Source: an uncultured Eubacteriales bacterium (lineage in GTDB: Bacteria; Bacillota; Clostridia; Lachnospirales; Lachnospiraceae). From it: 64,000 bases of DNA. Of this stretch, positions 1 through 64,000 are shown piece by piece. The position numbers and the translations under genes are program-made. Location of the stretch: assembly GCA_949294665.1 (NCBI GenBank), contig CASFID010000075.1:81410-145409 (forward strand), read 5' to 3'. The first letter of the stretch is position 1; each line of letters opens with the position of its first letter. Below the pieces are notes generated by a model, which saw only the letters and a program-made list of their open reading frames with translations, was not told the DNA's origin and did not search any database.

Positions 1-129
1 GCCGACGCGGCACAAATCGCAGCTCTGCTCTCACAAGGCGGTATGCCGAGCAAAGAAGGGAGAGAAAGGAAAAATGCGATACGAAGTAACACCAGACCTG
101 ATCACAGGGAATCACCTGATCGACAGTGA
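1..129 (+). CDS. possible 3' end of an upstream gene
   Basis: Frame 1 is open from the window edge to a TGA at 127-129, with an ordinary amino-acid composition (alanine, glutamine and glycine rich, then basic). It would overlap the hemerythrin start by 56 bases, which is long for a real overlap, so the frame may be accidental. No family is recognisable from about 42 residues. Confidence 0.2.
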   Translation, partial: ADAAQIAALLSQGGMPSKEGRERKNAIRSNTRPDHRESPDRQ

Positions 130-490
130 ACACAGACAGTTGTTCGATGCGGCGAACAAGCTTCTGGATGCTTTTGCAGACGCTAAAGGGGCTGGTTCAA
201 ATCAGATAATTCAGACAGGTAATTTCCTGAAAAGCTATGTTGACAAGCATTTCGGACATGAGCAGGATCTGCAGAAAAAGTACAACTGGCGTGAATATGA
301 GACGCACGTCCGGTTCCATGAGCAGTATAAGAAGACGCTAAGCGATATCATCGACAGCCTTCCAAAGGATGGGCCTCCGTCAGTAGAAAGCATGAGCGAG
401 CTGAATCTGCATATCGTCAGACTGATCACACATATCCGGACGATGGACAAGCGTCTGGGCGCCTACCTGAAATCTCAGGGGGTAGAGTGA
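74..490 (+). CDS. bacteriohemerythrin, 138 aa
   Basis: This is a single-domain oxygen-binding hemerythrin. All seven di-iron ligands of the family can be placed: H20, H59, E63, H78, H82, H120 and D125. The length matches free-standing bacteriohemerythrins. The start is preceded by AGAAAGGAAAA. The chemoreceptor follows 43 bases later on the same strand, so the two are probably co-transcribed. The usual interpretation of such pairings, oxygen sensing or oxygen delivery linked to taxis, is inference here. No signal peptide is present, so the protein is cytoplasmic. Confidence 0.93.
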   Translation: MRYEVTPDLITGNHLIDSEHRQLFDAANKLLDAFADAKGAGSNQIIQTGNFLKSYVDKHFGHEQDLQKKYNWREYETHVRFHEQYKKTLSDIIDSLPKDGPPSVESMSELNLHIVRLITHIRTMDKRLGAYLKSQGVE

Positions 491-533
491 TTTTTATTAT
501 ACAGTATGATAAAGGAAAAAGGAGAAAGCAACT

Positions 534-2552
534 ATGAAAAGTATACGCACAAAGATATTGGCGGGATCCTGTCTGATCACAACAGTATTCGTAATCATTC
601 TGGGCGTGGTGAGTTCCGTTATGAATTACACGAGTACATTCAGCCGGGTGAATCAGGATATGGCGGAGACAGCTAAAATCGCAGCTCAGAGAGTAGAGTG
701 GGAGATAACGAATTATGTCAGTATAGCAGAGGCCTTCGGCGGACGCAGTGAGATCGCCGATCCCGATGTTTCCGTAGAAGAAAAAGAACAGGTCCTGTCC
801 TCCTGGGCGGAAGCTTACGGACTCGTAAGAGCCAACCTGCTGAACATCAACGGGATCAGCGAATTCGACGGACAGAACTATTCGGACAGAGACTATTACC
901 AGCAGTGTATGCAGGGAAATTCCTATGTGTCAACACCTGTTGTAAGTAAACAGACAGGGGAGCTTACGATCATCGTTGCAGCTCCTGTGTGGGAGAATGG
1001 GATCGCCGACACCCGGGTAGTAGGAGTCGTATATTTTGTGCCTCAGGAGACATTCCTCAACGACATTATGTCAAGCATCAAACTGAGCGATAACAGCGGG
1101 GCTTATATGATCGATAAAGAGGGCAACACGATCGCCGATACGACGATGGAGACGATCATGCAGCAGAATATCGAGAGTGAAGCTGCAGAGAACAGCGAGC
1201 TTCAGGATTTGGCAGACATCCATGCAAAGATGCGTAACGGTGAGAGCGGCGCTGCAGATTATAAGATAAACGGCGAGAGCAAGATCATCGCATATGCGCC
1301 TGTCGATGGTACAGACGGATGGAGCCTGGGCGTTACAGCACCGACCGGTGACTTTATGTCTTCGACTTATACATCTATCATCGTGATCGTAATACTCGTC
1401 GTACTTTCCCTCGTTATCGGGGTACTTGTTGTGAGCGCGATCTCGAGAAGGATCGCACAGCCGATACGCGTGTGTGCAGACCGGCTTAAGGCACTTTCCG
1501 AAGGAGATCTGCATTCAGATGTTCCGGTTGTCAAAACACAGGATGAAACAGGAGTGCTCGCGGCTGCAACGAAATCTATTGCAGACTGTCTCCAGGGCCT
1601 GATACGGGATGAAGCCTATGTGCTCGGCGAGATGGCGCGCGGAAACTTCGATATTACAGTGGATTACTCCGTCTACAGAGGAGACCTCAAGGATATACTT
1701 AAGAGCCTGAAAGGTATCAACCGGACCTTGTCAATGACGCTGTACGAGATCAATGAGACGGCGAACCAGGTAGCGGCGGGAGCAGAACAGGTGGCGTCAG
1801 GAGCTCAGGCGCTCAGCCAGGGCGCAACAGAGCAGGCGTCGAGTGTGGAAGAGCTTGCTGCTACGATCAATGATATCAATGGAAATATCCAGGCGAACAC
1901 GAAACTGGCTAACCAGTCCAACGAATTCTCAGAGAAGGCAGGCTCGCTTCTCTCCGAATCCATAGACAAGATGAATGAACTCGTAGCCGCAATGGACGAG
2001 ATCAATTCGAGCTCCAGTGAGATCAGCCGTATCATCAAGACGATCGAGGACATCGCATTCCAGACAAATATCCTTGCTCTTAATGCTGCTGTCGAGGCGG
2101 CAAGAGCCGGAAATGCCGGAAAAGGATTCGCCGTGGTGGCTGACGAAGTCAGATCGCTTGCAGAGAAGAGCGCAGAGGCGTCCAAGACAACTTCTGAGCT
2201 TATCCAGCGCTCCATACAGGCAGTTGAGAATGGAACACGTATCGCAGGAGATACGCTTCAGTCCATCCAGAGTACAGGAGAGACCGCGAAAGATGCGATC
2301 AGCCTGAACGGCGAGATCGTCAAGAACTCCAAGACACAGGCAGAAGCTGTGGCTCAGGTGACAGTCGGAGTCGATCAGATCTCAAGCGTAGTACAGACCA
2401 ATTCTGCAACGGCGCAGGAGAGCTCCGCGGCAAGCGAAGAGCTTTCCGGTCAGGCAGAGATACTCAAGAAAGCTGTCGGCAAGTTCAAACTCAAAGATAT
2501 CAATGCATTTAACAGCGCTGAGTATACTCAGACAATAGATACAGAGAACTGA
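534..2552 (+). CDS. methyl-accepting chemotaxis protein with dCache-type sensor, 672 aa
   Basis: This is a membrane chemoreceptor that signals through CheA/CheW. Transmembrane helix 1 spans about residues 8-30 and is followed by an extracellular sensor of about 240 residues with the double-Cache look (the DRDYYQQC stretch is typical). Transmembrane helix 2 spans about 281-301 and leads into a HAMP domain. A long cytoplasmic coiled coil follows, with the conserved hairpin tip ([19 protein letters not shown]) near 508-526. Alanine/glutamate-rich methylation segments flank the tip. The RBS is AAAAAGGAGAAAG. The gene lies downstream of the hemerythrin and ends at a strong hairpin. The ligand cannot be told from sequence. 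Confidence 0.95.
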
Positions 2553-2578
2553 GAATAAAAGCATTATATAAAGAAGAA

Positions 2579-2626
2579 GCGTTTCAGAGCGTTTACTATG
2601 TCCGCATAGCAAACGCTCTGAAACGC
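2579..2626 (+). terminator. terminator hairpin after the chemoreceptor gene
   Basis: A 22-bp stem with one mismatch (arms 2579-2600 and 2605-2626, loop TCCG) lies 27 bases after the chemoreceptor stop and is followed by a moderately T-rich stretch. It also lies downstream of the convergent rfbA gene and could serve both directions. Confidence 0.75.
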
Positions 2627-2701
2627 ATTTGTTGATTAGTGTTCACATTCTTAATTTTCCGGCTTATAATTCTATCTGATATCTGTCATGGCATTTTGCC
2701 T

Positions 2702-3571
2702 TTATATTTCATTTACTAAATTAATCAAATATCTCCCATACTCCGTTTCCTTAATGGGATCTGCTAATCTTAACAATTGTTTTTTATCTATAAAATTTCG
2801 TATATATGCGATTTCCTCTATACATGAAATATAAAGTCCCTGTCGTTTCTGAAATGTAGCAACAAAATTAACCGCTTCATTCAAAGCATCCGGTGTTCCG
2901 GTATCAAGCCATGCAAAACCTCTTCCCAAAAGCTGTACCTTTAATTCCCCTTTTTGAAGATAAGCATTATTAATACTGGTTATTTCAAGTTCGCCTCTTG
3001 AAGAAGGCGTTACTTTTCTGGCTATTTCCACTACCCGATTATCATAAAAATATAATCCGGGAACAGCGTAATTAGACTTAGGATTTTCTGGTTTTTCTTC
3101 GATCGACAACACCGTTTTGTCTTCTGAAAATTCTACGACACCATAGGATCTGGGGTCCTTTACATAGTATCCAAAAATCAAGGCTCCGGTTTGTAATGCT
3201 GCTGCCTTTAATAATACGGGAGAAAATGCCTGTCCATAGAAAATATTGTCACCTAAAATAAGTGCTACATTATCATCACCAATGAAATCTTCTCCGATTA
3301 AAAAAGCTTCAGCGAGCCCTCGCGGTTTTTCCTGAACAGCATAACTGATTTTTAAGCCCAGTTGGGAACCATCTCCCAAAAGTTCTTCAAATACACTTAT
3401 ATCCCTGTTTGTACTTATCAAAAGAATCTCCCTGATATTAGCTAACATCAGTGTTGACAATGGATAATAAATCATGGGCTTATCATAAATAGGAAGTATT
3501 TGTTTTGAAATGGCCTTTGTAATAGGATATAAACGTGTTCCAGATCCACCCGCCAGAATAATTCCTTTCAT
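2702..3571 (-). CDS. rfbA: glucose-1-phosphate thymidylyltransferase, 289 aa
   Basis: RfbA/RmlA makes dTDP-glucose from dTTP and glucose-1-phosphate. The nucleotide-binding motif GGSGTRLYP is at residues 8-16, followed by the [11 protein letters not shown] signature. The family-typical DNIFYGQ and [12 protein letters not shown] motifs are present, and the length is canonical. The RBS is GGGGGATGGAAA before ATG. It is the second gene of an rfbB-rfbA pair. rfbC and rfbD are absent from the window, so the product is probably used at the 4-keto stage by the VioA-like aminotransferase at 16193. Confidence 0.95.
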
Positions 3572-3616
3572 TTTCCATCCCCCATTCTATAGCTTATATA
3601 TCTTAAGGAAATCCCT

Positions 3617-4666
3617 CTAATGTTCTCTGTTAATAATATTAGAAAGCCACTGCTCATTGTCTAAATACCACTGTATTGTTTTTTTAATTCCATCTTCAAA
3701 TACAGTATCGGGTTTCCAACCTACGTCTTTTTTTATTTTATCCGACGCAATGGCATATCTTCTATCATGTCCTTTTCTATCGGCAACATATGTGATCAAA
3801 TCTCTGCTGATAACTTTCTTCCTTTGGTCTGTATCAGGTAAAAGTTCCTGAAGAAAGTCAAGAATTGTTATAACAATATCAATGTTCTTTCTTTCATTAT
3901 GTCCACCAATATTATAAGTTTCATACAGCTTTCCTTTTTCCTGAACCAAGTCAATTCCCTTTGCGTGGTCTTCTACATAAAGCCAATCTCTGACATTCTG
4001 TCCATCGCCATATATTGGCAGCTTTTTCCCGTGGAGAGCATTATTGATTATAAGAGGAATTAATTTTTCAGGGAATTGATATGGACCGTAATTATTACTA
4101 CAATTCGTGATATTTGCTGGAAAACGATAGGTCGCTATATAAGATTTTACCAGCAAATCCGCTGATGCCTTACTTGCAGAATATGGGCTATGAGGATCAT
4201 AAGGTGTTGTCTCATAAAAGTAACTGTTTCCTTCATCTAAAGAACCATAAACCTCATCTGTAGATACATGAAGAAATTTTTTGTCCACTTTAAAGACACT
4301 GTTCTCTAACTCCCATGCTTCCTTTGCTGCATTCAGCATCACAAGCGTGCCCAGTACATTGGTCTTTACAAATATTTCCGGATCTGCAATACTTCTGTCT
4401 ACGTGGCTTTCTGCCGCAAAATGTACTACTCTGTCAATTTCATTCTCCCTGAAAATTGTTCTGATTACATCTGAATCACAAATATCTGCATGGATAAAAG
4501 TATAGTTATCATAATTCTCTATGTCTTTCAGATTTTCCAGATTGCCTGCATATGTAAGTTTATCAACATTGATAATCCTGATTCCTTCTTTATACTTCCG
4601 AAGCATATAGTGAATATAATTTGATCCTATAAATCCGGCTCCGCCTGTAACAAGATATGTTCGCAT
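3617..4666 (-). CDS. rfbB: dTDP-glucose 4,6-dehydratase, 349 aa
   Basis: RfbB/RmlB is a short-chain dehydrogenase-family enzyme converting dTDP-glucose to dTDP-4-keto-6-deoxyglucose. The NAD-binding motif TGGAGFIGSN is at residues 7-16. The STDEVYG segment carries the catalytic Asp-Glu pair, and YSASKASAD is the YxxxK motif. The length is normal. AAAGGG lies 11 bases before ATG. It sits 45 bases upstream of rfbA. Without rmlC/rmlD nearby, rhamnose is not the obvious end product here. Confidence 0.95.
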   Translation of the reverse strand: MRTYLVTGGAGFIGSNYIHYMLRKYKEGIRIINVDKLTYAGNLENLKDIENYDNYTFIHADICDSDVIRTIFRENEIDRVVHFAAESHVDRSIADPEIFVKTNVLGTLVMLNAAKEAWELENSVFKVDKKFLHVSTDEVYGSLDEGNSYFYETTPYDPHSPYSASKASADLLVKSYIATYRFPANITNCSNNYGPYQFPEKLIPLIINNALHGKKLPIYGDGQNVRDWLYVEDHAKGIDLVQEKGKLYETYNIGGHNERKNIDIVITILDFLQELLPDTDQRKKVISRDLITYVADRKGHDRRYAIASDKIKKDVGWKPDTVFEDGIKKTIQWYLDNEQWLSNIINREH

Positions 4667-4681
4667 TTAAATTTTTCCCTT

Positions 4682-5071
4682 TCATTTTATCATGATGTAG
4701 CAGATATTTGTAGAGATATAGTACCTGGCACAAGTGTCAAAGAATATCCCGTGGTCTTTTGCGCAGATTACCCGAAAAGCCCTCTTAAATGACTGGAAAA
4801 TCATTCCCTTTATATAATCTGCATCTTTGACTTCTACTGTATCATTTAAAATTTGTAAACGTCTGTTTTCTATAGCTCATCTAGAAAACTTGCTCGATTC
4901 ATCAACTAATCTTAAAGCTAAATTCCTTGTATATCCTATATCAATAAGACAAGTGATTAATTCCAGCGAAAGGAGTATTTTCTTTGGATAGATATATTTC
5001 AGGGCGGTTGTGATACAACCGCCCTGAACAGGACTTCCTGTTTCTGGATAGTAATAAGCTTCCCCAATCAA
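4682..5071 (-). pseudogene. probable gene remnant with an in-frame TGA
   Basis: One minus-strand frame is open from 5071 to 4682 except for a single TGA near 4877. The two halves are 64 and 64 codons, and the second has no good start codon. The predicted protein has an ordinary mixed composition (for example SFKRAFRVICAKDHG in the second half). I do not recognise a family. The first 20 or so codons overlap the hairpin at 4998-5028 and may be non-coding. No convincing ribosome site was found. The alternative is that this whole stretch is simply the fliD-rfbB intergenic region. Confidence 0.3.
4998..5028 (-). terminator. 14-bp hairpin downstream of fliD-like gene
   Basis: Perfect 14-bp arms (4998-5011 and 5015-5028) flank a 3-base loop, with a GC-rich core GGGCGGTTGT. 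The hairpin lies 94 bases past the fliD-like stop. No T-run follows on either strand, so intrinsic termination is uncertain. It may be a stabilising 3' hairpin. Confidence 0.4.
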
Positions 5072-5121
5072 CGGCTTACACTATATTCTTGTTTGTGTAA
5101 AATCAGATGAAATGAACAACC

Positions 5122-6411
5122 TTAGATCAGATAGTTCATCATCATTCCGACCGCATAGAAATTATTGTGCAGATAGGCACTGTTTCTGGAATACATGCCC
5201 ATTACATTGTACGGGCTGTAGAGCATCTCCTGCTGGGCGTCGGCAAGATCGTTGTTGATCAGAGAACTGGAATTGACATTCATGCCTCCGGACGCCTTGT
5301 TAAAAGCAGTATCAGCGATGCCGCCAGTGCCGGATATGATGTCGCGTACAAGCGACGGCTCTTTTGCCATACTATCCGAGAATACATCGGCGTCAAACTC
5401 CAGTGTGGCGTCCTTGTTTACCGTGATCCCGATCTTGGCAAGCGACTGCTCGGAACCGAGACCTCTGACGAGACTCCTGAGCTGACGGTCTACGCCGCTG
5501 CCTCTGCCGTAGTTGTCGTTGAGTACTTTCAGAGCGCTGTTGTAGCTGCTCACAAGATCCTGCAGGGCAGAGGATACCTTCTCCTGATCCATCTCTGAGC
5601 GGATCGTAACTTCTCCGGTATCTTTCAGGTTCACACCGATCCTTCCGGCGCCGATAGTAATGTCATTCCCGGAGGAAGTATAGTCCCGTGTGATACCATT
5701 CTCAGTGACAGAATACTTTGCGTTCTGTGCGGATGTCTGTACCTGATCAGCGCCGGATGCAGCGCCTAACTGACCTTCTGCACGGAAACCGTACACTTCA
5801 CCGGTATGCGTACTCTCCAGCTTTAAGTATGCCTCGCCATTGTCCTCTATGACAGAGGCGCGGACGCCGGCATTCTGCTCGTTGATCTGGCTGGCAGCTT
5901 CACGGAGCATCGTTCCGTTTGTCTTGGCTGTGCCGTCCTCATAGGTACTGCTGACCTGTACAGAAGCAGTACCGAGACTCCCGGAGACTGTGAAGTCCAT
6001 ATCTTCGGAAGCTGTGTCAGCAGCTCTTACCGCATCGCTGGCATTCACCTGGGCGCGTGCTGTCTGGCTGACGTCAAGGACATACTCGCTGTAATTGCGC
6101 ACCGGAAGACGTTCGGTCACAGTCGCGACGTCAGTGTCGGAACTGGTGACGGCCAGATCATTCACAGCGCTGTTCGAAGAACTTGCGCCTTTGAGTTCAC
6201 TTGCAGCCTTCATCAGAGAGGACATACTGGACGTATACTCTTTTACAAAGTCAAAACTGTCGGACAGTGATCCGCTCGTCGGCTCCACTTTTTCTACGAA
6301 CTCATTGAGATCCGGGTTGCGGGAGAGCGCCTGCACGAGTCGGGCGTTATTGATCGCAGCCTGATAATTGTAATATCCTGAGCCATAAGAATTGATTCCG
6401 TTGATCCACAT
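5122..6411 (-). CDS. fliD: FliD-like flagellar filament cap protein, atypical, 429 aa
   Basis: This is probably the filament-capping/hook-associated protein 2 that guides flagellin polymerisation at the filament tip. The C-terminal half carries the FliD signature region (DLVSSYNSALKVLND, then a glycine-rich GLGSEQSLAKIGI segment). The N-terminus does not show the usual FliD opening, and an alternative low-complexity start (MWINGINSYGSGYY) replaces it. The chosen ATG lies 8 bases after AAAGGAG, while an in-frame GTG at 6420 lies too close to that site. A SigD-like promoter is present upstream. It is divergent from the flagellin gene. The assignment to FliD is moderate, the flagellar role good. 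Confidence 0.75.
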   Translation of the reverse strand: MWINGINSYGSGYYNYQAAINNARLVQALSRNPDLNEFVEKVEPTSGSLSDSFDFVKEYTSSMSSLMKAASELKGASSSNSAVNDLAVTSSDTDVATVTERLPVRNYSEYVLDVSQTARAQVNASDAVRAADTASEDMDFTVSGSLGTASVQVSSTYEDGTAKTNGTMLREAASQINEQNAGVRASVIEDNGEAYLKLESTHTGEVYGFRAEGQLGAASGADQVQTSAQNAKYSVTENGITRDYTSSGNDITIGAGRIGVNLKDTGEVTIRSEMDQEKVSSALQDLVSSYNSALKVLNDNYGRGSGVDRQLRSLVRGLGSEQSLAKIGITVNKDATLEFDADVFSDSMAKEPSLVRDIISGTGGIADTAFNKASGGMNVNSSSLINNDLADAQQEMLYSPYNVMGMYSRNSAYLHNNFYAVGMMMNYLI

Positions 6412-6443
6412 ACATTTCACTCCTTTCTATCGTTTATTTATAT

Positions 6444-6470
6444 ATATCGACAAAAAGTGGTTCAATATAA
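6444..6470 (-). promoter_or_regulatory. possible SigD promoter of the fliD-like gene
   Basis: On the minus strand GTCGATAT (6451-6444) differs by one base from the SigD -10 GCCGATAT. At 15 bases upstream is TTAT (6470-6467), a weak match to the -35 TAAA. The position, about 35 bases upstream of the start codon, is suitable. Confidence 0.4.
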
Positions 6471-6553
6471 GATGAATAGCATTACATGAACCTTGCAGAA
6501 AAACATTATTTGAATCGAATTTTTAAAAAGTTACATAGAAATTAAAAAAAAAC

Positions 6554-6580
6554 TTAACTTCCTGAAAGTGGAGCCGATAT
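6554..6580 (+). promoter_or_regulatory. SigD (sigma-28) promoter of the flagellin gene
   Basis: TTAA at 6554-6557 and an exact GCCGATAT at 6573-6580 are separated by 15 bases, matching the Gram-positive SigD consensus TAAA-N15-GCCGATAT with one mismatch. Transcription would begin near 6587, giving a leader of about 260 bases before the flagellin start. Confidence 0.8.
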
Positions 6581-6805
6581 AGATAATAGACAGGGGAATG
6601 GAAAGCGATGAAATGTTATATTACTTACTTTCTTTCTTCCGCTGGTTCCGTTCAGAACTGTCCAGTGAATAAGGAGCATGACAGACCGAATCCTGTTTTC
6701 GTTCTCTCACGCTCCGGGCAGCCGGATATACACCAGACAGTCCGTCAGTGCACACAGGATCCACGGACAGGTGGGATCGGGCAGCCGGGAACATTACATA
6801 TTAAG
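6581..6805 (+). other. long untranslated leader of flagellin mRNA
   Basis: About 225 bases between the SigD promoter and the SD hairpin hold no convincing gene. A 68-codon frame at 6608-6814 has no ribosome site and a composition unlike a protein. A leader this long before a flagellin gene fits post-transcriptional control. Confidence 0.55.
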
Positions 6806-6849
6806 CGAAGCTAAGGATGGCTTCGGAAAATTACCAGGGAGGTATTAAG
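6806..6849 (+). promoter_or_regulatory. candidate CsrA sites: AAGGATG hairpin loop plus SD
   Basis: A 6-bp hairpin (CGAAGC 6806-6811, GCTTCG 6820-6825) displays TAAGGATG in its loop. Just downstream CCAGGGAGGTATTAAG (6834-6849) contains the Shine-Dalgarno and a second GGA. In Bacillus, CsrA represses hag translation by binding one site in an upstream hairpin loop and one at the SD (established knowledge). The arrangement here matches that layout. Binding itself is inference. Confidence 0.55.
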
Positions 6850-7668
6850 ATGAGAATCCAACATAATATTTCAGCACTCAATTCTTACCGTAACTTAACA
6901 ACTAATAACAGCGCACTGAGCAAGAACCTTGAGAAACTTTCTTCTGGTTATGCAATCAACCGTGCAGGCGATGACGCAGCCGGACTTGCTATTTCCGAGA
7001 AAATGCGTGCTCAGATCACAGGTCTTGAGACAGCTCAGAAAAATGCGAATGATGCAATCTCACTTGTTCAGACAGCTGAGGGCGCTCTTACAGAAGTTCA
7101 CTCCATGCTGAACCGTATGGTAGAGCTGGCTGTTCAGTCCGCAAACGGAACATACGATGACGATGTTGACCGTGCAAACCTTCAGGCAGAGGTTGACGCT
7201 CTTAACGAAGAAATCGATCGTATCGCAGAATCCACAAACTTCAATGGAATCAAGCTGCTGGATGGTTCTTATTCTGGAACTCTTCAGATCGGTGATACAT
7301 CTGATACATTCAACCAGTTAAGCGCAGCGATTTCAGCAACAGATTCTGTTTCTCTTGGAATTGATGGTGTTTCTGTTGCAGACCAGGCAGGAGCTTCTGC
7401 AGCGATTTCATCTATCAGAGCAGCGATCAATACTGTATCTTCTATCCGTGGTGGACTCGGTGCAATCCAGAACCGTCTGGAGCACACGATCAACAACCTG
7501 AGTGTTCAGACAGAGAACATCACCGCAGCAGAGAGCCGCATCCGCGACGTAGATATGGCGAACGAGATGATGGCTTACACGAAGAACAATATTCTGGTAC
7601 AGGCTTCACAGGCAATGCTTGCACAGGCAAATATGGTACCGCAGGGTGTTCTTCAGTTATTACAGTAA
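6850..7668 (+). CDS. fliC: flagellin (intact copy), 272 aa
   Basis: This is the major filament subunit, exported by the flagellar type III system. The N-terminal D0/D1 region begins [16 protein letters not shown] and includes [12 protein letters not shown]. The C-terminal D1/D0 region ends with [22 protein letters not shown]-type sequence. The central variable region (about residues 140-190) is short, rich in Ser/Thr, and a natural target for O-glycosylation. The start chosen is the ATG after GGGAGGTATTAAG. An in-frame ATG at 6817 lies inside the leader hairpin and would add 11 non-flagellin residues. It is the first gene of module 1. The 3' third is nearly identical to the truncated copy at 59459-60075. 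Confidence 0.97.
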
Positions 7669-7686
7669 GCGGGAACCTTTCAGACT

Positions 7687-7714
7687 CCCATCCCACCGTG
7701 GGATGGGGGTTTTT
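7687..7714 (+). terminator. flagellin terminator
   Basis: CCCATCCCA (7687-7695), loop CCG, and TGGGATGGG (7699-7707) are followed by GGTTTTT. The hairpin starts 18 bases after the flagellin stop. The same hairpin follows the second flagellin copy at 59411-59440. Confidence 0.88.
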
Positions 7715-7749
7715 CTTATGGGAAATTCCAGAATTTCCCATAAGAAAAA
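7710..7749 (+). repeat. perfect 18-bp dyad sharing the terminator T-tract
   Basis: Arms TTTTTCTTATGGGAAATT (7710-7727) and its exact complement (7732-7749) flank loop CCAG. The left arm begins with the T-run of the flagellin terminator, so terminator and dyad overlap. A related but imperfect dyad lies at the same place behind flagellin copy 2. Its role may be read-through control into the glycosyltransferase genes, or terminator action for the opposite strand. Confidence 0.7.
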
Positions 7750-7795
7750 CTACAGGAAAATAGAGCAGACAGGCAAGATTCGGAAGGCGGAGAAA

Positions 7796-9139
7796 ATGTC
7801 AGGACAGAAGAACAATGTGAAGCTGTCGCAATGCATGATTGTAAAAGATGAAGAGAAAAATATACGTCGCGCTCTTTCCTGGGGGAAAGATATCGTGTTC
7901 GAGCAGATCGTAGTGGATACGGGAAGCGCGGACCGGACAGTGGAGCTGGCACGGGAAATGGGCGCAAAAGTGTTCCATTTTCAGTGGATCGACGATTTTT
8001 CATCAGCAAAAAACTTTGCCATTGAGCAGGCGTCGGGGGAGTGGATCGCGTTTCTGGACGCAGATGAATATATGTCAGAGGAAGATGCCAGGAAGCTGGG
8101 GCAGATACTCTGCGAGATCGAGAAACAAGAAAAAGGGCAGGAGAAGCCCCACTTTGTCCGGTGCGCGTGGCATCAGATCGACGAGGACGGAGCACCTTTT
8201 GCCGTATCCGTACAGGACCGGATCTTCCGCAATATCCCGGAGATCCGTTATCACGGACGGATTCACGAGCAGATTGCTCTCCCCGGAGGGGAAGCCATGA
8301 TCTGTCAGGATGAACAGAAAAGTCTGTCCATCTGTCATACAGGATATGTTCTGTCTGCTATGAAAGAAAAGAAAAAATGGGAGAGGAATATCCGTCTTCT
8401 TACGCGTGAAATCAAAGAAGAACCGGATAATGGAAGCGCCTGGTCCTATCTGGGAGATGCGTACAGTGGACTGGGAGAACTGGAAAAGTCTGTAGAAGCG
8501 TATGAAAAAGCTCTTGCAGCATCTTCGGAGGGAAAGATAAGCCGATGGGGGCGCGTGAATGCAGGGAAAAGTCTTTTGAAAATGTATGCAAATCATCCTG
8601 AACTGGCAGGATCAGATGAGAAAGTAGAACAGACAGCGTCAAAAGCAGGGTACCCTATGACAGATAATCCTGATGTGTATTTCTTCTTTGGTCTCTACCA
8701 TATGAAAAAAGGGGACTGTCAGCGGGCATATGACACTATGAGACAGTCATTTCAACTGTTGGATGTATATCGGGGGGATGACGTGATCTATCTAAGAGGA
8801 TCCCTTGAAAAAGCATATATCTGGATGGCGGATCTCTGTCAGAAACTGAAGATTCCGGCGGAGGAACTGCGATATAGCGTCCTTGCCCTGGGGAAAAATC
8901 GGTATCTGGAGAAAATCTTGTGCGGGACACTGCTGCTTCTGAAAAAAGAGGACAAAAACGGAAGTCAGACAGAACAAACATGGAGACTCCTGACCGGGAT
9001 CTATCATATGGGATCGCTGAAGGATATCCTTTTTCTTCTGAAAATTATCAGAGTCGTAGATTACCCGTCCCTAGAGGAAAAATTATTGAATTTCCTGCCC
9101 GAAGAAGTCAGGGACAGGCTTACAGGAAAGCTTTGGTAA
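7796..9139 (+). CDS. GT2 glycosyltransferase with TPR C-terminus (paralogue A), 447 aa
   Basis: This is a cytoplasmic family-2 glycosyltransferase, probably acting on flagellin. The GT-A domain occupies about residues 8-220, with SQCMIVKDEEKNIRRAL at 11-27, DTGSADRT at 41-48 and the metal-binding DADEY at 88-92. The C-terminal half has helical TPR repeats (SWSYLGDAY-like at about 220-240), which could bind the acceptor protein. The start is taken at MSGQKN after GGCGGAG. The frame stays open upstream through the flagellin terminator but that part is not coding. It is the first gene after flagellin, and its homologue A' is at 57932-59332. The transferred sugar is unknown. Confidence 0.9.
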   Translation: MSGQKNNVKLSQCMIVKDEEKNIRRALSWGKDIVFEQIVVDTGSADRTVELAREMGAKVFHFQWIDDFSSAKNFAIEQASGEWIAFLDADEYMSEEDARKLGQILCEIEKQEKGQEKPHFVRCAWHQIDEDGAPFAVSVQDRIFRNIPEIRYHGRIHEQIALPGGEAMICQDEQKSLSICHTGYVLSAMKEKKKWERNIRLLTREIKEEPDNGSAWSYLGDAYSGLGELEKSVEAYEKALAASSEGKISRWGRVNAGKSLLKMYANHPELAGSDEKVEQTASKAGYPMTDNPDVYFFFGLYHMKKGDCQRAYDTMRQSFQLLDVYRGDDVIYLRGSLEKAYIWMADLCQKLKIPAEELRYSVLALGKNRYLEKILCGTLLLLKKEDKNGSQTEQTWRLLTGIYHMGSLKDILFLLKIIRVVDYPSLEEKLLNFLPEEVRDRLTGKLW

Positions 9140-9184
9140 AGAACTTTTGGACAGGCAGATCAGTCACAGGAGGAAAACACGCGG

Positions 9185-10558
9185 ATGACGAAGAAAAAAA
9201 AGATCAGGTTATCTCAGTGTATGATCGTAAAAAACGAAGAGAAAAATATACGCCGCGCCCTTTCCTGGGGGAAAAGCATCGTATGCGAACAGATCGTCGT
9301 AGATACGGGAAGCACGGACCGGACAGTTGAGATCGCGCAGGAGATGGGAGCAAAGGTCTTTCACTTTGAATGGATCGACGACTTTTCAGCCGCAAAAAAC
9401 TATGCGATCGAACAGGCGTCGGGGGAATGGATCGCGTTTCTGGATGCAGACGAGTATTTTACAGAAGCGAGCGTCGGAAAAATTCTGCCACTTATCCAGA
9501 AAGTGGAAAGAGGCGGATACATCGGCAGTCAGATCGTAGCCATCGCTACCGAATTGATGAGCATCGATGAAAAAGGGCAGCCGGGCGTAACCGGACAGCA
9601 GATCCGAATCTTCCGGAACAATCCGAAACTCAGATACAAAAACAGGATCCATGAAGAACTGGAGTTTGCCGGTTATGCGACGTATGACGTGTTTGATGCG
9701 CGGAAAGATCTGACGATCTATCACACAGGTTATACAAAGGAAGCGTTTGAACAGACCGGAAAGAGCCAGAGAAATATCCGTATGTTGAAAAAAGAGCTGG
9801 AAGAAAACCCGGAAAATGCGGGGATACTCGTGTATCTGGGGGACTCCTATATGACGGAAAAATCCTATGAAAAGGCAAAAGAATGTTTTCAGAAAGCTCT
9901 TAAATACGGCGCAGAAAAAGAGGATACCCTGCCGAAAGATCTGCAGAGAGCCGCTTCCATGCTGCTGATTCTGTATGCGCGAGATCCGGCGTCGGATCAG
10001 GAAGAAACGGTGCGTGAGATTTATGAAACATATCGGGAGATGCACAGTGATCATCCGGATGCAGACTGTTATTTTGGCGTGTGGCTGTATGAGAACAGGT
10101 TTTACGAAGAAGCGGCGATATATTTAAAGGAGTCTCTGGATAAATTTAAAAGATACAAAGGTAATGTGCAGATATACATGTCAGCAAATCTGAAGATGGT
10201 CTATGCCCAACTCGGAGACTGCTGCCTACGGCAGAAACAATATGAAGATGCGGTACGATATTTTACTATGTCCTTGGGAGTAGACCGTTACTATACGGAA
10301 GCGCTTGTCATGATCCTGAATCTCTTTAAGCGGGAAAAGGGAGAGTCGGATACAGCAGCAGGGACATGGACGCTTCTGTCCCATCTGTATAACCTGTCCT
10401 CTCTGAAGGATCAGATGATGATACTAAAGGGAGCAAAGCTGGCATCTTTCCCGGTTCTGGAAGAACGGATATACAACGTGATGCCGGAGGAACAGCGCCG
10501 TATTGTGAAAGAGGCGCTGGCGAAGAAAGCGGAAGAAAAGAAATCCGCTGATCAATAA
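9185..10558 (+). CDS. GT2 glycosyltransferase with TPR C-terminus (paralogue B), 457 aa
   Basis: It has the same build as the preceding gene: a GT2 domain with SQCMIVKNEEKNIRRAL, DTGSTDRT, FLDADEYF, and then TPR helices (VYLGDSYMTEKSYEKAKECF and others). The N-terminal 90 residues are close to paralogue A, the rest diverged, so the pair arose by duplication with later specialisation. AGGAGG lies 11 bases before ATG. It ends 16 bases before the TagF-like gene. Homologue B' is at 56611-57984. One of A and B may initiate the flagellin glycan and the other extend it, which is inference. Confidence 0.9.
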   Translation: MTKKKKIRLSQCMIVKNEEKNIRRALSWGKSIVCEQIVVDTGSTDRTVEIAQEMGAKVFHFEWIDDFSAAKNYAIEQASGEWIAFLDADEYFTEASVGKILPLIQKVERGGYIGSQIVAIATELMSIDEKGQPGVTGQQIRIFRNNPKLRYKNRIHEELEFAGYATYDVFDARKDLTIYHTGYTKEAFEQTGKSQRNIRMLKKELEENPENAGILVYLGDSYMTEKSYEKAKECFQKALKYGAEKEDTLPKDLQRAASMLLILYARDPASDQEETVREIYETYREMHSDHPDADCYFGVWLYENRFYEEAAIYLKESLDKFKRYKGNVQIYMSANLKMVYAQLGDCCLRQKQYEDAVRYFTMSLGVDRYYTEALVMILNLFKREKGESDTAAGTWTLLSHLYNLSSLKDQMMILKGAKLASFPVLEERIYNVMPEEQRRIVKEALAKKAEEKKSADQ

Positions 10559-10574
10559 ACGGGAGAAATAAAAC

Positions 10575-12200
10575 ATGAGAAAAGCTCAGAAAACACAGAT
10601 TGAAGAAACTTTTGCCCTGATGGGGAAAGCGCACGAAGAGATCAGAAGGCAGATAGCGGATGGGAACAGGGAGAATGTCCTGCGGCTTTTGAACGATTGT
10701 CAAGAGGGCGCCATACAGGCGGGAAACCTGATCGAGCAGATCGAAGGGGAGGACGCTCCGTCCATTGGTAAGATCGAGGAATACTGCGAGGCCTGCTACC
10801 GCGTCTATGAGAACGTGTCGGAAGGAAACGAGCAGAATCCGTCAGGGGTATACCGGCTTCTCCAGAAGGCGCTGGCAGCCATGGACAGCAGCGTGAGACT
10901 TACGGTCCCGGTGAGGCTGGAGATCGCCTTCTTCTGCTATAAGGCAAGTATGAGCGACTCTCTGGAGAGCATCTACTTTGCAGCAAAAGAAGATCCGGCT
11001 TGCGATGCGTATTTTATCCCCATTCCTTATTATGACAAGTATCCGAACGGAGCCTTCGGAGAGATGCATTACGAAGCGGAGGGATGCTACCCGGATACCT
11101 ACGAGCTGGTGGACTGGGAAAAATATAATGTGGAGCAGAGAAGACCGGATATTATCTATATCATGAATCCCTATGACAATGGAAATATGGTCACAAGCGT
11201 GCATCCGGATTTCTATGCCGAAAGACTGCGAAATCTGACAGACTGCCTGGTATATGTGCCCTATAACATCTCGCTGACGACTCCCGGTCCGGAAAAGGCC
11301 GCTGCTCCGGGCGTGCTGTTCTCGGATCTGATGTTCGTACAGTCTGACTGCATCAGGGACGCTTATATAGAAAACTTCCTGAAGATAAATGACTTTGAAG
11401 GACTGACGCCAAAGGTGGCGCGGGAGAAAATCATATCCATGGGTTCTCCAAAACTGGACAAGCTGCTCCATTCCGACAAGACAGATCATGCGCTGCCGGA
11501 AGAATGGAGGAAGATTACAGACCCCAGAGGAAAAGAAAAGAAGATCGTACTTTATAATCTCACGCTTCGTAATATGCTGGGTATGACGCTGAACGGAGTT
11601 GACGGATATCTGAGAAAACTGAGAAGTGTGCTGGAGTTTTTTAAGAAACGCCAGGATATCGCGTTATGGCTGCGTCCTCACCCACTTATGCAGCAGACGT
11701 TTGATTCCATGCGTCCCCAGCTTTCCGGTGAGTACAGGAAGCTGATCGCTGATTACAAAGATGAGGGATGGGGGATTTATGATGATACGCCGGATATGAA
11801 CCGGGCACTCATATGGGCGGACGCGGTCTATGGAGACGTAGCATCTCTGGGTACTCTGGCCGAGTTTCTGGGAAAACCGGTATTAGTGCGATGCATAGAG
11901 AATGCCGGAAACGAACCAGAGGAAGCAGGCAGCCAGGAAGCAGTAAGAAACGCTATGGACGCCTTTATCAGCAAAGAGCAGCCCGACAGCTACATGATGC
12001 CGGAGGCGGAAGGAGTTACAGAGGGAAGCCGGTTCAGCATGGCAGATTTCTTTGGTCATCTGGATGTGATTCTGGAGTACAGGACCGGACAGATGGAAAA
12101 GTTTCGGTCAAGATTCGCTAATTCGGATGGAACATCCGGAAGGAAGATCCATGAATATACAACGTCGCTCCTCAGGAAATCAAGAGGAGAACAGGTATGA
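10575..12200 (+). CDS. TagF-like CDP-glycerol glycerophosphotransferase family protein, 541 aa
   Basis: This protein belongs to the family that transfers a phospho-alcohol from a CDP/CMP-activated donor onto a glycan, as in teichoic acid synthesis. The C-terminal part has the family landmarks: LWLRPHPLMQQTF near residue 365-377 and WADAVYGDVASL near 415. The N-terminal 100 residues are helical and not family-typical. GGGAG precedes the ATG. Its stop overlaps the LicD start by 4 bases (ATGA). The neighbouring LicD and cytidylyltransferase genes suggest the donor is a CMP-activated phosphonate rather than CDP-glycerol. No CDP-glycerol synthase (TagD alone) is present. Homologue at 54974-56593. 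Confidence 0.8.
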   Translation: MRKAQKTQIEETFALMGKAHEEIRRQIADGNRENVLRLLNDCQEGAIQAGNLIEQIEGEDAPSIGKIEEYCEACYRVYENVSEGNEQNPSGVYRLLQKALAAMDSSVRLTVPVRLEIAFFCYKASMSDSLESIYFAAKEDPACDAYFIPIPYYDKYPNGAFGEMHYEAEGCYPDTYELVDWEKYNVEQRRPDIIYIMNPYDNGNMVTSVHPDFYAERLRNLTDCLVYVPYNISLTTPGPEKAAAPGVLFSDLMFVQSDCIRDAYIENFLKINDFEGLTPKVAREKIISMGSPKLDKLLHSDKTDHALPEEWRKITDPRGKEKKIVLYNLTLRNMLGMTLNGVDGYLRKLRSVLEFFKKRQDIALWLRPHPLMQQTFDSMRPQLSGEYRKLIADYKDEGWGIYDDTPDMNRALIWADAVYGDVASLGTLAEFLGKPVLVRCIENAGNEPEEAGSQEAVRNAMDAFISKEQPDSYMMPEAEGVTEGSRFSMADFFGHLDVILEYRTGQMEKFRSRFANSDGTSGRKIHEYTTSLLRKSRGEQV

Positions 12201-13078
12201 GCAAAGGACTTAAGATGCCGCCGAAGGACTTACGGAAGCTGCAGATGATAGAACTGGAGATGATTCTGGAGGTAGACCGTATCTGCAGAAAGCATCAGAT
12301 ACGTTACTTTCTCAGCGAAGGAAGTCTGCTGGGAGCAGTACGACACGGGGGATTTATTCCATGGGACGATGATATAGATGTTTTTATGATGCGTGACGAA
12401 TATGAGCGTTTCTTAAAAATTTGTAAGACCGATCTGAACAGAAAGAAGTTCTTCATGCAGACGTATGAAACGGATCCTGAATACCGATGGTTTTACGGTA
12501 AGCTTCGGAGAAAAGGGACAGAATTTCTTCGTGCCGGGCAGGAAGCGATCCGGTGTATGTCAGGAGTATCTATTGATATCTTTGTCATGGATAATCAGCC
12601 TGATCACTATCTTACCTGGCTCTTTTTCACACTTCTAAGGCGTGGCTGTATTAAAACCCTCTGGTCTGTTGTGGGAGCTACGGAAGAAAGAATAAAGTGG
12701 AAAAGATGCCTTTATCGTTTACTGCGCCATATCAACAAAAGGATTCCTCTTGGAATCATGAATGGTATGCAGAAGATTACGAACCTCCGGCAGACAAGGG
12801 AAGTGTGCTGTATCGGATTTTACAGAAAAAGTCCCTGGAGCCGTAAACGGAAAAAGGGGGAACCGCGGGGATACTGCCGCAGCTGGTTTTCAGATACGAC
12901 GGAAATTGAGTTTGAAGGATTCCGGTTTCAGACATGTAAGGAATACAAAAAATATCTGCGCTGGGTATATGGCGACTATATGAAACTTCCGCCGGAAGAA
13001 GAGCGCTTTTCCCATGCACCGCGCAGATATCGACTGAACGTTGAGCCGGATCTGACAGGATCAGGGAGGACAGGATGA
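12197..13078 (+). CDS. LicD-family phosphotransferase, 293 aa
   Basis: LicD proteins transfer phosphocholine or similar groups from CDP-activated donors to glycans. The signature LGAVRHGGFIPWDDDIDVF (near residues 45-64) carries the metal-binding aspartates. The C-terminus ends with a basic tail after the SHAPRRY stretch. It overlaps the TagF-like gene by ATGA and the next gene by 4 bases, showing tight coupling. With the Fom1-like enzyme immediately downstream, transfer of a CMP-activated phosphonate is the favoured role, which is inference. Confidence 0.88.
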   Translation: MSKGLKMPPKDLRKLQMIELEMILEVDRICRKHQIRYFLSEGSLLGAVRHGGFIPWDDDIDVFMMRDEYERFLKICKTDLNRKKFFMQTYETDPEYRWFYGKLRRKGTEFLRAGQEAIRCMSGVSIDIFVMDNQPDHYLTWLFFTLLRRGCIKTLWSVVGATEERIKWKRCLYRLLRHINKRIPLGIMNGMQKITNLRQTREVCCIGFYRKSPWSRKRKKGEPRGYCRSWFSDTTEIEFEGFRFQTCKEYKKYLRWVYGDYMKLPPEEERFSHAPRRYRLNVEPDLTGSGRTG

Positions 13079-14352
13079 AAAAAGTATTTTTAAGTATAGG
13101 CGCCGATTTTATTCATGGCGGGCATATCGCGATCATAAAAAGAGCGGCGGAACTTGGAGAACTGACAGTCGGAGTTCTGACAGACGAAGCGATCATGTCC
13201 TACAGACCATATCCGATCCTTTCTTTTGAGGAACGTACGGAGATCATAAGGAATATCGCAGGGGTTTCCCGTGTGATACCTAAGACCAGTGTCAGTTATG
13301 AAGAGATCATAAAGACAGAGCGCCCGGACATCGTTGTTCACGGAGACGGATGGAAAGGAAAAGTAAGAGAACATCTTGTGGAGCTTCTGGATGAGTATGG
13401 CGGGGAGCTTGTGGAATTTCCCTATACGAATAAGACAGAATATCAGAGATATGAGCGGCACAGGGAAGCCATCCGTCATATGCCGGATATGAGACGCGGA
13501 ATGCTCCGGAGACTTCTGGGAGAGCTCAGACGCCCGGTGCGCGTCATGGAAGCCCACAACGGGCTTACAGGTCTGATCGTCGAGAAAACAAGAATCGAGG
13601 TTGGAGATGAGGTCAGGATGTTTGACGCCATGTGGGTGTCCTCTCTCTGTGATTCTACCTCAAAAGGGAAGCCGGATATTGAGCTTGTGGATATGACTTC
13701 CAGGATGAATACGATCAATGAGATCATAGAAGTTACGACAAAACCGATCATCCTGGATGCGGATACAGGCGGGCTGCCCGAACATTTTGAATACAATGTC
13801 AGAACCATTGAAAGACTTGGAGTCTCGGCAGTCATCATCGAAGACAAGATGGGACTGAAAAAGAACTCTCTGTTTGGGAATGAAGTCCAGCAGCAGCAGG
13901 CTCCCATCGAAGATTTCTGTGAAAAGATCAGGGCAGGGAAACGTGCGCAGCAGACAAGAGAGTTTATGATCATAGCAAGGATCGAAAGCCTGATCCTTGA
14001 ACAGGGGATGGACGATGCCATGAAAAGAGCGGACGCCTATGTAAAGGCGGGCGCGGACGGGATCATGATCCATTCAAGGAGCAGGACGCCCGATGAGGTG
14101 ACAGAATTCTGCGGCAGATTCCGAGAGCTATATCCGGATATCCCCATTATAGTTGTTCCTACTACATATCATACGATCCGCGAGCCAGAGCTCTATCAGG
14201 CGGGGGCCAATATAGTGATCTATGCAAACCATCTGATACGGAGCGCGTTTCCGGCTATGAAAGAGACAGCCGAACTGATCCTTACGACACAGAGAGGAAA
14301 GGAAGCGGATGAGAAGTGTATGCCGATCAAAGAGATCTTAACTTTGATCTGA
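13075..14352 (+). CDS. Fom1-like bifunctional cytidylyltransferase / PEP mutase, 425 aa
   Basis: Residues 1-140 form a nucleotidyltransferase of the TagD/cytidylyltransferase fold, with HGGH at 14-17 and a HGDGWKG motif. Residues about 150-425 are a PEP mutase (isocitrate lyase superfamily) with the signature EDKMGLKKNS beginning at E256 and DADTGGL upstream. PEP mutase forms phosphonopyruvate, the entry to C-P compounds. The same domain order is known in Fom1 of fosfomycin biosynthesis, where the N-domain makes CMP-2-hydroxyethylphosphonate (established). The decarboxylase and reductase needed for that route are in this module (27776, 18416). Confidence 0.88.
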   Translation: MKKVFLSIGADFIHGGHIAIIKRAAELGELTVGVLTDEAIMSYRPYPILSFEERTEIIRNIAGVSRVIPKTSVSYEEIIKTERPDIVVHGDGWKGKVREHLVELLDEYGGELVEFPYTNKTEYQRYERHREAIRHMPDMRRGMLRRLLGELRRPVRVMEAHNGLTGLIVEKTRIEVGDEVRMFDAMWVSSLCDSTSKGKPDIELVDMTSRMNTINEIIEVTTKPIILDADTGGLPEHFEYNVRTIERLGVSAVIIEDKMGLKKNSLFGNEVQQQQAPIEDFCEKIRAGKRAQQTREFMIIARIESLILEQGMDDAMKRADAYVKAGADGIMIHSRSRTPDEVTEFCGRFRELYPDIPIIVVPTTYHTIREPELYQAGANIVIYANHLIRSAFPAMKETAELILTTQRGKEADEKCMPIKEILTLI

Positions 14353-14398
14353 GATGCAAAAGTGAACGGACATGCAGAAAGCGGTGAAGGGCTCAGGT

Positions 14399-15103
14399 AT
14401 GAAAGCACTGATTTTAAATTCCGGCATGGGGAGCAGGATGGGAAGTCTGACGGAAGACGCGCCCAAGTGTATGACGGAGATATCGGCCGGGGAGACCATT
14501 CTGAAAAGACAGCTTCTCCTTCTTACAGAAAGCGGGATCAGAGATGTAGTTATCACTACGGGGCGGCATAAGGATAAACTGACGGAATACTGCCGTTCTC
14601 TGGATCTTCCTGTCGATTATACGTTCGTCCATAATCCGGAATATAAAGATACAAATTATATCTATTCGATCTATCTGGCAAAGGATATGCTCAGGAATAC
14701 AGACATTCTCCTGATGCATGGTGACCTGGTCTTTGATTTCAACGTCCTGTCAGGTATTATCCGGCAGGCACAGAGCAGTGTAGTCGTCAGTTCAGTCAGA
14801 CCACTGCCGGAAAAAGATTTTAAAGCAGTTATAAAAGACGGGTACGTTCAGAAGATCGGTGTTGAATTTTTTGAAAACGCAGTGGCCGCCCAGGCGCTTT
14901 ATCATCTTTATGCCAGAGACTGGGAGATCTGGCTGGAACGGATCGAAGCATACTGCCAGGACGGAAAGCGCAGCGTATATGCAGAAAACGCGTTAAACGA
15001 GGTGACGGCTGTGTGCCGCATCCGTCCGTTTGATGTAAAAGATGCGCTGTGCGATGAGATTGATACACCAGAAGACTTGAGGAAAATACAGGAAAGAGTT
15101 TAA
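14399..15103 (+). CDS. LicC/PntC-like nucleotidyltransferase, 234 aa
   Basis: This is a GT-A-fold NTP transferase with the glycine-rich loop LNSGMGSRMG (residues 6-15), the conserved DAPKCM lysine segment, and HGDLVFD as the metal-binding region. Close relatives activate phosphocholine or 2-aminoethylphosphonate with CTP. The start at 14399 has GAAGGG 7 bases upstream, better than the in-frame ATG at 14372. The gene follows the Fom1-like gene by 46 bases. Two cytidylyltransferase-type activities in a row suggest either two different phosphonate or phospho-alcohol donors, or redundancy. Confidence 0.8.
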   Translation: MKALILNSGMGSRMGSLTEDAPKCMTEISAGETILKRQLLLLTESGIRDVVITTGRHKDKLTEYCRSLDLPVDYTFVHNPEYKDTNYIYSIYLAKDMLRNTDILLMHGDLVFDFNVLSGIIRQAQSSVVVSSVRPLPEKDFKAVIKDGYVQKIGVEFFENAVAAQALYHLYARDWEIWLERIEAYCQDGKRSVYAENALNEVTAVCRIRPFDVKDALCDEIDTPEDLRKIQERV

Positions 15104-15118
15104 AGGAGACTGCTTAAG

Positions 15119-16168
15119 ATGGGATATTATGAAAAACTTATTAAACTTGATAAGGTTTATGAGGCGTTAAAAGACGATGAGTCAAAAGAATTATTTCGCT
15201 TAAGAGTAGACTATATGATTACCCGGGACGCCGACGCCTTTCACCGGGGCAAAGATTTACTGTACAATGACTGGCGCTGCGATGAATTGGAAGAATTTAT
15301 TCAGGATAAGAAGTTCAAAGGTTTTGTAATATGCGGACAGGGATATGACAGAGATACGTGTCGTTTACTGAAAATACTCGGGTATGAAGTCCTTTATCAT
15401 TGCGATGTGCTCGGAAGGGAGAATGTGTCGGAAGATATACCCGCAGTCGGCGTTCAGGAACTGACGGAAGATTTCCATGGGTATATCTTTGTAATGGCTG
15501 AAAAGTTTGAAAGAGAAAAAGTTTACAGTACATTATTATCCGCAGGAATTTCTAAAGAATGTATTTTATTACCCCGCTGTAAGCGTTTGATGGGAACAAG
15601 GGGAAAACAGTACTTTGACGTGTTTAGTCCCGTAGAAAACGAGATATTCGTCGATGCCGGAGCCTATGATGGAAGCACGACGCTCCAATTTGCAAAATGG
15701 ACGAATAATCAATATAAAAAGGCTTATGTGCTGGAGCCGTTGAGCGACATGCGCAGTGCTATAGAGCAAAAAATAAAAGATGCTGATCTTCAGAATATAT
15801 CCGTGCTGGAAAAAGCGGCCTGGAATAAAGAAGAAATTTTATATTTTAAAGAAAACGACAGTGGTTCTAAGATATCAAAAGACGGAGCGTTCGCCATAAA
15901 CAGTGCGGATATTGACAGTATTACAGGAGACGAGGCCGTCACATTTATCAAAATGGATATCGAAGGCAGTGAATTAAAGGCGCTTGAAGGAGCGAAAGAG
16001 ACAATTCTCAGAAATACCCCCAGGCTCGCCATATGTATTTACCATAAGCCGGAGGATATACTTGAAATACCGCTCTACTTATTGGAGTTGATTCCGGAAT
16101 ATAAATTCTACATCAGACATTATTGTTCTAACATGTTTGAGACAGTGCTGTATGCGGTACGGCGATAA
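15119..16168 (+). CDS. FkbM-family methyltransferase, 349 aa
   Basis: This is a SAM-dependent methyltransferase of the FkbM family. The C-terminal half has the SAM-binding DAGAYDGSTT (about 180-189), EPLSDM and the acidic KMDIEGSE motif (about 278-285). The N-terminal 150 residues look like a Rossmann-like accessory domain (FVICGQGYDRDT) seen in sugar-cluster FkbM proteins. AAAGGAGACTGCTTAAG precedes ATG. O-methylation of a flagellin sugar is the likely role. It continues the tight module 1 operon. Confidence 0.88.
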   Translation: MGYYEKLIKLDKVYEALKDDESKELFRLRVDYMITRDADAFHRGKDLLYNDWRCDELEEFIQDKKFKGFVICGQGYDRDTCRLLKILGYEVLYHCDVLGRENVSEDIPAVGVQELTEDFHGYIFVMAEKFEREKVYSTLLSAGISKECILLPRCKRLMGTRGKQYFDVFSPVENEIFVDAGAYDGSTTLQFAKWTNNQYKKAYVLEPLSDMRSAIEQKIKDADLQNISVLEKAAWNKEEILYFKENDSGSKISKDGAFAINSADIDSITGDEAVTFIKMDIEGSELKALEGAKETILRNTPRLAICIYHKPEDILEIPLYLLELIPEYKFYIRHYCSNMFETVLYAVRR

Positions 16169-16192
16169 GATATGAAAGAAGGAAAATCTGAG

Positions 16193-17323
16193 ATGAAAAC
16201 ATTGGTCACCCGGTCTTCCATGCCGCCTTTTGAAGAATACGTTGCAATGATAAAGCCGCTCTGGGAATCTGTCTGGCTTACAAATAACGGCGCTTTACAT
16301 AAACAGTTTGAAGAAGAATTAAAGAACTATCTGGGAGTTACGGGACTTTCTCTGATGACAAACGGGCATATGGCTCTGGAGCTGGCTTTACAGGCTCTGG
16401 GAGTAGCCGGCCCGGATGAGGACGGGGAAGTTATTACGACGCCTTTCACTTTCGCCTCCACTACACACGCTATTGTCCGTAACCGTCTGAAACCGGTATT
16501 CTGCGATATCCGTCGTGACAATTATACGATTGATGCATCAAAAATAGAGAATCTTATTACCAGGAAAACAAAAGCAATTCTTGCGGTTCATGTATATGGA
16601 TCTCCATGTGACGTATATAAAATAGAAGAAATTGCTCAAAAATATAATCTGAAAGTGATCTATGACGCGGCGCATGCTTTTGGCGTTCGGATAAAATGCG
16701 GGACAAAGGAATCAGGTATTGCACAGTTTGGAGACGCGTCCATGCTTAGTTTTCACGCCACAAAAGTCTTTCACACAATTGAAGGAGGCGCTGTGGCCTT
16801 TTCAGATACTCAGACAGGGGATAAGCTTTATCGGTTGAAGAATTTCGGAATTATGTCAGAGACAGAAGTTGATTATGTAGGGGCAAATGCAAAGATGGAT
16901 GAGTTTCGTGCGGCTATGGGACTCTGCAATTTACAATATATTGACCGGGAAATTAAAAAGAGAAAGGCAAAAACAGAAAGATATCGGATGAATCTTAAAG
17001 AAGTAAAAGGTATCACTCTGCTTCCCGAACAGAAAGGAGTAATCCCCAATTACGCATACTTTCCTGTTTTAATTGAGGATGATTTTCCTGCCACAAGAGA
17101 TGAAATTTATGCAGAATTAAAGGACAGAAACATATTTGCAAGACGCTATTTTTATCCGTTGACAACCAGATACTCCTGTTATAAAGGGAAATTTGACAGC
17201 TTTCCAACACCGGTAGCAGAGGAAATCGCAAGAAAGGTTCTCTGTCTGCCGCTGTTTGCCGATCTGTCAGGAGAGACGATAGATACCGTTTGTAAAATTG
17301 TGGACGCCAGGAGGTTTCAATGA
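16193..17323 (+). CDS. DegT/DnrJ-family sugar aminotransferase, VioA-like, 376 aa
   Basis: This is a PLP-dependent nucleotide-sugar aminotransferase. The pyridoxal lysine is K191 in SFHATKVFHTIEGG, and DAAHAFG carries the Asp/His that contact PLP. The N-terminal stretch SSMPPFEEYVAMIKPLW with the WLTNNG motif resembles VioA/RffA enzymes acting on dTDP-4-keto-6-deoxyglucose. RfbA/RfbB at 2.7-4.7 kb would supply that substrate, giving dTDP-4-amino-4,6-dideoxyglucose. The start at 16193 has AAGGA 9 bases upstream, and the in-frame ATG at 16172 has none. It overlaps the next gene by ATGA. Confidence 0.85.
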   Translation: MKTLVTRSSMPPFEEYVAMIKPLWESVWLTNNGALHKQFEEELKNYLGVTGLSLMTNGHMALELALQALGVAGPDEDGEVITTPFTFASTTHAIVRNRLKPVFCDIRRDNYTIDASKIENLITRKTKAILAVHVYGSPCDVYKIEEIAQKYNLKVIYDAAHAFGVRIKCGTKESGIAQFGDASMLSFHATKVFHTIEGGAVAFSDTQTGDKLYRLKNFGIMSETEVDYVGANAKMDEFRAAMGLCNLQYIDREIKKRKAKTERYRMNLKEVKGITLLPEQKGVIPNYAYFPVLIEDDFPATRDEIYAELKDRNIFARRYFYPLTTRYSCYKGKFDSFPTPVAEEIARKVLCLPLFADLSGETIDTVCKIVDARRFQ

Positions 17324-18402
17324 TCAGTGTAGTTGTATTTTTCTATAATGGTGAACAGTTTGTCGAGCAATGTATGGCAAACATTGTAAATCAGACGATC
17401 GGTATTGAAAATATAGAGGTTGTGGCCGTTGACGACGCATCGACAGACTCCACCGCGCAGCAGTTGGAAATCTGGGAAGAAAAATATCCCGGGAAGATAA
17501 AAGTGATACGAAAAAAGATAAACTCACAAAAAGCAAAAGATTCTAACCGGTTGTGCGGCATAGAGGCGGCAACCGGGGACTATATTCTATTTCTGGATCA
17601 AGATGATTATTATGAACCCGATGCATTTGAGATTTTGGCCGGACTGATCAAGGAGCATCCCGATCTCGACTATATCGAATATTCGTTCAATTACACCGAT
17701 CTCGACGGCAACGTGTTTTATGAACAGAGGATGTCGGAACCGGGATTTCACATATATACAATTGACACGGAAGAGGAAAGAATCGCATATACGCAGAAAA
17801 ATATCCTTCCGGGGGCAACGTTTACCTGGACAAAAATATACAGGAAAAATTTTTTGACAGAGAACAGAATACGAGACAATGCCGGGGATGAAAAGACAAA
17901 ATTTACAGATAATTATTTCTCCGGATTACTGGCCCTTTATTGTAAAAGAATAGGGAAATATAACAAACCTCTGTACAATTACAGGAACTATATAGGAAGT
18001 GATTCTCACTCTTCCCATAAAAATGACGAAAAACAGTTTGAAAGATGTAAAGTGGCGATAGCTTTCCAAAATGAATGTATACGGCGCGGGATTATGAAAG
18101 ATCAGTTCATTATGATTGAATATTTGTTTGCAAGGGCTTTTCTGATGAAGACGTTCTGGCGTTTTCTCTTCCTGTTCGATCCCATACCTTATGAAAAACT
18201 CAGATATATTCAGAATTATATATTCAAAGAATATCCGAATATAAAAGAAAACCCGATTATGAAGAATATTCCGTGGTTTCAGGAGTTGTTTCAATTTCTG
18301 GACAAACCCTGGACAGATGAGTGTATAAATCAGATTTATAAGTCAAAAAAGCAAAAGTACGAGGAGAAAGGAACTTCTTTTAATATCTTTCTTGGAAGAT
18401 AA
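17320..18402 (+). CDS. GT2 glycosyltransferase, 360 aa
   Basis: This is a family-2 glycosyltransferase without TPRs. The N-terminus is SVVVFFYNGEQFVEQCM, followed by VDDASTDST and the DxD-type LDQDDYY near residue 93. The C-terminal half is aromatic and basic (MKTFWRFLFLF), possibly peripheral to the membrane. AGGAGGTTTCA precedes the ATG that overlaps the aminotransferase stop. It may add the dTDP-4-amino-4,6-dideoxyglucose derivative, since it is coupled to the enzyme that makes it. This is inference. Confidence 0.88.
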   Translation: MISVVVFFYNGEQFVEQCMANIVNQTIGIENIEVVAVDDASTDSTAQQLEIWEEKYPGKIKVIRKKINSQKAKDSNRLCGIEAATGDYILFLDQDDYYEPDAFEILAGLIKEHPDLDYIEYSFNYTDLDGNVFYEQRMSEPGFHIYTIDTEEERIAYTQKNILPGATFTWTKIYRKNFLTENRIRDNAGDEKTKFTDNYFSGLLALYCKRIGKYNKPLYNYRNYIGSDSHSSHKNDEKQFERCKVAIAFQNECIRRGIMKDQFIMIEYLFARAFLMKTFWRFLFLFDPIPYEKLRYIQNYIFKEYPNIKENPIMKNIPWFQELFQFLDKPWTDECINQIYKSKKQKYEEKGTSFNIFLGR

Positions 18403-18415
18403 TGTATTGGGAAAT

Positions 18416-20725
18416 ATGGAAAAGAACACAGAATATTTTGAAGATATGAAATCATTTCTTCATACGATAAAAAAAGAAAAGCATAAGCTGTTTGTTGTAT
18501 GCAGGCAGTCCTTTCTGCGGATGGAATCGGGGAAAAACATAGAACGGGCAAATCTGAAACCTGTATATTTTCATGATTTTTCGCCGAATCCGACGTACGA
18601 ATCTGTAAAAGCGGGGGTAGACAGATTCAGAAAAAACGGATGTGAAGCAATCCTGGCTATTGGGGGCGGAAGCGCGATAGATGTGGCAAAAGCGGTAAAA
18701 GCCTTTGCCGCAATGAAAGAGACTGCAAACTATCTGGATCAGGAAATATCAGACAATGGTATTCCGCTGTACGCCGTACCTACAACAGCAGGAAGCGGAA
18801 GCGAGGCGACAAAGTTTGCAGTTATTTATTATCATGGGAAAAAGCAGTCGCTTACTCATCCGTCTCTGATTCCTGAGAAAGTGCTGTTGGAGCCGTCGGT
18901 ATTAAAGAGTCTTCCTCTTTATCAGCGCAAAGCTACTATGATGGATGCATTGTGCCATGCAGTTGAAGCGTTCTGGTCCGTGAATTCCACACAGGAGAGC
19001 CGGGAATATTCCCGGGACGCTCTCGCTGCAGTTATGAAAAACAGGACGGCCTATCTGGAGAATACTGACGATGGAAATCGAGGAATGCTGTACGCCGCAA
19101 ATATGGCAGGCAGAGCTATCAATATTGCACAGACGACAGCCGCGCATGCAATGAGCTATCAATTAACCTCCCGGTATCATCTGCTTCATGGGAATGCGGT
19201 GGCAATCTGTCTTCCATATCTTTGGATGTTTATGCTGGATCACCCGGAACGCTGCTCGGACGCTCGCGGCCAGAAGTATCTCGCAGGGATTTTCTCTGAT
19301 ATCGCCCGGGCTTTAGGCTGTCGGACGCCCCGGGAAGCAGCCTGTATGCTCTGGACATGGATCAGAGAGTTGAATCTGGAAATTCCCGTCGTACCGGAAA
19401 ACGAGATTAAAGATCTGGCGGTATGTGTGAATCCTGACAGACTGAAAAACAATCCGGCTATACTGAAGCAGACGGACATAGAGATAATCTACCGTCAGCT
19501 ATTTAAGGAGGAGGGGATCGATATTACTACACAGATATGTCAGAAGAAACTTTTGATACTGGGGGGGGCGAATGCCCAGACTCCTGCGATTATCAGAGCT
19601 AAGGAACTTGGATATTATGTAATAACATGCGATTATCTTCCAGATAATCCGGGACATAGATTTTCTGATAAATATGTCAACATCAGTACCATTGAAAAAG
19701 AAAAAGTATTAAAGCTGGCGGAAAAGGAGAACATTCAGGGAATTATCGCATATGCTTCCGATCCCTCGGCTATGACGGCGGCGTATGTAAGTGATAAAAT
19801 GAATTTGCCGGGCCCTTCTTATTCATCTGTCAGATTATTAAGCGAGAAAGATTTGTTTCGGGAATTTCAACGAAAATACGGATTTTACATCCCTGATTTC
19901 TTCAGCTTTGATAATCTGGAACAATTGCAAAAAGAAATCGAAAATATAAAATTCCCCTGTATGGTCAAACCTGTTGACTCTTCGGGAAGCAAGGGCATCA
20001 CCAGAGTATGCAGAAAGGAAGAACTGCTGTCTGCTCTGGAACTGGCTTTGGAGTACAGTCGCCGTAAAAGAGTTATTGTCGAAGAATTTATCGAATCTCC
20101 TTATCATCAACTACATGGAGATGGAATCGTATATAACGGAAAGCTGATATTTCTTGCTCTTGGAGATCAGCGTTTCTGGCATTCTGTTCCGATCGGGAGT
20201 TCTTTACCTTCTTCAATTGCAGAAGAACTTATGACTGAGGCAAAGAGTGAAGTCGCCAGACTCATTGAGTGCAGCGGCTACCGTATGGGAGGGATCAATG
20301 TAGAGGTAAGAATAACAAAAGACGGTAAGATCTGTATTGTGGAAATCGGCCCCAGGACAGGGGGGAATTATATCCCTCAGCTGATGGAACTGGCTACCGG
20401 AGAAGATGAGATGACTTCCGTACTCAAAATGGCTATGGGAGATTTTCGCCGGTCAGATATTACGCCGCATATATCATATTGCTTTCAATATATTATTGGC
20501 AGCTATAAAAAAGGAAAATTCAAAACTATTTTTGTGGACGATTATATTAAACCTAAGCTTGTTAAGTTATATGTGCACAAAAAAGAAGGAGAATATATAG
20601 ACGAATATGAAAACAGCAGCGGAGTCGCAGGAGTCGCACTTCTGAAGTTTGACGGGCTGGAAGAAATGGAAAAAGATATAAAAAATATCAGGGAACATAT
20701 AACTGTTCTGACAGAAGAGGTATAG
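18416..20725 (+). CDS. phosphonoacetaldehyde reductase-like Fe-dehydrogenase fused to ATP-grasp ligase, 769 aa
   Basis: The N-terminal domain (about 1-370) is an iron-dependent alcohol dehydrogenase: GGGSAIDVAK at about 83, TTAGSGSEAT, and the metal ligands in DALCHAVEAF, AHAMSYQLTSRYHLLHGNAV. This subtype includes reductases of phosphonoacetaldehyde to 2-hydroxyethylphosphonate. The C-terminal domain (about 376-769) is an ATP-grasp enzyme with a Rossmann-like start (LLILGGANAQT), MVKPVDSSGSKG as the ATP loop, VEEFIES, and the Mg-binding EIGPRTGGNY. Such a fusion is not one I know. The start is uncertain: a TTG at 18392 overlaps the previous gene, while the ATG at 18416 has only a weak ribosome site. 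Confidence 0.85.
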   Translation: MEKNTEYFEDMKSFLHTIKKEKHKLFVVCRQSFLRMESGKNIERANLKPVYFHDFSPNPTYESVKAGVDRFRKNGCEAILAIGGGSAIDVAKAVKAFAAMKETANYLDQEISDNGIPLYAVPTTAGSGSEATKFAVIYYHGKKQSLTHPSLIPEKVLLEPSVLKSLPLYQRKATMMDALCHAVEAFWSVNSTQESREYSRDALAAVMKNRTAYLENTDDGNRGMLYAANMAGRAINIAQTTAAHAMSYQLTSRYHLLHGNAVAICLPYLWMFMLDHPERCSDARGQKYLAGIFSDIARALGCRTPREAACMLWTWIRELNLEIPVVPENEIKDLAVCVNPDRLKNNPAILKQTDIEIIYRQLFKEEGIDITTQICQKKLLILGGANAQTPAIIRAKELGYYVITCDYLPDNPGHRFSDKYVNISTIEKEKVLKLAEKENIQGIIAYASDPSAMTAAYVSDKMNLPGPSYSSVRLLSEKDLFREFQRKYGFYIPDFFSFDNLEQLQKEIENIKFPCMVKPVDSSGSKGITRVCRKEELLSALELALEYSRRKRVIVEEFIESPYHQLHGDGIVYNGKLIFLALGDQRFWHSVPIGSSLPSSIAEELMTEAKSEVARLIECSGYRMGGINVEVRITKDGKICIVEIGPRTGGNYIPQLMELATGEDEMTSVLKMAMGDFRRSDITPHISYCFQYIIGSYKKGKFKTIFVDDYIKPKLVKLYVHKKEGEYIDEYENSSGVAGVALLKFDGLEEMEKDIKNIREHITVLTEEV

Positions 20726-20727
20726 CA

Positions 20728-21924
20728 ATGAAGAAGGATAAATCGATACTGTTAATTTTTGCATCGCTGATTGTGAGTATATTGATCGGAGTTTTACTGC
20801 AGAATAATTCAGATGCCGCCGAAATTGTACGTCCGTTGGGCACAATTTACATAAATCTGATCAAGATGATAATGCTTCCGTTAGTAGTAACTTCTCTTGT
20901 GCTGGGAATTTCTAGTATTTCCAGCGTTAATAAAATAGGAAAGATGGGCTTGGCGACAATGATCATTTTCATGTCTACAACTGCGTTTGCAGTTATTATT
21001 GGCCTGATACTTTCTAATATTTTTAAACCGGGAAATGGCATTGCAGTCGGAAACGCTACATATGAAGCAGAAGAAATGCCCGGTCTTCTGGATACGTTTA
21101 TCGGTATTTTTCCCGATAACATATCACGCGCTTTTTTAGACGCAGATATGCTGCAGATTATTTTCATATCTGTTATCCTTGGCATTGGTATGGTAAAAAT
21201 CGCACCGAAAGGAAATGTGTTACGAGGACTGATTGAGGATATTTTTGAGGTAACAACTGTAATAACGAAATGGATTATGAATTTAACGCCAATAGGGATT
21301 TTAGGTTTGATGATACCTACTGTCGCTCAAAACGGGATTGCCGTTTTGCTGCCGCTCGGGAAATTGATCGCAGTTTTTTATTTAGCCGTTATTGTGCATG
21401 TTGGAATTACATATTGTACATTGATAAAAACAGGGACTGAATTTTCTGTCAGACAATTTTTTACAAGTTTTTTCCCAGCGCAGGTGGTAGGATTTGTTAC
21501 ATGCAGTTCAGCGGCGACTCTTCCCGTATCTCTGGAAAGTCTGCAAAATAAACTGAAAGTATCCAGAGAAGTGAGCGGCTTTGTCCTTCCTCTGGGAGCG
21601 ACGATTAATATGGACGGCAATGCGTTATATCAGGGGATTGTCGCATTATTTGTAGCTCAGGCATATGGAATCGAACTGAGCATTACTACCCAGTGTATGG
21701 TGATTTTAACAGGAACGTTAGCGTCTGTCGGAGCGGCAGGCGTTCCCGGCGCGGGTATGATCGTACTTAGTACTGTGCTTGTTTCCGCAGGATTACCTGT
21801 AGACGGGATTGCGCTTGTGGCCGGAATTGACAGGATTCTTGATATGGGACGTACCATGGTAAATATAACTGGGGATGCGGTTACTGCATGTATGGTTGAA
21901 AAAATAATGAAAACCTCAAAATGA
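20728..21924 (+). CDS. dicarboxylate/amino acid:cation symporter (DAACS), 398 aa
   Basis: This is a membrane symporter of the GltP/GltT/SstT family taking up acidic or neutral amino acids with Na+ or H+. Hydrophobic helices run through the protein, and the family signature GATINMDGNALYQG (near 290) and the GVPGAGMIVLS hairpin segment are present. It starts 2 bases after the ATP-grasp fusion, so the two are translationally linked. An amino-acid importer inside a glycosylation operon, directly after an ATP-grasp ligase, suggests it supplies an amino acid for that ligase. This is inference. Confidence 0.9.
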   Translation: MKKDKSILLIFASLIVSILIGVLLQNNSDAAEIVRPLGTIYINLIKMIMLPLVVTSLVLGISSISSVNKIGKMGLATMIIFMSTTAFAVIIGLILSNIFKPGNGIAVGNATYEAEEMPGLLDTFIGIFPDNISRAFLDADMLQIIFISVILGIGMVKIAPKGNVLRGLIEDIFEVTTVITKWIMNLTPIGILGLMIPTVAQNGIAVLLPLGKLIAVFYLAVIVHVGITYCTLIKTGTEFSVRQFFTSFFPAQVVGFVTCSSAATLPVSLESLQNKLKVSREVSGFVLPLGATINMDGNALYQGIVALFVAQAYGIELSITTQCMVILTGTLASVGAAGVPGAGMIVLSTVLVSAGLPVDGIALVAGIDRILDMGRTMVNITGDAVTACMVEKIMKTSK

Positions 21925-21951
21925 TCGACAACGACGGACACGGGGGAAAAC

Positions 21952-22773
21952 ATGAATAAAGTAGTATACATGGGATATTCAGACTCTATGATAAGATGTC
22001 TGCTGGATTCGGATTTATTTGATTTGATCATGGTCATTGGAAAAGAAGGACGAATGAACAAAAATCAATATCAAATGATAGAAGAAAATCATATTCCATA
22101 TTATGAACTTATAAATAAAGAAGAACTGGAAAAAATAAAATTTCCTAATGAAGAGTTTACTGTAATCCTGCGCAAATTTGAATATATTATTCCGCAGTCG
22201 ATGATAAAAAAATTCAGGTTTATTAATTTTCACGGCGGAAGCTTAAAATACAACAGAGGAGCACATGCGCCGGTATGGTCGATTCTGAATCGGGATAAGG
22301 CCTCGTGTCTGTCAATGTATGAGCTGACGGGCGGCGTTGACGAAGGAATATTGATCGACGAATATCCTGTAGAAATCACAGAAGAGGACGACATAAACAC
22401 ATTGAATGTGAAATTAGAATCAGGTATTCCGAAATTACTGGTATCTCTTGACAGTTACTTAAGTGGAAATATAAAAGGAATTTCTGTAAAAAATGGGATT
22501 TATCATCCCAAAATTCAGGAAAAAGATTTTACTATTGATATTGAGAATGACAGTGTGAAAGTAATTTCTGCAAAGATCCGGTCGCAACGTAATTATTATG
22601 GCGCCTTAATACTGGAAAATGGACTGCGCTACAGAGTGGAAGACTTTACCCTTTTTCCCAGTACGGGATACAAGCGGCGTTTTTTTGACGGGGAAATACT
22701 TATTGTAGATGATGGGCAGGAATTTATCAGATGTAATGTACGAAGCGAGAAAATATTCGGGGGGGAGAAATAA
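21952..22773 (+). CDS. sugar N-formyltransferase (Fmt-like fold), 273 aa
   Basis: This is an N10-formyltetrahydrofolate-dependent transferase related to methionyl-tRNA formyltransferase. The catalytic triad is visible as N92 and H94 in NFHGGSLKYNRGAHAP and D130 in GGVDEGIL. Its size and distance from the fmt housekeeping context point to a sugar enzyme such as VioF/FdtF, which formylate 4-amino-4,6-dideoxyglucose. The VioA-like enzyme in the same operon fits that use. GGGGGAAAAC precedes ATG. Confidence 0.82.
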   Translation: MNKVVYMGYSDSMIRCLLDSDLFDLIMVIGKEGRMNKNQYQMIEENHIPYYELINKEELEKIKFPNEEFTVILRKFEYIIPQSMIKKFRFINFHGGSLKYNRGAHAPVWSILNRDKASCLSMYELTGGVDEGILIDEYPVEITEEDDINTLNVKLESGIPKLLVSLDSYLSGNIKGISVKNGIYHPKIQEKDFTIDIENDSVKVISAKIRSQRNYYGALILENGLRYRVEDFTLFPSTGYKRRFFDGEILIVDDGQEFIRCNVRSEKIFGGEK

Positions 22774-22784
22774 ATCTCTTTCCA

Positions 22785-23273
22785 ATGTTCCGGAAAGGTA
22801 TGACCATTGAACCGAAAAGAAAAACAAAAGAAGTGCGTAAATTACTTTATGAATTTCGCCCCAGCCTGTTTCACTCTCTGATTTCAGACAATAAAGTAGA
22901 AGAAATGGCAGACAAATATTCTGAAAAAGCTGTTATTCTTCTTTTACGTATGCATGAAATTAATGCGGGAATTATCGTTATGTATGCGAATGATATAAGA
23001 TTAAAAAAAGCATTTGTTTCTATAATTACTGTAAAAAAGGAATTCAGAAAAAAGGCGCTGGGAACAGTCCTTCTAAAACGGGCTGAGAACATTGCGTATA
23101 TGTGGGGGATGGAATATATGGATCTTGAAGTTGACAAAGCGAATGACGTGGCCATTGATTTTTATTTAAGAAACGGATACGTCAAGAGTGAAGAACTTGA
23201 CGCATCTTTTATCATGCAGAAAGAATTGTGCGGAAATATTAATATGTATACAGACCGACAAGAGTGGCTCTAA
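22785..23273 (+). CDS. GNAT-family acetyltransferase, 162 aa
   Basis: This is a GCN5-type N-acyltransferase with the acetyl-CoA loop region VKKEFRKKALGTVLL and the following DLEVDKANDVAIDFYLRNG pattern. Either ATG 22785 or 22800 may be the start, the latter having GGAAAGG only 2 bases upstream. Together with the formyltransferase it gives a second way of acylating an amino sugar. The substrate is unknown. Confidence 0.78.
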   Translation: MFRKGMTIEPKRKTKEVRKLLYEFRPSLFHSLISDNKVEEMADKYSEKAVILLLRMHEINAGIIVMYANDIRLKKAFVSIITVKKEFRKKALGTVLLKRAENIAYMWGMEYMDLEVDKANDVAIDFYLRNGYVKSEELDASFIMQKELCGNINMYTDRQEWL

Positions 23274-23305
23274 ACGTACGTAATATTATTAAGGGGGACA
23301 GAAGA

Positions 23306-24616
23306 ATGAAAATATTAGTTACAGGATTATGTACACTGCACTGGGGACGACTGGAATATGGAAATATTGGAAATTACTATATTATAGAGCCTTTGTTCCG
23401 TGAACTTCACCGTGTCTTTCCGGACTCCGAGATCAATACGACTTTTCAAATGACAGAAGGGTTTGCCAAAAGAGAAAATATAACGGTTCTGCCCATGGAA
23501 CTATACTATGCATGGCAGGAAAACGATATTGAAAACGCTCAAAAAGATTATGCTGCAGCTAAGGAACTGATTGCAGATCCACATTCCCATGCTGCAACTC
23601 CTTATACGGATCTTCTGAAGGAGACGTCTGTCGTAATTAATATGTCGGGGGACATGTGGGGAGATAACGCCGAGCATGTAGGACACGGACGATTTTTTGT
23701 TGATTTGCTTAAGATGCGTACAGCTCAGCTCCTTGGGGTGAAGACGGTTCTCTTTGGCGTAACTCCGGGTCCATTTTCTGATTCAAAAACAATGGATCTG
23801 GCAAAAGAAGTATATGAAAATTTTGATTTAATCATAAACAGGGAGCCTACTTCAACAAAAAACCTGAATAAATGGGGATTTCATTCTGCACACGTAAAGG
23901 ATTTCGCCTGTCCTGCATTTTTATATACTCCTGAGCTGACCGAAGTACAATCGGCAGAGGCAGAGTCGGTTATCTCATCCCTGCAGGGAGAGAAAAAGGT
24001 AGTTGGCTTTACAATAGGCGGATTCAATATGCCGGTCGGTCCATATGATATGTGGCCCCGGGAAGACAGCCAGTATAAAGTATTTGCAGAGATAATCGAG
24101 TATATGATGAATAACCTTAATGTAAAAGTGGCGCTTATTTCACATACAAATGGTTTTGAACTGCCTCCACAGTTTAAGCTGATACCCGGCAGAGATTATC
24201 CTATTTTAGACCAACTGAGAAAGGTAGTGCTCAAAAGGGGAATTGTCAAGAATCCGGAAGATTTAGTCTGTATTTCCACACCGCATCTTCCGTGCGTTAC
24301 AAAAACGATCATCGGCCATTTTGACATGATGGTAACCGGGCGTGTACATGCGTCGGTTGCGGCTGTCAGTCAGTTCGTTCCTACAGTTTTTCTCACATAT
24401 GAGGAAAGCTTTATACCGAGTTCTAAAATGTACGGCTTCGCCAATTTGGCAGGCATGGGAGAATTTGTGTGCCGTCCGTCCGACGGGGATGAAATTAAAC
24501 GTAAGATACATGAAGTATTTTCGAGACTTCCAGAGATAAAAAGCCGCTTACAGAGCCGTATTCCGGAGGTACAAAAGCTTTCTGCCGCTGCATTTGACGA
24601 GCTTAAAAATATATAG
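23306..24616 (+). CDS. polysaccharide pyruvyl transferase family protein, 436 aa
   Basis: This is a GT-B-like protein of the polysaccharide pyruvyl transferase family, which adds pyruvate ketals from PEP to sugars or acts as a related glycan enzyme. Landmarks are NIGNYYIIEPLF near the N-terminus, GVTPGPF, and the C-terminal TGRVHASVAAVSQFVPTVF, typical of the family. AAGGGGG lies 8 bases before ATG 23306. An upstream in-frame ATG (23264) sits in the preceding gene's end and is not used. It ends with TAG, showing that TAG works as a normal stop here. Confidence 0.85.
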   Translation: MKILVTGLCTLHWGRLEYGNIGNYYIIEPLFRELHRVFPDSEINTTFQMTEGFAKRENITVLPMELYYAWQENDIENAQKDYAAAKELIADPHSHAATPYTDLLKETSVVINMSGDMWGDNAEHVGHGRFFVDLLKMRTAQLLGVKTVLFGVTPGPFSDSKTMDLAKEVYENFDLIINREPTSTKNLNKWGFHSAHVKDFACPAFLYTPELTEVQSAEAESVISSLQGEKKVVGFTIGGFNMPVGPYDMWPREDSQYKVFAEIIEYMMNNLNVKVALISHTNGFELPPQFKLIPGRDYPILDQLRKVVLKRGIVKNPEDLVCISTPHLPCVTKTIIGHFDMMVTGRVHASVAAVSQFVPTVFLTYEESFIPSSKMYGFANLAGMGEFVCRPSDGDEIKRKIHEVFSRLPEIKSRLQSRIPEVQKLSAAAFDELKNI

Positions 24617-24648
24617 ACAGTAAATTTTAAAGAAGGAGAATGAATTTT

Positions 24649-25356
24649 ATGAAAGTTGCGATTATGCAACCGTATTTTTTCCCTTATATAGGATATTTTT
24701 CTTTAGTCAAGCATGTCGACCGTTTTGTTTTACTGGATGACGTACAGTTTATTCGTCATGGCTGGATTGAAAGAAACAGGATTCTGAAACCGTCCGGAGG
24801 ATGGCAGTACATTTCTGTTCCTCTTATAAAGCACAGTCAGAAAGTTCCCATTAAAGATATCCGGATCAATAACGATACTGCATGGGGGAAAAAGCTTATC
24901 GCTCAGATAGGACATTACCGGAAAGCGCCTTATTACTATAAAGTGAAATCTTTGTTAGAAAAAATACTGGAGCGGACTTTTTATGATATCACTTCTCTGG
25001 ACCGCGTTTGCCTGGAAAACATATGCGGGTATTTACATATACATACTCCTATAGATTTGTTTTCAGAAATGGGACTTTCGATTCCATATCCGAAAGCGCC
25101 GGATGAATGGGCGCTGAATATTTGCCGTGAGATGGGCGGCGTAACTGAATACAGGAATCTGCCGAGAGGAACGGCTCTGTTTTCTGAGGAAAAGTTTCTT
25201 AACGCAGAGATTAAACTACGCTTTCAGGAAACTGCTATTTCAGAATATCCCCAACTTGGAAATGTGTTTGAGCCCGGATTGTCAATCCTTGATGTAATGA
25301 TGTTTAATTCCGTAGAAGAAATAAACCAGATGCTGGACAGGTACATGTTATTATGA
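24649..25356 (+). CDS. WbqC-family protein, 235 aa
   Basis: It has the characteristic WbqC N-terminus MKVAIMQPYFFPYIGYFSL, then DRFVLLDDVQFIRHGWIERN and a C-terminal NSVEEINQML. WbqC-like proteins occur in O-antigen and flagellar glycan clusters together with acyl- and aminotransferases. Their chemistry is not settled. The second ATG (24649) is chosen because AGGAG is only one base from the first. It overlaps the next gene by ATGA. Confidence 0.88.
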   Translation: MKVAIMQPYFFPYIGYFSLVKHVDRFVLLDDVQFIRHGWIERNRILKPSGGWQYISVPLIKHSQKVPIKDIRINNDTAWGKKLIAQIGHYRKAPYYYKVKSLLEKILERTFYDITSLDRVCLENICGYLHIHTPIDLFSEMGLSIPYPKAPDEWALNICREMGGVTEYRNLPRGTALFSEEKFLNAEIKLRFQETAISEYPQLGNVFEPGLSILDVMMFNSVEEINQMLDRYMLL

Positions 25357-25799
25357 ATGAGATAAAAACAGAGCATATAATACCGCCGTCAGATACAATC
25401 AGGCTGTTTACTTTTTTAAAAGAATCAGATAGTATATTTCAGCCGAAATTATCTGAAAGAGTAAATATTAAACAATACTCCGAAAAGCTGGCAGAGCGTG
25501 CTGAATTATTTTATGTATTGGACGGCGGAAAGGACATCGCCAACTGTGCTGTTTATATGAATCGAGATGACATATGCTTTATATCATCTTTTGCCGTGGC
25601 TCAAAATATGCAAAGAAACGGAATTGGAACAAGATTAATGAGGGCCGTGATCAGTGAGGGGATAAAAAGGAACAAGAGCTCAATTGAATTAGACGTTTAC
25701 GCCTGCAATCAGGCGGGGATACGTTTTTATCTTTCTCAGGGATTTCAGAAGAAAGCAGAAAAGGAGAAATGGTTGAGAATGTCTCTTGACTTAAAATAA
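25353..25799 (+). CDS. GNAT-family acetyltransferase, 148 aa
   Basis: This is a short GNAT protein: FAVAQNMQRNGIGTRLM is the acetyl-CoA-binding motif A, followed by DVYACNQAGIRFYLSQGF. It is translationally coupled to the WbqC-like gene by a 4-base overlap. It probably acylates an amino sugar of the module 1 glycan. The substrate is not readable. Confidence 0.82.
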   Translation: MNEIKTEHIIPPSDTIRLFTFLKESDSIFQPKLSERVNIKQYSEKLAERAELFYVLDGGKDIANCAVYMNRDDICFISSFAVAQNMQRNGIGTRLMRAVISEGIKRNKSSIELDVYACNQAGIRFYLSQGFQKKAEKEKWLRMSLDLK

Positions 25800-25858
25800 A
25801 ACAATATGCCCCAATTGTAAATAATGCAGTCTCAACAAATCAGGAAGGAAAAAATACT

Positions 25859-26665
25859 ATGAATGCAGAAATCAATTTAGCCAGAACAACATTTTGTATA
25901 ACGCAGCGCTGTACGCTGAAGTGCAAATTGTGCCTGGCTTTTATCCCCTATTATAAAAACCCCGTGGATGTAAAGACGGGAGAGGCTGATGCGGTTCTCA
26001 GGGAGTATTTTGAGCTGATTCATTCGGTAAGTGTATTTACCATAACAGGAGGAGAACCTCTAATGCATAAGGAACTGTCGTCCATTTTGGAACTTGTGTA
26101 CAGCTATTTACCGCAGATTAGAAAGAGCGTAGATTTTGTGACAAACGGTACGCTCGATATACCGGAACATGTACTGGATATTTTTGAGGAGAACAGAGCG
26201 CATACAAGAATTGTACTTAGTGATTACGGCCCTTCTCTCTCTACTAAAATAAAGCAAATTGAAGAAAAATTAAAGAAAAGAAATATTTCGTACAGAATAT
26301 CAAATTTTCATGGCGATAATCTGTATTTTGACGGGTGGATTGATTTCAGGGATCATTCAAAAAAATATTTTTCTCTTGAAGAACGCGACAGGCACGGTCA
26401 GAAATGCATTCACAATGTAGGCAAATATTTTTTGATTAACGAGGGGGAGCTGCACTCTTGTTCTCGCTCTTATTGGCGAATGCGCGAAGGATATATACCC
26501 AGAAATGAGGAGGAATATATTCCTTTGTTAGATACACACATGCCCAAGGAAAGGAAGCAGGAGATATTACTACATATGCTGAATCAGAAAAGCAGCTCAT
26601 CGTGTGCATAGTGTGTCGGATTAAAAAATGGGGTGCCAAGGCACTATCCAGCGGAACAACTTTAA
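25859..26665 (+). pseudogene. radical SAM/SPASM-like protein interrupted by in-frame TAG
   Basis: The radical SAM cluster ligands are C18, C22 and C25 (RCTLKCKLC), followed by TITGGEPLMH and VTNGT. A C-terminal cysteine region (KCIHNVGKYF, HSCSRSYW) looks like an auxiliary-cluster domain. The frame stops at TAG 26609-26611. Reading on without a shift gives 17 more residues (CVGLKNGVPRHYPAEQL) and then TAA. A C-A-x-C pair and a PAEQL tail are the normal ending of this group, so TAG replaces one residue between two conserved cysteines. The gene is either inactivated or read through. The RBS is AGGAAGG. Confidence 0.78.
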
Positions 26666-26895
26666 AATTTTCCGCAATGGCGGATGACGGTTATGACCTT
26701 TACCGGCTCCGTGTTCTGTAAACCGATCAGCTTTTTTAGGTATTGATCTCTTCTTTTATGTTCATGTTATTCTATCATGGTACCCCCTTCTGTCACTCCT
26801 ACCATGGTAGAAAAATAAGAAATAATCAAGTTTGTGCTGTTCAAAGCAGAAAATTTTTGTCCACAATATCATATCTTTCTAGGGCAGAATATTGC
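26666..26895 (+). other. gene-free stretch between radical SAM gene and toxin-antitoxin remnant
   Basis: No gene is seen. The only notable element is a perfect 12-base palindrome CTACCATGGTAG near 26799-26810, preceded by a near-copy (CTATCATGGTA). The toxin-antitoxin pair and its promoter begin just after. Confidence 0.4.
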
Positions 26896-26934
26896 TTGCA
26901 ATCGCTTGTGTTTGCAAAGGAAGATGGATATAAT
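26896..26934 (+). promoter_or_regulatory. promoter and likely operator of the antitoxin gene
   Basis: TTGTGT (26906-26911) and TATAAT (26929-26934) are 17 bases apart, a good SigA promoter. Two TTGCAA palindromes (26896-26901 and 26912-26917) flank the -35 and could be operator half sites for autoregulation by the antitoxin. Confidence 0.6.
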
Positions 26935-26957
26935 ATAGCGAAAGGATCGTGATAAAT

Positions 26958-27191
26958 ATGGCAAATACATCCGCAGTTTATGCCCGTATTGATACGGAGC
27001 TAAAAGAAAACGCAGAAGGAATCCTTTCATTTGAACTACGCCTGCTTTCCACAAAACCTACCGCAGCCGGCGGCATAAGCCGTGAACAGTTGGACGCAGA
27101 GCTTATGAAAGGCGTGGAGTCCATGAAATCCGGAAAAACCTATACGGCAGATGAGGTGGATGCCAAGTTAAAACGGGAGTTCGGTATATGA
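26958..27191 (+). CDS. DinJ/RelB-type antitoxin with internal deletion, 77 aa
   Basis: It begins MANTSAVYARIDTELKENAEGILS and ends with the linker SGKTYTADEVDAKLKREFGI, both typical of Lachnospiraceae DinJ-like antitoxins. Between ILS and FELRLLSTKP about 20 residues of the ribbon-helix-helix dimer region are missing in frame, compared with my knowledge of the family (about 95-100 aa). DNA binding is therefore doubtful. The ATG at 26958 has AAAGGAT 10 bases upstream. The stop overlaps the toxin start (ATGA). Confidence 0.7.
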   Translation: MANTSAVYARIDTELKENAEGILSFELRLLSTKPTAAGGISREQLDAELMKGVESMKSGKTYTADEVDAKLKREFGI

Positions 27192-27413
27192 GCGATACCT
27201 ATTCTGTTATCTACTCCCCAAAAGCCAAAGATGATCTGAGGGAGATTTATTCTTACATCGTCTATGATCTGCAGACAGCGGAGGAGCAGGTAAATCGTAT
27301 CCGGAAAGAAATCCGGTCGCTGGATTTTATGCCATCCCGGTATGCTATCTGTGATCCGAATTATCTACGCCGACAGGGATGTCGAGGACATCATTCAGGC
27401 AGAACGTGAATAG
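27188..27413 (+). pseudogene. RelE/ParE-type toxin remnant with frameshifting internal deletion
   Basis: The first 56 codons read as a RelE/ParE toxin (YSVIYSPKAKDDLREIYSYI, then SLDFMPSRYA). After that the frame changes. The expected C-terminus appears in another frame from 27351 (VIRIIYADRDVEDIIQAERE, stop TAG 27411-27413). About 30 residues including the core strands are gone. The toxin must be inactive, which explains why a damaged antitoxin is tolerated. Confidence 0.78.
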
Positions 27414-27775
27414 CCCGCAAAAAGTAACAGCAGCGTCGCCAATATTATTTAGATAATGACTAAAAATAAAAATCGAAAAGAACTGACTATAGTAAAAAGA
27501 ATAGCCAGTTCTAACAGGCAGGAGTTCCCGACGGATTAGTTTTTCTATATCAGGAGGAACTCCTCCTTTTATTGAAAGAAAGTGACGACAAATGTGAACG
27601 GCCCGTCGACAAAATATATTGTTGAAATAGAAAGTGTAGAGTTAAAATGTATAGAATATTACGAGATAGGGTACTTGTACTTCTTATTCTGTTGATATAA
27701 AATATAGATGGCAAAATCTGTGACATAAGCAAAACACGGTTTACTTATCAGGATTTATTTACAGGAGATCAAGAT
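27414..27775 (+). other. upstream region of aepY: overlapping hairpins and possible promoter
   Basis: There is no gene in 362 bases. A 12-base stem with one mismatch lies at 27479-27512. AGGAGTTCC (27520-27528) can pair with GGAACTCCT (27556-27564), or alternatively AGGAGG (27552-27557) with CCTCCT (27562-27567) followed by TTT. The last two structures exclude each other. TTGTTG (27619-27624) and TAAAAT (27643-27648), 18 bases apart, may be the promoter for the decarboxylase gene. Confidence 0.4.
27619..27648 (+). promoter_or_regulatory. possible SigA promoter for phosphonopyruvate decarboxylase gene
   Basis: TTGTTG and TAAAAT are separated by 18 bases, 128 bases upstream of the gene. The match is modest, but the gene is otherwise cut off from the module 1 operon by the toxin-antitoxin remnant and would need its own promoter. 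Confidence 0.3.
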
Positions 27776-28894
27776 ATGGATGTTAAAAGCTTTGTGAAAA
27801 TTTTAGGAGCAAAATTTTATACCGGAGTTCCGGACTCTCTTCTGAGACCTTTGTGCGATTACCTGATGAATACATACGGGATTTCTGAAAATCATATTGT
27901 GGCTGCAAATGAAGGGAACTGTACCGCGCTGGCAGCAGGACATTACCTTGCCACGGGAGAAGTTCCGCTTGTCTATATGCAGAACAGCGGCCTTGGAAAC
28001 ATGCTCAATCCTGCGGTTTCTCTACTGCACAAAAAAGTATATGCTATTCCCTGTATTTTTGTAGTGGGGTGGCGAGGAGAACCGGGAGTACATGACGAGC
28101 CTCAGCACATATATCAGGGGGAGGTCACGGTAAAACTTCTGGAGGACATGGGGATCAGATCTTTTATCATTTCCGTTGATACGACAGAAAATGAACTGGA
28201 AGAAATGATGGAAGCGTCAAAACCTTTTCTGGCTGATGGAAACAGTGTGGCCTTTGTGGTCCGTAAAGGCGCTCTGACTTATGAAGATAAACTGCATTAT
28301 AAGAATCCCTACCCGATGACAAGAGAATCCATCATCGAGTGTATCACAGAAGTTTCAGGAAATGACATTATCATTTCGACGACAGGAAAAGCCAGCAGAG
28401 AGCTTTTTGAGATCAGGGAACATAAAGATCAGGGACATGGGAGAGATTTCCTGACTGTAGGCTCTATGGGGCACAGCAGTTCCATCGCACTTGGAGTCGC
28501 CCTTGCGAAACCCGAGAAAAAAATATGGTGCATAGACGGAGACGGCGCGACTCTGATGCATATGGGGGCAATGGCTGTTATCGGAAGTCGGAAACCTTCC
28601 AACCTGATCCATATTGTCATCAATAATGAGGCGCATGAGACAGTGGGAGGAATCCCGACAGTTGCAAAGTCGGCAGCGCTCGCGGATATCGCGGCGGCAT
28701 GCGGATACCCCAGAACGGAAACAGTAACGGAAAAAGAGGAACTCGAAAAAGCGCTGCACAGTGCAAGAGAAAACGGCGAACTGACCTTTATTGAAGTGAA
28801 AGCGGCGATCGGGGCCAGATCCGATCTTGGCAGGCCCACCACAACGACAGAGGAAAACCGGCGGAGCTTTATGGAATATATACGGGAGAATTGA
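27776..28894 (+). CDS. aepY: phosphonopyruvate decarboxylase, TPP-dependent, 372 aa
   Basis: It converts phosphonopyruvate to phosphonoacetaldehyde, the irreversible step that drives PEP mutase forward. The N-terminal Pyr domain has FYTGVPDSLL and AANEGNCTALAAGHYLATG with the catalytic glutamate. The C-terminal PP domain has the TPP-binding motif GDGATLMHMGAMAVIG (about 254-269) ending in NNEAHETVGG. The length is canonical. ACAGGAGATCAAGAT precedes ATG. It is the last gene of module 1, far from the Fom1-like and reductase genes but on the same strand. Fom2 of fosfomycin synthesis is the named equivalent. Confidence 0.94.
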   Translation: MDVKSFVKILGAKFYTGVPDSLLRPLCDYLMNTYGISENHIVAANEGNCTALAAGHYLATGEVPLVYMQNSGLGNMLNPAVSLLHKKVYAIPCIFVVGWRGEPGVHDEPQHIYQGEVTVKLLEDMGIRSFIISVDTTENELEEMMEASKPFLADGNSVAFVVRKGALTYEDKLHYKNPYPMTRESIIECITEVSGNDIIISTTGKASRELFEIREHKDQGHGRDFLTVGSMGHSSSIALGVALAKPEKKIWCIDGDGATLMHMGAMAVIGSRKPSNLIHIVINNEAHETVGGIPTVAKSAALADIAAACGYPRTETVTEKEELEKALHSARENGELTFIEVKAAIGARSDLGRPTTTTEENRRSFMEYIREN

Positions 28895-28907
28895 AAATGA
28901 AAAAATG

Positions 28908-28932
28908 AGTGCAGGGCTGTATGCCCTGCACT
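28908..28932 (+). terminator. hairpin between the two converging modules
   Basis: AGTGCAGGGC (28908-28917) and GCCCTGCACT (28923-28932) form a perfect 10-bp stem with a 5-base loop, 14 bases past the aepY stop. No long T-run follows on the plus strand. It sits at the convergence point of modules 1 and 2. Confidence 0.6.
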
Positions 28933-29096
28933 GAACTATGTACTCCTCTTCTGGTTACTATGATAATCTTATTTACCATTCCACACCTCCAAGACGCTGT
29001 GCGACCTCAGAGAATGTTTTTCGGCTGGTATAGTGCGAATTGCTTTTTCCTGTCAGAACTATCTCGTGATATTCCATATATTTTCATGAGATCTTC

Positions 29097-31436
29097 TCAG
29101 CTTTCATGCATAAATCGCTCTTTATTCTCCCACAAATACTCATATGTTGTTTCTGGCACAAGCTTTTTTATCAGCTCAAAATCGCCGGTTTTCAGTGCTC
29201 TCCTGACTCTTGATGCACTGATCACATCGCCTTCTTTCTCTGTCCTTTTTATCTCATCCACCTCGATACCGTATCTCGGGAGTATCTCTTTCATACTCTC
29301 ATTGTAGCTTCGTGTTACCATATCAATTGGCTCTTCTCCGACAAAGCGCTTTGTAATGCCTAAAGGGGCGGCGATATAACGTCCGAAAACATCTACATCA
29401 AGGGAGGTGTCGACTCCCACGCTGTCAGGAGAATCCTTTAAAAAATACCCGGGAAAGGTTACCGAACTGATAATGAGCTTTCCGCTGGGCACTACAAGCA
29501 CATTTTCTATGTCCCGTGTTCCTGCTTTTACCAGTTCGATCCTGTCTTTAAACGGGAAGAAAGACTTGTCTTCTTCAACTACAAAAATGTACAAATGATC
29601 TACTTTAGCTGCCGATTGCCGGATCAGGTACTGATGTCCCAAAGTAAACGGGTTACAGTTCATTACGATCGCACCGCAGATCCCTTCCTTCCAATTCTCC
29701 GGAGTTTCAGCTTTTACCTTGTCGATGTACTCTACCGCCTGCATATAATAGGGATCCTCTTGTTCGCTTTGGATGTTGACTGGTGGTTCCAGATAAAAGG
29801 GGGTTGGATCGAAGTCCTCCGCTTCTGTCATTCTGTCTTTTATGATTGTCCATAATTTATCAGCAATGAGTTCATTCCCTCTATGATTGCAGTGAGTAAT
29901 CACATTGAAATATAGCTGTTCTTTCATGGCTGAACTGTTTAGCGCTGTGCTGACATCATATTTCTTACAATTCTTCTGAAATGGCATCCAAGATCCATAG
30001 CCTGCAATCACAATATCTCCTTCTCGAAGTTTTATGTCATAAAAGTTTTTATATGTTGATTCAATACCACCTCCCCATACTCCCATATTAACCACACGCC
30101 AGGCACTATGAACGGTATTGATCTTTTGTTGCAGGTATCCTGCTATCGTGTCTCCATCTTCAACTGCATATCCAAAAAAGACACATGATCCCATGAGATA
30201 TATAGTATATCTACTATCATCTGGCTGTCCCGGCGTATATCGTTCGCCGTTTGTAACGTTAATATATCGACTGTTGTAATCCTCATGCCTGACTTTTCCT
30301 CTGTTCAATTTAAGTGTGTTCGGAATTTCCATAACATTTTTTATATAATTCATGGAATATTTCTTCTCATATACTTTTTTCAGAAAAGGAACGTAATTAT
30401 CCATATCCTCACAAATATTACATAGTTGGTACTGATTTCTTTTTTCTATCTGTTCGGAAGTAACTTTATCTTGGGGAAACAAAGGATGATTAAACGACCA
30501 ATCCCAGGTGAGAAAATACATAGAGACTCTATTTTCTTCTAGTCTTTCTCTTAAATATGCAGTCAGTGATTCTATCCCCCATCTCTTTAACCAATTAATT
30601 TTTCTACAGCTTTCTATTCGAGAGATTTTCTTATTCCTGTTATAAAATTGATAGAACTTCGACAGATTTCCATTCTTAAGTATATAGATTTTTTCCCCTG
30701 AAACACATGGTTCTTTTATATTCTCTAGGTACTCCACCCACTGATATTTATTTCCCAGATACTCAGAGAGCGGAGTTCTGTCTGCAAAAACAACTTGCCA
30801 TCCTTCTCCGCCGAGCGTCTCGATTGAACGTTTCAGAAAATCCCAGAATTGTTCCGGACAATTTAATTTTCCCTTTATCTCATCCGGAAAAACAGAAAGC
30901 TCATTGAGCTCATATAAAATGTCTCGTATTCCGATGTTATAACATCCACAAGATACCCGACTATTTTTAGTATCCATATATTCTGTTACATAAAGAGTAT
31001 TCTGTTGGAGGTTTTTTTTCTGGATATGTCTTGACAGAAAACGTAATTTGTCCATTATAGCGCCTTCTCCCTCAACCTGAATGCTGCCATATCCAAAAAG
31101 AGTCAGATACTGAAAAAGCCTCTCCTCTGTGACTTTCGACAGACGCTTCTCCATCCGGGCATATTCCTCAGACATCACATAAACATCTGAATTTGGAACT
31201 TCTTTTTCCAGTTCAATTATTTCCTGATCTTTGAAAACCGTAAGTATTGCTGCCCGCTCATTTTTATTCGCATCGGTAAGCTGAGTTTTAATAAACTCCT
31301 CATACCCCCCCCCGAAAATTTCAACGAGTAGCTCATCAACCAGATAAAGAATTTTATATCCTTGGCTCTTGAAAGACGTAATAATGAGATCTTTATTTAA
31401 TTTAACGAGCCTGTATATTTCTTTTTCTAAACACAT
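29097..31436 (-). CDS. SGNH-like / citrate-lyase-ligase-like multidomain protein, 779 aa
   Basis: The N-terminal 280 residues are unassigned. The middle (about 405-560) resembles an SGNH hydrolase fold (IYLMGSCVFFGYAVEDGDTI, then IVIAGYGSWMP). The C-terminal 190 residues match the nucleotidyltransferase domain of [citrate lyase] ligase CitC: NCNPFTLGHQYLI near 592-604 with the TLGH motif, KDRIELVKAGT, and SASRVRRAL. That domain adenylylates an acid or phosphopantetheine-like group. In a glycan island it may activate an acyl or phospho group. The RBS is AGGAAAGGAAAAGAACT. A frameshifted paralogue lies directly upstream. Last gene of module 2. Confidence 0.7.
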   Translation of the reverse strand: MCLEKEIYRLVKLNKDLIITSFKSQGYKILYLVDELLVEIFGGGYEEFIKTQLTDANKNERAAILTVFKDQEIIELEKEVPNSDVYVMSEEYARMEKRLSKVTEERLFQYLTLFGYGSIQVEGEGAIMDKLRFLSRHIQKKNLQQNTLYVTEYMDTKNSRVSCGCYNIGIRDILYELNELSVFPDEIKGKLNCPEQFWDFLKRSIETLGGEGWQVVFADRTPLSEYLGNKYQWVEYLENIKEPCVSGEKIYILKNGNLSKFYQFYNRNKKISRIESCRKINWLKRWGIESLTAYLRERLEENRVSMYFLTWDWSFNHPLFPQDKVTSEQIEKRNQYQLCNICEDMDNYVPFLKKVYEKKYSMNYIKNVMEIPNTLKLNRGKVRHEDYNSRYINVTNGERYTPGQPDDSRYTIYLMGSCVFFGYAVEDGDTIAGYLQQKINTVHSAWRVVNMGVWGGGIESTYKNFYDIKLREGDIVIAGYGSWMPFQKNCKKYDVSTALNSSAMKEQLYFNVITHCNHRGNELIADKLWTIIKDRMTEAEDFDPTPFYLEPPVNIQSEQEDPYYMQAVEYIDKVKAETPENWKEGICGAIVMNCNPFTLGHQYLIRQSAAKVDHLYIFVVEEDKSFFPFKDRIELVKAGTRDIENVLVVPSGKLIISSVTFPGYFLKDSPDSVGVDTSLDVDVFGRYIAAPLGITKRFVGEEPIDMVTRSYNESMKEILPRYGIEVDEIKRTEKEGDVISASRVRRALKTGDFELIKKLVPETTYEYLWENKERFMHES

Positions 31437-31469
31437 AGTTCTTTTCCTTTCCTGCTCATAGGTATATCA

Positions 31470-33826
31470 TCACTCTCTGCCGTCGGTTTTCGTAGCTGAA
31501 AAGATAAACTTTACTCTGTTTTCCCACAAATATTTATATGTTGTATCTGGAACCAGTTTCCTTATTAAATCAAAGTCGTTGGTTTGCAGTGCTTTTCTGA
31601 CTCTTGAAGCGCTGATTACACCTCCTTCTTTCTCTTTTCTTTTTATCTCATCGACTTCTATGCCGTATCTTGGGAGTATCTCTTTCATACTTTCATTGTA
31701 GCTTCGCGTAACCATGTCAATGGGTTCTTCTCCAACAAAACGTTTTGTAATTCCTAAAGGAGCGGCGATATAACGTCCGAAAATGTTTACGTCAAGGGAT
31801 GTATCTACTCTCGCGCTGCCAGGAGAATCCTTAGAAAAATATCCGGGAAATGTTGCCGTACTGATAATGAGCTTTCCGCTTGGTACCACGACCACATTTT
31901 TTATATTTTGTGTCCCTGCTTTTACCAGTTTAATCCTGTCCTGAAACGGGAAGAAAGATTTGTCTTCCTCAACTACAAAAATATACAAGTGGTCCACTTT
32001 TGCCGCTGACTGTCGAATCAGATACTGATGTCCCAGAGTAAACGGGTTACAGTTCATTACAATCGCACCACGTACTCCTTTATTCCAGCTTTCCGGCGTG
32101 TTTTCTTTTACCATATTGATGTATTCCATAGCCTGTCTGTGATATCGCTGTTCTTCACCAGTCGCCTCATATATCGGCTGTGACAGATAAAACGAATCTG
32201 AGGAGAAGGCGTCTGCTTCTGCCAGTTTATCTCTTATTATTATCCATAATTTGTCGGCAAGTTTTTTATAACCGATATGGTTACAGTGTATGATCGCTTC
32301 AAAATAAAGCTGATCTTTCATATCACTATCTTTTAATGCTGTAGTGATATCGTATTTCTTGTATTTTTCTCCCAAAGGCATCTGTACGCCATAGTCTATA
32401 ACTACGATGTCTCCTTTTCTGAACTTTATCTCATATAATTTTTTATATATATGATAAATACGGGCTCCCATTGCCCCCATAGTAACTACGCGCCAGTCAT
32501 CATAAACTGTATTAACCCTTTTCTGCAGAAAACTTGCCATTGTCTCGCAGTCTTCAACTGTATATCCAGAGAAAAAACATGAGCCGAGAAGATAAATGGA
32601 ATGTCTGCTTTCAGAGGGATTTCCTACTGTATATCGTTCGCCATTCACAACATTAACATACGGGCTACTGTAATCCTTATGTCTCATCTTTCCAGGCTCA
32701 AGATCCAGCATGTCGGGATAATACATGACATTATCCATATAATCCGGTGAATACTTTTCTCCATATATCTTCTTCAGAAAAGGAATGTATGAATCCTGAT
32801 TCTCACGGATTCGGAAACGGTTATAGATATAGCGATGTCTCATCTGTTCAGAACTAATATTTTCCTGAGGAAATAAAGGATGATTATGAGCCCACTCCCT
32901 AGCCGCAATATATAAGGAAACACCTTTCTTTTCTAATTGCTTTCGAAAATATCCGCATAGCAATTCCGTAATCCAGTTTTTGACAACTTCAATCCTTCGG
33001 AAACTGTCAATACGGCAGATATTTTTGTTTTTATTGTAGAACTTGTAGAATGCCGGAAGATTCCCATTTTTGAATACAAATATTTTCTCTCCCGGAATGC
33101 CGGGCTCTTTTACATCATCCAGCCACTGTCCCAAACCATATTTATCAATAATCCACTGGGACAGCGGTGTTTTATCTGTAAAGATAACTCTCCAGCCATT
33201 TCTTCTGAACTCTTCGACTGTCCGTTTCGCAAAGTCTCTGAATTTTCAGGATAATTCAGTTCCTGCCTGATCTCTTCTGGAAAAGCAGCAAATTCTTTTA
33301 GTTCATACAGGACATCCCTCATTCCACAGTTATAATATTCCTGGGGGATTTGTTCCATTCTTGTATCCATGTATTCTGTCACATGTAACACTTTATGACA
33401 ACTATCATTTTTCGGCAGTGATTCTGATAAGAGTCTTAATTCGTTGATGATTGGTCCTTTTCCCGCAAAGCAAATACCACCATAGCCAAAAATACTCAGA
33501 TAGTGGGATACCGTTTCCTCTGTAGTTATTTCCAGTCTGCTTTCCATCCGGTTATATTCCTCAGACATCACATAAACGTCTGCATTTGGAAATTTTCTCT
33601 CCAACTCAACTATTTCCTGACCTTTGAAAACTGTAAGTATTGCTATCTGTTCATTTTTATTCGCATCGGTAAGCTGAGTTTTAATAAACTCCTCATACCC
33701 CCCTCCGAAAATTTCAACGAGTTTATCAGCTAAGTAAAGAATTTTATATCCCTGATTCTTGAAAGACGTAATAATGAGGTCTTTATTTAATTTAACGAGC
33801 CTGTATATTTCTTCTTCTAAACACAT
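31470..33826 (-). pseudogene. second SGNH/CitC-like copy broken by a one-base frameshift
   Basis: Two frames together match the 779-residue neighbour from end to end. The 5' frame (33826 to about 33245) gives MCLEEEIYRLVKLNKDL through ELNYPE. The 3' frame continues with KFRDFAKRTVEEF and runs to 31470. They join at a run of four A on the coding strand (33246-33243), where five would restore the frame. The gene is thus a recent loss, a slippage-prone contingency site, or a sequence error. The frame-restored length is about 785 residues. The N-terminal 70 residues are almost identical to the intact copy. Confidence 0.8.
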
Positions 33827-34590
33827 AATTCCTTTCCTTTCTGGTAGATGTCTTGAAAGTCCACATTATTTTGAAACAAATATCCTGCAACCACTTGCAT
33901 CAATTGAAAATCTTCTTCTGAATCGATGTCCAATATACCTGTATCTTTCATAAAGATTACATCACACTTATCGTTAAAGAATATCTTAGGTTCTTTATTT
34001 TTTAATGCTCCAATATCATATACATAGATAGATGCATTCATATCATAAAATTTTGGTACCTGCTGACGGGCTGTATATTCACTTGAAAGCGCTTTTGAAA
34101 AATATCTGCCATCTTTTTTTACCATATTAAAGTATGGATTTCTTCTTGCTTCTGTCACAGAGAAAACAACATCCGTATCTCTTCTGGATATCTTTTTCCC
34201 TATTGCATTTTGGAGATCAGAAATTGTTCTTAAAGGTGAAGTTATATCAAGATCCACTACCAGATCATAATCTGTTCCCTTTCTTTCTTCCATTTTAAGC
34301 AGACAATTCTTTATAACTGCAATTTTAGGTACCTCGTCTCCACCTAATGTTGCATCCCTATAAATTACTTCAACTGATACGTCTGACTGTTGCAATACAA
34401 TATCAATCAATTCTTTACTGTCCGTATTAAGGACTATATCAAAATCATTTCCTTTGCTATTTTTTTCAATATACAGAGCAATCGCAGCGATACTATAATA
34501 TACTAAAGGTACTCCTAAAAACATTTTTAAGTTTTTGTTTTTGAACCCTTTAGATCCAGCTCTTCCACAAATTGTAAACAATATGTTCAT
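33817..34590 (-). CDS. neuA: CMP-nonulosonate (acylneuraminate) cytidylyltransferase, 257 aa
   Basis: It activates a nonulosonic acid with CTP, the last step before transfer. The signature CGRAGSKGFKNKN (residues 8-20) and the DLDITSPLRTISD stretch are typical of NeuA/LegF. The second ATG (34590) lies 8 bases after AAGGAG and gives the family-typical N-terminus MNILFT. The first ATG (34596) forms an ATGA overlap with the upstream gene. Together with NeuB, NeuC, LegB, LegC and PtmE it completes a legionaminic-type pathway. Confidence 0.9.
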   Translation of the reverse strand: MNILFTICGRAGSKGFKNKNLKMFLGVPLVYYSIAAIALYIEKNSKGNDFDIVLNTDSKELIDIVLQQSDVSVEVIYRDATLGGDEVPKIAVIKNCLLKMEERKGTDYDLVVDLDITSPLRTISDLQNAIGKKISRRDTDVVFSVTEARRNPYFNMVKKDGRYFSKALSSEYTARQQVPKFYDMNASIYVYDIGALKNKEPKIFFNDKCDVIFMKDTGILDIDSEEDFQLMQVVAGYLFQNNVDFQDIYQKGKELCV

Positions 34591-34592
34591 AT

Positions 34593-35534
34593 TCATCTCT
34601 CCTTGTAATTTTTAGCGATTTTCAAAACTTCCACTGCATGTTCAATCGTACTGTCGTTTTGGATTTTCCCTGCTATAATATCAAGGAAATGTCTTATTTC
34701 TCTTTTCTGATACTCATCACGTTCCTCATATAGATCTACCATGTTTCCCGCTCTTAGATAATTAATCTTTCCTTGTACCAGATCAGCATGAACCACTTCG
34801 TCAGCCATATAAAGTGTCAACTCTCTTATTGTCTTTCGCCCAAAATAATCCAGATGCAGTTCCACGATACGATCTTTATAAATTCCTGCATATACTGCCA
34901 GATCATCACTGTCAATCTCAAGGTCTGAAAATTTTCCACCGACATATAAAACGCTGTCTGGCATATCAAACAAATATGTTAGATAATCCCATTCATGTAT
35001 CAGATCTATGGCAACGCCGCCGCCCATATTTTTATGTGCGCTATATGTCTTCCGGTAATCTGTCCCCGGTCTCCAGTCGGGAAGATAACTTGAGCTGACC
35101 GCTCTTACAGAAAAGACTTTTGATAAATCTATATTCTTCTTTATATATTGGATTACTGAAGTCCATCTGAGTGGGCAGGCGACATAATATACGGATCTGT
35201 CTTTTAGCCCCAGTTCCTGTACATTTTCATGACAGTTTTCAAAGACAGGTTTTTCGATAAATATGTGGTCTGTATGTGGCACACATTTTTTTATTGTTTC
35301 AAAATGTTGTGAAGTAGGATTGGTAATAAAAATCACATCATAATAACTATCTTTTAGCTGATCAGATAAATATATATTAGATACTATAGAATTTATATCT
35401 TCCTCTTCGATTTTTCTATTTTCATGCCGAAATATATCAATCTGTGGAACATTGCCTCTTTCCGACAAAAGTTCATAAACATTTCGGATATGTCTTTTAG
35501 CAATTGATCCTAACCCCCAAAACGCAATGCGCAT
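34593..35534 (-). CDS. Gfo/Idh/MocA-family oxidoreductase, 313 aa
   Basis: This is an NAD(P)-dependent sugar oxidoreductase: a Rossmann domain with GLGSIAKRHIRN at residues 7-18 and EKP in FIEKPVFEN, and a C-terminal GFO domain with DLIHEWDYLTYLF. GAGGAGG precedes ATG. It is adjacent to a second family member and to neuA, as in several nonulosonate clusters, where such pairs are proposed to modify the sugar or a nucleotide-sugar precursor. The exact reaction is unknown. Confidence 0.88.
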   Translation of the reverse strand: MRIAFWGLGSIAKRHIRNVYELLSERGNVPQIDIFRHENRKIEEEDINSIVSNIYLSDQLKDSYYDVIFITNPTSQHFETIKKCVPHTDHIFIEKPVFENCHENVQELGLKDRSVYYVACPLRWTSVIQYIKKNIDLSKVFSVRAVSSSYLPDWRPGTDYRKTYSAHKNMGGGVAIDLIHEWDYLTYLFDMPDSVLYVGGKFSDLEIDSDDLAVYAGIYKDRIVELHLDYFGRKTIRELTLYMADEVVHADLVQGKINYLRAGNMVDLYEERDEYQKREIRHFLDIIAGKIQNDSTIEHAVEVLKIAKNYKER

Positions 35535-35546
35535 TATTCGTCCTCC

Positions 35547-36533
35547 TCACTGTCCTCCTGTTTCAATATTATCAATTATGGCGAGTATATACTTATCGTC
35601 TTCAAAATCATATTCCGCCTTTGTTTTTCCTCTGATTATATTAAAAAAAGTTATAATCTCATTTTTATAGGCGTTCTCCACAACAAAACCGGCATATCCT
35701 TCCTGTTTATCCACTTCATCATAAAGAGATACCGAAGTTTCCTTTTTAGCTTCTAAGTCATATTTTTTTAATCCTTCTGGCGTCCCGTTCCAAGTGATAT
35801 ATAAATCTTCTCCGTATATTTCCAAGTTTCTGACAGCTTTTCTTGATACTACATCGATAGAAATCGTCCCCTGTATGCCAGTCTCATGCTCAACAAGCAG
35901 AAGATAGCTGTCATTATAGGTAGTTTTTAATGCTGTTTTCTTCCCGCTTTTTATCTGAATATTTTTGAATTCGCCAAATGTTTTGTAAAGCCATGGAAAA
36001 TCAATGGCCATAATTTCCCGGCATCCATTTGTCCGGACATCCCCTACAAAATAGTCCGTGTAGTTCTCCCATGGATGCCAGTCAGGTAGATATTGTCCCA
36101 CATGATAGGTATATGACAAAAGTGAGCGGGCAGCTTTCACCTCTTTCTGGATATATTTAATCTCATCTCTATAAAGGAATGTAGAAGAAAGAAATAAAAC
36201 CAGTTTTTTTTCATCTGCCATCTTAATATTGGAAATATACTTGTCATTCACAAGATTTATTTCTGTAAACACATTTATCTCATGCATAAGACAAGATTCT
36301 ATTATATTCGCATGTGATAATGGAGAAGTACATACAAATACACAATCATACTTGTTGCTATGAAAAGCCAATTGTAGTGCTGATATGGTTTGTATGTTAA
36401 AGAGAATTTCTGCTTCTTTCCGTCTTTCCTCTTTAGCATCCACTCCAGTTATACGGGCTGACGAATCTATTTGTTTTAAAAGGCGGATTCTTCTTTTCCC
36501 CATTGATCCAAGTCCAACGATCAAAATTCTCAT
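35547..36533 (-). CDS. Gfo/Idh/MocA-family oxidoreductase, 328 aa
   Basis: This is the second oxidoreductase of the pair: VGLGSMGKRRIRLLKQ at the N-terminus, a C-terminal GFO domain with AIDFPWLYKTFGEF, and the shared LPDWHPWENY segment (LPDWRPGTDY in its neighbour). The last match shows the two belong to one subfamily. The start at 36533 has AAGGAG 7 bases upstream. An in-frame start at 36560 does not. It probably works with its neighbour on the same sugar. Confidence 0.87.
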   Translation of the reverse strand: MRILIVGLGSMGKRRIRLLKQIDSSARITGVDAKEERRKEAEILFNIQTISALQLAFHSNKYDCVFVCTSPLSHANIIESCLMHEINVFTEINLVNDKYISNIKMADEKKLVLFLSSTFLYRDEIKYIQKEVKAARSLLSYTYHVGQYLPDWHPWENYTDYFVGDVRTNGCREIMAIDFPWLYKTFGEFKNIQIKSGKKTALKTTYNDSYLLLVEHETGIQGTISIDVVSRKAVRNLEIYGEDLYITWNGTPEGLKKYDLEAKKETSVSLYDEVDKQEGYAGFVVENAYKNEIITFFNIIRGKTKAEYDFEDDKYILAIIDNIETGGQ

Positions 36534-36620
36534 TAGATTCTCCTTATTCCATTTTCTCACAGATTACTTTTCTCTAAAGCTCCTTTTCAGTATAGTGAGC
36601 ATCAGCAAGGAATCCTGATT

Positions 36621-37739
36621 TTATAGCAATAAAACATCGTTTTCTCTTTTTCTGTAAATATTAGGCCTGTCTTGATCTGCATCTGCTTTATAAAAAACCA
36701 TTTGTTGGATATTATCTACAGATTTAAAAGCAAAATCAAGATCAATGTTTTTTTGTACAAACGGCTCAAAATAGTTTGGCACGATCATCCCCGGATAATT
36801 TTTTCTGTTAAAAAATCCCGCATTCTTTAAAACATTGTCGTCTAATCCTACAGCAATAAAATCAATGTATTCCAGATTGTTATCTGTCAAGATTTTTTGA
36901 AGTTTATTTTTCACATGGATCATCGCGTCAACCTGACCGATGTAATCTACAATTCTCAGGCATTTATTGCGTTCGTGTTCACTGATTCTGGCAACAATGA
37001 CAGCAACTAGGTGGTCTGAATTTTCTATGCCTAAAAAATGATAATGATAAAATGGATGCCTGTAAAATCTATTTATATAATAGTTTTTTGTCTTATATCC
37101 CTCCATCTGAACAAACAGATCTTCTTCCTCTGAAATCTGGAAAAAATCATCTATGAAAAGTTCTTTTAATACAAATCCCTCTGTATCATCCTCTGTTGTC
37201 CGCTTACACTGATCTAGTCCTGTGGCCAGTTTTGACTTTTTTTCATAATTAGGCATTACATATTGATCGATTTTCCCAGTCGAGAAATTCCAGTGTTTGT
37301 AAATGCTCAATGCTACCTCACTGATCCCCAGAATTGCAATTGTTTCGATTTCGATATGTGTTTTCAGATAATAATATAAAGCTACTCCTAATCCTTTACG
37401 ATTGATATCGTCTCTGGACTTCCAGATACATGGCCAAATCAATACTTTTTTAATCTCTTTATCATATTGGCTTGTTGGTACGAATCCCAGAAGTGAATGT
37501 ATCTCATTTGATTTTTTTTCTTTTGCTATCACAAAATTATAGTGATGATTATATGTATCCAAATGTTGAAAATCAAGCATCTCCTTGGACAAGACAAAAA
37601 TATGGTCTTCTCTCCAGTATACTCTGAGAAAATTCACAAGTTCCTCATATTCTCCTTCTTTACAAAGACGTATTTCATAGTCATCTGCTAAATTCTCAAT
37701 ATAAGTTTTCCCATCAAGTTCTGGTAAAATATCTTTCAT
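36621..37739 (-). CDS. GNAT-like N-acetyltransferase protein, 372 aa
   Basis: This is a two-domain protein with a GNAT-type N-terminal half (KGLGVALYYYLKTHIEIETIA followed by ALSIYKHWNFSTG) and a second half of similar size without a clear motif. Proteins of this length and start are found in sialic and legionaminic acid clusters. It may acylate the nonulosonate at a side-chain amine or hydroxyl. GGAGGG precedes ATG. The 3' end of the upstream deacetylase overlaps its start by 26 bases. Confidence 0.7.
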   Translation of the reverse strand: MKDILPELDGKTYIENLADDYEIRLCKEGEYEELVNFLRVYWREDHIFVLSKEMLDFQHLDTYNHHYNFVIAKEKKSNEIHSLLGFVPTSQYDKEIKKVLIWPCIWKSRDDINRKGLGVALYYYLKTHIEIETIAILGISEVALSIYKHWNFSTGKIDQYVMPNYEKKSKLATGLDQCKRTTEDDTEGFVLKELFIDDFFQISEEEDLFVQMEGYKTKNYYINRFYRHPFYHYHFLGIENSDHLVAVIVARISEHERNKCLRIVDYIGQVDAMIHVKNKLQKILTDNNLEYIDFIAVGLDDNVLKNAGFFNRKNYPGMIVPNYFEPFVQKNIDLDFAFKSVDNIQQMVFYKADADQDRPNIYRKRENDVLLL

Positions 37740-38739
37740 TGTCTATATCCCTCCATTGATTACTTTTAGGCGGAAAATCATTACAATCCAGTCTCGGCAG
37801 TGCCAGCAGATCATCTCTGCCTAAGTCTGCCACACGCACTTCTGTTGACAGGCCGACAGAGGCTCCCCTGCTTTTGGCGTAATTTACCACGTTTTTATTG
37901 TAATTCCCATATGGATAATTCATAACCCAGCAATCATGGTCAATAAATTCGCCTAAAGCATCTAATGCTCGATCAATATCCCGCTTCATTTTCTCTTCCG
38001 ACAAATTCCCCAGCCAGTAATGGTCATATCCATGTATTCCTATATGCATTCCATGTCGTTTCATGGTTCTTATCTGTTCTTCTGTCAAATACAATTCGTA
38101 ACTTAATTGTTCCTCAGACACGCCGAGATACTTTGCAAACAGATCGCTTGATATTAGATTCCGGGCTCTCTCCGGCAAGACAGTCTGTAACATTCTTTTT
38201 ATAAATACTGTCTCTTTTGTATCAAACCGATTGGCCACCGCGTATTTTTCATACAACTCTTTGTTGTCAGGATACTCAAATTCGCTTCCCCGATAGTAAT
38301 CCATTCTCTCTGTTAAGTCCGTCATTATCTGTTCAGCACTTCCACTGGCAAGAATATAATGTATTTTGTTTACATCGAGCAATTTGTGCTCTTTAATCGG
38401 TTTACCCGGCACAAAAATACCCCCCCCCGCTATGTTCATTTCTTCCAGCAGGGGAAACGCGAAAGTATAGTTATCTGTATACCCATCATCAAAAGTAAGT
38501 AATACGGCTCTTTCCGGTAATTCATAATGGCCCCTGGATGCAGCGATCAGCTCATCCATTGTTATAATATTGAAATTTTCTTTTATAAAGCACAGTTGTT
38601 CCCGGAACAGTGAGATATCAAGGCCCTTAATATTTGGGTATCTGCTATGCTTCAGATCTCTCGTATAGTGATACATAATTATATATAAATGATTCATAAT
38701 CACACTCTGCCTTTTCCTGATTAGATTTTGCCTTATCAT
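37714..38739 (-). CDS. polysaccharide deacetylase-family protein, 341 aa
   Basis: This is a NodB-fold carbohydrate esterase: LLTFDDGYTDNY carries the catalytic Asp and metal Asp, HIGIHGYDHYWLG the metal histidines, and MNYPYGNY the next motif. It may remove an acetyl or other acyl from the glycan or its precursor. The start is uncertain: ATG 38739 overlaps the neuC stop by one base, while ATG 38697 (MNHLYIIMYHYT) gives the family-like N-terminus. Deacetylases beside nonulosonate genes are known in flagellar and capsule loci. Confidence 0.85.
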   Translation of the reverse strand: MIRQNLIRKRQSVIMNHLYIIMYHYTRDLKHSRYPNIKGLDISLFREQLCFIKENFNIITMDELIAASRGHYELPERAVLLTFDDGYTDNYTFAFPLLEEMNIAGGGIFVPGKPIKEHKLLDVNKIHYILASGSAEQIMTDLTERMDYYRGSEFEYPDNKELYEKYAVANRFDTKETVFIKRMLQTVLPERARNLISSDLFAKYLGVSEEQLSYELYLTEEQIRTMKRHGMHIGIHGYDHYWLGNLSEEKMKRDIDRALDALGEFIDHDCWVMNYPYGNYNKNVVNYAKSRGASVGLSTEVRVADLGRDDLLALPRLDCNDFPPKSNQWRDIDNERYFTRT

Positions 38740-39899
38740 TAGAAACTAAGGTTATAAAATTTTTTCTTTAAATCAATTTTTCCCCGGAATACTTTTTGTA
38801 TTATTTCTGCTGTCTTTTCACTCGTATTTCCATCCCCGTAAGGATTCTTTACTGTTTTACATATTTCTCTGCACTGTTCGCTTTTTGCATAATCAATAGC
38901 ATCACAAATTTCCTGCTCATCTGGCATACAGTCGATTATACTTGCAGCTTTCAATCTTCCCCGCTGTCTGTCGCCAATATTAACTGTAGGTATTTTAAAA
39001 GAAGGGACTTCTGTCAGTCCACTTGAAGAATTTCCTATTACCATATCTGCATATTTCAGGGCGCTTAAATATCGTATGGAGCCTAAAGACTTAAAAACAG
39101 ATGCATTTTTATTGTGTTCTGCAAAGTCTTTCCATATTTTATTAATGATACGGCCATCCGCATCAGCATTTGCCATGGTAATGATATATTTCATTTCCGA
39201 ATGCTTTATCATAGCTTTCACAAGAGCCCTGCATTGTTGCTCTGAACTTTCATCTTCCAGTGTAACCGGATGGAACGTCACGACTGCATAAGGCATGTCC
39301 AGCTTAAATCTAAGTTCTGATTCAAGCTGCTCTTTGGACAGCAGATTTTTCTTTAATGCATTCTCCACTCCAATTGCTCCGACAACATATACCCGGTCCG
39401 GCGACTCCCCAAGCTGTATCACTCTTTTTCGATATTCTTCTGTACTGGTCAAATGCAGATAGCTCAATTTTGTGATTGCATGACGGATCACTTCGTCTAC
39501 TGCACCTTCCGTTGTCTCGCCTCCATACAGATGTATAATGGGTATCCTCGCATTCATCGCCGCACAGCAGACGGCAAGTGTTTCATAGCGATCCCCCAAT
39601 ACCATTAATGCATCAGGTCTTCGCTCCGTAAAATAATCTGCGAACCCGATCATTGCCATGCCCATGCTTTTAGAAATGCCTGCAGGTGTATCTGAACTGA
39701 GAAGAATTTCTATTTTCCTGTCTATTTCAATCCCTTCTCTTTCGATCTCTTTATAAGTCAGACCAAACTCAGGTGACAGATGTGCACCTGTTACCGCCAC
39801 CTTGATATTGAATTTTCCACATCTTTTCAGAGCATGGATGATAGGACTTAGTAATCCGTATTCTGCTCTGGTTGCTGTTAAGACTGTGATTGTTTTCAT
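38739..39899 (-). CDS. neuC: hydrolysing (UDP/GDP)-sugar 2-epimerase, NeuC/LegG type, 386 aa
   Basis: It releases the nucleotide and inverts C2 to give the manno-configured hexosamine used by NeuB. TATRAEYGLLSPII opens the protein, with LGDRYETLA, HLYGGETTEGAVDE and GNSSSGLTEVPSF as the family motifs, and length as usual. It overlaps neuB by 4 bases (ATGA). With the PtmE-like guanylyltransferase present, the substrate is probably a GDP-bacillosamine derivative as in the Campylobacter legionaminic route. Confidence 0.92.
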   Translation of the reverse strand: MKTITVLTATRAEYGLLSPIIHALKRCGKFNIKVAVTGAHLSPEFGLTYKEIEREGIEIDRKIEILLSSDTPAGISKSMGMAMIGFADYFTERRPDALMVLGDRYETLAVCCAAMNARIPIIHLYGGETTEGAVDEVIRHAITKLSYLHLTSTEEYRKRVIQLGESPDRVYVVGAIGVENALKKNLLSKEQLESELRFKLDMPYAVVTFHPVTLEDESSEQQCRALVKAMIKHSEMKYIITMANADADGRIINKIWKDFAEHNKNASVFKSLGSIRYLSALKYADMVIGNSSSGLTEVPSFKIPTVNIGDRQRGRLKAASIIDCMPDEQEICDAIDYAKSEQCREICKTVKNPYGDGNTSEKTAEIIQKVFRGKIDLKKKFYNLSF

Positions 39900-40891
39900 A
39901 TTTCTATTAACTCATCTTCCTTAAAATCTCTGATTGCACAGGTACCTGTCACTTCTTTCCATTTCATAGGAGATACGCCGTTTCCAGGTCTTTTGGTTGT
40001 AAGATTATCTTTGCTTAAAAGTTCACCCTTTTTTATCTCTCTTGCTGCCACTATACTTTTCCTTGCTACGGATAAATTTTCTTTTTCAGATGGGGAAATC
40101 TTTTTCTCCGGGCTTCCCAGAGATAATTCAATATTTCTGATTGCATTTACCATATTCTTTAGTTCTTCCGGTTCTGAACTTGCCTGATGATCCGGCCCCG
40201 GAAGCCGCCTGTCTAATGTAAAGTGCTTTTCTATCACTACAGCGCCAAGGGCCACCGCTGCAATTGCCACCTCAATCCCCTGGGTATGGTCAGAATACCC
40301 AACCGCCACATGATATCTTTTCTGTAGCGTTTCCATGGCCTTAAGATTCACATCTTCGTAAGGCGTAGGATACTGGGTATTACATTGAAGGAGTGTCAGC
40401 TCTGTCGTTCCATTTTCTTTCAATATGGCAATCGCATTATCAATTTCAGATATTTCACACATCCCTGTTGATAATATAACTGGTTTCTTCGTTTTTGCGA
40501 TTTCTACAAGATATGGATAGTCTGTGATTTCTCCTGACGGAACTTTCCAAAATGGAACAAGCCTTTCTAAGAAATGGATACTCTCCACGTCGAAAGGCGT
40601 AGATAAAAATCCTATTCCAATATCTTTACAGTATTCAGACAGACAAACAAAATCTTCATAAGAGAGGAGCAGCTTCTGCAGCATTTCTTTCTGTGACTCA
40701 ACAATTCCTGTATTCTTCTTCTGATAATCTGCCATTTCGGCATATTTTGAAACTAGTGAGCTTAATTTCGCAGTCTGGAATTTCACAATATCTGCTCCTG
40801 CCTCTTTTGCTTTCCTTACAAGCTGTTTAGCCATCTGCAGGCTTCCATTATGATTTACCCCGATCTCTGCAATAATTAATGTCTTCCTCAT
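39896..40891 (-). CDS. neuB: nonulosonate synthase, NeuB/LegI type, 331 aa
   Basis: It condenses PEP with a 6-carbon amino sugar to a 9-carbon nonulosonic acid. IAEIGVNHNGSL, KFQTAKLSSLVS and FLSTPFD mark the TIM-barrel domain. The C-terminal SAF (antifreeze-like) domain begins near residue 275 (SVARKSIVAAREIKKGE). AAGGAGCAGGT precedes ATG. It is followed by neuC with a 4-base overlap. This is the committed step of the route. Confidence 0.95.
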   Translation of the reverse strand: MRKTLIIAEIGVNHNGSLQMAKQLVRKAKEAGADIVKFQTAKLSSLVSKYAEMADYQKKNTGIVESQKEMLQKLLLSYEDFVCLSEYCKDIGIGFLSTPFDVESIHFLERLVPFWKVPSGEITDYPYLVEIAKTKKPVILSTGMCEISEIDNAIAILKENGTTELTLLQCNTQYPTPYEDVNLKAMETLQKRYHVAVGYSDHTQGIEVAIAAVALGAVVIEKHFTLDRRLPGPDHQASSEPEELKNMVNAIRNIELSLGSPEKKISPSEKENLSVARKSIVAAREIKKGELLSKDNLTTKRPGNGVSPMKWKEVTGTCAIRDFKEDELIEI

Positions 40892-40900
40892 ACCTGCTCC

Positions 40901-42175
40901 TTATTGAACACTGCCTACGATAAACACATAATTTGTTGTTGCTGTACCGCCGATATTGAGCATCATAGCATTTTGGGGATATTCTCCATTTTTCTTTCTT
41001 ACTTGATATGTTCCCGCCGTTCCAGTTACCTGTTTATACAGATCCAAAAACATTCTGGCGCCAGATGCTCCTACTGGATGACCGCAGCCAATCAGGCCTC
41101 CGCTCGGATTAATTGGCTTGTCACCATAAAACGAAATCCGTTCACTCTCTACAGCCTCATATTCTTTTCCCGGTTCAGTAATACCAAAAGCAGAAATTGC
41201 TGCATATTCCGATGTAGTAAAGCAATCATGGGTTTCAAATACATCTATATCATCCACAGTAAGACCGGCCCGGTTGTAAGCGTCGACTACAGTCTGCCGC
41301 GTCCATGGTAAAATATACTTATTATCTTCACTTTCTCTGATCTTCTTGTCAAAGAGCATAGGAGCCGTCCGATGCCCATATCCTTTTACTATAGGTACAT
41401 CTTTTACGTCTTTCCCAAGCTCTTTGATTAATTTTTGACTCGCCAGAAAAACAACAGCTGCTCCGTCTGTCACCTGAGAACAGTCTGAGATTGCAAGCCT
41501 TTCTCCTATCAGCTCGTTTGTCTCTGTGCCCCGAAAACTTGCCTGTTCATAATCCATAAACTATTTTCGTGTTTGAGCATTGGGATTTCTTTTAGCATTA
41601 GAATAATTAATCTCTGATATTTTTGCCAGAGCATTCATATACTGTGTTTCGTCCAGACGATATCTTTCAATTGTTTTATCCGCTAACTTCCCAAATAATT
41701 TGGGGAAAGGAAAATCAATATCTCTTCCTTCCGTTTCATAGAATGCCGCTCGTCCTAAAATATCGCCGCATGTCCTGGAATCTACAGTTTTCATTAGTTC
41801 CCATCCGACTACTATAGCAAGGTCATATTCACCTGCATTTATTTTTGTAATAGCTGCATCAAGTGCAACAGAACTGGAAGCACATGCTGCCTCGTATCTG
41901 GCAGAGGGAACTCCATAAAAAGCAGGATTCACCTCTGTTAATAACGCCCCTAAATGCCCTTGCTGTATATACTCCTCCGCAATAAAATTCCCTACAAAAC
42001 ACGAAACCCTGTTTTGTAAATTAAGCCTTTTTATATCTTCATAATTCAATTTTACTTCCTGAAGCGCATCCGATACTATTTCTTTCAACAATGCGATTAC
42101 ATTTTTGCCTTCTTTGCTCCAGTTTCTCTCAAAGTCTGTCTGTGCACCGCCTAACACATATACTTTATTATCCAT
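40901..42175 (-). pseudogene. thiolase-family gene interrupted by an in-frame TAG
   Basis: The two open frames (42175-41561 and 41557-40901) lie in one phase, and only TAG at 41563-41561 separates them. The first half has [15 protein letters not shown] with the active-site cysteine, the second [17 protein letters not shown] with the second cysteine and histidine, as in SCP2-type thiolases. Around the stop the protein reads NPNAQTRK, stop, FMDYEQASF. The family usually has an aromatic residue there, so TGG to TAG is the simplest change. AAGGAG precedes ATG. Coupled with the next gene for acyl-CoA chemistry. Confidence 0.82.
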
Positions 42176-42186
42176 TTAGATACTCC

Positions 42187-43506
42187 TTAATACTCCGCTT
42201 TTATAAATCTCCTATAGTCATATCTGGATGACGTTGCTTCACCTATCTGCTCGCAAAATGATTTTGAAGTTAAAATACTCGGTCCCAGTCTTTCAGCACA
42301 AAGTCTTTGAACCTCTTTTATCCCCCCAAATATTTCAATCAATGCCAGAGGCGGACACCAATTAAACCCTGCCGCCATGACATCATCCGCAGAATGGAGA
42401 TCATATCCCACAGCCTTTGCCGTTTCCAAAGAATATAAAATATACTTAAGTAAGAAACCACAACAAATATCAGCCTCTTGCGAGCGGTTATTAATAAGCG
42501 CCTTAAATCCCTGTTCATAGTCGCCCACCCGAAAGGCCGAAACCATCTCTTCTACATAAGGGAATCTATATTTCATAACATTTCTATAATATCCATGTTC
42601 AATATCAAATACTTGTCTAATCTTTATCCCGCTGTCATGTACGATCGTTTTGTACAAACCTTCCCCCGCTTTTTTCCCAAATCGTTTTTCCTCAATCAAT
42701 CGATTTGCAAACTCCGGAAGAATAAATGTATTATGTGCATAATCATTTGTATTTTCATACAAATGATCTACGATAGCTTTATGTACATCTAAACCGACAA
42801 AATCAGCAGTTACAAGAGGGGACATAGCCCTGCCGGTAAAAGGTCCAAGAATACTGTCAATATAATCTATTCCACCACTGTATTTATATTTTTCAGCAAA
42901 CTGCATTGCCTCGTTAATAAATTGAAATCCGATCCGGTTTCCCAAAAATGCAGGAGAGTCTTTAACTTCTACCATTGTACGGCAAAGAATATTTTTTCCA
43001 TATTCAAATAATTCTTTAAATACTGTTCTGTCAGTATATCTGGTCGGAGTAAGTTCGCAGAGAGTCATACTATAAGGCGGATTAAAAAAATGCATTCCTA
43101 TAAAAGTACTTCGTTGACCGTCAGGATACAGTTTGGCAAGTCCTGTAATTGATAACCCGGAAGTCCCTGTACATATGATCTTCTGTTCTTTATACTTCCT
43201 TAATGCCTTTGCAATTCTATTATGTATATCAATTTTCACATTCCAATCCTCTGCACAAGTCTCGAAGATTAATTGTGATTTGCGAATGCACTCCTCAAGT
43301 TCTGAATAATCTGCGGCAATCATTCTTTCTTTTATACTTTCCGCTCGTACAGATTTATAAGCTTTATCTTTCGCCTGTATTGATTTTTCTTTAGTTCTGC
43401 TTATCAGGTACACTTGCGCATGTCCAAAAGCCGCAAAGATGGCTGCGACATTTTTCCCCATTGTTCCATTTGCACCAACTATAGTTACTGCTTGGATATT
43501 TTTCAT
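42187..43506 (-). CDS. 3-hydroxyacyl-CoA dehydrogenase-like protein, 439 aa
   Basis: This is a Rossmann NAD-dependent dehydrogenase of the 3-hydroxyacyl-CoA type: TIVGANGTMGKNVAAIFA at the N-terminus, HFFNPPYSMTLCELTP as catalytic histidine region, and two C-terminal helical domains (ADFVGLDVHKAIVDHL). AAGGAG precedes ATG. Next to a thiolase it would turn acetoacetyl-CoA into 3-hydroxybutyryl-CoA. Hydroxybutyryl groups decorate amino sugars of some bacterial flagellins, which gives a rationale for the pair in this island. That use is inference. Confidence 0.87.
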   Translation of the reverse strand: MKNIQAVTIVGANGTMGKNVAAIFAAFGHAQVYLISRTKEKSIQAKDKAYKSVRAESIKERMIAADYSELEECIRKSQLIFETCAEDWNVKIDIHNRIAKALRKYKEQKIICTGTSGLSITGLAKLYPDGQRSTFIGMHFFNPPYSMTLCELTPTRYTDRTVFKELFEYGKNILCRTMVEVKDSPAFLGNRIGFQFINEAMQFAEKYKYSGGIDYIDSILGPFTGRAMSPLVTADFVGLDVHKAIVDHLYENTNDYAHNTFILPEFANRLIEEKRFGKKAGEGLYKTIVHDSGIKIRQVFDIEHGYYRNVMKYRFPYVEEMVSAFRVGDYEQGFKALINNRSQEADICCGFLLKYILYSLETAKAVGYDLHSADDVMAAGFNWCPPLALIEIFGGIKEVQRLCAERLGPSILTSKSFCEQIGEATSSRYDYRRFIKAEY

Positions 43507-43519
43507 TATGGTCTCCTTA

Positions 43520-44164
43520 TTATCTTGTTTTAATTATTTTTGCCGGAACGCCTACTGCTGTGCATCTGGCAGGGAGATTTCTTATTATCACCGAACCAGC
43601 TCCGACAATTGTTTCCGTCCCTATCTTTTTCCCTTGAATGATCTGAGTGCCAACTCCTATTTCTGATGCTTCTTCTACTGTGACAGATCCTGAAATATTA
43701 ACACTCGGATAAACAGTAACGTAATCGCTAATCGTTGCATCGTGACCAATAGTACACCCAGGATTTATAATCACGTGATTACCAATATAGATATCTACTG
43801 TCATTATACTTCCCATGCAAATAATACACCCTTCCCCTATTTCCACACTCTTCGAAAGTATCACAGAGGGATCAATTAATGTAGCGAATTTTATATGACT
43901 ATTCTTTTTTAAATTTTTTACTATTTTTCTCCGCGTAGAGGTCGAACCCACCGCACATACAACCCAGGTGTCTTTATCTAGTTGTGCTAACCATTCTGTC
44001 TCACTGAAAACTGGGTACTTATTTAACAAATTTTCTTGTAATCCTATATCCTTTTCAATAAATCCTTTTAAATTCCATTCTTTCTTATTTCTGTTTATCC
44101 GCTCCACAAGCCAGGCAACTTCTTTTGCTAACCCACCAGCTCCTATAATATATAAATTATTCAT
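43520..44164 (-). CDS. neuD: NeuD/PglD-family sugar O/N-acyltransferase, 214 aa
   Basis: It has a Rossmann-like N-terminal domain (LYIIGAGGLAKEVAWLV) followed by a left-handed beta-helix of hexapeptide repeats (IGEGCIICMGSIM, IGNHVIINPGCTIGHDA) with the catalytic histidine in GHDA. It most likely acetylates the 4-amino group formed by LegC (LegH/PglD role). The start at the ATG 44164 has GAGGG 5 bases upstream. A TTG at 44176 in frame is less likely. Confidence 0.9.
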   Translation of the reverse strand: MNNLYIIGAGGLAKEVAWLVERINRNKKEWNLKGFIEKDIGLQENLLNKYPVFSETEWLAQLDKDTWVVCAVGSTSTRRKIVKNLKKNSHIKFATLIDPSVILSKSVEIGEGCIICMGSIMTVDIYIGNHVIINPGCTIGHDATISDYVTVYPSVNISGSVTVEEASEIGVGTQIIQGKKIGTETIVGAGSVIIRNLPARCTAVGVPAKIIKTR

Positions 44165-44201
44165 ATTTTCCCTCAATATTTATATGACTACAAATCTGTG
44201 A

Positions 44202-45269
44202 TTATCTGATATTCAGCTTATCTTCCATCCGTTTCATTTCTTCAAACTCTCCCATATCGAGAAACGAGTCCTCACTGATCGGATACATACCTACTCTGTA
44301 GTCATGATCCATCGCCTTTTCAGTCAGATCTGTCATGTGAAAAAATGTGTCATCTGGGATCAACTCTATGATTTCAGGATTCATCACATACATTCCGGTA
44401 TTTACAAAATAGGATCTTCGTGGTTTTTCAACTATATTTTCTATCTCTCCGTTTTCCTTGGAATATATGACACCATATGGAATCACATCATTTTTCATTG
44501 CCGCGACAATTGTAATTGCATTCCCAGCTTCTCTGTGGAATCGAAGCAGTTCTGCATAATCTGCCCGTATCAGACTGTCACAGTTTGTCACAATGACAGG
44601 CTTATCGAACCGCCTTTTTATGAGCTTAATACTGCCTGCTGTTCCAAGAGGCTTCTCCTCTTCAACATATTCAATAGAATAATCTTTTTCTATCTCCGAG
44701 AAATATGATTTGATCATATTCTTCCGATAATTAACAGTCATAATAAAATCCGTGACATTATATTCATGAAAATGATTGATAATCCGCTCAATAATAGGGA
44801 CATCCCCAATCGGTATAAGAGGTTTAGGCAGTATTTTAGTATAAGGATACAGCCTTGTTCCTTTTCCGCCAGCCATTATGACCACGGTAACGTCCTCCAG
44901 TCCTCCTTTTTCTGCATCAGACTCTATTATCTCACTATCAGACAGCAAAATGTCCCTGACCCTCATGCAGGAATCTACGATCGGGAGTGCATGGATTTGG
45001 CATTTCCGCATATATCCATATGGATCTGAAAGCTCGCCTCTAAGGATATATCTGGGATGCGGGTTCATCAAAAGTCTGATCTCTGCGGTGATCATTCCGG
45101 TCTTCAGGATCCATCTTCTAATATCTCCATCCGAAACAGCTCCGTTCAGTCTTCCCTGTTCATCTGTTACAAACAGGATTCCTTTTGCGTTCTCATCGAT
45201 TTTCTGCATTGCTTCTGCAAGCAGCAAGTGCTCGTCTGCAAGAAACATACCTAATTGTTGCCTGTTCAT
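44202..45269 (-). CDS. ptmE: PtmE-like sugar-1-phosphate nucleotidyltransferase with CBS domains, 355 aa
   Basis: Residues about 1-120 form a pair of CBS domains (ILFVTDEQGRLNGAVSDGDI). The rest is a nucleotidyltransferase with MAGGKGTRLYPYTKILPKPL beginning near 131 and TNCDSLI as the metal site. This architecture is that of PtmE, which makes GDP-glucosamine for legionaminic acid in Campylobacter. It overlaps legC by 4 bases. Its presence suggests the GDP-linked rather than UDP-linked version of the pathway. Confidence 0.9.
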   Translation of the reverse strand: MNRQQLGMFLADEHLLLAEAMQKIDENAKGILFVTDEQGRLNGAVSDGDIRRWILKTGMITAEIRLLMNPHPRYILRGELSDPYGYMRKCQIHALPIVDSCMRVRDILLSDSEIIESDAEKGGLEDVTVVIMAGGKGTRLYPYTKILPKPLIPIGDVPIIERIINHFHEYNVTDFIMTVNYRKNMIKSYFSEIEKDYSIEYVEEEKPLGTAGSIKLIKRRFDKPVIVTNCDSLIRADYAELLRFHREAGNAITIVAAMKNDVIPYGVIYSKENGEIENIVEKPRRSYFVNTGMYVMNPEIIELIPDDTFFHMTDLTEKAMDHDYRVGMYPISEDSFLDMGEFEEMKRMEDKLNIR

Positions 45270-46447
45270 CTAGAAAGTTCTCCCAACACTTTTTTAATGA
45301 TGTCTGCTGAATAACAGATATCATCTGCCGTAAGTTGCGTTGAACATGGGATATTCAAGATGCATCTGCTGTAATACCTGGCTTTTTCAATTCTGTAGCA
45401 GATACTGTTCTGATATGGGATCTGCTCGTGTATCAATCCCCAGATTGCCCGTGTCTGTACTCCGCCTTTTTCCAACTGTGCAATGATATCCCCCATAGTT
45501 CCTCGAATCTTCTCCATGTCAATCTCCAGAGAATAGAACCATTGATTTGAGTAAGTCCCTTTTCTAAACTCTTTTATCTTTCCCAGTTCATAGCCTGCAA
45601 AAAGTTCCTTATACAGGTCATAGTTTCTATGCTTTCTTTCAATAAAATCAGGCAATTCTTCCATCTGTGCCACTCCAAGAGCTGCCTGAAGATTTGTCAT
45701 CCGATAGTTATATCCTACCTCGTTATGAATATAATAGTGAGAATCATCCTTTGCCTGTGTGGACAAGTATCGTAAATGAGCCACTGTGTCTGCTTTTGCT
45801 GCGGTTACGGCCCCTCCGCCTCCTGTAGTGATGATCTTGTTTCCATTAAAGGAATAAGCCCCATAGTCTCCAATTGTGCCGGCATATTTTCCTTTATATC
45901 TTCCCTCGGTATAAAAGGTTCCCAATGCCTCCGTTGAATCTTCAATAACGATCAGGTTATATCTCTGTGCCGTATTCATTATGGATTCCATGTCCGCCAT
46001 ATTTCCAAATATATGAACAACTACAACTGCCTTTACCTGCTTCTGCGTTTTCCTATGTATCAGCTTTCCGACAATAAAGTCGCATTCCTGTTTACAAAAT
46101 TCTTCTAGTTTTATGGGATCCATGCAAAGCGAATCATCACAATCTATAAATACAGGCTCTGCAAACTGGTACCTTACAGGATTTACTGCAGCAATAAAGG
46201 TCAAGGTTGGCACAATCACCATGTCGCCCGGTTTAACACCACAGTCTATTAAAGATAAATGGAGCCCTGCGGTTCCACTCTGGCATGCAGCCACATCATC
46301 TGCGTGTAAAAATAAAGACAGGTTTTCTTCCAGTCTGCCGATAAAAGCTCCTCCGGTTGAAACCCATCCCTGGTCAATTGCTTCGTCTACATATCTTCGC
46401 TCGTTCCCGCCAAAGTTAGGGATAGATAATGGTATAAACCTGTTCAT
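45266..46447 (-). CDS. legC: LegC-type PLP aminotransferase, 393 aa
   Basis: This is a DegT/DnrJ-family aminotransferase forming the 4-amino group of the bacillosamine-type intermediate. The N-terminus IPLSIPNFGGNERRYVDEAI and WVSTGGAFIGRLEE are typical of LegC. EDSTEALGTFY binds PLP, and the Schiff-base lysine is in YSFNGNKIITTGGGG. The start at 46447 has AAAGAGGACAAA before ATG. The frame runs further upstream without a start signal. It is coupled to ptmE. Confidence 0.92.
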   Translation of the reverse strand: MNRFIPLSIPNFGGNERRYVDEAIDQGWVSTGGAFIGRLEENLSLFLHADDVAACQSGTAGLHLSLIDCGVKPGDMVIVPTLTFIAAVNPVRYQFAEPVFIDCDDSLCMDPIKLEEFCKQECDFIVGKLIHRKTQKQVKAVVVVHIFGNMADMESIMNTAQRYNLIVIEDSTEALGTFYTEGRYKGKYAGTIGDYGAYSFNGNKIITTGGGGAVTAAKADTVAHLRYLSTQAKDDSHYYIHNEVGYNYRMTNLQAALGVAQMEELPDFIERKHRNYDLYKELFAGYELGKIKEFRKGTYSNQWFYSLEIDMEKIRGTMGDIIAQLEKGGVQTRAIWGLIHEQIPYQNSICYRIEKARYYSRCILNIPCSTQLTADDICYSADIIKKVLGELSR

Positions 46448-46467
46448 TTTGTCCTCTTTCCATAGAC

Positions 46468-47676
46468 TTACATCTTGCTGTCCAAAGATTTTCCTGTCTC
46501 GATATGTCTGAAATTTGGAAGATATGATCTGATTATCCGGATGATTTCCTCTTTCTCTGTATCCTGACTGCAAAATATATTTTCCAAATCCGTAAGTAGT
46601 TTTAATAACTTGTCCTGATCGCATTTTTCCTTGCCGGTAATAATGCCAAGTGCCTGAAATCTGTCCATATCAACTGTCTCAGTGTCTGTATAAAACTCCT
46701 CAAAGGGCTTCTCACCCGATGTATCCGAAGCTGAAAAATGAACAGGATACTGCTTGCTTCCATTTTTCAGATCTTCCGACTTATCAACTGCCTCCTGATC
46801 TGACTGACATTTTAAAATCTGATATCCATATTCACGAAGAAGGTTTTCTGCAATTGCATCAAACGTCATCATCTGTTCTTTCTCAAGTTTCGGGAAAAAA
46901 ATTTCTCTGTTTTCCCCCAGTATGCATGCCAGCATACAGATGTGTCCACTTTCTTCCGGAGATACAAAATATCTTTTAACATCTGACGGGGCACTGATCG
47001 GCTGCAGCTTTGCTATTCTTTCAAGAAAGCCTGCTGGAAGGGAGCCGTTTGAAAAAGCCACATTGGCAAATCTTGCTGTTTTCACAGGGAATCTGTCTGA
47101 ATAGCTGAAGATCAGATCCTCCATGATCCTCTTACTTGCCCCCATAATGTTTACAGGGTTTGTTGCTTTATCCGTGGAAACACAGAAAAAGTCTTCCGGT
47201 GGATATTCTGACAGAAGATCCAACAGGTCTTTTGCATGTAATACATTATTTTGTATTAATGCTTCCACTGAATAGATATCTTTTTCACTCCGCACATGCT
47301 TATGTGCTGAAAAATTAGCTACAATATCAAATCCTCGCCGTGAACGGAACATCTTTTTAAACACATCCGATGCGAAATTCATTGGATAAGTAATATATTC
47401 CTGTGGAACACACATCCCTTTCGTACTTCGCAGATCTCTCGTAAGTTCTGTCAGAGCATTCTCATTAATATCCACAACAACTAAGGCTGCCGGCTGAAAC
47501 GGAAGGATTGCTTTGATGAATGAACTACCAATACTGCCCGCTCCGCCTATAACAAGGACGGATTTGTCTTTGATCTTTTCTGAAAGCTGTTCATAGTTGG
47601 CTTCGATATCTCTAAGGAACATACTTTCCGGACGTTTAATTACATATTTCAAAATAAATTTTTCTAAAGTAATCAT
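46468..47676 (-). CDS. legB: LegB-type nucleotide-sugar 4,6-dehydratase, 402 aa
   Basis: This is an extended short-chain dehydrogenase of the CapD/PglF/LegB group: VLVIGGAGSIGSSFI at about 40-54, FSAHKHVRSEKD, and STDKATNPVNIMGASKR at the active site. It forms the 4-keto-6-deoxy intermediate from the nucleotide-linked GlcNAc. It lies directly upstream of legC. The C-terminal 100 residues (TDTETVDMDRFQALGI) are as in other LegB proteins. Confidence 0.91.
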   Translation of the reverse strand: MITLEKFILKYVIKRPESMFLRDIEANYEQLSEKIKDKSVLVIGGAGSIGSSFIKAILPFQPAALVVVDINENALTELTRDLRSTKGMCVPQEYITYPMNFASDVFKKMFRSRRGFDIVANFSAHKHVRSEKDIYSVEALIQNNVLHAKDLLDLLSEYPPEDFFCVSTDKATNPVNIMGASKRIMEDLIFSYSDRFPVKTARFANVAFSNGSLPAGFLERIAKLQPISAPSDVKRYFVSPEESGHICMLACILGENREIFFPKLEKEQMMTFDAIAENLLREYGYQILKCQSDQEAVDKSEDLKNGSKQYPVHFSASDTSGEKPFEEFYTDTETVDMDRFQALGIITGKEKCDQDKLLKLLTDLENIFCSQDTEKEEIIRIIRSYLPNFRHIETGKSLDSKM

Positions 47677-47709
47677 TTCAATTAATCTTTTCCTTCAGTC
47701 AATGTCTCG

Positions 47710-48879
47710 TCAACATTCATTATCAGATATAAGCTCATCAAGAGTTATCCTCTCAAATACATCCAGTTTTCCGCCTCTTGTTGCATTTTTAATAATAATA
47801 TTTCTGCTATTACATGACATATTCGCAGTTTCAAATGCTAGTTTCATTGCATACATTGGTGCCGCGAGAGCTCCTGATTCCTTAATCCCCTCCTCATAAG
47901 CATCACTAAAATGATTCTTAGTATCATTCCGTATAATCGTTCCATCTTCCAGAACTTCAAATTCATACTCACCATCCACGCCATAAAGATATATTTCAGA
48001 AAATCCCATATAAACCGCCATTTGCAGTGCGTCGTATAGAACTGTTTGGCCGCCATATACAATTTCTTCTGCGTTATCTGAAAACATGAACTCCGTTCCC
48101 CTCACTACTTTGCCGTCTTTTATATCTACACAATTGACTACTCTGTTGTAGTATGTGATTTCATCATATATCTTACCAGCGGCAAGTGCCCTTTCAAGAG
48201 GGATAAAGCGTAATTCTGACGGCACCATATTTATTTCCTGATGATCAAGACCATACGTCAGATAGTCTATACAAAAATAATAGGTTGGCCGCCATTTTGT
48301 ATATGGAAATATTTTAAATATACGGTTAGCCGCAAAGGTTATTTCGTTAGTCAAGCGGTCCAGATCTTCTGCCTTCAGGCTCGGACCATTCCCTATAACA
48401 AAACAGCGTTCCCCTTTATGCTTATCTTTTAGATGCAACCTGGACAGAATCTTTTTCCAGTCTTTATAAGGCGGCTTTTCAATTTCTTTCTCAAAGAAAT
48501 TTACAATATCAAGTTCTGGATAGCTGCATACGACATTATACATATAGCAATCCATATCAGCGATAGCTGTAATCACTTTTAATTGACGGTATATTTCAAC
48601 ATAGAAGGCACATGTGATTAAGAGTACATATTGTTTTGTATCAATCGTGTACAATGTTTCTATACTTTTTATATCAAACTCATGATTACGATATTCAAAT
48701 TTAAGACCATGCTTCTTTTTATCATTATCTATAAAAAAACCAATATGGTCTTCCAGTCCCTCTATCTTCTTTGCTTCACAGTCTGCTTCCATCAGCGTGC
48801 TACCTGCTCCAAAACATATGACTTTTTTATGATTTAGGCTTTCGATAAACTGTTTTGCATTACAGTTTTTCAGTTTCAT
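47710..48879 (-). CDS. DUF115/Maf-like flagellin glycosyltransferase candidate, 389 aa
   Basis: The middle and C-terminal parts match the DUF115 (MAF flagellin glycosyltransferase / MptE-like) domain: CFVIGNGPSLKAEDLDRL near 160, then FAANRIFKIFPYTKWRPTYY and GVDGEYEFEVLEDG. The N-terminal 110 residues look like a small Rossmann module (VICFGAGSTLMEADC). Maf proteins transfer legionaminic or pseudaminic acid onto flagellin serines and threonines (established). Its position beside the Leg genes makes it the best candidate for that step. GGGAGGG precedes ATG. Confidence 0.75.
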   Translation of the reverse strand: MKLKNCNAKQFIESLNHKKVICFGAGSTLMEADCEAKKIEGLEDHIGFFIDNDKKKHGLKFEYRNHEFDIKSIETLYTIDTKQYVLLITCAFYVEIYRQLKVITAIADMDCYMYNVVCSYPELDIVNFFEKEIEKPPYKDWKKILSRLHLKDKHKGERCFVIGNGPSLKAEDLDRLTNEITFAANRIFKIFPYTKWRPTYYFCIDYLTYGLDHQEINMVPSELRFIPLERALAAGKIYDEITYYNRVVNCVDIKDGKVVRGTEFMFSDNAEEIVYGGQTVLYDALQMAVYMGFSEIYLYGVDGEYEFEVLEDGTIIRNDTKNHFSDAYEEGIKESGALAAPMYAMKLAFETANMSCNSRNIIIKNATRGGKLDVFERITLDELISDNEC

Positions 48880-49035
48880 TTTATATACCCTCCCATGCGA
48901 TTCGATTACTCCTTTTGCCTGTTCATCTGAAAAATCATATCGGATGAGCCAGGAAGATACGACATTAACACATTTTCTGCGAAAGCTTACTGACAGTCCT
49001 GAACCTCCGGTATACAGTCCAAAATCCGTTCAATC

Positions 49036-49872
49036 TTAAAAATCAACACTTGTCACTGGTATATGACTATTTCTTTCTTCTACTGGTGGCGGCAACATGT
49101 AATCATCCCCAAAGAGAGTTCTCAGTAGTTCCACGTCTTTCTGAGGGGCATTAACCTGCTTTGTTTCAAATATAGCCCTTTTAGTATTGATATAATACTC
49201 CCGCTTATAACCACGATATCCCTTAACCCAATAATCCCTTAGGGAAAGACATGTAACATATTCTGCCTTTTTTTCATCATATCTGCATGCAAGATAATCA
49301 AGCGCTGCAAATGCTTTTTCTACCGGTATTTTGTTGATGAGGCGATACCACAGCCGCAAGACTGCCCTTTCTGCGTTTACTTTTCCTGCTTCTGAGTACA
49401 TAATTTTTCTGCAGCATACCCTGATCCAGTTAAACAGCACCCTTTCCAGCGGATTAGCAGGTATCCCATCCATTGGGAGAATTTCAACATTCACTCCGTT
49501 TTTCATCTTCATATGTTCTTGGCCATACCGGACAAAAGATGTCCCGTTTTTTAGCACTTTAGCGTATCCCCAGCGATACTCAGGATCCGTACTGTGATTT
49601 TGGAGGAAATACTGTTTGGAATCCAGTTCTGTCTCACAGGCTTTACAAAATTTTATATACTCGCTTCTCAACATGGCAATATCAATATCATCATCCCATG
49701 GGATAAATCCCTTATGTCTGACAGCGCCTAAAAGCGTTCCTCCTTCTATCGCATAAGAGATACCATATTTCATGCAAATTCTGTCAACTTCTCCTAAGAT
49801 CTCTGCCTGAATTAACTGCATCCGGCGCAGTTCTTCCTTATCTAATTTCCTGATCCTTGGGCGTTTTTCCAT
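49036..49872 (-). CDS. LicD-family phosphotransferase, 278 aa
   Basis: This is the second LicD protein of the window: YAIEGGTLLGAVRHKGFIPW and then DDDIDIAML contain the catalytic aspartates, preceded by the usual helical N-terminus (RRMQLIQAEILGEVDRIC). It is homologous to but clearly diverged from the module 1 LicD at 12197. Its start overlaps the upstream Rossmann gene. It would be the transfer step for the phospho or phosphonate donor made by module 2 enzymes. Confidence 0.88.
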   Translation of the reverse strand: MEKRPRIRKLDKEELRRMQLIQAEILGEVDRICMKYGISYAIEGGTLLGAVRHKGFIPWDDDIDIAMLRSEYIKFCKACETELDSKQYFLQNHSTDPEYRWGYAKVLKNGTSFVRYGQEHMKMKNGVNVEILPMDGIPANPLERVLFNWIRVCCRKIMYSEAGKVNAERAVLRLWYRLINKIPVEKAFAALDYLACRYDEKKAEYVTCLSLRDYWVKGYRGYKREYYINTKRAIFETKQVNAPQKDVELLRTLFGDDYMLPPPVEERNSHIPVTSVDF

Positions 49873-50951
49873 CTCATAAGTCCTTCTGCTATCTTCTCTG
49901 CAAATCTTTCACAATCCTCAAGAGGCAAAGTCTTCGGATAATCAAGATTAAAAATAGCTTTCATCTTTCCGATTACTTCATCTGTGAAATGGATCCCGTT
50001 CTCATCCGTTTTTTCGATTCCGTCGCAGCTCAGGCTCTGACGGTTCACTTTCGTCATCTCTTCTTCTGTGAACACAGTTTCATCCAACTTCATTTCTCCC
50101 CGGCTGAACAGCACCGGATATCCTCCGGTCTTTCCAAATGGTCCGGGTACATGGAACTTATGCACTCTGTCACTTTTGTCCAGGAGATATCTTATGATCA
50201 TCACCACGTCGGATGCGATCATGATGTTTCTCTCCGGTCCTGACGCTGTCGGCTCTGCGCATCTGCGGAAGATCTCCTCATCCGTTACTTTCGTATTCCC
50301 TTTGATATTAAGGAGATATTCCGAGCCTCTTGCCGTCCCTTCCTTCGATATATATGTATTGACATAGTGGGAGCCGACAAAGGTGATATCCGCTTTTTTT
50401 GCTGGTGTATCTGCCAGCGCCTCATATGCCCGGGCAATCCTCGGGATAAGGTGATTAAGATTGCCGGCGCTTGTATAGGGCGCCAGCCCATATGCAGCAA
50501 GCAGCGGTGACACCGCATCCCCATAGCTCGTATTGATTACCTTTGTGTCTATTCCAGACCTCTTTACTGCTTTCATGAGCTTTGCCACAAGGACCGCTGA
50601 CATCGGCGTCCATACACCGTATCCGATCCCATTCGGATAGGAAAACTCGCCGTACTTGAACCCTTTCATATAACGGCCTGTGTATGCGATCACATGCGGG
50701 CTTTCAGATACAAGCACAGTGCTCAGATGCTCTGTATCATTAATGTCACATGATATATATTTAATCTTTGGATAATTGCCAAAGATACCGGCTGACACGC
50801 GGGTAAGATTGATCCGCTTCTGTGCTTCGTCCTCTTTTGTCCTCGAAACTACTGTGATCTCACAGTCTTCAAATTCCGGAAGTCGTGCTATCATATCCAG
50901 CACATACTTTCCGGTACTTCCATATCCGATGATCATGATTTTATCAGCCAT
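49842..50951 (-). CDS. NAD(P)-binding saccharopine-dehydrogenase-like protein, 369 aa
   Basis: A Rossmann fold is evident from IMIIGYGSTGKYVLDMIA at the N-terminus and VVSRTKEDE after strand 2. A later segment (NTSYGDAVSPLLAAYG) is reminiscent of saccharopine-dehydrogenase-like NAD(P) proteins. No characterised relative comes to mind. It sits between two genes for activation and transfer of a phospho group, so a role in making or reducing the headgroup (for example an aldehyde reductase step) is possible. Module 2 has no other reductase for phosphonoacetaldehyde. Confidence 0.65.
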   Translation of the reverse strand: MADKIMIIGYGSTGKYVLDMIARLPEFEDCEITVVSRTKEDEAQKRINLTRVSAGIFGNYPKIKYISCDINDTEHLSTVLVSESPHVIAYTGRYMKGFKYGEFSYPNGIGYGVWTPMSAVLVAKLMKAVKRSGIDTKVINTSYGDAVSPLLAAYGLAPYTSAGNLNHLIPRIARAYEALADTPAKKADITFVGSHYVNTYISKEGTARGSEYLLNIKGNTKVTDEEIFRRCAEPTASGPERNIMIASDVVMIIRYLLDKSDRVHKFHVPGPFGKTGGYPVLFSRGEMKLDETVFTEEEMTKVNRQSLSCDGIEKTDENGIHFTDEVIGKMKAIFNLDYPKTLPLEDCERFAEKIAEGLMRWKNAQGSGN

Positions 50952-51721
50952 GACGCCTTACCTGCCTTTCTCAGATCCTCCTGTGTGTTCAGATTGATCC
51001 ATCTTTCCGGTTCTTCTGCAAACACAGGCTTTGTCTTTTCCCCCAACATATTGATCGAATATACGCCGGAGTGGAGCATGGGAGTGTCGCTTTTATCTGC
51101 CTCCAGACGATATTCCTCAAGCAGACTGCGCAGTCTCCTGAGTGCATTTCCGGCAAACAGCCAGAGCTGCATACTTTCTCCGACTACAGTTTCGTCTTGT
51201 TCCAGCTTGGGGAAAACGCCTCTGTGAGTGGTATCATACACATACCTAAGGATTACATTATCACGTCCCACTGTGATCACACTTCTTGTCGGATCTACAT
51301 ATCTCTTCGGCCTGACCAGGACTGCGGCTCCCGAATCCGTATGTATCATCTGCCCGATTGCACGTCTGTCCAGAAGAGAATCTCCCTCAGCTATAAGGAC
51401 ACGCTCCATTCCTGATACACTTTCATCCATCAGCCCGCAGGCGAGAGAATAATTACATCCATGTCGGAGATAGCTTTCATTTTCCACAAAGAATACTTTC
51501 CCTGATCCGTCGTAGTCCGAAAGTGCGTCTCTCACAGATTCTGCCCCATATCCTACTACGATCGTGACCTGAGCCACGCCCATATCCAGAAGTGAGGATA
51601 CCGTATACTCTACAGGGGTTGTTCCAGCCAACGGAACCGCACATTTATTCTGTCCGCCTGGAAGCCCCAGTCTGCTTCCCTGGCCCGCACACAATATTAT
51701 TGCTGCTGTTTTATGATCCAC
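50933..51721 (-). CDS. LicC-like nucleotidyltransferase, 262 aa
   Basis: This is a GT-A-fold NTP transferase with AAIILCAGQGSRLGLPGG at the N-terminus, the NKCAVPL lysine segment and AEGDSLLDRRA as the metal site. It is similar in type to choline-phosphate or phosphonate cytidylyltransferases. The start codon is GTG with AGGAGG 8 bases upstream. It overlaps both neighbours slightly, which shows tight coupling with the Rossmann protein and the epimerase. Confidence 0.82.
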   Translation of the reverse strand: MDHKTAAIILCAGQGSRLGLPGGQNKCAVPLAGTTPVEYTVSSLLDMGVAQVTIVVGYGAESVRDALSDYDGSGKVFFVENESYLRHGCNYSLACGLMDESVSGMERVLIAEGDSLLDRRAIGQMIHTDSGAAVLVRPKRYVDPTRSVITVGRDNVILRYVYDTTHRGVFPKLEQDETVVGESMQLWLFAGNALRRLRSLLEEYRLEADKSDTPMLHSGVYSINMLGEKTKPVFAEEPERWINLNTQEDLRKAGKASWLIKS

Positions 51722-52656
51722 TGAAGCGTCCTCCTGAGTCCTTCTTTCAGCATTACTTTGGGAGTATATCCCAGATGTTTTCCCGCTCTGGAGATATCAA
51801 GCACCCTCCTGACAGGATCTCCGGCTCTCTCGATCTCGAAAATCGGTTCATGGTGGTAGGAAATCCCGATTTCTGAAGCGGCTTCCACCGCAAGATTATA
51901 GAGGTTCAGAATGCTTGTCTCCTCTGGATTCCCGATATTATAACTCATCCCAGTCTGCATGCGCTGCATGGCAAGTCTCGTTCCTTCCGCGCAGTCGCTC
52001 ATAAACAGAAATGAGCGGTATACTTTGTCTGCGTGGATATTGAGACGGCAGGGTTTATCCTGTACAATACAATTCAAAATATACGGGATCACATGATTAT
52101 CATCTATGTCATAAGGACCATAGACATTGGCATATCGAAGATGACATACTTTAATCTCACTGCTGTGATGATTGAGAAGATATTCTGTCATGATCTTTCC
52201 ATGGGCATAAGACCATCTTGTTGTAGTCTCCACCGAATCATACAGTGACGGAGTAGACTCCTTCGTTGGGATAGCCTCTGCATGACCATATATCTCTGAG
52301 CTTGACGCATTGACAAAACGCGGGATCTTATTTTTGAGCGCCCATAAGAAGATTTCATAAGTTCCCTGACAGTTTACTTCATATGTCAGACAGGGTTCTT
52401 CATAAAAATACTTTGTCGGAACGATTGCCGCCAGATGGTATATCCCGTCAAAATCTGTTTCTTCTGTCTCATTTATAAACTTTCTGAAGTCACATTCATA
52501 AAATTTGAACCGGTCATTTTCAAACAGTTCTTCAATGTTTTCCTTTTTTCCGCGAAAAAAATCGTCTACACCTATGACCGTGTCCCCATTCTCCAGACAG
52601 TTCCGCACAAGATGCGATCCTGTCAGTCCTGCAGCTCCTGTGATCAGTATTTTCAT
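51697..52656 (-). CDS. NAD-dependent epimerase/dehydratase, 319 aa
   Basis: This is an extended short-chain dehydrogenase: ILITGAAGLTGSHLVRN at the N-terminus, NASSSEIYGHAE with the catalytic serine, and WSYAHGKIMTE with the YxxxK pair. The start at 52656 has AAGGAGGTAGAG before ATG. An upstream in-frame start would add 34 basic residues. The substrate nucleotide sugar is not readable, and 4-epimerases and reductases of this family are both possible. Confidence 0.85.
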   Translation of the reverse strand: MKILITGAAGLTGSHLVRNCLENGDTVIGVDDFFRGKKENIEELFENDRFKFYECDFRKFINETEETDFDGIYHLAAIVPTKYFYEEPCLTYEVNCQGTYEIFLWALKNKIPRFVNASSSEIYGHAEAIPTKESTPSLYDSVETTTRWSYAHGKIMTEYLLNHHSSEIKVCHLRYANVYGPYDIDDNHVIPYILNCIVQDKPCRLNIHADKVYRSFLFMSDCAEGTRLAMQRMQTGMSYNIGNPEETSILNLYNLAVEAASEIGISYHHEPIFEIERAGDPVRRVLDISRAGKHLGYTPKVMLKEGLRRTLQWIIKQQQ

Positions 52657-52666
52657 CTCTACCTCC

Positions 52667-53392
52667 TTATTTGCCCTGATACAGCCGTTTCCACAGATAC
52701 TCCGGCAGACCTGCCTGCCGGATCGCTTCTGCCGCCGCGTCAATATCATAGCTGACACGCCGAAACGTAACTGTATCCTTTTCCAATATTACATAAGAAG
52801 CAGCCGGGCAGCCGTCTCTTGGCTGTCCTACGCTTCCGGGATTAATGATCTTTCTGCCGCTTTTCATAAGCATACCGCTGACATGAGAGTGTCCCATCAT
52901 CATCACATTGACGTCGCGCTCTTCCATTACCCGGAACAGATCATCCGGATCCTCTCCCATCTGAAACTTTCCCCAGTATGGATCTTCCGGCGTCCCATGC
53001 ACCAGAAGCGTCCTGCATTCCGGAACATATGCGACCGGTTTTTGAGCGATGGTTTCCAGCATGCGGAACTGCCTTTTGTTTTTCCTTACCACTGATCTGG
53101 TGAACTCATATGCTTTCCTGCCGTGAGGCGTAGCGCTGCTGCGCACAGTGTCAAGGTAGAGGCATGCGTCATGATTCCCGGCGATCATCTGCTCAATATT
53201 CAGAGACTCCAGTCTCGCCATTGTCTCCAGCGGAGAACCTCCGTAATCGATATAGTCCCCCAGCATCCAGAACCTCTCTGCCCCCTGTTCCCTGCAGTCT
53301 TTCAATACTGCATCCAACGCCTGGATGTTTGCATGGATATCAGAGAGCACTGCTGTCTTCACGGCGCAGTTTTTCTGATCCGTATCCGTCAT
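52667..53392 (-). CDS. metallophosphoesterase (YfcE/MJ0936-like), 241 aa
   Basis: This is a calcineurin-like phosphoesterase with all five metal blocks: LSDIHAN, GDYIDYGG, AGNHDACLY, LLVHG and MMMGHSHVSG, then NPGSVGQPRDG. The length fits the small bacterial phosphodiesterase group. Lying between PEP mutase and epimerase genes it may release a phosphate or nucleotide from a pathway intermediate. It overlaps the PEP mutase fusion stop by 4 bases. Confidence 0.88.
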   Translation of the reverse strand: MTDTDQKNCAVKTAVLSDIHANIQALDAVLKDCREQGAERFWMLGDYIDYGGSPLETMARLESLNIEQMIAGNHDACLYLDTVRSSATPHGRKAYEFTRSVVRKNKRQFRMLETIAQKPVAYVPECRTLLVHGTPEDPYWGKFQMGEDPDDLFRVMEERDVNVMMMGHSHVSGMLMKSGRKIINPGSVGQPRDGCPAASYVILEKDTVTFRRVSYDIDAAAEAIRQAGLPEYLWKRLYQGK

Positions 53393-54981
53393 ACGATTTC
53401 CCCTGCTTTCATCAGATCATTCAGGGAATTGATATCCACTACCGCCTCCCTGGAAGAGATGATCACACCCAGAGAAAGCCCCTCTCTTAGCGCTCCGGCA
53501 ATGAAATCCGCCATATGTAAAGACGCTATATTCTGAACTTTCAGGATCCTTTCGGCAGCTTCATAATTCCGGATCATCATCAGACCGCTGAAATACACCG
53601 TGTCACTGCCTGTATCACCGGCGATTTCCTCATGCACCCCGATCACAGTGAGATCTGTATCCTCACCAAATACATCTGCTTTCTTATTCAGCTTCAAGAC
53701 ATACCCGGACTTGATATAGTCCTCTTTTACACAGACCAGAACCAGATCTACATCCTGTCTTTCCGCCGGATACTCCAGGAGACTCCTCAGCAGATACTTT
53801 TTAAAGAAAACATCACCATACAGTACGAGATACGGCTGTTTCATCTTCTGAGCAGCCAAAGACAGCGAATAGATAACGTTCGTCTCACTCCATCTGTCAT
53901 TGTCGATCACCTTGACGTTCTCTGACGGGATCTCCTCCCGCTTATATCCTCGCACTATGGTAATATCAGATACGCCGGAAGAGCGGAGAACATTAAGCTG
54001 ATGATCCAAGATCCTCTGCCCGTTCACTTTAAGCAGTGCTTTCGGCGCCGAAAAATTCAGAGATCCCGGTCCTCCTGCCGCCAGGATCACAGCGCTCACA
54101 TCCGGATGCGTTGGCAGATACTTCTTCTCCATCTCCAGATATTCCTCATTCTTCTGTAAGCGGAACAGTTCCGATACAGGAGCGATCATATCCTCTGCAT
54201 TTGTTATGCATCCGTCGTTATAGATCCGTTTACAGATATCTTGCATGGCAGTGACGCATGCCCGTACATTATGATTCGCCCATATGATCCCCCGTACCCG
54301 CTTGTCTCTTGTAAGATGGCTGACCGGTACTGTATAGTACTTTGTGGGGACGATAAAAACCGGAACATCACGGTCAAAAGCTCTGAGGAAATCATCGATA
54401 TCTACAGATGTGGCCTTCTTGGAATGAACCAGAATGGCGTCTGCACCTGCGTCCAGATACAGGTTTGCACGTTTTACGGCATCATCCACTCCGGCTCCCA
54501 CGATCAGAGACTCCAGGCGCGCCACAACCGTAAAGTCCGGCGTCCGCTGTGCTTCCTTCATGGCGCGTATCTTTCCTGCAAATTCCTGGGGATCTGCCAG
54601 TGCATCCATCTTCGTCTCAAGGAAAGAATTTGTCTTCGGAAATTTCTTATCCTCGATACACACAGCAGCAATCCCAAGCTGTTCCAGCTTCTGGAGCAGA
54701 CGGCAGGCATTATTGAAATTGCCGTATCCGGTATCCCCGTCTACCAGGATTGGAAGATCACTGGCGTCGTTCATATATTCCAGAACATCCAGAAGCTGGG
54801 TATAGGAAATCTCGTTGTTGTCCCGCACACCCAGAGACGCCGTAATAGACAGACCGCTCGCCCATATGGCCGGAAAACCTGCCTCCTCCACGATCTTCGC
54901 TGATAACCCGTCATGGGCTTCCATCAGGAAGAAATGTTCTTTCCTGTTCATTAATTCTCGAAACTTCTGTATCTTATTCAC
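53389..54981 (-). CDS. PEP mutase fused to a nucleotidyltransferase, 530 aa
   Basis: Residues about 1-290 are a PEP mutase: DGDTGYGNFNNA and the signature EDKKFPKTNSF, with HSKKATSVDID downstream. Residues about 298-530 are a MobA/PntC-like NTP transferase (VSAVILAAGGPGSLNFSAPK and YGDVFFKK). The domain order is the reverse of the Fom1-like protein at 13075, and its nucleotidyltransferase is of a different fold. The start codon is GTG with AAGGAG 9 bases upstream. It would form phosphonopyruvate and activate a derived phosphonate with CTP. The decarboxylase must come from module 1. Confidence 0.9.
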   Translation of the reverse strand: MNKIQKFRELMNRKEHFFLMEAHDGLSAKIVEEAGFPAIWASGLSITASLGVRDNNEISYTQLLDVLEYMNDASDLPILVDGDTGYGNFNNACRLLQKLEQLGIAAVCIEDKKFPKTNSFLETKMDALADPQEFAGKIRAMKEAQRTPDFTVVARLESLIVGAGVDDAVKRANLYLDAGADAILVHSKKATSVDIDDFLRAFDRDVPVFIVPTKYYTVPVSHLTRDKRVRGIIWANHNVRACVTAMQDICKRIYNDGCITNAEDMIAPVSELFRLQKNEEYLEMEKKYLPTHPDVSAVILAAGGPGSLNFSAPKALLKVNGQRILDHQLNVLRSSGVSDITIVRGYKREEIPSENVKVIDNDRWSETNVIYSLSLAAQKMKQPYLVLYGDVFFKKYLLRSLLEYPAERQDVDLVLVCVKEDYIKSGYVLKLNKKADVFGEDTDLTVIGVHEEIAGDTGSDTVYFSGLMMIRNYEAAERILKVQNIASLHMADFIAGALREGLSLGVIISSREAVVDINSLNDLMKAGEIV

Positions 54982-56593
54982 GTCTTGCTCTCCTTAATAA
55001 TGAGACTGTATATTCATGAATCTTCTTTCCTGCCGTACCGTCCGGGTTGGCATACAGCTTTCTAAACTTTGCTTTTTGACACTCGCTGTACTCAAGAATT
55101 ACATCCAGATGGGAAAAGAAATCCGCCATGCTGAACTGATCCTCCTCTGTCTCATCCTTCGCTTCGATCATTACATAGCTGTTATACAGGTCTTTTCCGA
55201 CAAATATATCCATGGCCTGTCTCACTCTTTCAATACTCCCTGCCGCCTCAGGTTCTGCTCCTGCATTGGATACATTCTGGAGCAGCACCGGCTTTCCCAG
55301 AAACTCAAACAGCAGTTCCACTGAGCTTGAGTCCCCGTAACAGGTATCCGCCCATGCAACCGCCCGGTCCATATCCGCCGTATCATCATAGATTCCCCAG
55401 CCTTCTTCCTGGTAACTACGAATAATTTCTTCGTACTCATCGGCAATTTTCGCTCTCATGGAATGAAACGTCTGTAATAAAAGAGGATGGGGCCGAAGCC
55501 ATAACACGATATCATGCCGCTTTCTGAAAAAATCAAGAGCACTTCGTAACTTTCTCAGATATGACATTCCATTATCTTCCCGGGCATTGAGCACCCCATA
55601 AATAGAGGGATTATAGAGCACAATCCTTTGCTCTGCACTCATAGAATCCACAATTCTCTGCCACTTTTCCGGAAGAATATAATCTGTCTTGTCTGTGCGT
55701 AGGATTTTGTCTATCTTGGGAGAGCCAAGTGCAATGATCTTTTCTTTTGCCACTCGAAGCGTGATTCCGTCTATATCATTTTCGTTTATAAGACTATCCA
55801 TGTAATAATTTCTTACATTTTCCGATTGGACAAATGTCAGATCGGAGTACAGGACGCCCGGCGTGGTTCCTGTTCCCTTGTCCGGCACTTCCATGTGAAT
55901 AAGATATGGCACATACACCAAGCAGTCCGTAAATGTTCTGAGCCGTTCTGCATAAAAATCGGGGTGCACGCTGGTGACAAGATTCATATTGTCATAAGGA
56001 TTCATGATATAGATAATGTCAGGTCTTCTCACTTCGACATTATATTTCTCCCAGTCCACCAGCTCGTATGTATCCGGATAGCATCCCTCTGCTTCATAGT
56101 GCATCTCCCCGAATGCACCATTCGGATACTTGTCATAATAAGGAATCGGAATAAAGTATGCATCGCAAGTCGGATCTTCTTTTGCTGCAAAGTAGATGCT
56201 CTCCAGACAGTCGCTCATACTCGCCTTATAGCAAAAGAACGCGATCTCCAGGCGCACTGGGATGGTAAGTCTGACGCTGCTGTCCATCGCTGCCAGCGCC
56301 TTCTGGAGCAGACGGTATACCCCGGAAGGACTCTGGTCTTTTCCTTGTTCTGTCTCTTCATAGATGCAGTAACAGGTTTCGCAGTATTCCTCAATCTTAC
56401 TGATAGCCGGGGCGCCCTCACCTTCGGTCTGTTCAATCAGATTTCCCGCCTGTATGGCTCCCTCCTGACAATCGTTCAAAAGTTGCATGACATTCTCACG
56501 GTTTCCCTCTGCCATCTGCTTTCTGATCTCTTCATGCACTTTTCCCATCAGAGAAAAGGTTTCTTCAATCTGTGTTTTCTGAGCTTTTCTCAT
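54974..56593 (-). CDS. TagF-like CDP-glycerol glycerophosphotransferase family protein, 539 aa
   Basis: Paralogue of the gene at 10575. The first 220 residues are nearly the same (MRKAQKTQIEETF start, NPSGVYRLL/SPSGVYRLL, DAYFIPIPYYDKYPNGAFG), while the middle (about 235-300) differs strongly. The landmarks LWLRPHPLLLQTF and WADTCYGDSSSVELL are present. Uneven divergence suggests gene conversion between the two arms or selection for a different acceptor. The same upstream GGGAGAAATAAAA ribosome region is kept. Confidence 0.8.
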   Translation of the reverse strand: MRKAQKTQIEETFSLMGKVHEEIRKQMAEGNRENVMQLLNDCQEGAIQAGNLIEQTEGEGAPAISKIEEYCETCYCIYEETEQGKDQSPSGVYRLLQKALAAMDSSVRLTIPVRLEIAFFCYKASMSDCLESIYFAAKEDPTCDAYFIPIPYYDKYPNGAFGEMHYEAEGCYPDTYELVDWEKYNVEVRRPDIIYIMNPYDNMNLVTSVHPDFYAERLRTFTDCLVYVPYLIHMEVPDKGTGTTPGVLYSDLTFVQSENVRNYYMDSLINENDIDGITLRVAKEKIIALGSPKIDKILRTDKTDYILPEKWQRIVDSMSAEQRIVLYNPSIYGVLNAREDNGMSYLRKLRSALDFFRKRHDIVLWLRPHPLLLQTFHSMRAKIADEYEEIIRSYQEEGWGIYDDTADMDRAVAWADTCYGDSSSVELLFEFLGKPVLLQNVSNAGAEPEAAGSIERVRQAMDIFVGKDLYNSYVMIEAKDETEEDQFSMADFFSHLDVILEYSECQKAKFRKLYANPDGTAGKKIHEYTVSLLRRARRE

Positions 56594-56610
56594 GTTTTTA
56601 TTTCTCCCGT

Positions 56611-57984
56611 TTATTGATCAGCGGATTTCTTTTCTTCCGTTTTCTTCGCCAGCGCCTCTTTCACAATGCGGCGCTGTTCCTCCGGCATCACGCCGTATAT
56701 CCGTTCTTCCAGAACCGGGAAAGATGCCAGCTTTGCTCCCTTTAGTATCATCATCTGATCTTTCAGAGAGGACATGTTATACAGATGAGACAGAAGCGTC
56801 CATGTCCCTGCTGCTGTATCTGATTCTCCTTCTTCCCGCTTAAAGAGATTCAGGATCATGACAAGCGCCTCCGTATAGTATCGGTCCACGCCCAGCGACA
56901 TAGTAAAATATCGTACCGCATCCTCATATTGCTTCTGACGGCGGCAGCAGTCGCCAAGCTGGGCATAGACCATCTTCAGATTTGCAGACATATAGACCTG
57001 CACGTCCCCCTTATATCTCTTAAATTTATCCAAGGCTGCCTTCAGATGCCCCGCGGCTTCTTCATAAGACTTATTTTGATAGAGCCATGCGCCGAAATAG
57101 CAGTCTGCATCCGGATGGTCGCTGTGTATCTCCTGATATTTTTCATAAATTTCTCGTACAGTATTCTCTTGTTCTGGCATATAGTCGCGTGCATACAAGA
57201 TCAGCAGCATAGATGCGGACCGCAGCACTCCTTTCACCGGGATATCTTCTTTTTCTGTCGCATACTTCAATGCTTCATGGAAGCTTTCCCTTGCCTTATC
57301 ATATGAATTATCTGTCATATAGGAATCTCCCAGGTATATAAGTATTTCTACATTTTCGGGATCATCTTCCAGTTCTTTCTTCAGCATACGCAGATTTCTC
57401 TGGCTTTTTCCGGTCTGTTCAAACGCTTCCTTTGTGTAACCTGTATGATAGATTGTCAGATCTTTCCGTGCATCAAATACGTCATACGCCGTGTGACCGG
57501 CAAACTCCAGTTCCTCATGGATCCTGTTTTTGTATCTGAGCTTCGGAGTGTTCCGGAAGATCCGGATTTGATGGCCTGAAACTCCCGGACGCCCATTTTT
57601 ATCTATATTCATTAGCTCTGTGGCAATAGCCACAATCTGTCTGCCGTTATATCCGCCTTTTTCTACTTTCAGGATAGTGGGCAGGATCTTCTGTACGCTC
57701 ACTTCCGTAAAATACTCGTCCGCATCCAGAAACGCGATCCATTCCCCCGATGCCTGTTCGATCGCATAGTTCTTTGCGGCCGAGAAATCATCAATCCATT
57801 CAAAATGAAAGACCTTTGCCCCCAGCTCCTCTGCAATCTCCACTGTCCGGTCCGTACTCCCCGTATCTACGATGATTTGCTCGCATACGATGTCTTTCCC
57901 CCAGGAAAGAGCGCGCCGGATATTTTTCTCTTCATTTTTTACGATCATGCACTGAGACAGTCTGATTTTTTTTCTGTTCTTCAT
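56611..57984 (-). CDS. GT2 glycosyltransferase with TPR C-terminus (paralogue B'), 457 aa
   Basis: It has the same length and build as B at 9185: SQCMIVKNEEKNIRRAL, DTGSTDRT, FLDADEYFTE, then TPR helices (IYLGDSYMTDNSYDKARESF). The last 120 residues are almost identical to B, the middle differs. GGAGGG precedes ATG. The upstream gene A' runs 53 bases into it in another frame, whereas A and B are separated by 45 bases. Confidence 0.9.
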   Translation of the reverse strand: MKNRKKIRLSQCMIVKNEEKNIRRALSWGKDIVCEQIIVDTGSTDRTVEIAEELGAKVFHFEWIDDFSAAKNYAIEQASGEWIAFLDADEYFTEVSVQKILPTILKVEKGGYNGRQIVAIATELMNIDKNGRPGVSGHQIRIFRNTPKLRYKNRIHEELEFAGHTAYDVFDARKDLTIYHTGYTKEAFEQTGKSQRNLRMLKKELEDDPENVEILIYLGDSYMTDNSYDKARESFHEALKYATEKEDIPVKGVLRSASMLLILYARDYMPEQENTVREIYEKYQEIHSDHPDADCYFGAWLYQNKSYEEAAGHLKAALDKFKRYKGDVQVYMSANLKMVYAQLGDCCRRQKQYEDAVRYFTMSLGVDRYYTEALVMILNLFKREEGESDTAAGTWTLLSHLYNMSSLKDQMMILKGAKLASFPVLEERIYGVMPEEQRRIVKEALAKKTEEKKSADQ

Positions 57985-59332
57985 CCCCGTGTTTCCCTCC
58001 TATGATTAGCCTGTCTCTGACTTCTTCGGGTAAAAAGTTCAGAAGCCTGTCTTCGGGATGAGGATAGCCTACGATTCTGATACTTTTCAGCAGGAAGAGA
58101 ATATCCTTAAGCGATCCCGTATCATAGATATCAAACAGAAGATTCCACGCCTCTCCCGTTCGGATTTCCTTCATGTCCTTCTTTTTTAGAAGGAAGAGCG
58201 TTTCGCACAGGATTTTCTCCATGTACCGATTTTTATACAGGACACGAACCGTATAGCGTAGTTCCTCTTCCGGAAGCTGCAACTGCTGGCAGAGCCCTGC
58301 CAGCCAGACATATACCTGTTCCAGATTCCCTCTCAGATAGATGACATCATCTCCCCGGTACGCTTCCAGAAGACCGGTCGCCCGCTTCATGTCATGATAA
58401 GCCCGCTTATGGTCCCTCCGGTTCATGTAGTAAAGTCCCACATAGAAATATACATCTGGATTATCTGTTGCAGGATATCCCACTTTTTTTGCTGTTTCTT
58501 CTACTTCCTCATCTGAGACCGCGAAAGACGGATTATTTGCATACATTTTCAGGAGGTTCTTCCCTGCATTCATACGTCCCCACTGGCTCACGCTGCTCTC
58601 AGAAAGTGAGAACAACACCTTTTTATATGCCTCTGCTGCCTTTTCTACCTCTCCGAGACCGTTGTATGCATCTCCCAGATAGGACCAGAAAGTGCTGTTG
58701 TCCGGATTTTCTTTTATTTCCCGCTTGAGAAGCCGGATATTTCTCTCCCACTTTTTCTTTTCTTTCATGATAGCCGGTACATATCCCGTATGTGAGATGG
58801 ACAATCGTTTCTGCTCATCCTGACAGATCATGGCTTCTCCGCCGGGAAGAGATATCTGCTCATGAATGCGACCATGATAGCGGATCTCAGGAATATTGCG
58901 GAAAATCCGATCCTGCACAGACACAGAAAAAGGACGCCCGTCCTCGCCAATCTGCTGCCACGCACACCGGATAACCTGAGGCGTCTCTGTCCCTGTCTCG
59001 CCTGTCGCAATCTCACAGAGTATCTTCTCCAGCTTCCCGGCGTCTTCCGCTGACATATATTCATCCGCGTCCAGAAAGGCAATCCACTCCCCGGACGCAT
59101 GCTCGATCGCGTAGTTCTTCGCCGCCGAAAAATCGTCGCACCACTTGAAATGGAACACCTTCGCCCCCATCGTCTCTGCGATCTCCACTGTCCGGTCCGT
59201 GCTTCCTGTATCCACCACGATCTGCTCACACATGATCTCTTTTCCCCAGGAAAGGGCGCGCCGGATATTGTCCTCTTCATTTTTTACGATCATGCACTGG
59301 GATAACCGTACATTCCTCTTCTGATCTGACAT
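57932..59332 (-). CDS. GT2 glycosyltransferase with TPR C-terminus (paralogue A'), 466 aa
   Basis: Counterpart of A at 7796. It has the same GT2 motifs (SQCMIVKNEEDNIRRAL, DTGSTDRT, FLDADEYMSAEDA) and TPR tail (FWSYLGDAYNGLGEVEKAAE). Its C-terminus is about 19 residues longer because the stop used in A is lost, and it reads into the start of B' in another frame. The ATG 59332 lies 9 bases after AAAGG, and an in-frame GTG one codon earlier is less likely. Confidence 0.9.
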   Translation of the reverse strand: MSDQKRNVRLSQCMIVKNEEDNIRRALSWGKEIMCEQIVVDTGSTDRTVEIAETMGAKVFHFKWCDDFSAAKNYAIEHASGEWIAFLDADEYMSAEDAGKLEKILCEIATGETGTETPQVIRCAWQQIGEDGRPFSVSVQDRIFRNIPEIRYHGRIHEQISLPGGEAMICQDEQKRLSISHTGYVPAIMKEKKKWERNIRLLKREIKENPDNSTFWSYLGDAYNGLGEVEKAAEAYKKVLFSLSESSVSQWGRMNAGKNLLKMYANNPSFAVSDEEVEETAKKVGYPATDNPDVYFYVGLYYMNRRDHKRAYHDMKRATGLLEAYRGDDVIYLRGNLEQVYVWLAGLCQQLQLPEEELRYTVRVLYKNRYMEKILCETLFLLKKKDMKEIRTGEAWNLLFDIYDTGSLKDILFLLKSIRIVGYPHPEDRLLNFLPEEVRDRLIIGGKHGDEEQKKNQTVSVHDRKK

Positions 59333-59379
59333 CACATTCTGCCTTTCTTTGTTCCCTCTGATCCCTTTTCCGTAAGGCT

Positions 59380-59417
59380 TTTTTTATGGAAGATTATGGC
59401 ATTTTCCATAAGAAAAA
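59380..59417 (-). repeat. imperfect dyad next to flagellin copy 2 terminator
   Basis: The right arm ATTTTCCATAAGAAAAA (59401-59417) pairs imperfectly with TTTTTATGGAAGAT on the left. It is the counterpart of the perfect 18-bp dyad at 7710-7749. The base changes partly compensate each other, so pairing rather than primary sequence seems kept. Confidence 0.55.
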
Positions 59418-59440
59418 CCCCCATCCCACGGTGGGATGGG
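59411..59440 (-). terminator. terminator of flagellin copy 2
   Basis: The arms CCCATCCCA/TGGGATGGG (59420-59428 and 59432-59440) are identical to the terminator of the first flagellin, with the minus-strand T-run at 59416-59412. Confidence 0.85.
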
Positions 59441-59458
59441 AGTCTGAAAAATTCCCGC

Positions 59459-60075
59459 TTACTGTAATAACTGGAGAACGCCCTGCGGTACCATGTTTGC
59501 CTGTGCAAGCATCGCCTGAGAAGCCTGTACCAGGATGTTGTTCTTCGTGTAAGCCATCATCTCGTTCGCCATATCTACATCGCGGATGCGGCTCTCTGCT
59601 GCGGTGATGTTCTCTGTCTGAACGCTCAGGTTGTTGATCGTGTGCTCCAGACGGTTCTGAATAGCACCAAGATTACCACGTACAGAAGATACATAGTTGA
59701 TAGCTGCTCTAATGCTTGAAACTGCTGCAGTAGCGCCTGCCTGGCTTGCAACGCTAATGCCGTCAATTCCTATAGAAGCAGCACTTGTGCTGGAAATTGC
59801 TACAGCTAACTGGTTAAACGAATCTGCACTATCTCCAATCTGAAGAGTCTGATTTGAATAAGAACCATCCAACAGATTGATTCCATTGAAGTTTGTAGAC
59901 TCGGAAATACGGTTAATCTCTTCCGTAAGAGAGTCAACCTCTGCCTGAATGTTTTCACGGTCTACATCATCCTGATATGTTCCGTTTGCAGACTGGATCG
60001 CCAGCTCTACCATACGGTTCAGCATGGAGTGAACTTCTGTCAGAGCACCCTCAGCTGTCTGAACGAGTGAGATTG
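59459..60075 (-). pseudogene. flagellin copy 2, truncated at the 5' end
   Basis: The frame matches flagellin from about residue 69 ([16 protein letters not shown]) to the normal C-terminus. The last 80 residues are the same as in copy 1, while the variable region differs (QTLQIGDSADSFNQL, AASIGIDGISVASQ). Similarity stops at 60075, in the middle of the conserved N-terminal D1 helix, where copy 1 has CAATCTCACTTGTTCAG. The N-terminal 68 residues, ribosome site and promoter are not found in the window. An internal ATG at 60025 gives a 188-residue frame that could not be exported or assembled. Confidence 0.92.
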
Positions 60076-60138
60076 GATAGTAGATATCATACGAAAAGTC
60101 TGTATAAACACTGCTGTCTTTGCATATTACTACATACT

Positions 60139-60162
60139 ATGATACTTCTGTGATACCTGTTT
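60139..60162 (+). repeat. left copy of a 24-base direct repeat flanking the recombinase gene
   Basis: The sequence contains TGATAC twice (ATGATACTTCTGTGATACC and then TGTTT). It matches the copy at 61344-61367 at 20 of 24 positions. Paired short direct repeats like this are the usual form of arm-type binding sites of Tn916-like integrases. Confidence 0.6.
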
Positions 60163-60261
60163 CAGGCCGGGAGGCTTTCTGCTGGAACACCCGATGGAAA
60201 AAAGACAGCTTTATATGAATCTGATATACTGAGATTGATGCTGCGAGAAAGGAGTGCAATT

Positions 60262-61347
60262 ATGGCTGCATACAAAGATGAAAAGCGTGGAACGTGGTAT
60301 GTGTCGTTTCACTATTATGACTGGACCGGGAAGAACTGCAGGAAAGTGAAACGAGGTTTTAAGACCAGAAAAGAGGCGTTGGAATGGGAACACCATTTTC
60401 GCATGAAAGAGGCGGACGATCTGGATATGACTTTTGGGGAATTTGTGGAAGCCTATACGAGAGATATGAAGCCGAAACTGAAACCTACTACATGGCTGAC
60501 GAAGGAGCATATCCTGCGGACAAAGCTGCTGCCGTTTTTTAAGGACAAGAAGATGCGCGATATCCGACCGACTGACATCATTCAGTGGCAGAATAAGCAG
60601 ATCGCTTACCGTGACGCGAAAGGAAAGCCCTATGCGCCCACTTATCTGAAAACTCTGCAGTCGGAGCTGAGCGCTCTTTTCAACCATGCGGTGCGGTTTT
60701 ATGAGCTTAAGAGCAACCCGGTCGTGAAGGCGGGGCCGCTCGGGAAGGGGAAATCGGAGGAAATGCTCTTCTGGACGAAAGAGGAGTACCTGAAATTTAT
60801 TGTTGAAGTGAAAGACAAGCCGTATTCTTATGAAGCGTTCCAGATCCTGTACTGGTGCGGGCTGCGATTGGGGGAGCTGCTTGCTCTGACGAAACAGGAC
60901 ATTGACTTTGACAATAAGGTCATCCGCATAACAAAATCTTATCAGCGATTAGGGGGAAAGGACATCATTACAGATCCGAAAACACCGAAGAGCAAGCGGG
61001 ATGTGATCATGCCGGATTTTCTGTGTGAAGAACTGAAAGAATATACCAGCAGATTAAGCGGCGGTCTTCCTGCAGACCGTATTTTTCACCTGACAAAAGG
61101 TTTTCTGCATTACGAAATGACGAGAGGCTCGGAGAAAGCCGGGGTAAAGCGCATCAGGATCCACGATCTGAGACATTCCCATATCTCTTTGCTCATCAGT
61201 CTGGGATTCTCGGCAGTATCGATCGGAAACCGGGTAGGGCATGAGAGCGTCGATATCACTTACCGCTATGCCCATATGTTCCCGACGGAGCAGACACAGA
61301 TGGCGAGGCTGCTGAACGAACAGTACATGGAAGCGTCAATCTCATGA
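60262..61347 (+). CDS. tyrosine recombinase (Tn916-type integrase), 361 aa
   Basis: This is a site-specific recombinase of the lambda-integrase family. The N-terminal 60 residues form an AP2-like arm-binding domain (RGTWYVSFHYYDWTGKNCRK), followed by the SAM-like core-binding domain (MTFGEFVEAYTRDMKPKLKP). The catalytic domain has the arginine in CGLRLGELLAL, HDLRHSHIS and GHESVDITYRYAHM with the tyrosine nucleophile. The start at 60262 has AAAGGAG 8 bases upstream. No excisionase or other mobility genes follow. The gene lies at the broken end of the second flagellin. Confidence 0.92.
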   Translation: MAAYKDEKRGTWYVSFHYYDWTGKNCRKVKRGFKTRKEALEWEHHFRMKEADDLDMTFGEFVEAYTRDMKPKLKPTTWLTKEHILRTKLLPFFKDKKMRDIRPTDIIQWQNKQIAYRDAKGKPYAPTYLKTLQSELSALFNHAVRFYELKSNPVVKAGPLGKGKSEEMLFWTKEEYLKFIVEVKDKPYSYEAFQILYWCGLRLGELLALTKQDIDFDNKVIRITKSYQRLGGKDIITDPKTPKSKRDVIMPDFLCEELKEYTSRLSGGLPADRIFHLTKGFLHYEMTRGSEKAGVKRIRIHDLRHSHISLLISLGFSAVSIGNRVGHESVDITYRYAHMFPTEQTQMARLLNEQYMEASIS

Positions 61348-61367
61348 TACCCGTATGATACCTGTTT
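61344..61367 (+). repeat. right copy of the 24-base direct repeat flanking the recombinase gene
   Basis: ATGATACCCGTATGATACC and then TGTTT, overlapping the recombinase stop codon. Same orientation as the copy at 60139-60162. Confidence 0.6.
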
Positions 61368-61411
61368 GATAATAACGTGGCGGTAAAGGGTAAGACTGGC
61401 GCCTGTCAAAT

Positions 61412-61702
61412 TCATGAAACCAGGGTATACTCATAGCTGTGGTCATACATGAACTCAGGCGCGCAGTCGATTTCCCCGTTATTCCATGTGACGACTCCAT
61501 GGTCAATGACAGGATTGAAAAAAACAGATTTATTTTTCAAAGGCCTGAAAACTTCGCCTGTTAAAATACTTGCGTCAAACAATCTGCTTTCACCGGTAGA
61601 AAAAGTAATGATCATCATCATATCATCCAGGGGTTTAACAGAAACCACTTTCATTGATTCTGTCGGCTGTCCGCCGTAAACAAATCCATTGGAAAAAAAC
61701 AT
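61412..61702 (-). CDS. DUF2442 domain protein, 96 aa
   Basis: Short protein with the DUF2442 pattern: VVSVKPLDDMMMIITFSTGE, LFDASILTGEVFRPLKN and a C-terminal TWNNGEIDCAPEFMYDHS. AGGAGG lies 6 bases before the first ATG, so the longer start is used. It follows the DUF4160 gene by 29 bases. This pairing is common in bacterial genomes and has been suggested to be toxin-antitoxin-like, but its function is not established. Confidence 0.85.
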   Translation of the reverse strand: MFFSNGFVYGGQPTESMKVVSVKPLDDMMMIITFSTGESRLFDASILTGEVFRPLKNKSVFFNPVIDHGVVTWNNGEIDCAPEFMYDHSYEYTLVS

Positions 61703-61731
61703 AAAAGTCCTCCTTTTAGTTTAACAGAAGA

Positions 61732-61998
61732 TTATCTCAAAGGTTCGATTTTTTCAAATGGTATCTGTCGTACAGCATTATTCCATGCAGCATACAACTC
61801 CTCTTCATGAATAGCCATCCATCCTGATACCATTCGATATTGTTTTAAAGGCAGCTTTCCTTCCAGAACTTCACCATCTAAACAAATAGAAGCCTCATAT
61901 TCACCATAGTATACATGTACATGTGGTTTATGATGCTTATCATTGTCATTAAATAGCATTTTAATAATAATTCCATAAAAACGGCTTATTTCTGGCAT
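61732..61998 (-). CDS. DUF4160 domain protein, 88 aa
   Basis: Typical DUF4160 protein: MPEISRFYGIIIKMLFNDND, HHKPHVHVYYGEYEASI, LPLKQYRMVSGWM and EELYAAWN. GGAGGCGGTATC precedes ATG. First gene of a two-gene operon with DUF2442 under its own promoter (62035-62063). Confidence 0.88.
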   Translation of the reverse strand: MPEISRFYGIIIKMLFNDNDKHHKPHVHVYYGEYEASICLDGEVLEGKLPLKQYRMVSGWMAIHEEELYAAWNNAVRQIPFEKIEPLR

Positions 61999-62034
61999 GA
62001 TACCGCCTCCAGCTTATTAGTTGAGATTTCTTTT

Positions 62035-62063
62035 ATTATATATGTAAGCCGGGTTATTTACAA
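62035..62063 (-). promoter_or_regulatory. SigA promoter of the DUF4160-DUF2442 operon
   Basis: On the minus strand TTGTAA (62063-62058) and a consensus TATAAT (62040-62035) are 17 bases apart, 37 bases upstream of the DUF4160 start codon. Confidence 0.75.
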
Positions 62064-62157
62064 GGAAGAAAACAAGAGTATCTATATATCTATATATATA
62101 AAACAGTTATAAAGGGTTGTTGTAATGTGGATTTAGTATATATTAACGGTAAAGATA

Positions 62158-63114
62158 ATGGAAGGAGAAGAGACGCCTTATTATTATAAGGGAGCCGGAA
62201 CTATGGAGGCTTTCGTCCAGATAGGGAATGAAACCGTTGCTGCAAATGCGGCTGAATTAAAAAGACTTGTACTCAGGGGAAGAAATTCATCTTACGATTC
62301 ACTTATTTCATCATATAATTTCAAGGACTATTCTTTTTCTAAATTACGGGAACGTTACTATGAGTGGAATAGCAGTAGCATGGAAGAGAAAAACTTTGAA
62401 TCGTTTGGTATTGTTGACGGTAATGGGAAATTGGCAAATGCTGGAGCTCTTTTGGCTGATAACTGTCCAATTCGCCATTCAAGGCTATTTTGTACCAGAT
62501 AGAATGGGCTGGATAAAAGTGGAGGGCGGATTGACGCTTTAGATAGTGCGGAGTTTACTGGAAGTCTGATTATACTTCTGAATGAAGGATTTAGCTTCGT
62601 AAAAAGGAATATGAAAACAGCGTGGAAAAAGACAGCTAACTCAAGGATTGAATTGCCGGACTATTGTGAGAGAAGTGTTTTTAAAAGTATTGTCAATGCC
62701 CTTATTCATCGAGATTACCTGATTAATGGAAGTGAAGTTCATATAGATATATTTGATGATCGGCTTGTAGTATATTCTCCAGGCGGAATGCCGGACGGTA
62801 CCAAAATCCAGGAACGGAATATTGATACTGCTCCATCCACAAGGCGTAATCCGGTATTGGCAGATATATTTAGCCGACTGGGATATATGGAAAGACAGGG
62901 CAGTGGGTTGAATGAAAATTACAGACTGACAGAATTAGAAGAAAGGCTGTGTAACCTGCTTTTAGAGTATCCTGAACTGACGCAGTCGGAGATTAGAGAA
63001 AGATTGGATTTATCAAGAAGTAAAGTCCAGAGAATGATGAGGAAATTAACAGAAGATGGTATAATTATACGAGAAGGATCACGGAGAAAAGGATATTGGA
63101 CGATCCATTTTTAG
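62158..63114 (+). pseudogene. Schlafen/AlbA-type ATP-binding regulator, 5'-truncated and with in-frame TAG
   Basis: The frame begins in the middle of the family's N-terminal domain (TPYYYKGAGTMEAFVQIGN). The AlbA_2 start with the IcAfAN/GG motifs is missing. At 62500-62502 TAG interrupts the conserved LFCTR-x-NGLDK segment, where tryptophan is the usual residue. The frame then runs on intact through NALIHRDYLINGSEVHI, LVVYSPGGMPDG and FSRLGYMERQGSGL to a C-terminal winged helix (LTQSEIRERLDLSRSKVQRMM) and a normal stop. No ribosome site is evident at 62158. Confidence 0.8.
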
Positions 63115-63408
63115 AGAAGTCGATCTCATTATAACAGTTATTGAAGAATTCAGTATTACAAATCTTTTAAAAACGTGGAATTTTTAATGGCATGTGGAAT
63201 TTAACTCTGCACTGGAATTTAAAATTTCAAGTCAGCGAGTATCTATATCACACAAATTATCTAAAAGTTCAATATATTTCACGATAATGTTCATTTAATT
63301 ACATTTATCAATCTTTAATTATCAGGTAAAATTAAGCCAGTTAATACAGAAAAAGGAACGCGTACCTTCGATGTGAGATGAAAAGTATGCAAAGGAGGAA
63401 AGAACATT
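63115..63408 (+). other. AT-rich spacer with three TGGAATTT direct repeats
   Basis: No gene was found. TGGAATTT occurs at 63176-63183, 63195-63202 and 63213-63220, spaced 19 and 18 bases apart, close to two helical turns, as in a multi-site operator. It lies upstream of the solute-binding protein gene and could regulate it. Confidence 0.4.
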
Positions 63409-63885
63409 ATGAAAAAAAGGCTGGTCAGGATCACAGCGCTTTTTCTGGCAATGAGCATGCTGGCTGTCGGATGTGGAGCTTCCGGGGGCGGAGACGGCAC
63501 AGAGGAAGGCGCGTCAGGCGAAAATGTAACTCTGACTATTGAAGCGAGTCAGGAAATAATGAACAATATACCGTATGCGTTCAGCGAGGAGAATATCGCT
63601 GCATTCGAGGAGGCGTATCCGGGGATCGAAGTGGAACTTGTGCTGAATCCGGACGCGCAGAATACTTCGATACTCCAGACGAAACTTGCGTCGGGACAGC
63701 CGTCAGATCTGATCTGTTATAATAAAGTATCGGCAGAAAACGAACTGGAGGTACAGAAAAACTGCATCGATCTCTCGGATGAACCGTTTGTGGACAATCT
63801 TGTGGACAAAGAAGTGCTTACCGCTCCCGACGGAAATATCTATGGTTTTGCGTTTGCCATAATGATCTCTCGGAATCCTGAGTGA
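63409..63885 (+). CDS. sugar ABC transporter solute-binding lipoprotein, truncated, 158 aa
   Basis: A lipoprotein signal peptide (MKKRLVRITALFLAMSML) ends in the lipobox AVGC with C22, then a Gly/Ser-rich linker. The following region matches family 1 extracellular solute-binding proteins (EENIAAFEEAYPGIEVEL, LQTKLASGQPSDLI). Such proteins are about 430-450 residues. Here the match ends after DGNIYGFAFA and eight unrelated residues lead to TGA. The gene is therefore cut by an insertion or deletion near 63864. AAAGGAGG precedes ATG. Confidence 0.82.
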   Translation: MKKRLVRITALFLAMSMLAVGCGASGGGDGTEEGASGENVTLTIEASQEIMNNIPYAFSEENIAAFEEAYPGIEVELVLNPDAQNTSILQTKLASGQPSDLICYNKVSAENELEVQKNCIDLSDEPFVDNLVDKEVLTAPDGNIYGFAFAIMISRNPE

Positions 63886-64000
63886 TCATAGCCAGCAGAC
63901 GCTGGCGTTGAACTTTGAAAAGTAAATATTATCTAAAAAGTGAAAAATAGACATGCTGAAATAGACATAGCTGTCGCTATATCTGAAAAAATGCGATATA
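63886..64000 (+). other. unassigned right edge
   Basis: This short stretch continues from the break in the binding-protein gene and carries no recognisable gene. A small hairpin (CCAGCAGACGCTGG, near 63891-63904) lies just after the break and could be the end of an inserted element. A reading frame running off the edge has no clear identity. Confidence 0.3.

Follow-up and report, generated by a model that had tools for sequence, protein, structure and literature searches.

Glycosylation of flagellin with nonulosonates is a known system, and in fosfomycin synthesis the enzymes Fom1, Fom2 and FomC lead to 2-hydroxyethylphosphonate (HEP) and its CMP form. As for phosphonates on flagellin, which the first-pass annotation of this DNA held to be undescribed, 2-aminoethylphosphonate (2-AEP) on the type A glycan of Clostridioides difficile FliC was in fact reported in 2022, by mass spectrometry (PMC8861647). 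According to that report, C. difficile proved negative for pepM, and the source of the AEP is left open. In the Pnt pathway, Glu104 of Tde-PntC contacts the AEP amine, with Glu196 as a second contact, and PntC specificity is described as mainly steric (PMC6697681). The word 'flagell' is absent from the main text of that paper. Among the matches listed in searches of open-access PMC text, no flagellin-linked phosphonate synthesis cluster appeared, and synthesis cassettes linked to flagellin are, as far as searched, new.

Two phosphonate gene sets lie in the window (the whole 64-kb stretch of DNA that was analysed), both headed by a flagellin gene, an arrangement suggesting that this gut-type bacterium decorates its flagella with phosphonates of its own making. 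Judging from the sequence, we consider it probable that cluster A leads to HEP, then to CMP-HEP, and finally to the glycan of the adjacent flagellin, and that cluster B is another phosphonate cassette, of a different kind, built on the same flagellin scaffold. Cluster A comprises the following features.

6817..7668, +, flagellin A, head of the cluster (PF00669 158 bits, PF00700 103 bits)
7796..9139, +, GT2-TPR glycosyltransferase 1 (PF00535 60 bits, plus TPR)
9185..10558, +, GT2-TPR glycosyltransferase 2 (PF00535 77 bits; SunS family 96 bits, under the cut-off of 350)
10575..12200, +, TagF-like protein (PF04464 marginal, 21.5 bits, cut-off 22.1)
12197..13078, +, LicD-family phosphotransferase (PF04991 140 bits)
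13075..14352, +, Fom1-like cytidylyltransferase-PEP mutase (CyT-PepM) fusion (PF01467 CTP_transf_like 51 bits; TIGR02320 410 bits)
14372..15103, +, LicC/PntC-like cytidylyltransferase (best PDB match LicC 1jyk, 51 bits)
15119..16168, +, FkbM-family methyltransferase (PF05050 40 bits)
16172..17323, +, DegT aminotransferase, probably sugar-directed (PF01041 315 bits)
17320..18402, +, GT2 glycosyltransferase (PF00535 101 bits)
18392..20725, +, Fe-ADH fused to ATP-grasp, proposed phosphonoacetaldehyde reductase (PF00465, PF25137, PF13535)
20728..21924, +, SDF symporter (PF00375 401 bits)
21952..26611, +, further tailoring genes: formyltransferase, two GNATs, pyruvyl transferase, WbqC, radical SAM
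27776..28894, +, phosphonopyruvate decarboxylase (TIGR03297 466 bits, cut-off 312.5)

The genes from 7796 to 26611 run in one direction with intergenic gaps of -11 to 59 bp, and the decarboxylase starts 1,164 bp past this run on the same strand. Domain matches and coordinates confirm the earlier reading that the phosphonate genes, LicD and the TagF-like gene lie on one strand downstream of flagellin, the TagF-like match being marginal; the separate LicC-like gene at 14372 was absent from that reading. The start of GT2-TPR 1 is an ATG chosen within a listed TTG frame from 7619, and that of the Fe-ADH is the TTG at 18392, the in-frame ATG at 18416 being the start given previously. Domains, their order, their co-occurrence and the residue pattern described below are direct observations. 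Like the early fosfomycin pathway, cluster A has a CyT-PepM fusion, a decarboxylase and an ADH replacing the transaminase; unlike it, cluster A carries an additional LicC, a LicD and glycosyltransferases. With the Pnt pathway, the locus shares a PepM fused to PF01467 or PF12804, a LicC-like enzyme, LicD and glycosyltransferases (PMC6697681). The likeness to C. difficile FliC would lie in a phosphonate on the flagellin glycan of a Gram-positive gut anaerobe, but there the compound is AEP in a species reported as pepM-negative, whereas here it would be HEP, with the synthesis genes beside flagellin (PMC8861647).

In the proposed route, the PEP mutase (13075) would form phosphonopyruvate, the decarboxylase (27776) would convert it into phosphonoacetaldehyde, and the Fe-ADH (18392) would reduce the latter to HEP. 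Activation to CMP-HEP would fall to the LicC-like enzyme (14372), to the CyT domain of the fusion, or to both. LicD (12197) could then transfer the HEP phosphonate from CMP-HEP to a sugar, and the GT2-TPR enzymes may place the sugar carrying it on flagellin in the cytoplasm. We infer every one of these reactions, the linkage to flagellin, and the shared use of a single decarboxylase; in a search of the whole genome, TIGR03297 scored above its cut-off at 27776 only, a score that upholds the earlier assignment of this gene.

PEP mutases were recognized by the TIGR02320 cut-off (319.6 bits) together with the motif EDKXXXXXNS: the cluster A protein scored 410 bits and has EDKMGLKKNS, and that of cluster B scored 337-339 bits and has EDKKFPKTNS. 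The fusion at 13075 had been called Fom1-like, and this agrees with the TIGR02320 score and with the N-domain, whose best match among solved structures was 5x3d (160 aa; 125 bits, E 1.9e-35; runner-up 47 bits), labelled as phosphoenolpyruvate phosphomutase and which we take to be the Fom1 CyT domain. The top Foldseek matches of the 13075 structure model (pLDDT 89) were PEP mutases, over the C-domain. The fusion was also considered as a marker of HEP and rejected; on its own it is not indicative of HEP, because AEP-type (transaminase) clusters carry it too. CyT domains scored higher to 5x3d in HEP-type proteins (median 122.9 bits, n=20, a hand-set list that includes G089, with a LicC-like gene and no ADH seen, and that scores the cluster B protein of the window as 0 bits) than in AEP-type ones (96.3 bits, n=18), two of which reach 124 and 155 bits, as high as the HEP type. 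Within the family regions, transaminase clusters are slightly closer to the window in PepM (65.6 vs 61.8% identity) and further from it in CyT (38.5 vs 44.4%); since the two run opposite, and the best 80 of at least 582 named loci agree, the CyT split is not explained by PepM kinship alone, and a separate history of the CyT domain may underlie it.

The relatives bear on whether the product is hydroxy or amino. Among 52 PepM places, one (G392) has both a transaminase and an ADH, 18 have only the transaminase, 19 only the ADH and 14 neither (p 2.4e-4), the last count being inflated because several regions are short contigs; G434 is outside these places, its PepM missing under the 150-bit filter. 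The corresponding counts in the best 80 of at least 582 named loci are 0, 7, 48 and 25 (p 0.0011), and 0, 3, 33 and 11 in the 47 of these with longer flanks (p 0.022); named loci L156 and L163, which match the family-sample contigs G283 and G313 in size, were kept in the counts. A LicC-like gene accompanies the ADH at 19 of the 52 places, with two having only the LicC-like gene, one only the ADH and 30 neither. The genome itself (G000) gave no PhnW match at E 1e-10, an absence that is not final because the genome is 95.9% complete. The earlier remark that no AEP transaminase is seen holds at the level of the genome, and in relatives the two enzymes avoid each other.

The residue at the amine contact points the same way. 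The LicC-like enzyme has His116 at the position of Tde-PntC Glu104, the one of the two amine contacts that was compared, and in the aligned column His occupies all 65 LicC_A-type rows with an ADH nearby, while the 20 transaminase rows have Glu (14), Cys (1), Asn (1) or are unreadable (4); these counts are not independent, since both the His column and the CyT split go back to a small number of evolutionary events. Of the ADH-near rows outside the LicC_A type, one has Asp and one Asn. These figures refer to the aligned column; a pattern-based count leaves 8 of the 20 transaminase rows, Spn-like ones, unread and gives Ala in two ADH-type rows. Where an AEP-specific PntC would have Glu, the enzyme at 14372 has His and the cluster B fusion Tyr, in contrast to the AEP-preferring Pnt enzymes (PMC6697681). 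The Glu/His pattern predicts, from sequence, which compound each locus would make.

The dehydrogenase had been called phosphonoacetaldehyde-reductase-like; the Fe-ADH domains are there, but TIGR03405, the only phosphonate-named ADH model, gives 142 bits, far under its cut-off of 423.7, for which reason the activity, of the FomC/PhpC type, is put forward as a prediction. Asp185, His252 and His266, presumed metal ligands, are present in 61 of 61 aligned rows, and His189 in 39, with Gln in 22 (window counted twice). An amino product of cluster A instead, be it 2-AEP or some other, for which DegT 16172 would serve as the transaminase, appears unlikely. The DegT gene lies within the operon, and the bacterial capacity for phosphonates is said to serve mostly surface tailoring with AEP-like compounds (PMC6697681). 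Nevertheless, DegT scores best with sugar aminotransferases, under their cut-offs, and tblastn found no match to it in region G439, where the ADH is kept; the His in place of Glu and the lack of a PhnW match in the genome also speak against it. HEP is thus partly supported as the product of cluster A and favoured by the relatives over an amino compound. The CMP-HEP route of the first-pass annotation gains from the transaminase/ADH split, the CyT domain, the Glu-to-His change and the PhnW result, and loses the fusion as an argument in itself.

A diffusible natural product of the fosfomycin type would have its first steps in common with the HEP route. The Pfam scan of 50 window proteins, however, found no cupin epoxidase or B12-radical SAM match, i.e. 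nothing like Fom3 or Fom4, as had been noted before, and glycosyltransferases, LicD and flagellin lie all around, which makes such a product very improbable.

Recurrence bears on the attachment to flagellin. With the own genome excluded, 6 of 48 PepM places have a flagellin-domain match no more than 20 kb away, against 1.4 expected from rounded genome sizes with contig ends ignored (P about 0.002). Of the 14 cases with flagellin near, 12 have it upstream and on the same strand by hand-assigned labels, the exceptions being G188 and G135; outside the genus the proportion is 8 of 10. Region G439 keeps the row of flagellin (97% identity to flagellin A, same place), two glycosyltransferases, TagF, LicD, PepM, LicC and ADH, with the decarboxylase on the opposite strand and no match to the ATP-grasp.

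The phosphonate cassette is not specific to flagellin. In the best 80 of at least 582 named loci, four have flagellin in the retrieved flank, one of them a near-complete AEP set, and 47 of the 48 ADH-type loci, L144 being the exception, have none nearby; these include Ruminococcus, Prevotella and Bacteroidales records. Furthermore, the family sample has 45 genomes with PepM besides this one, and 14 of them, e.g. G189, have no flagellin match anywhere. These data would suit a phosphonate that ends up on a different surface polymer (a capsule, a teichoic-like polymer or a lipid), its genes adjoining flagellin fortuitously or because of an insertion hot spot. We regard this as rather unlikely, considering the recurrence and orientation, the presence in a single genome of two cassettes, each next to a flagellin of its own, and the scarcity of export genes: no flippase- or polymerase-like family was found by Pfam among 50 window proteins, and apart from the SDF symporter no ORF of 150 aa or more in the 64 kb has seven or more hydropathy-predicted membrane segments, whereas 30 of 43 named loci of at least 18 kb (from the best 80 of at least 582; a crude count) have one or more. 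The export argument is weak, because 11 of 41 long loci without flagellin in that same set likewise have no such ORF, and export genes may be present in other parts of the genome. The earlier proposal of a phosphonate on the flagellin glycan, which we still favour, is thus strengthened by recurrence, orientation and membrane-protein content, and weakened by the frequency of the cassette without flagellin.

Across 58 genomes of the genus, the four best places for the LicD of cluster A are PepM-bearing flagellin islands, and LicD 12197 is the preferred candidate for the CMP-phosphonate transferase. The TagF-like protein 10575 was set aside for this role: G427 and G416 have the flagellin-GT-GT-TagF scaffold, adjoined by LacI, PTS and GH32 genes, without a PepM match, and the protein is part of a common flagellin scaffold, not phosphonate-specific. 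The structure model of the TagF-like proteins (pLDDT 36) was not used.

Loci that combine PepM, an activating enzyme, LicD and flagellin offer a genetic handle on flagellar phosphonates. Since flagellin ranks among the main targets of the immune system in the gut, a stable coat of C-P compounds on it, if real, would be worth attention with regard to motility and host sensing.

Cluster B, absent from the first-pass annotation, lies on the other strand, where a truncated flagellin gene is followed by a PepM-PntC fusion.

59459..60025, -, flagellin B, without the N-terminal part (PF00700 104 bits; PF00669 over profile positions 85-137 only)
57932..59335, -, GT2-TPR 1 (PF00535 68 bits)
56611..57984, -, GT2-TPR 2 (85% identity to the cluster A counterpart)
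54974..56593, -, TagF-like protein (69% identity to the cluster A counterpart)
53389..54981, -, PEP mutase fused to a PntC-like NTP transferase (TIGR02320 337-339 bits; PF12804 54 bits; PEP mutase 1m1b 358 bits)
49842..53392, -, phosphoesterase, epimerase, NTP transferase and saccharopine-DH-like gene
49036..49872, -, LicD (PF04991 130 bits)
33817..48879, -, MptE-like protein (PF01973) and nonulosonate genes (LegC, NeuB and NeuC types over cut-off; a PseF-like CMP-transferase under cut-off)

The LegC-, NeuB- and NeuC-type genes behind flagellin B recall nonulosonate flagellin glycosylation, from which the locus differs by the phosphonate cassette in the same island. An integrase-like gene adjoins the truncated flagellin B, and the decarboxylase-like gene of G434 is missing from cluster B, as might be expected if the locus were partly decayed and made no phosphonate in this strain; this reading is highly improbable. 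The genes of cluster A are open reading frames, and those with counterparts in G439, from flagellin through the ADH plus the decarboxylase, are 70-97% identical. We tentatively suggest that gut Clostridia carry exchangeable phosphonate cassettes beside flagellin: a HEP type, an AEP type and a third one marked by phosphoesterase, epimerase, NTP transferase and saccharopine-DH-like genes. In cluster B, the CMP-transferase of the third type has Tyr where AEP enzymes have Glu. This genome would hold two of the cassettes, each on its own copy of one flagellin scaffold, and the third type might lead to an undescribed phosphonate. The saccharopine-DH-like gene gave nothing useful against the PDB (best E 0.035). 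Its four-gene set, whole or in part, adjoins PepM also in G177, G189, G052, G328, G434 and L215.

Every gene named in the first-pass annotation was found at its coordinates, and that inventory held for cluster A, the plus-strand phosphonate genes behind flagellin A (6817-7668), but overlooked cluster B, a second set on the opposite strand behind flagellin B (59459-60025). Cluster A sits behind FliD (minus strand) and starts with flagellin A itself, which is followed by two GT2-TPR genes, a TagF-like gene, LicD, a fusion of a CTP_transf_like domain (CyT) with PEP mutase (PepM), a LicC-like gene, FkbM, DegT, GT2, an ADH-ATP-grasp fusion, an SDF symporter (the only multi-membrane ORF in the window) and tailoring genes, closely spaced up to 26611; the decarboxylase comes next, at 27776. 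Cluster B runs from a truncated flagellin through two GT2-TPR genes, a TagF-like gene, a PepM-PntC fusion, four further genes, LicD and an MptE-like gene to nonulosonate genes.

In 59459-64000, flagellin B lacks its N-terminal part and adjoins a gene at 60235-61347 whose translation looks, by eye, like an integrase; the contig ends with the window. Short ORFs at 26960-27400, after the radical SAM gene and before the decarboxylase, resemble, by eye, a toxin-antitoxin remnant. Between the clusters (29097-33134, minus strand) lie two proteins with citrate-lyase-ligase domains and N-terminal parts of no named family; thiolase halves and a 3-hydroxyacyl-CoA dehydrogenase lie within the nonulosonate genes of cluster B (40901-43506).

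Both PepM and the decarboxylase passed curated cut-offs in the profile search. The top Foldseek matches of the modelled CyT-PepM fusion (13075-14352; pLDDT 89, built from 33 sequences) were PEP mutases, over the C-domain; the N-domain was not placed by the Foldseek list. Compared by sequence with solved structures, the N-domain matched 5x3d (reportedly the Fom1 domain) far ahead of other cytidylyltransferases. The LicC-like enzyme at 14372 (LicC_A) matched LicC best (1jyk, 51 bits) and Tde-PntC more weakly (6pd1, 30 bits). Of the 60 ADH-like ORFs that scored over 200 bits, the ADH of the window (18392-20725), the proposed phosphonoacetaldehyde reductase, is the one seen fused to ATP-grasp; the ADH-like ORF of locus L172 has a long C-terminal extension.

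The family search found PepM (E 1e-50) in 46 of 397 genomes. Transaminase and ADH are nearly exclusive of each other, while the LicC-like gene travels with ADH, and both samples agree on this pattern.

Gene co-occurrence at 52 PepM places (family) and at the best 80 of at least 582 PepM loci (genome_contigs), as both / first only / second only / neither
Class V transaminase, ADH: family 1 / 18 / 19 / 14; genome_contigs 0 / 7 / 48 / 25
LicC-like, ADH: family 19 / 2 / 1 / 30; genome_contigs 46 / 11 / 2 / 21
LicC-like, transaminase: family 0 / 21 / 19 / 12; genome_contigs 0 / 57 / 7 / 16

No PhnW-type match was found in the genome of the window at E 1e-10; such matches lie near PepM in G430, G157 and G135, with scores under the cut-off of that model. 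According to the PntC paper (PMC6697681), Glu104 and Glu196 of Tde-PntC are both positioned to bond the amine of 2-aminoethylphosphonate (AEP), and Spn-LicC carries Asp instead. In the alignment, whose rows are related and so represent few events, the Glu104 column holds His in all 65 LicC_A-type rows with ADH near, Asp and Asn in the two other ADH-near rows, and Glu (14), Cys (1), Asn (1) or no residue call (4) in the 20 transaminase rows; it holds Glu in G392, which has both enzymes, His (13), Ser (2) or Glu (1) in LicC_A-type rows with neither, and Tyr in the cluster B fusion and in G434. Median CyT scores to 5x3d were higher in clusters of the 2-hydroxyethylphosphonate (HEP) type than in the AEP type (122.9 vs 96.3 bits, with two AEP-type exceptions). 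Taken together, enzyme co-occurrence, the Glu104 column, the CyT scores and the lack of a PhnW-type match favour the earlier reading of HEP over AEP, and the product of cluster A is, on this sequence evidence, likely HEP.

The earlier statement that no phosphonate-decorated flagellin had been described is contradicted by C. difficile, whose FliC carries 2-AEP, pepM being, by that account, not known in the species (PMC8861647). Phosphonate moieties on flagellin glycans are mentioned in a 2025 review (PMC12645811), and phosphonates on surface glycoproteins have been proposed in marine work (PMC8931226); the PntC paper (PMC6697681) nowhere uses the word 'flagell' in its main text.

Within the genus, 4 of 58 genomes, counting that of the window, contain PepM. 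G439 has cluster A behind flagellin, on the scaffold of flagellin, two GT genes and a TagF-like gene, and G434 has cluster B likewise; G430 has a transaminase-type cluster, with no flagellin match in the stretch examined. The scaffold also occurs in G427 and G416, which have no PepM match. The best genus matches of LicD_A (the 12197 protein) lie in the four PepM-flagellin islands (692, 581, 193 and 188 bits), followed by 129 and 125.5 bits. In the family sample, a flagellin-domain match lies within 20 kb of PepM at 6 of 48 places (1.4 expected), and 14 of 45 of those PepM genomes have no flagellin match. Among the best 80 of at least 582 loci, there are four (L144, L150, L184, L220) in which a flagellin gene precedes PepM at a distance of no more than about 10 kb.

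Flagellin-near sites by cassette type (third type: phosphoesterase, epimerase, NTP transferase and saccharopine-DH-like genes)
ADH type: window A, G439, G188, G139, L144
Transaminase type: G135, G157, L220
Third type: window B, G434, G177
Placed in no type: G315, L150, L184

Orientation, from labels entered by hand, is common to 12 of the 14 sites. The arrangement is real and recurs, and its best reading is an uptake of phosphonate cassettes into flagellin islands.

In L220, flagellin is followed by a 666-aa protein, APS kinase, a PntC-like gene, transaminase, CyT-PepM and, at the end of the stretch examined, a decarboxylase match. L150 has an akin order, plus a radical SAM-cytidylyltransferase fusion. 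Both loci (L150:4989-13896; L220:3570-11774) place a 664- or 666-aa protein and APS kinase between flagellin and the phosphonate genes, and possibly combine sulfation with phosphonylation. The 664-aa (L150) and 666-aa (L220) proteins have no Pfam match; they are 55% identical to each other and show, by eye, sulfotransferase-like motifs.
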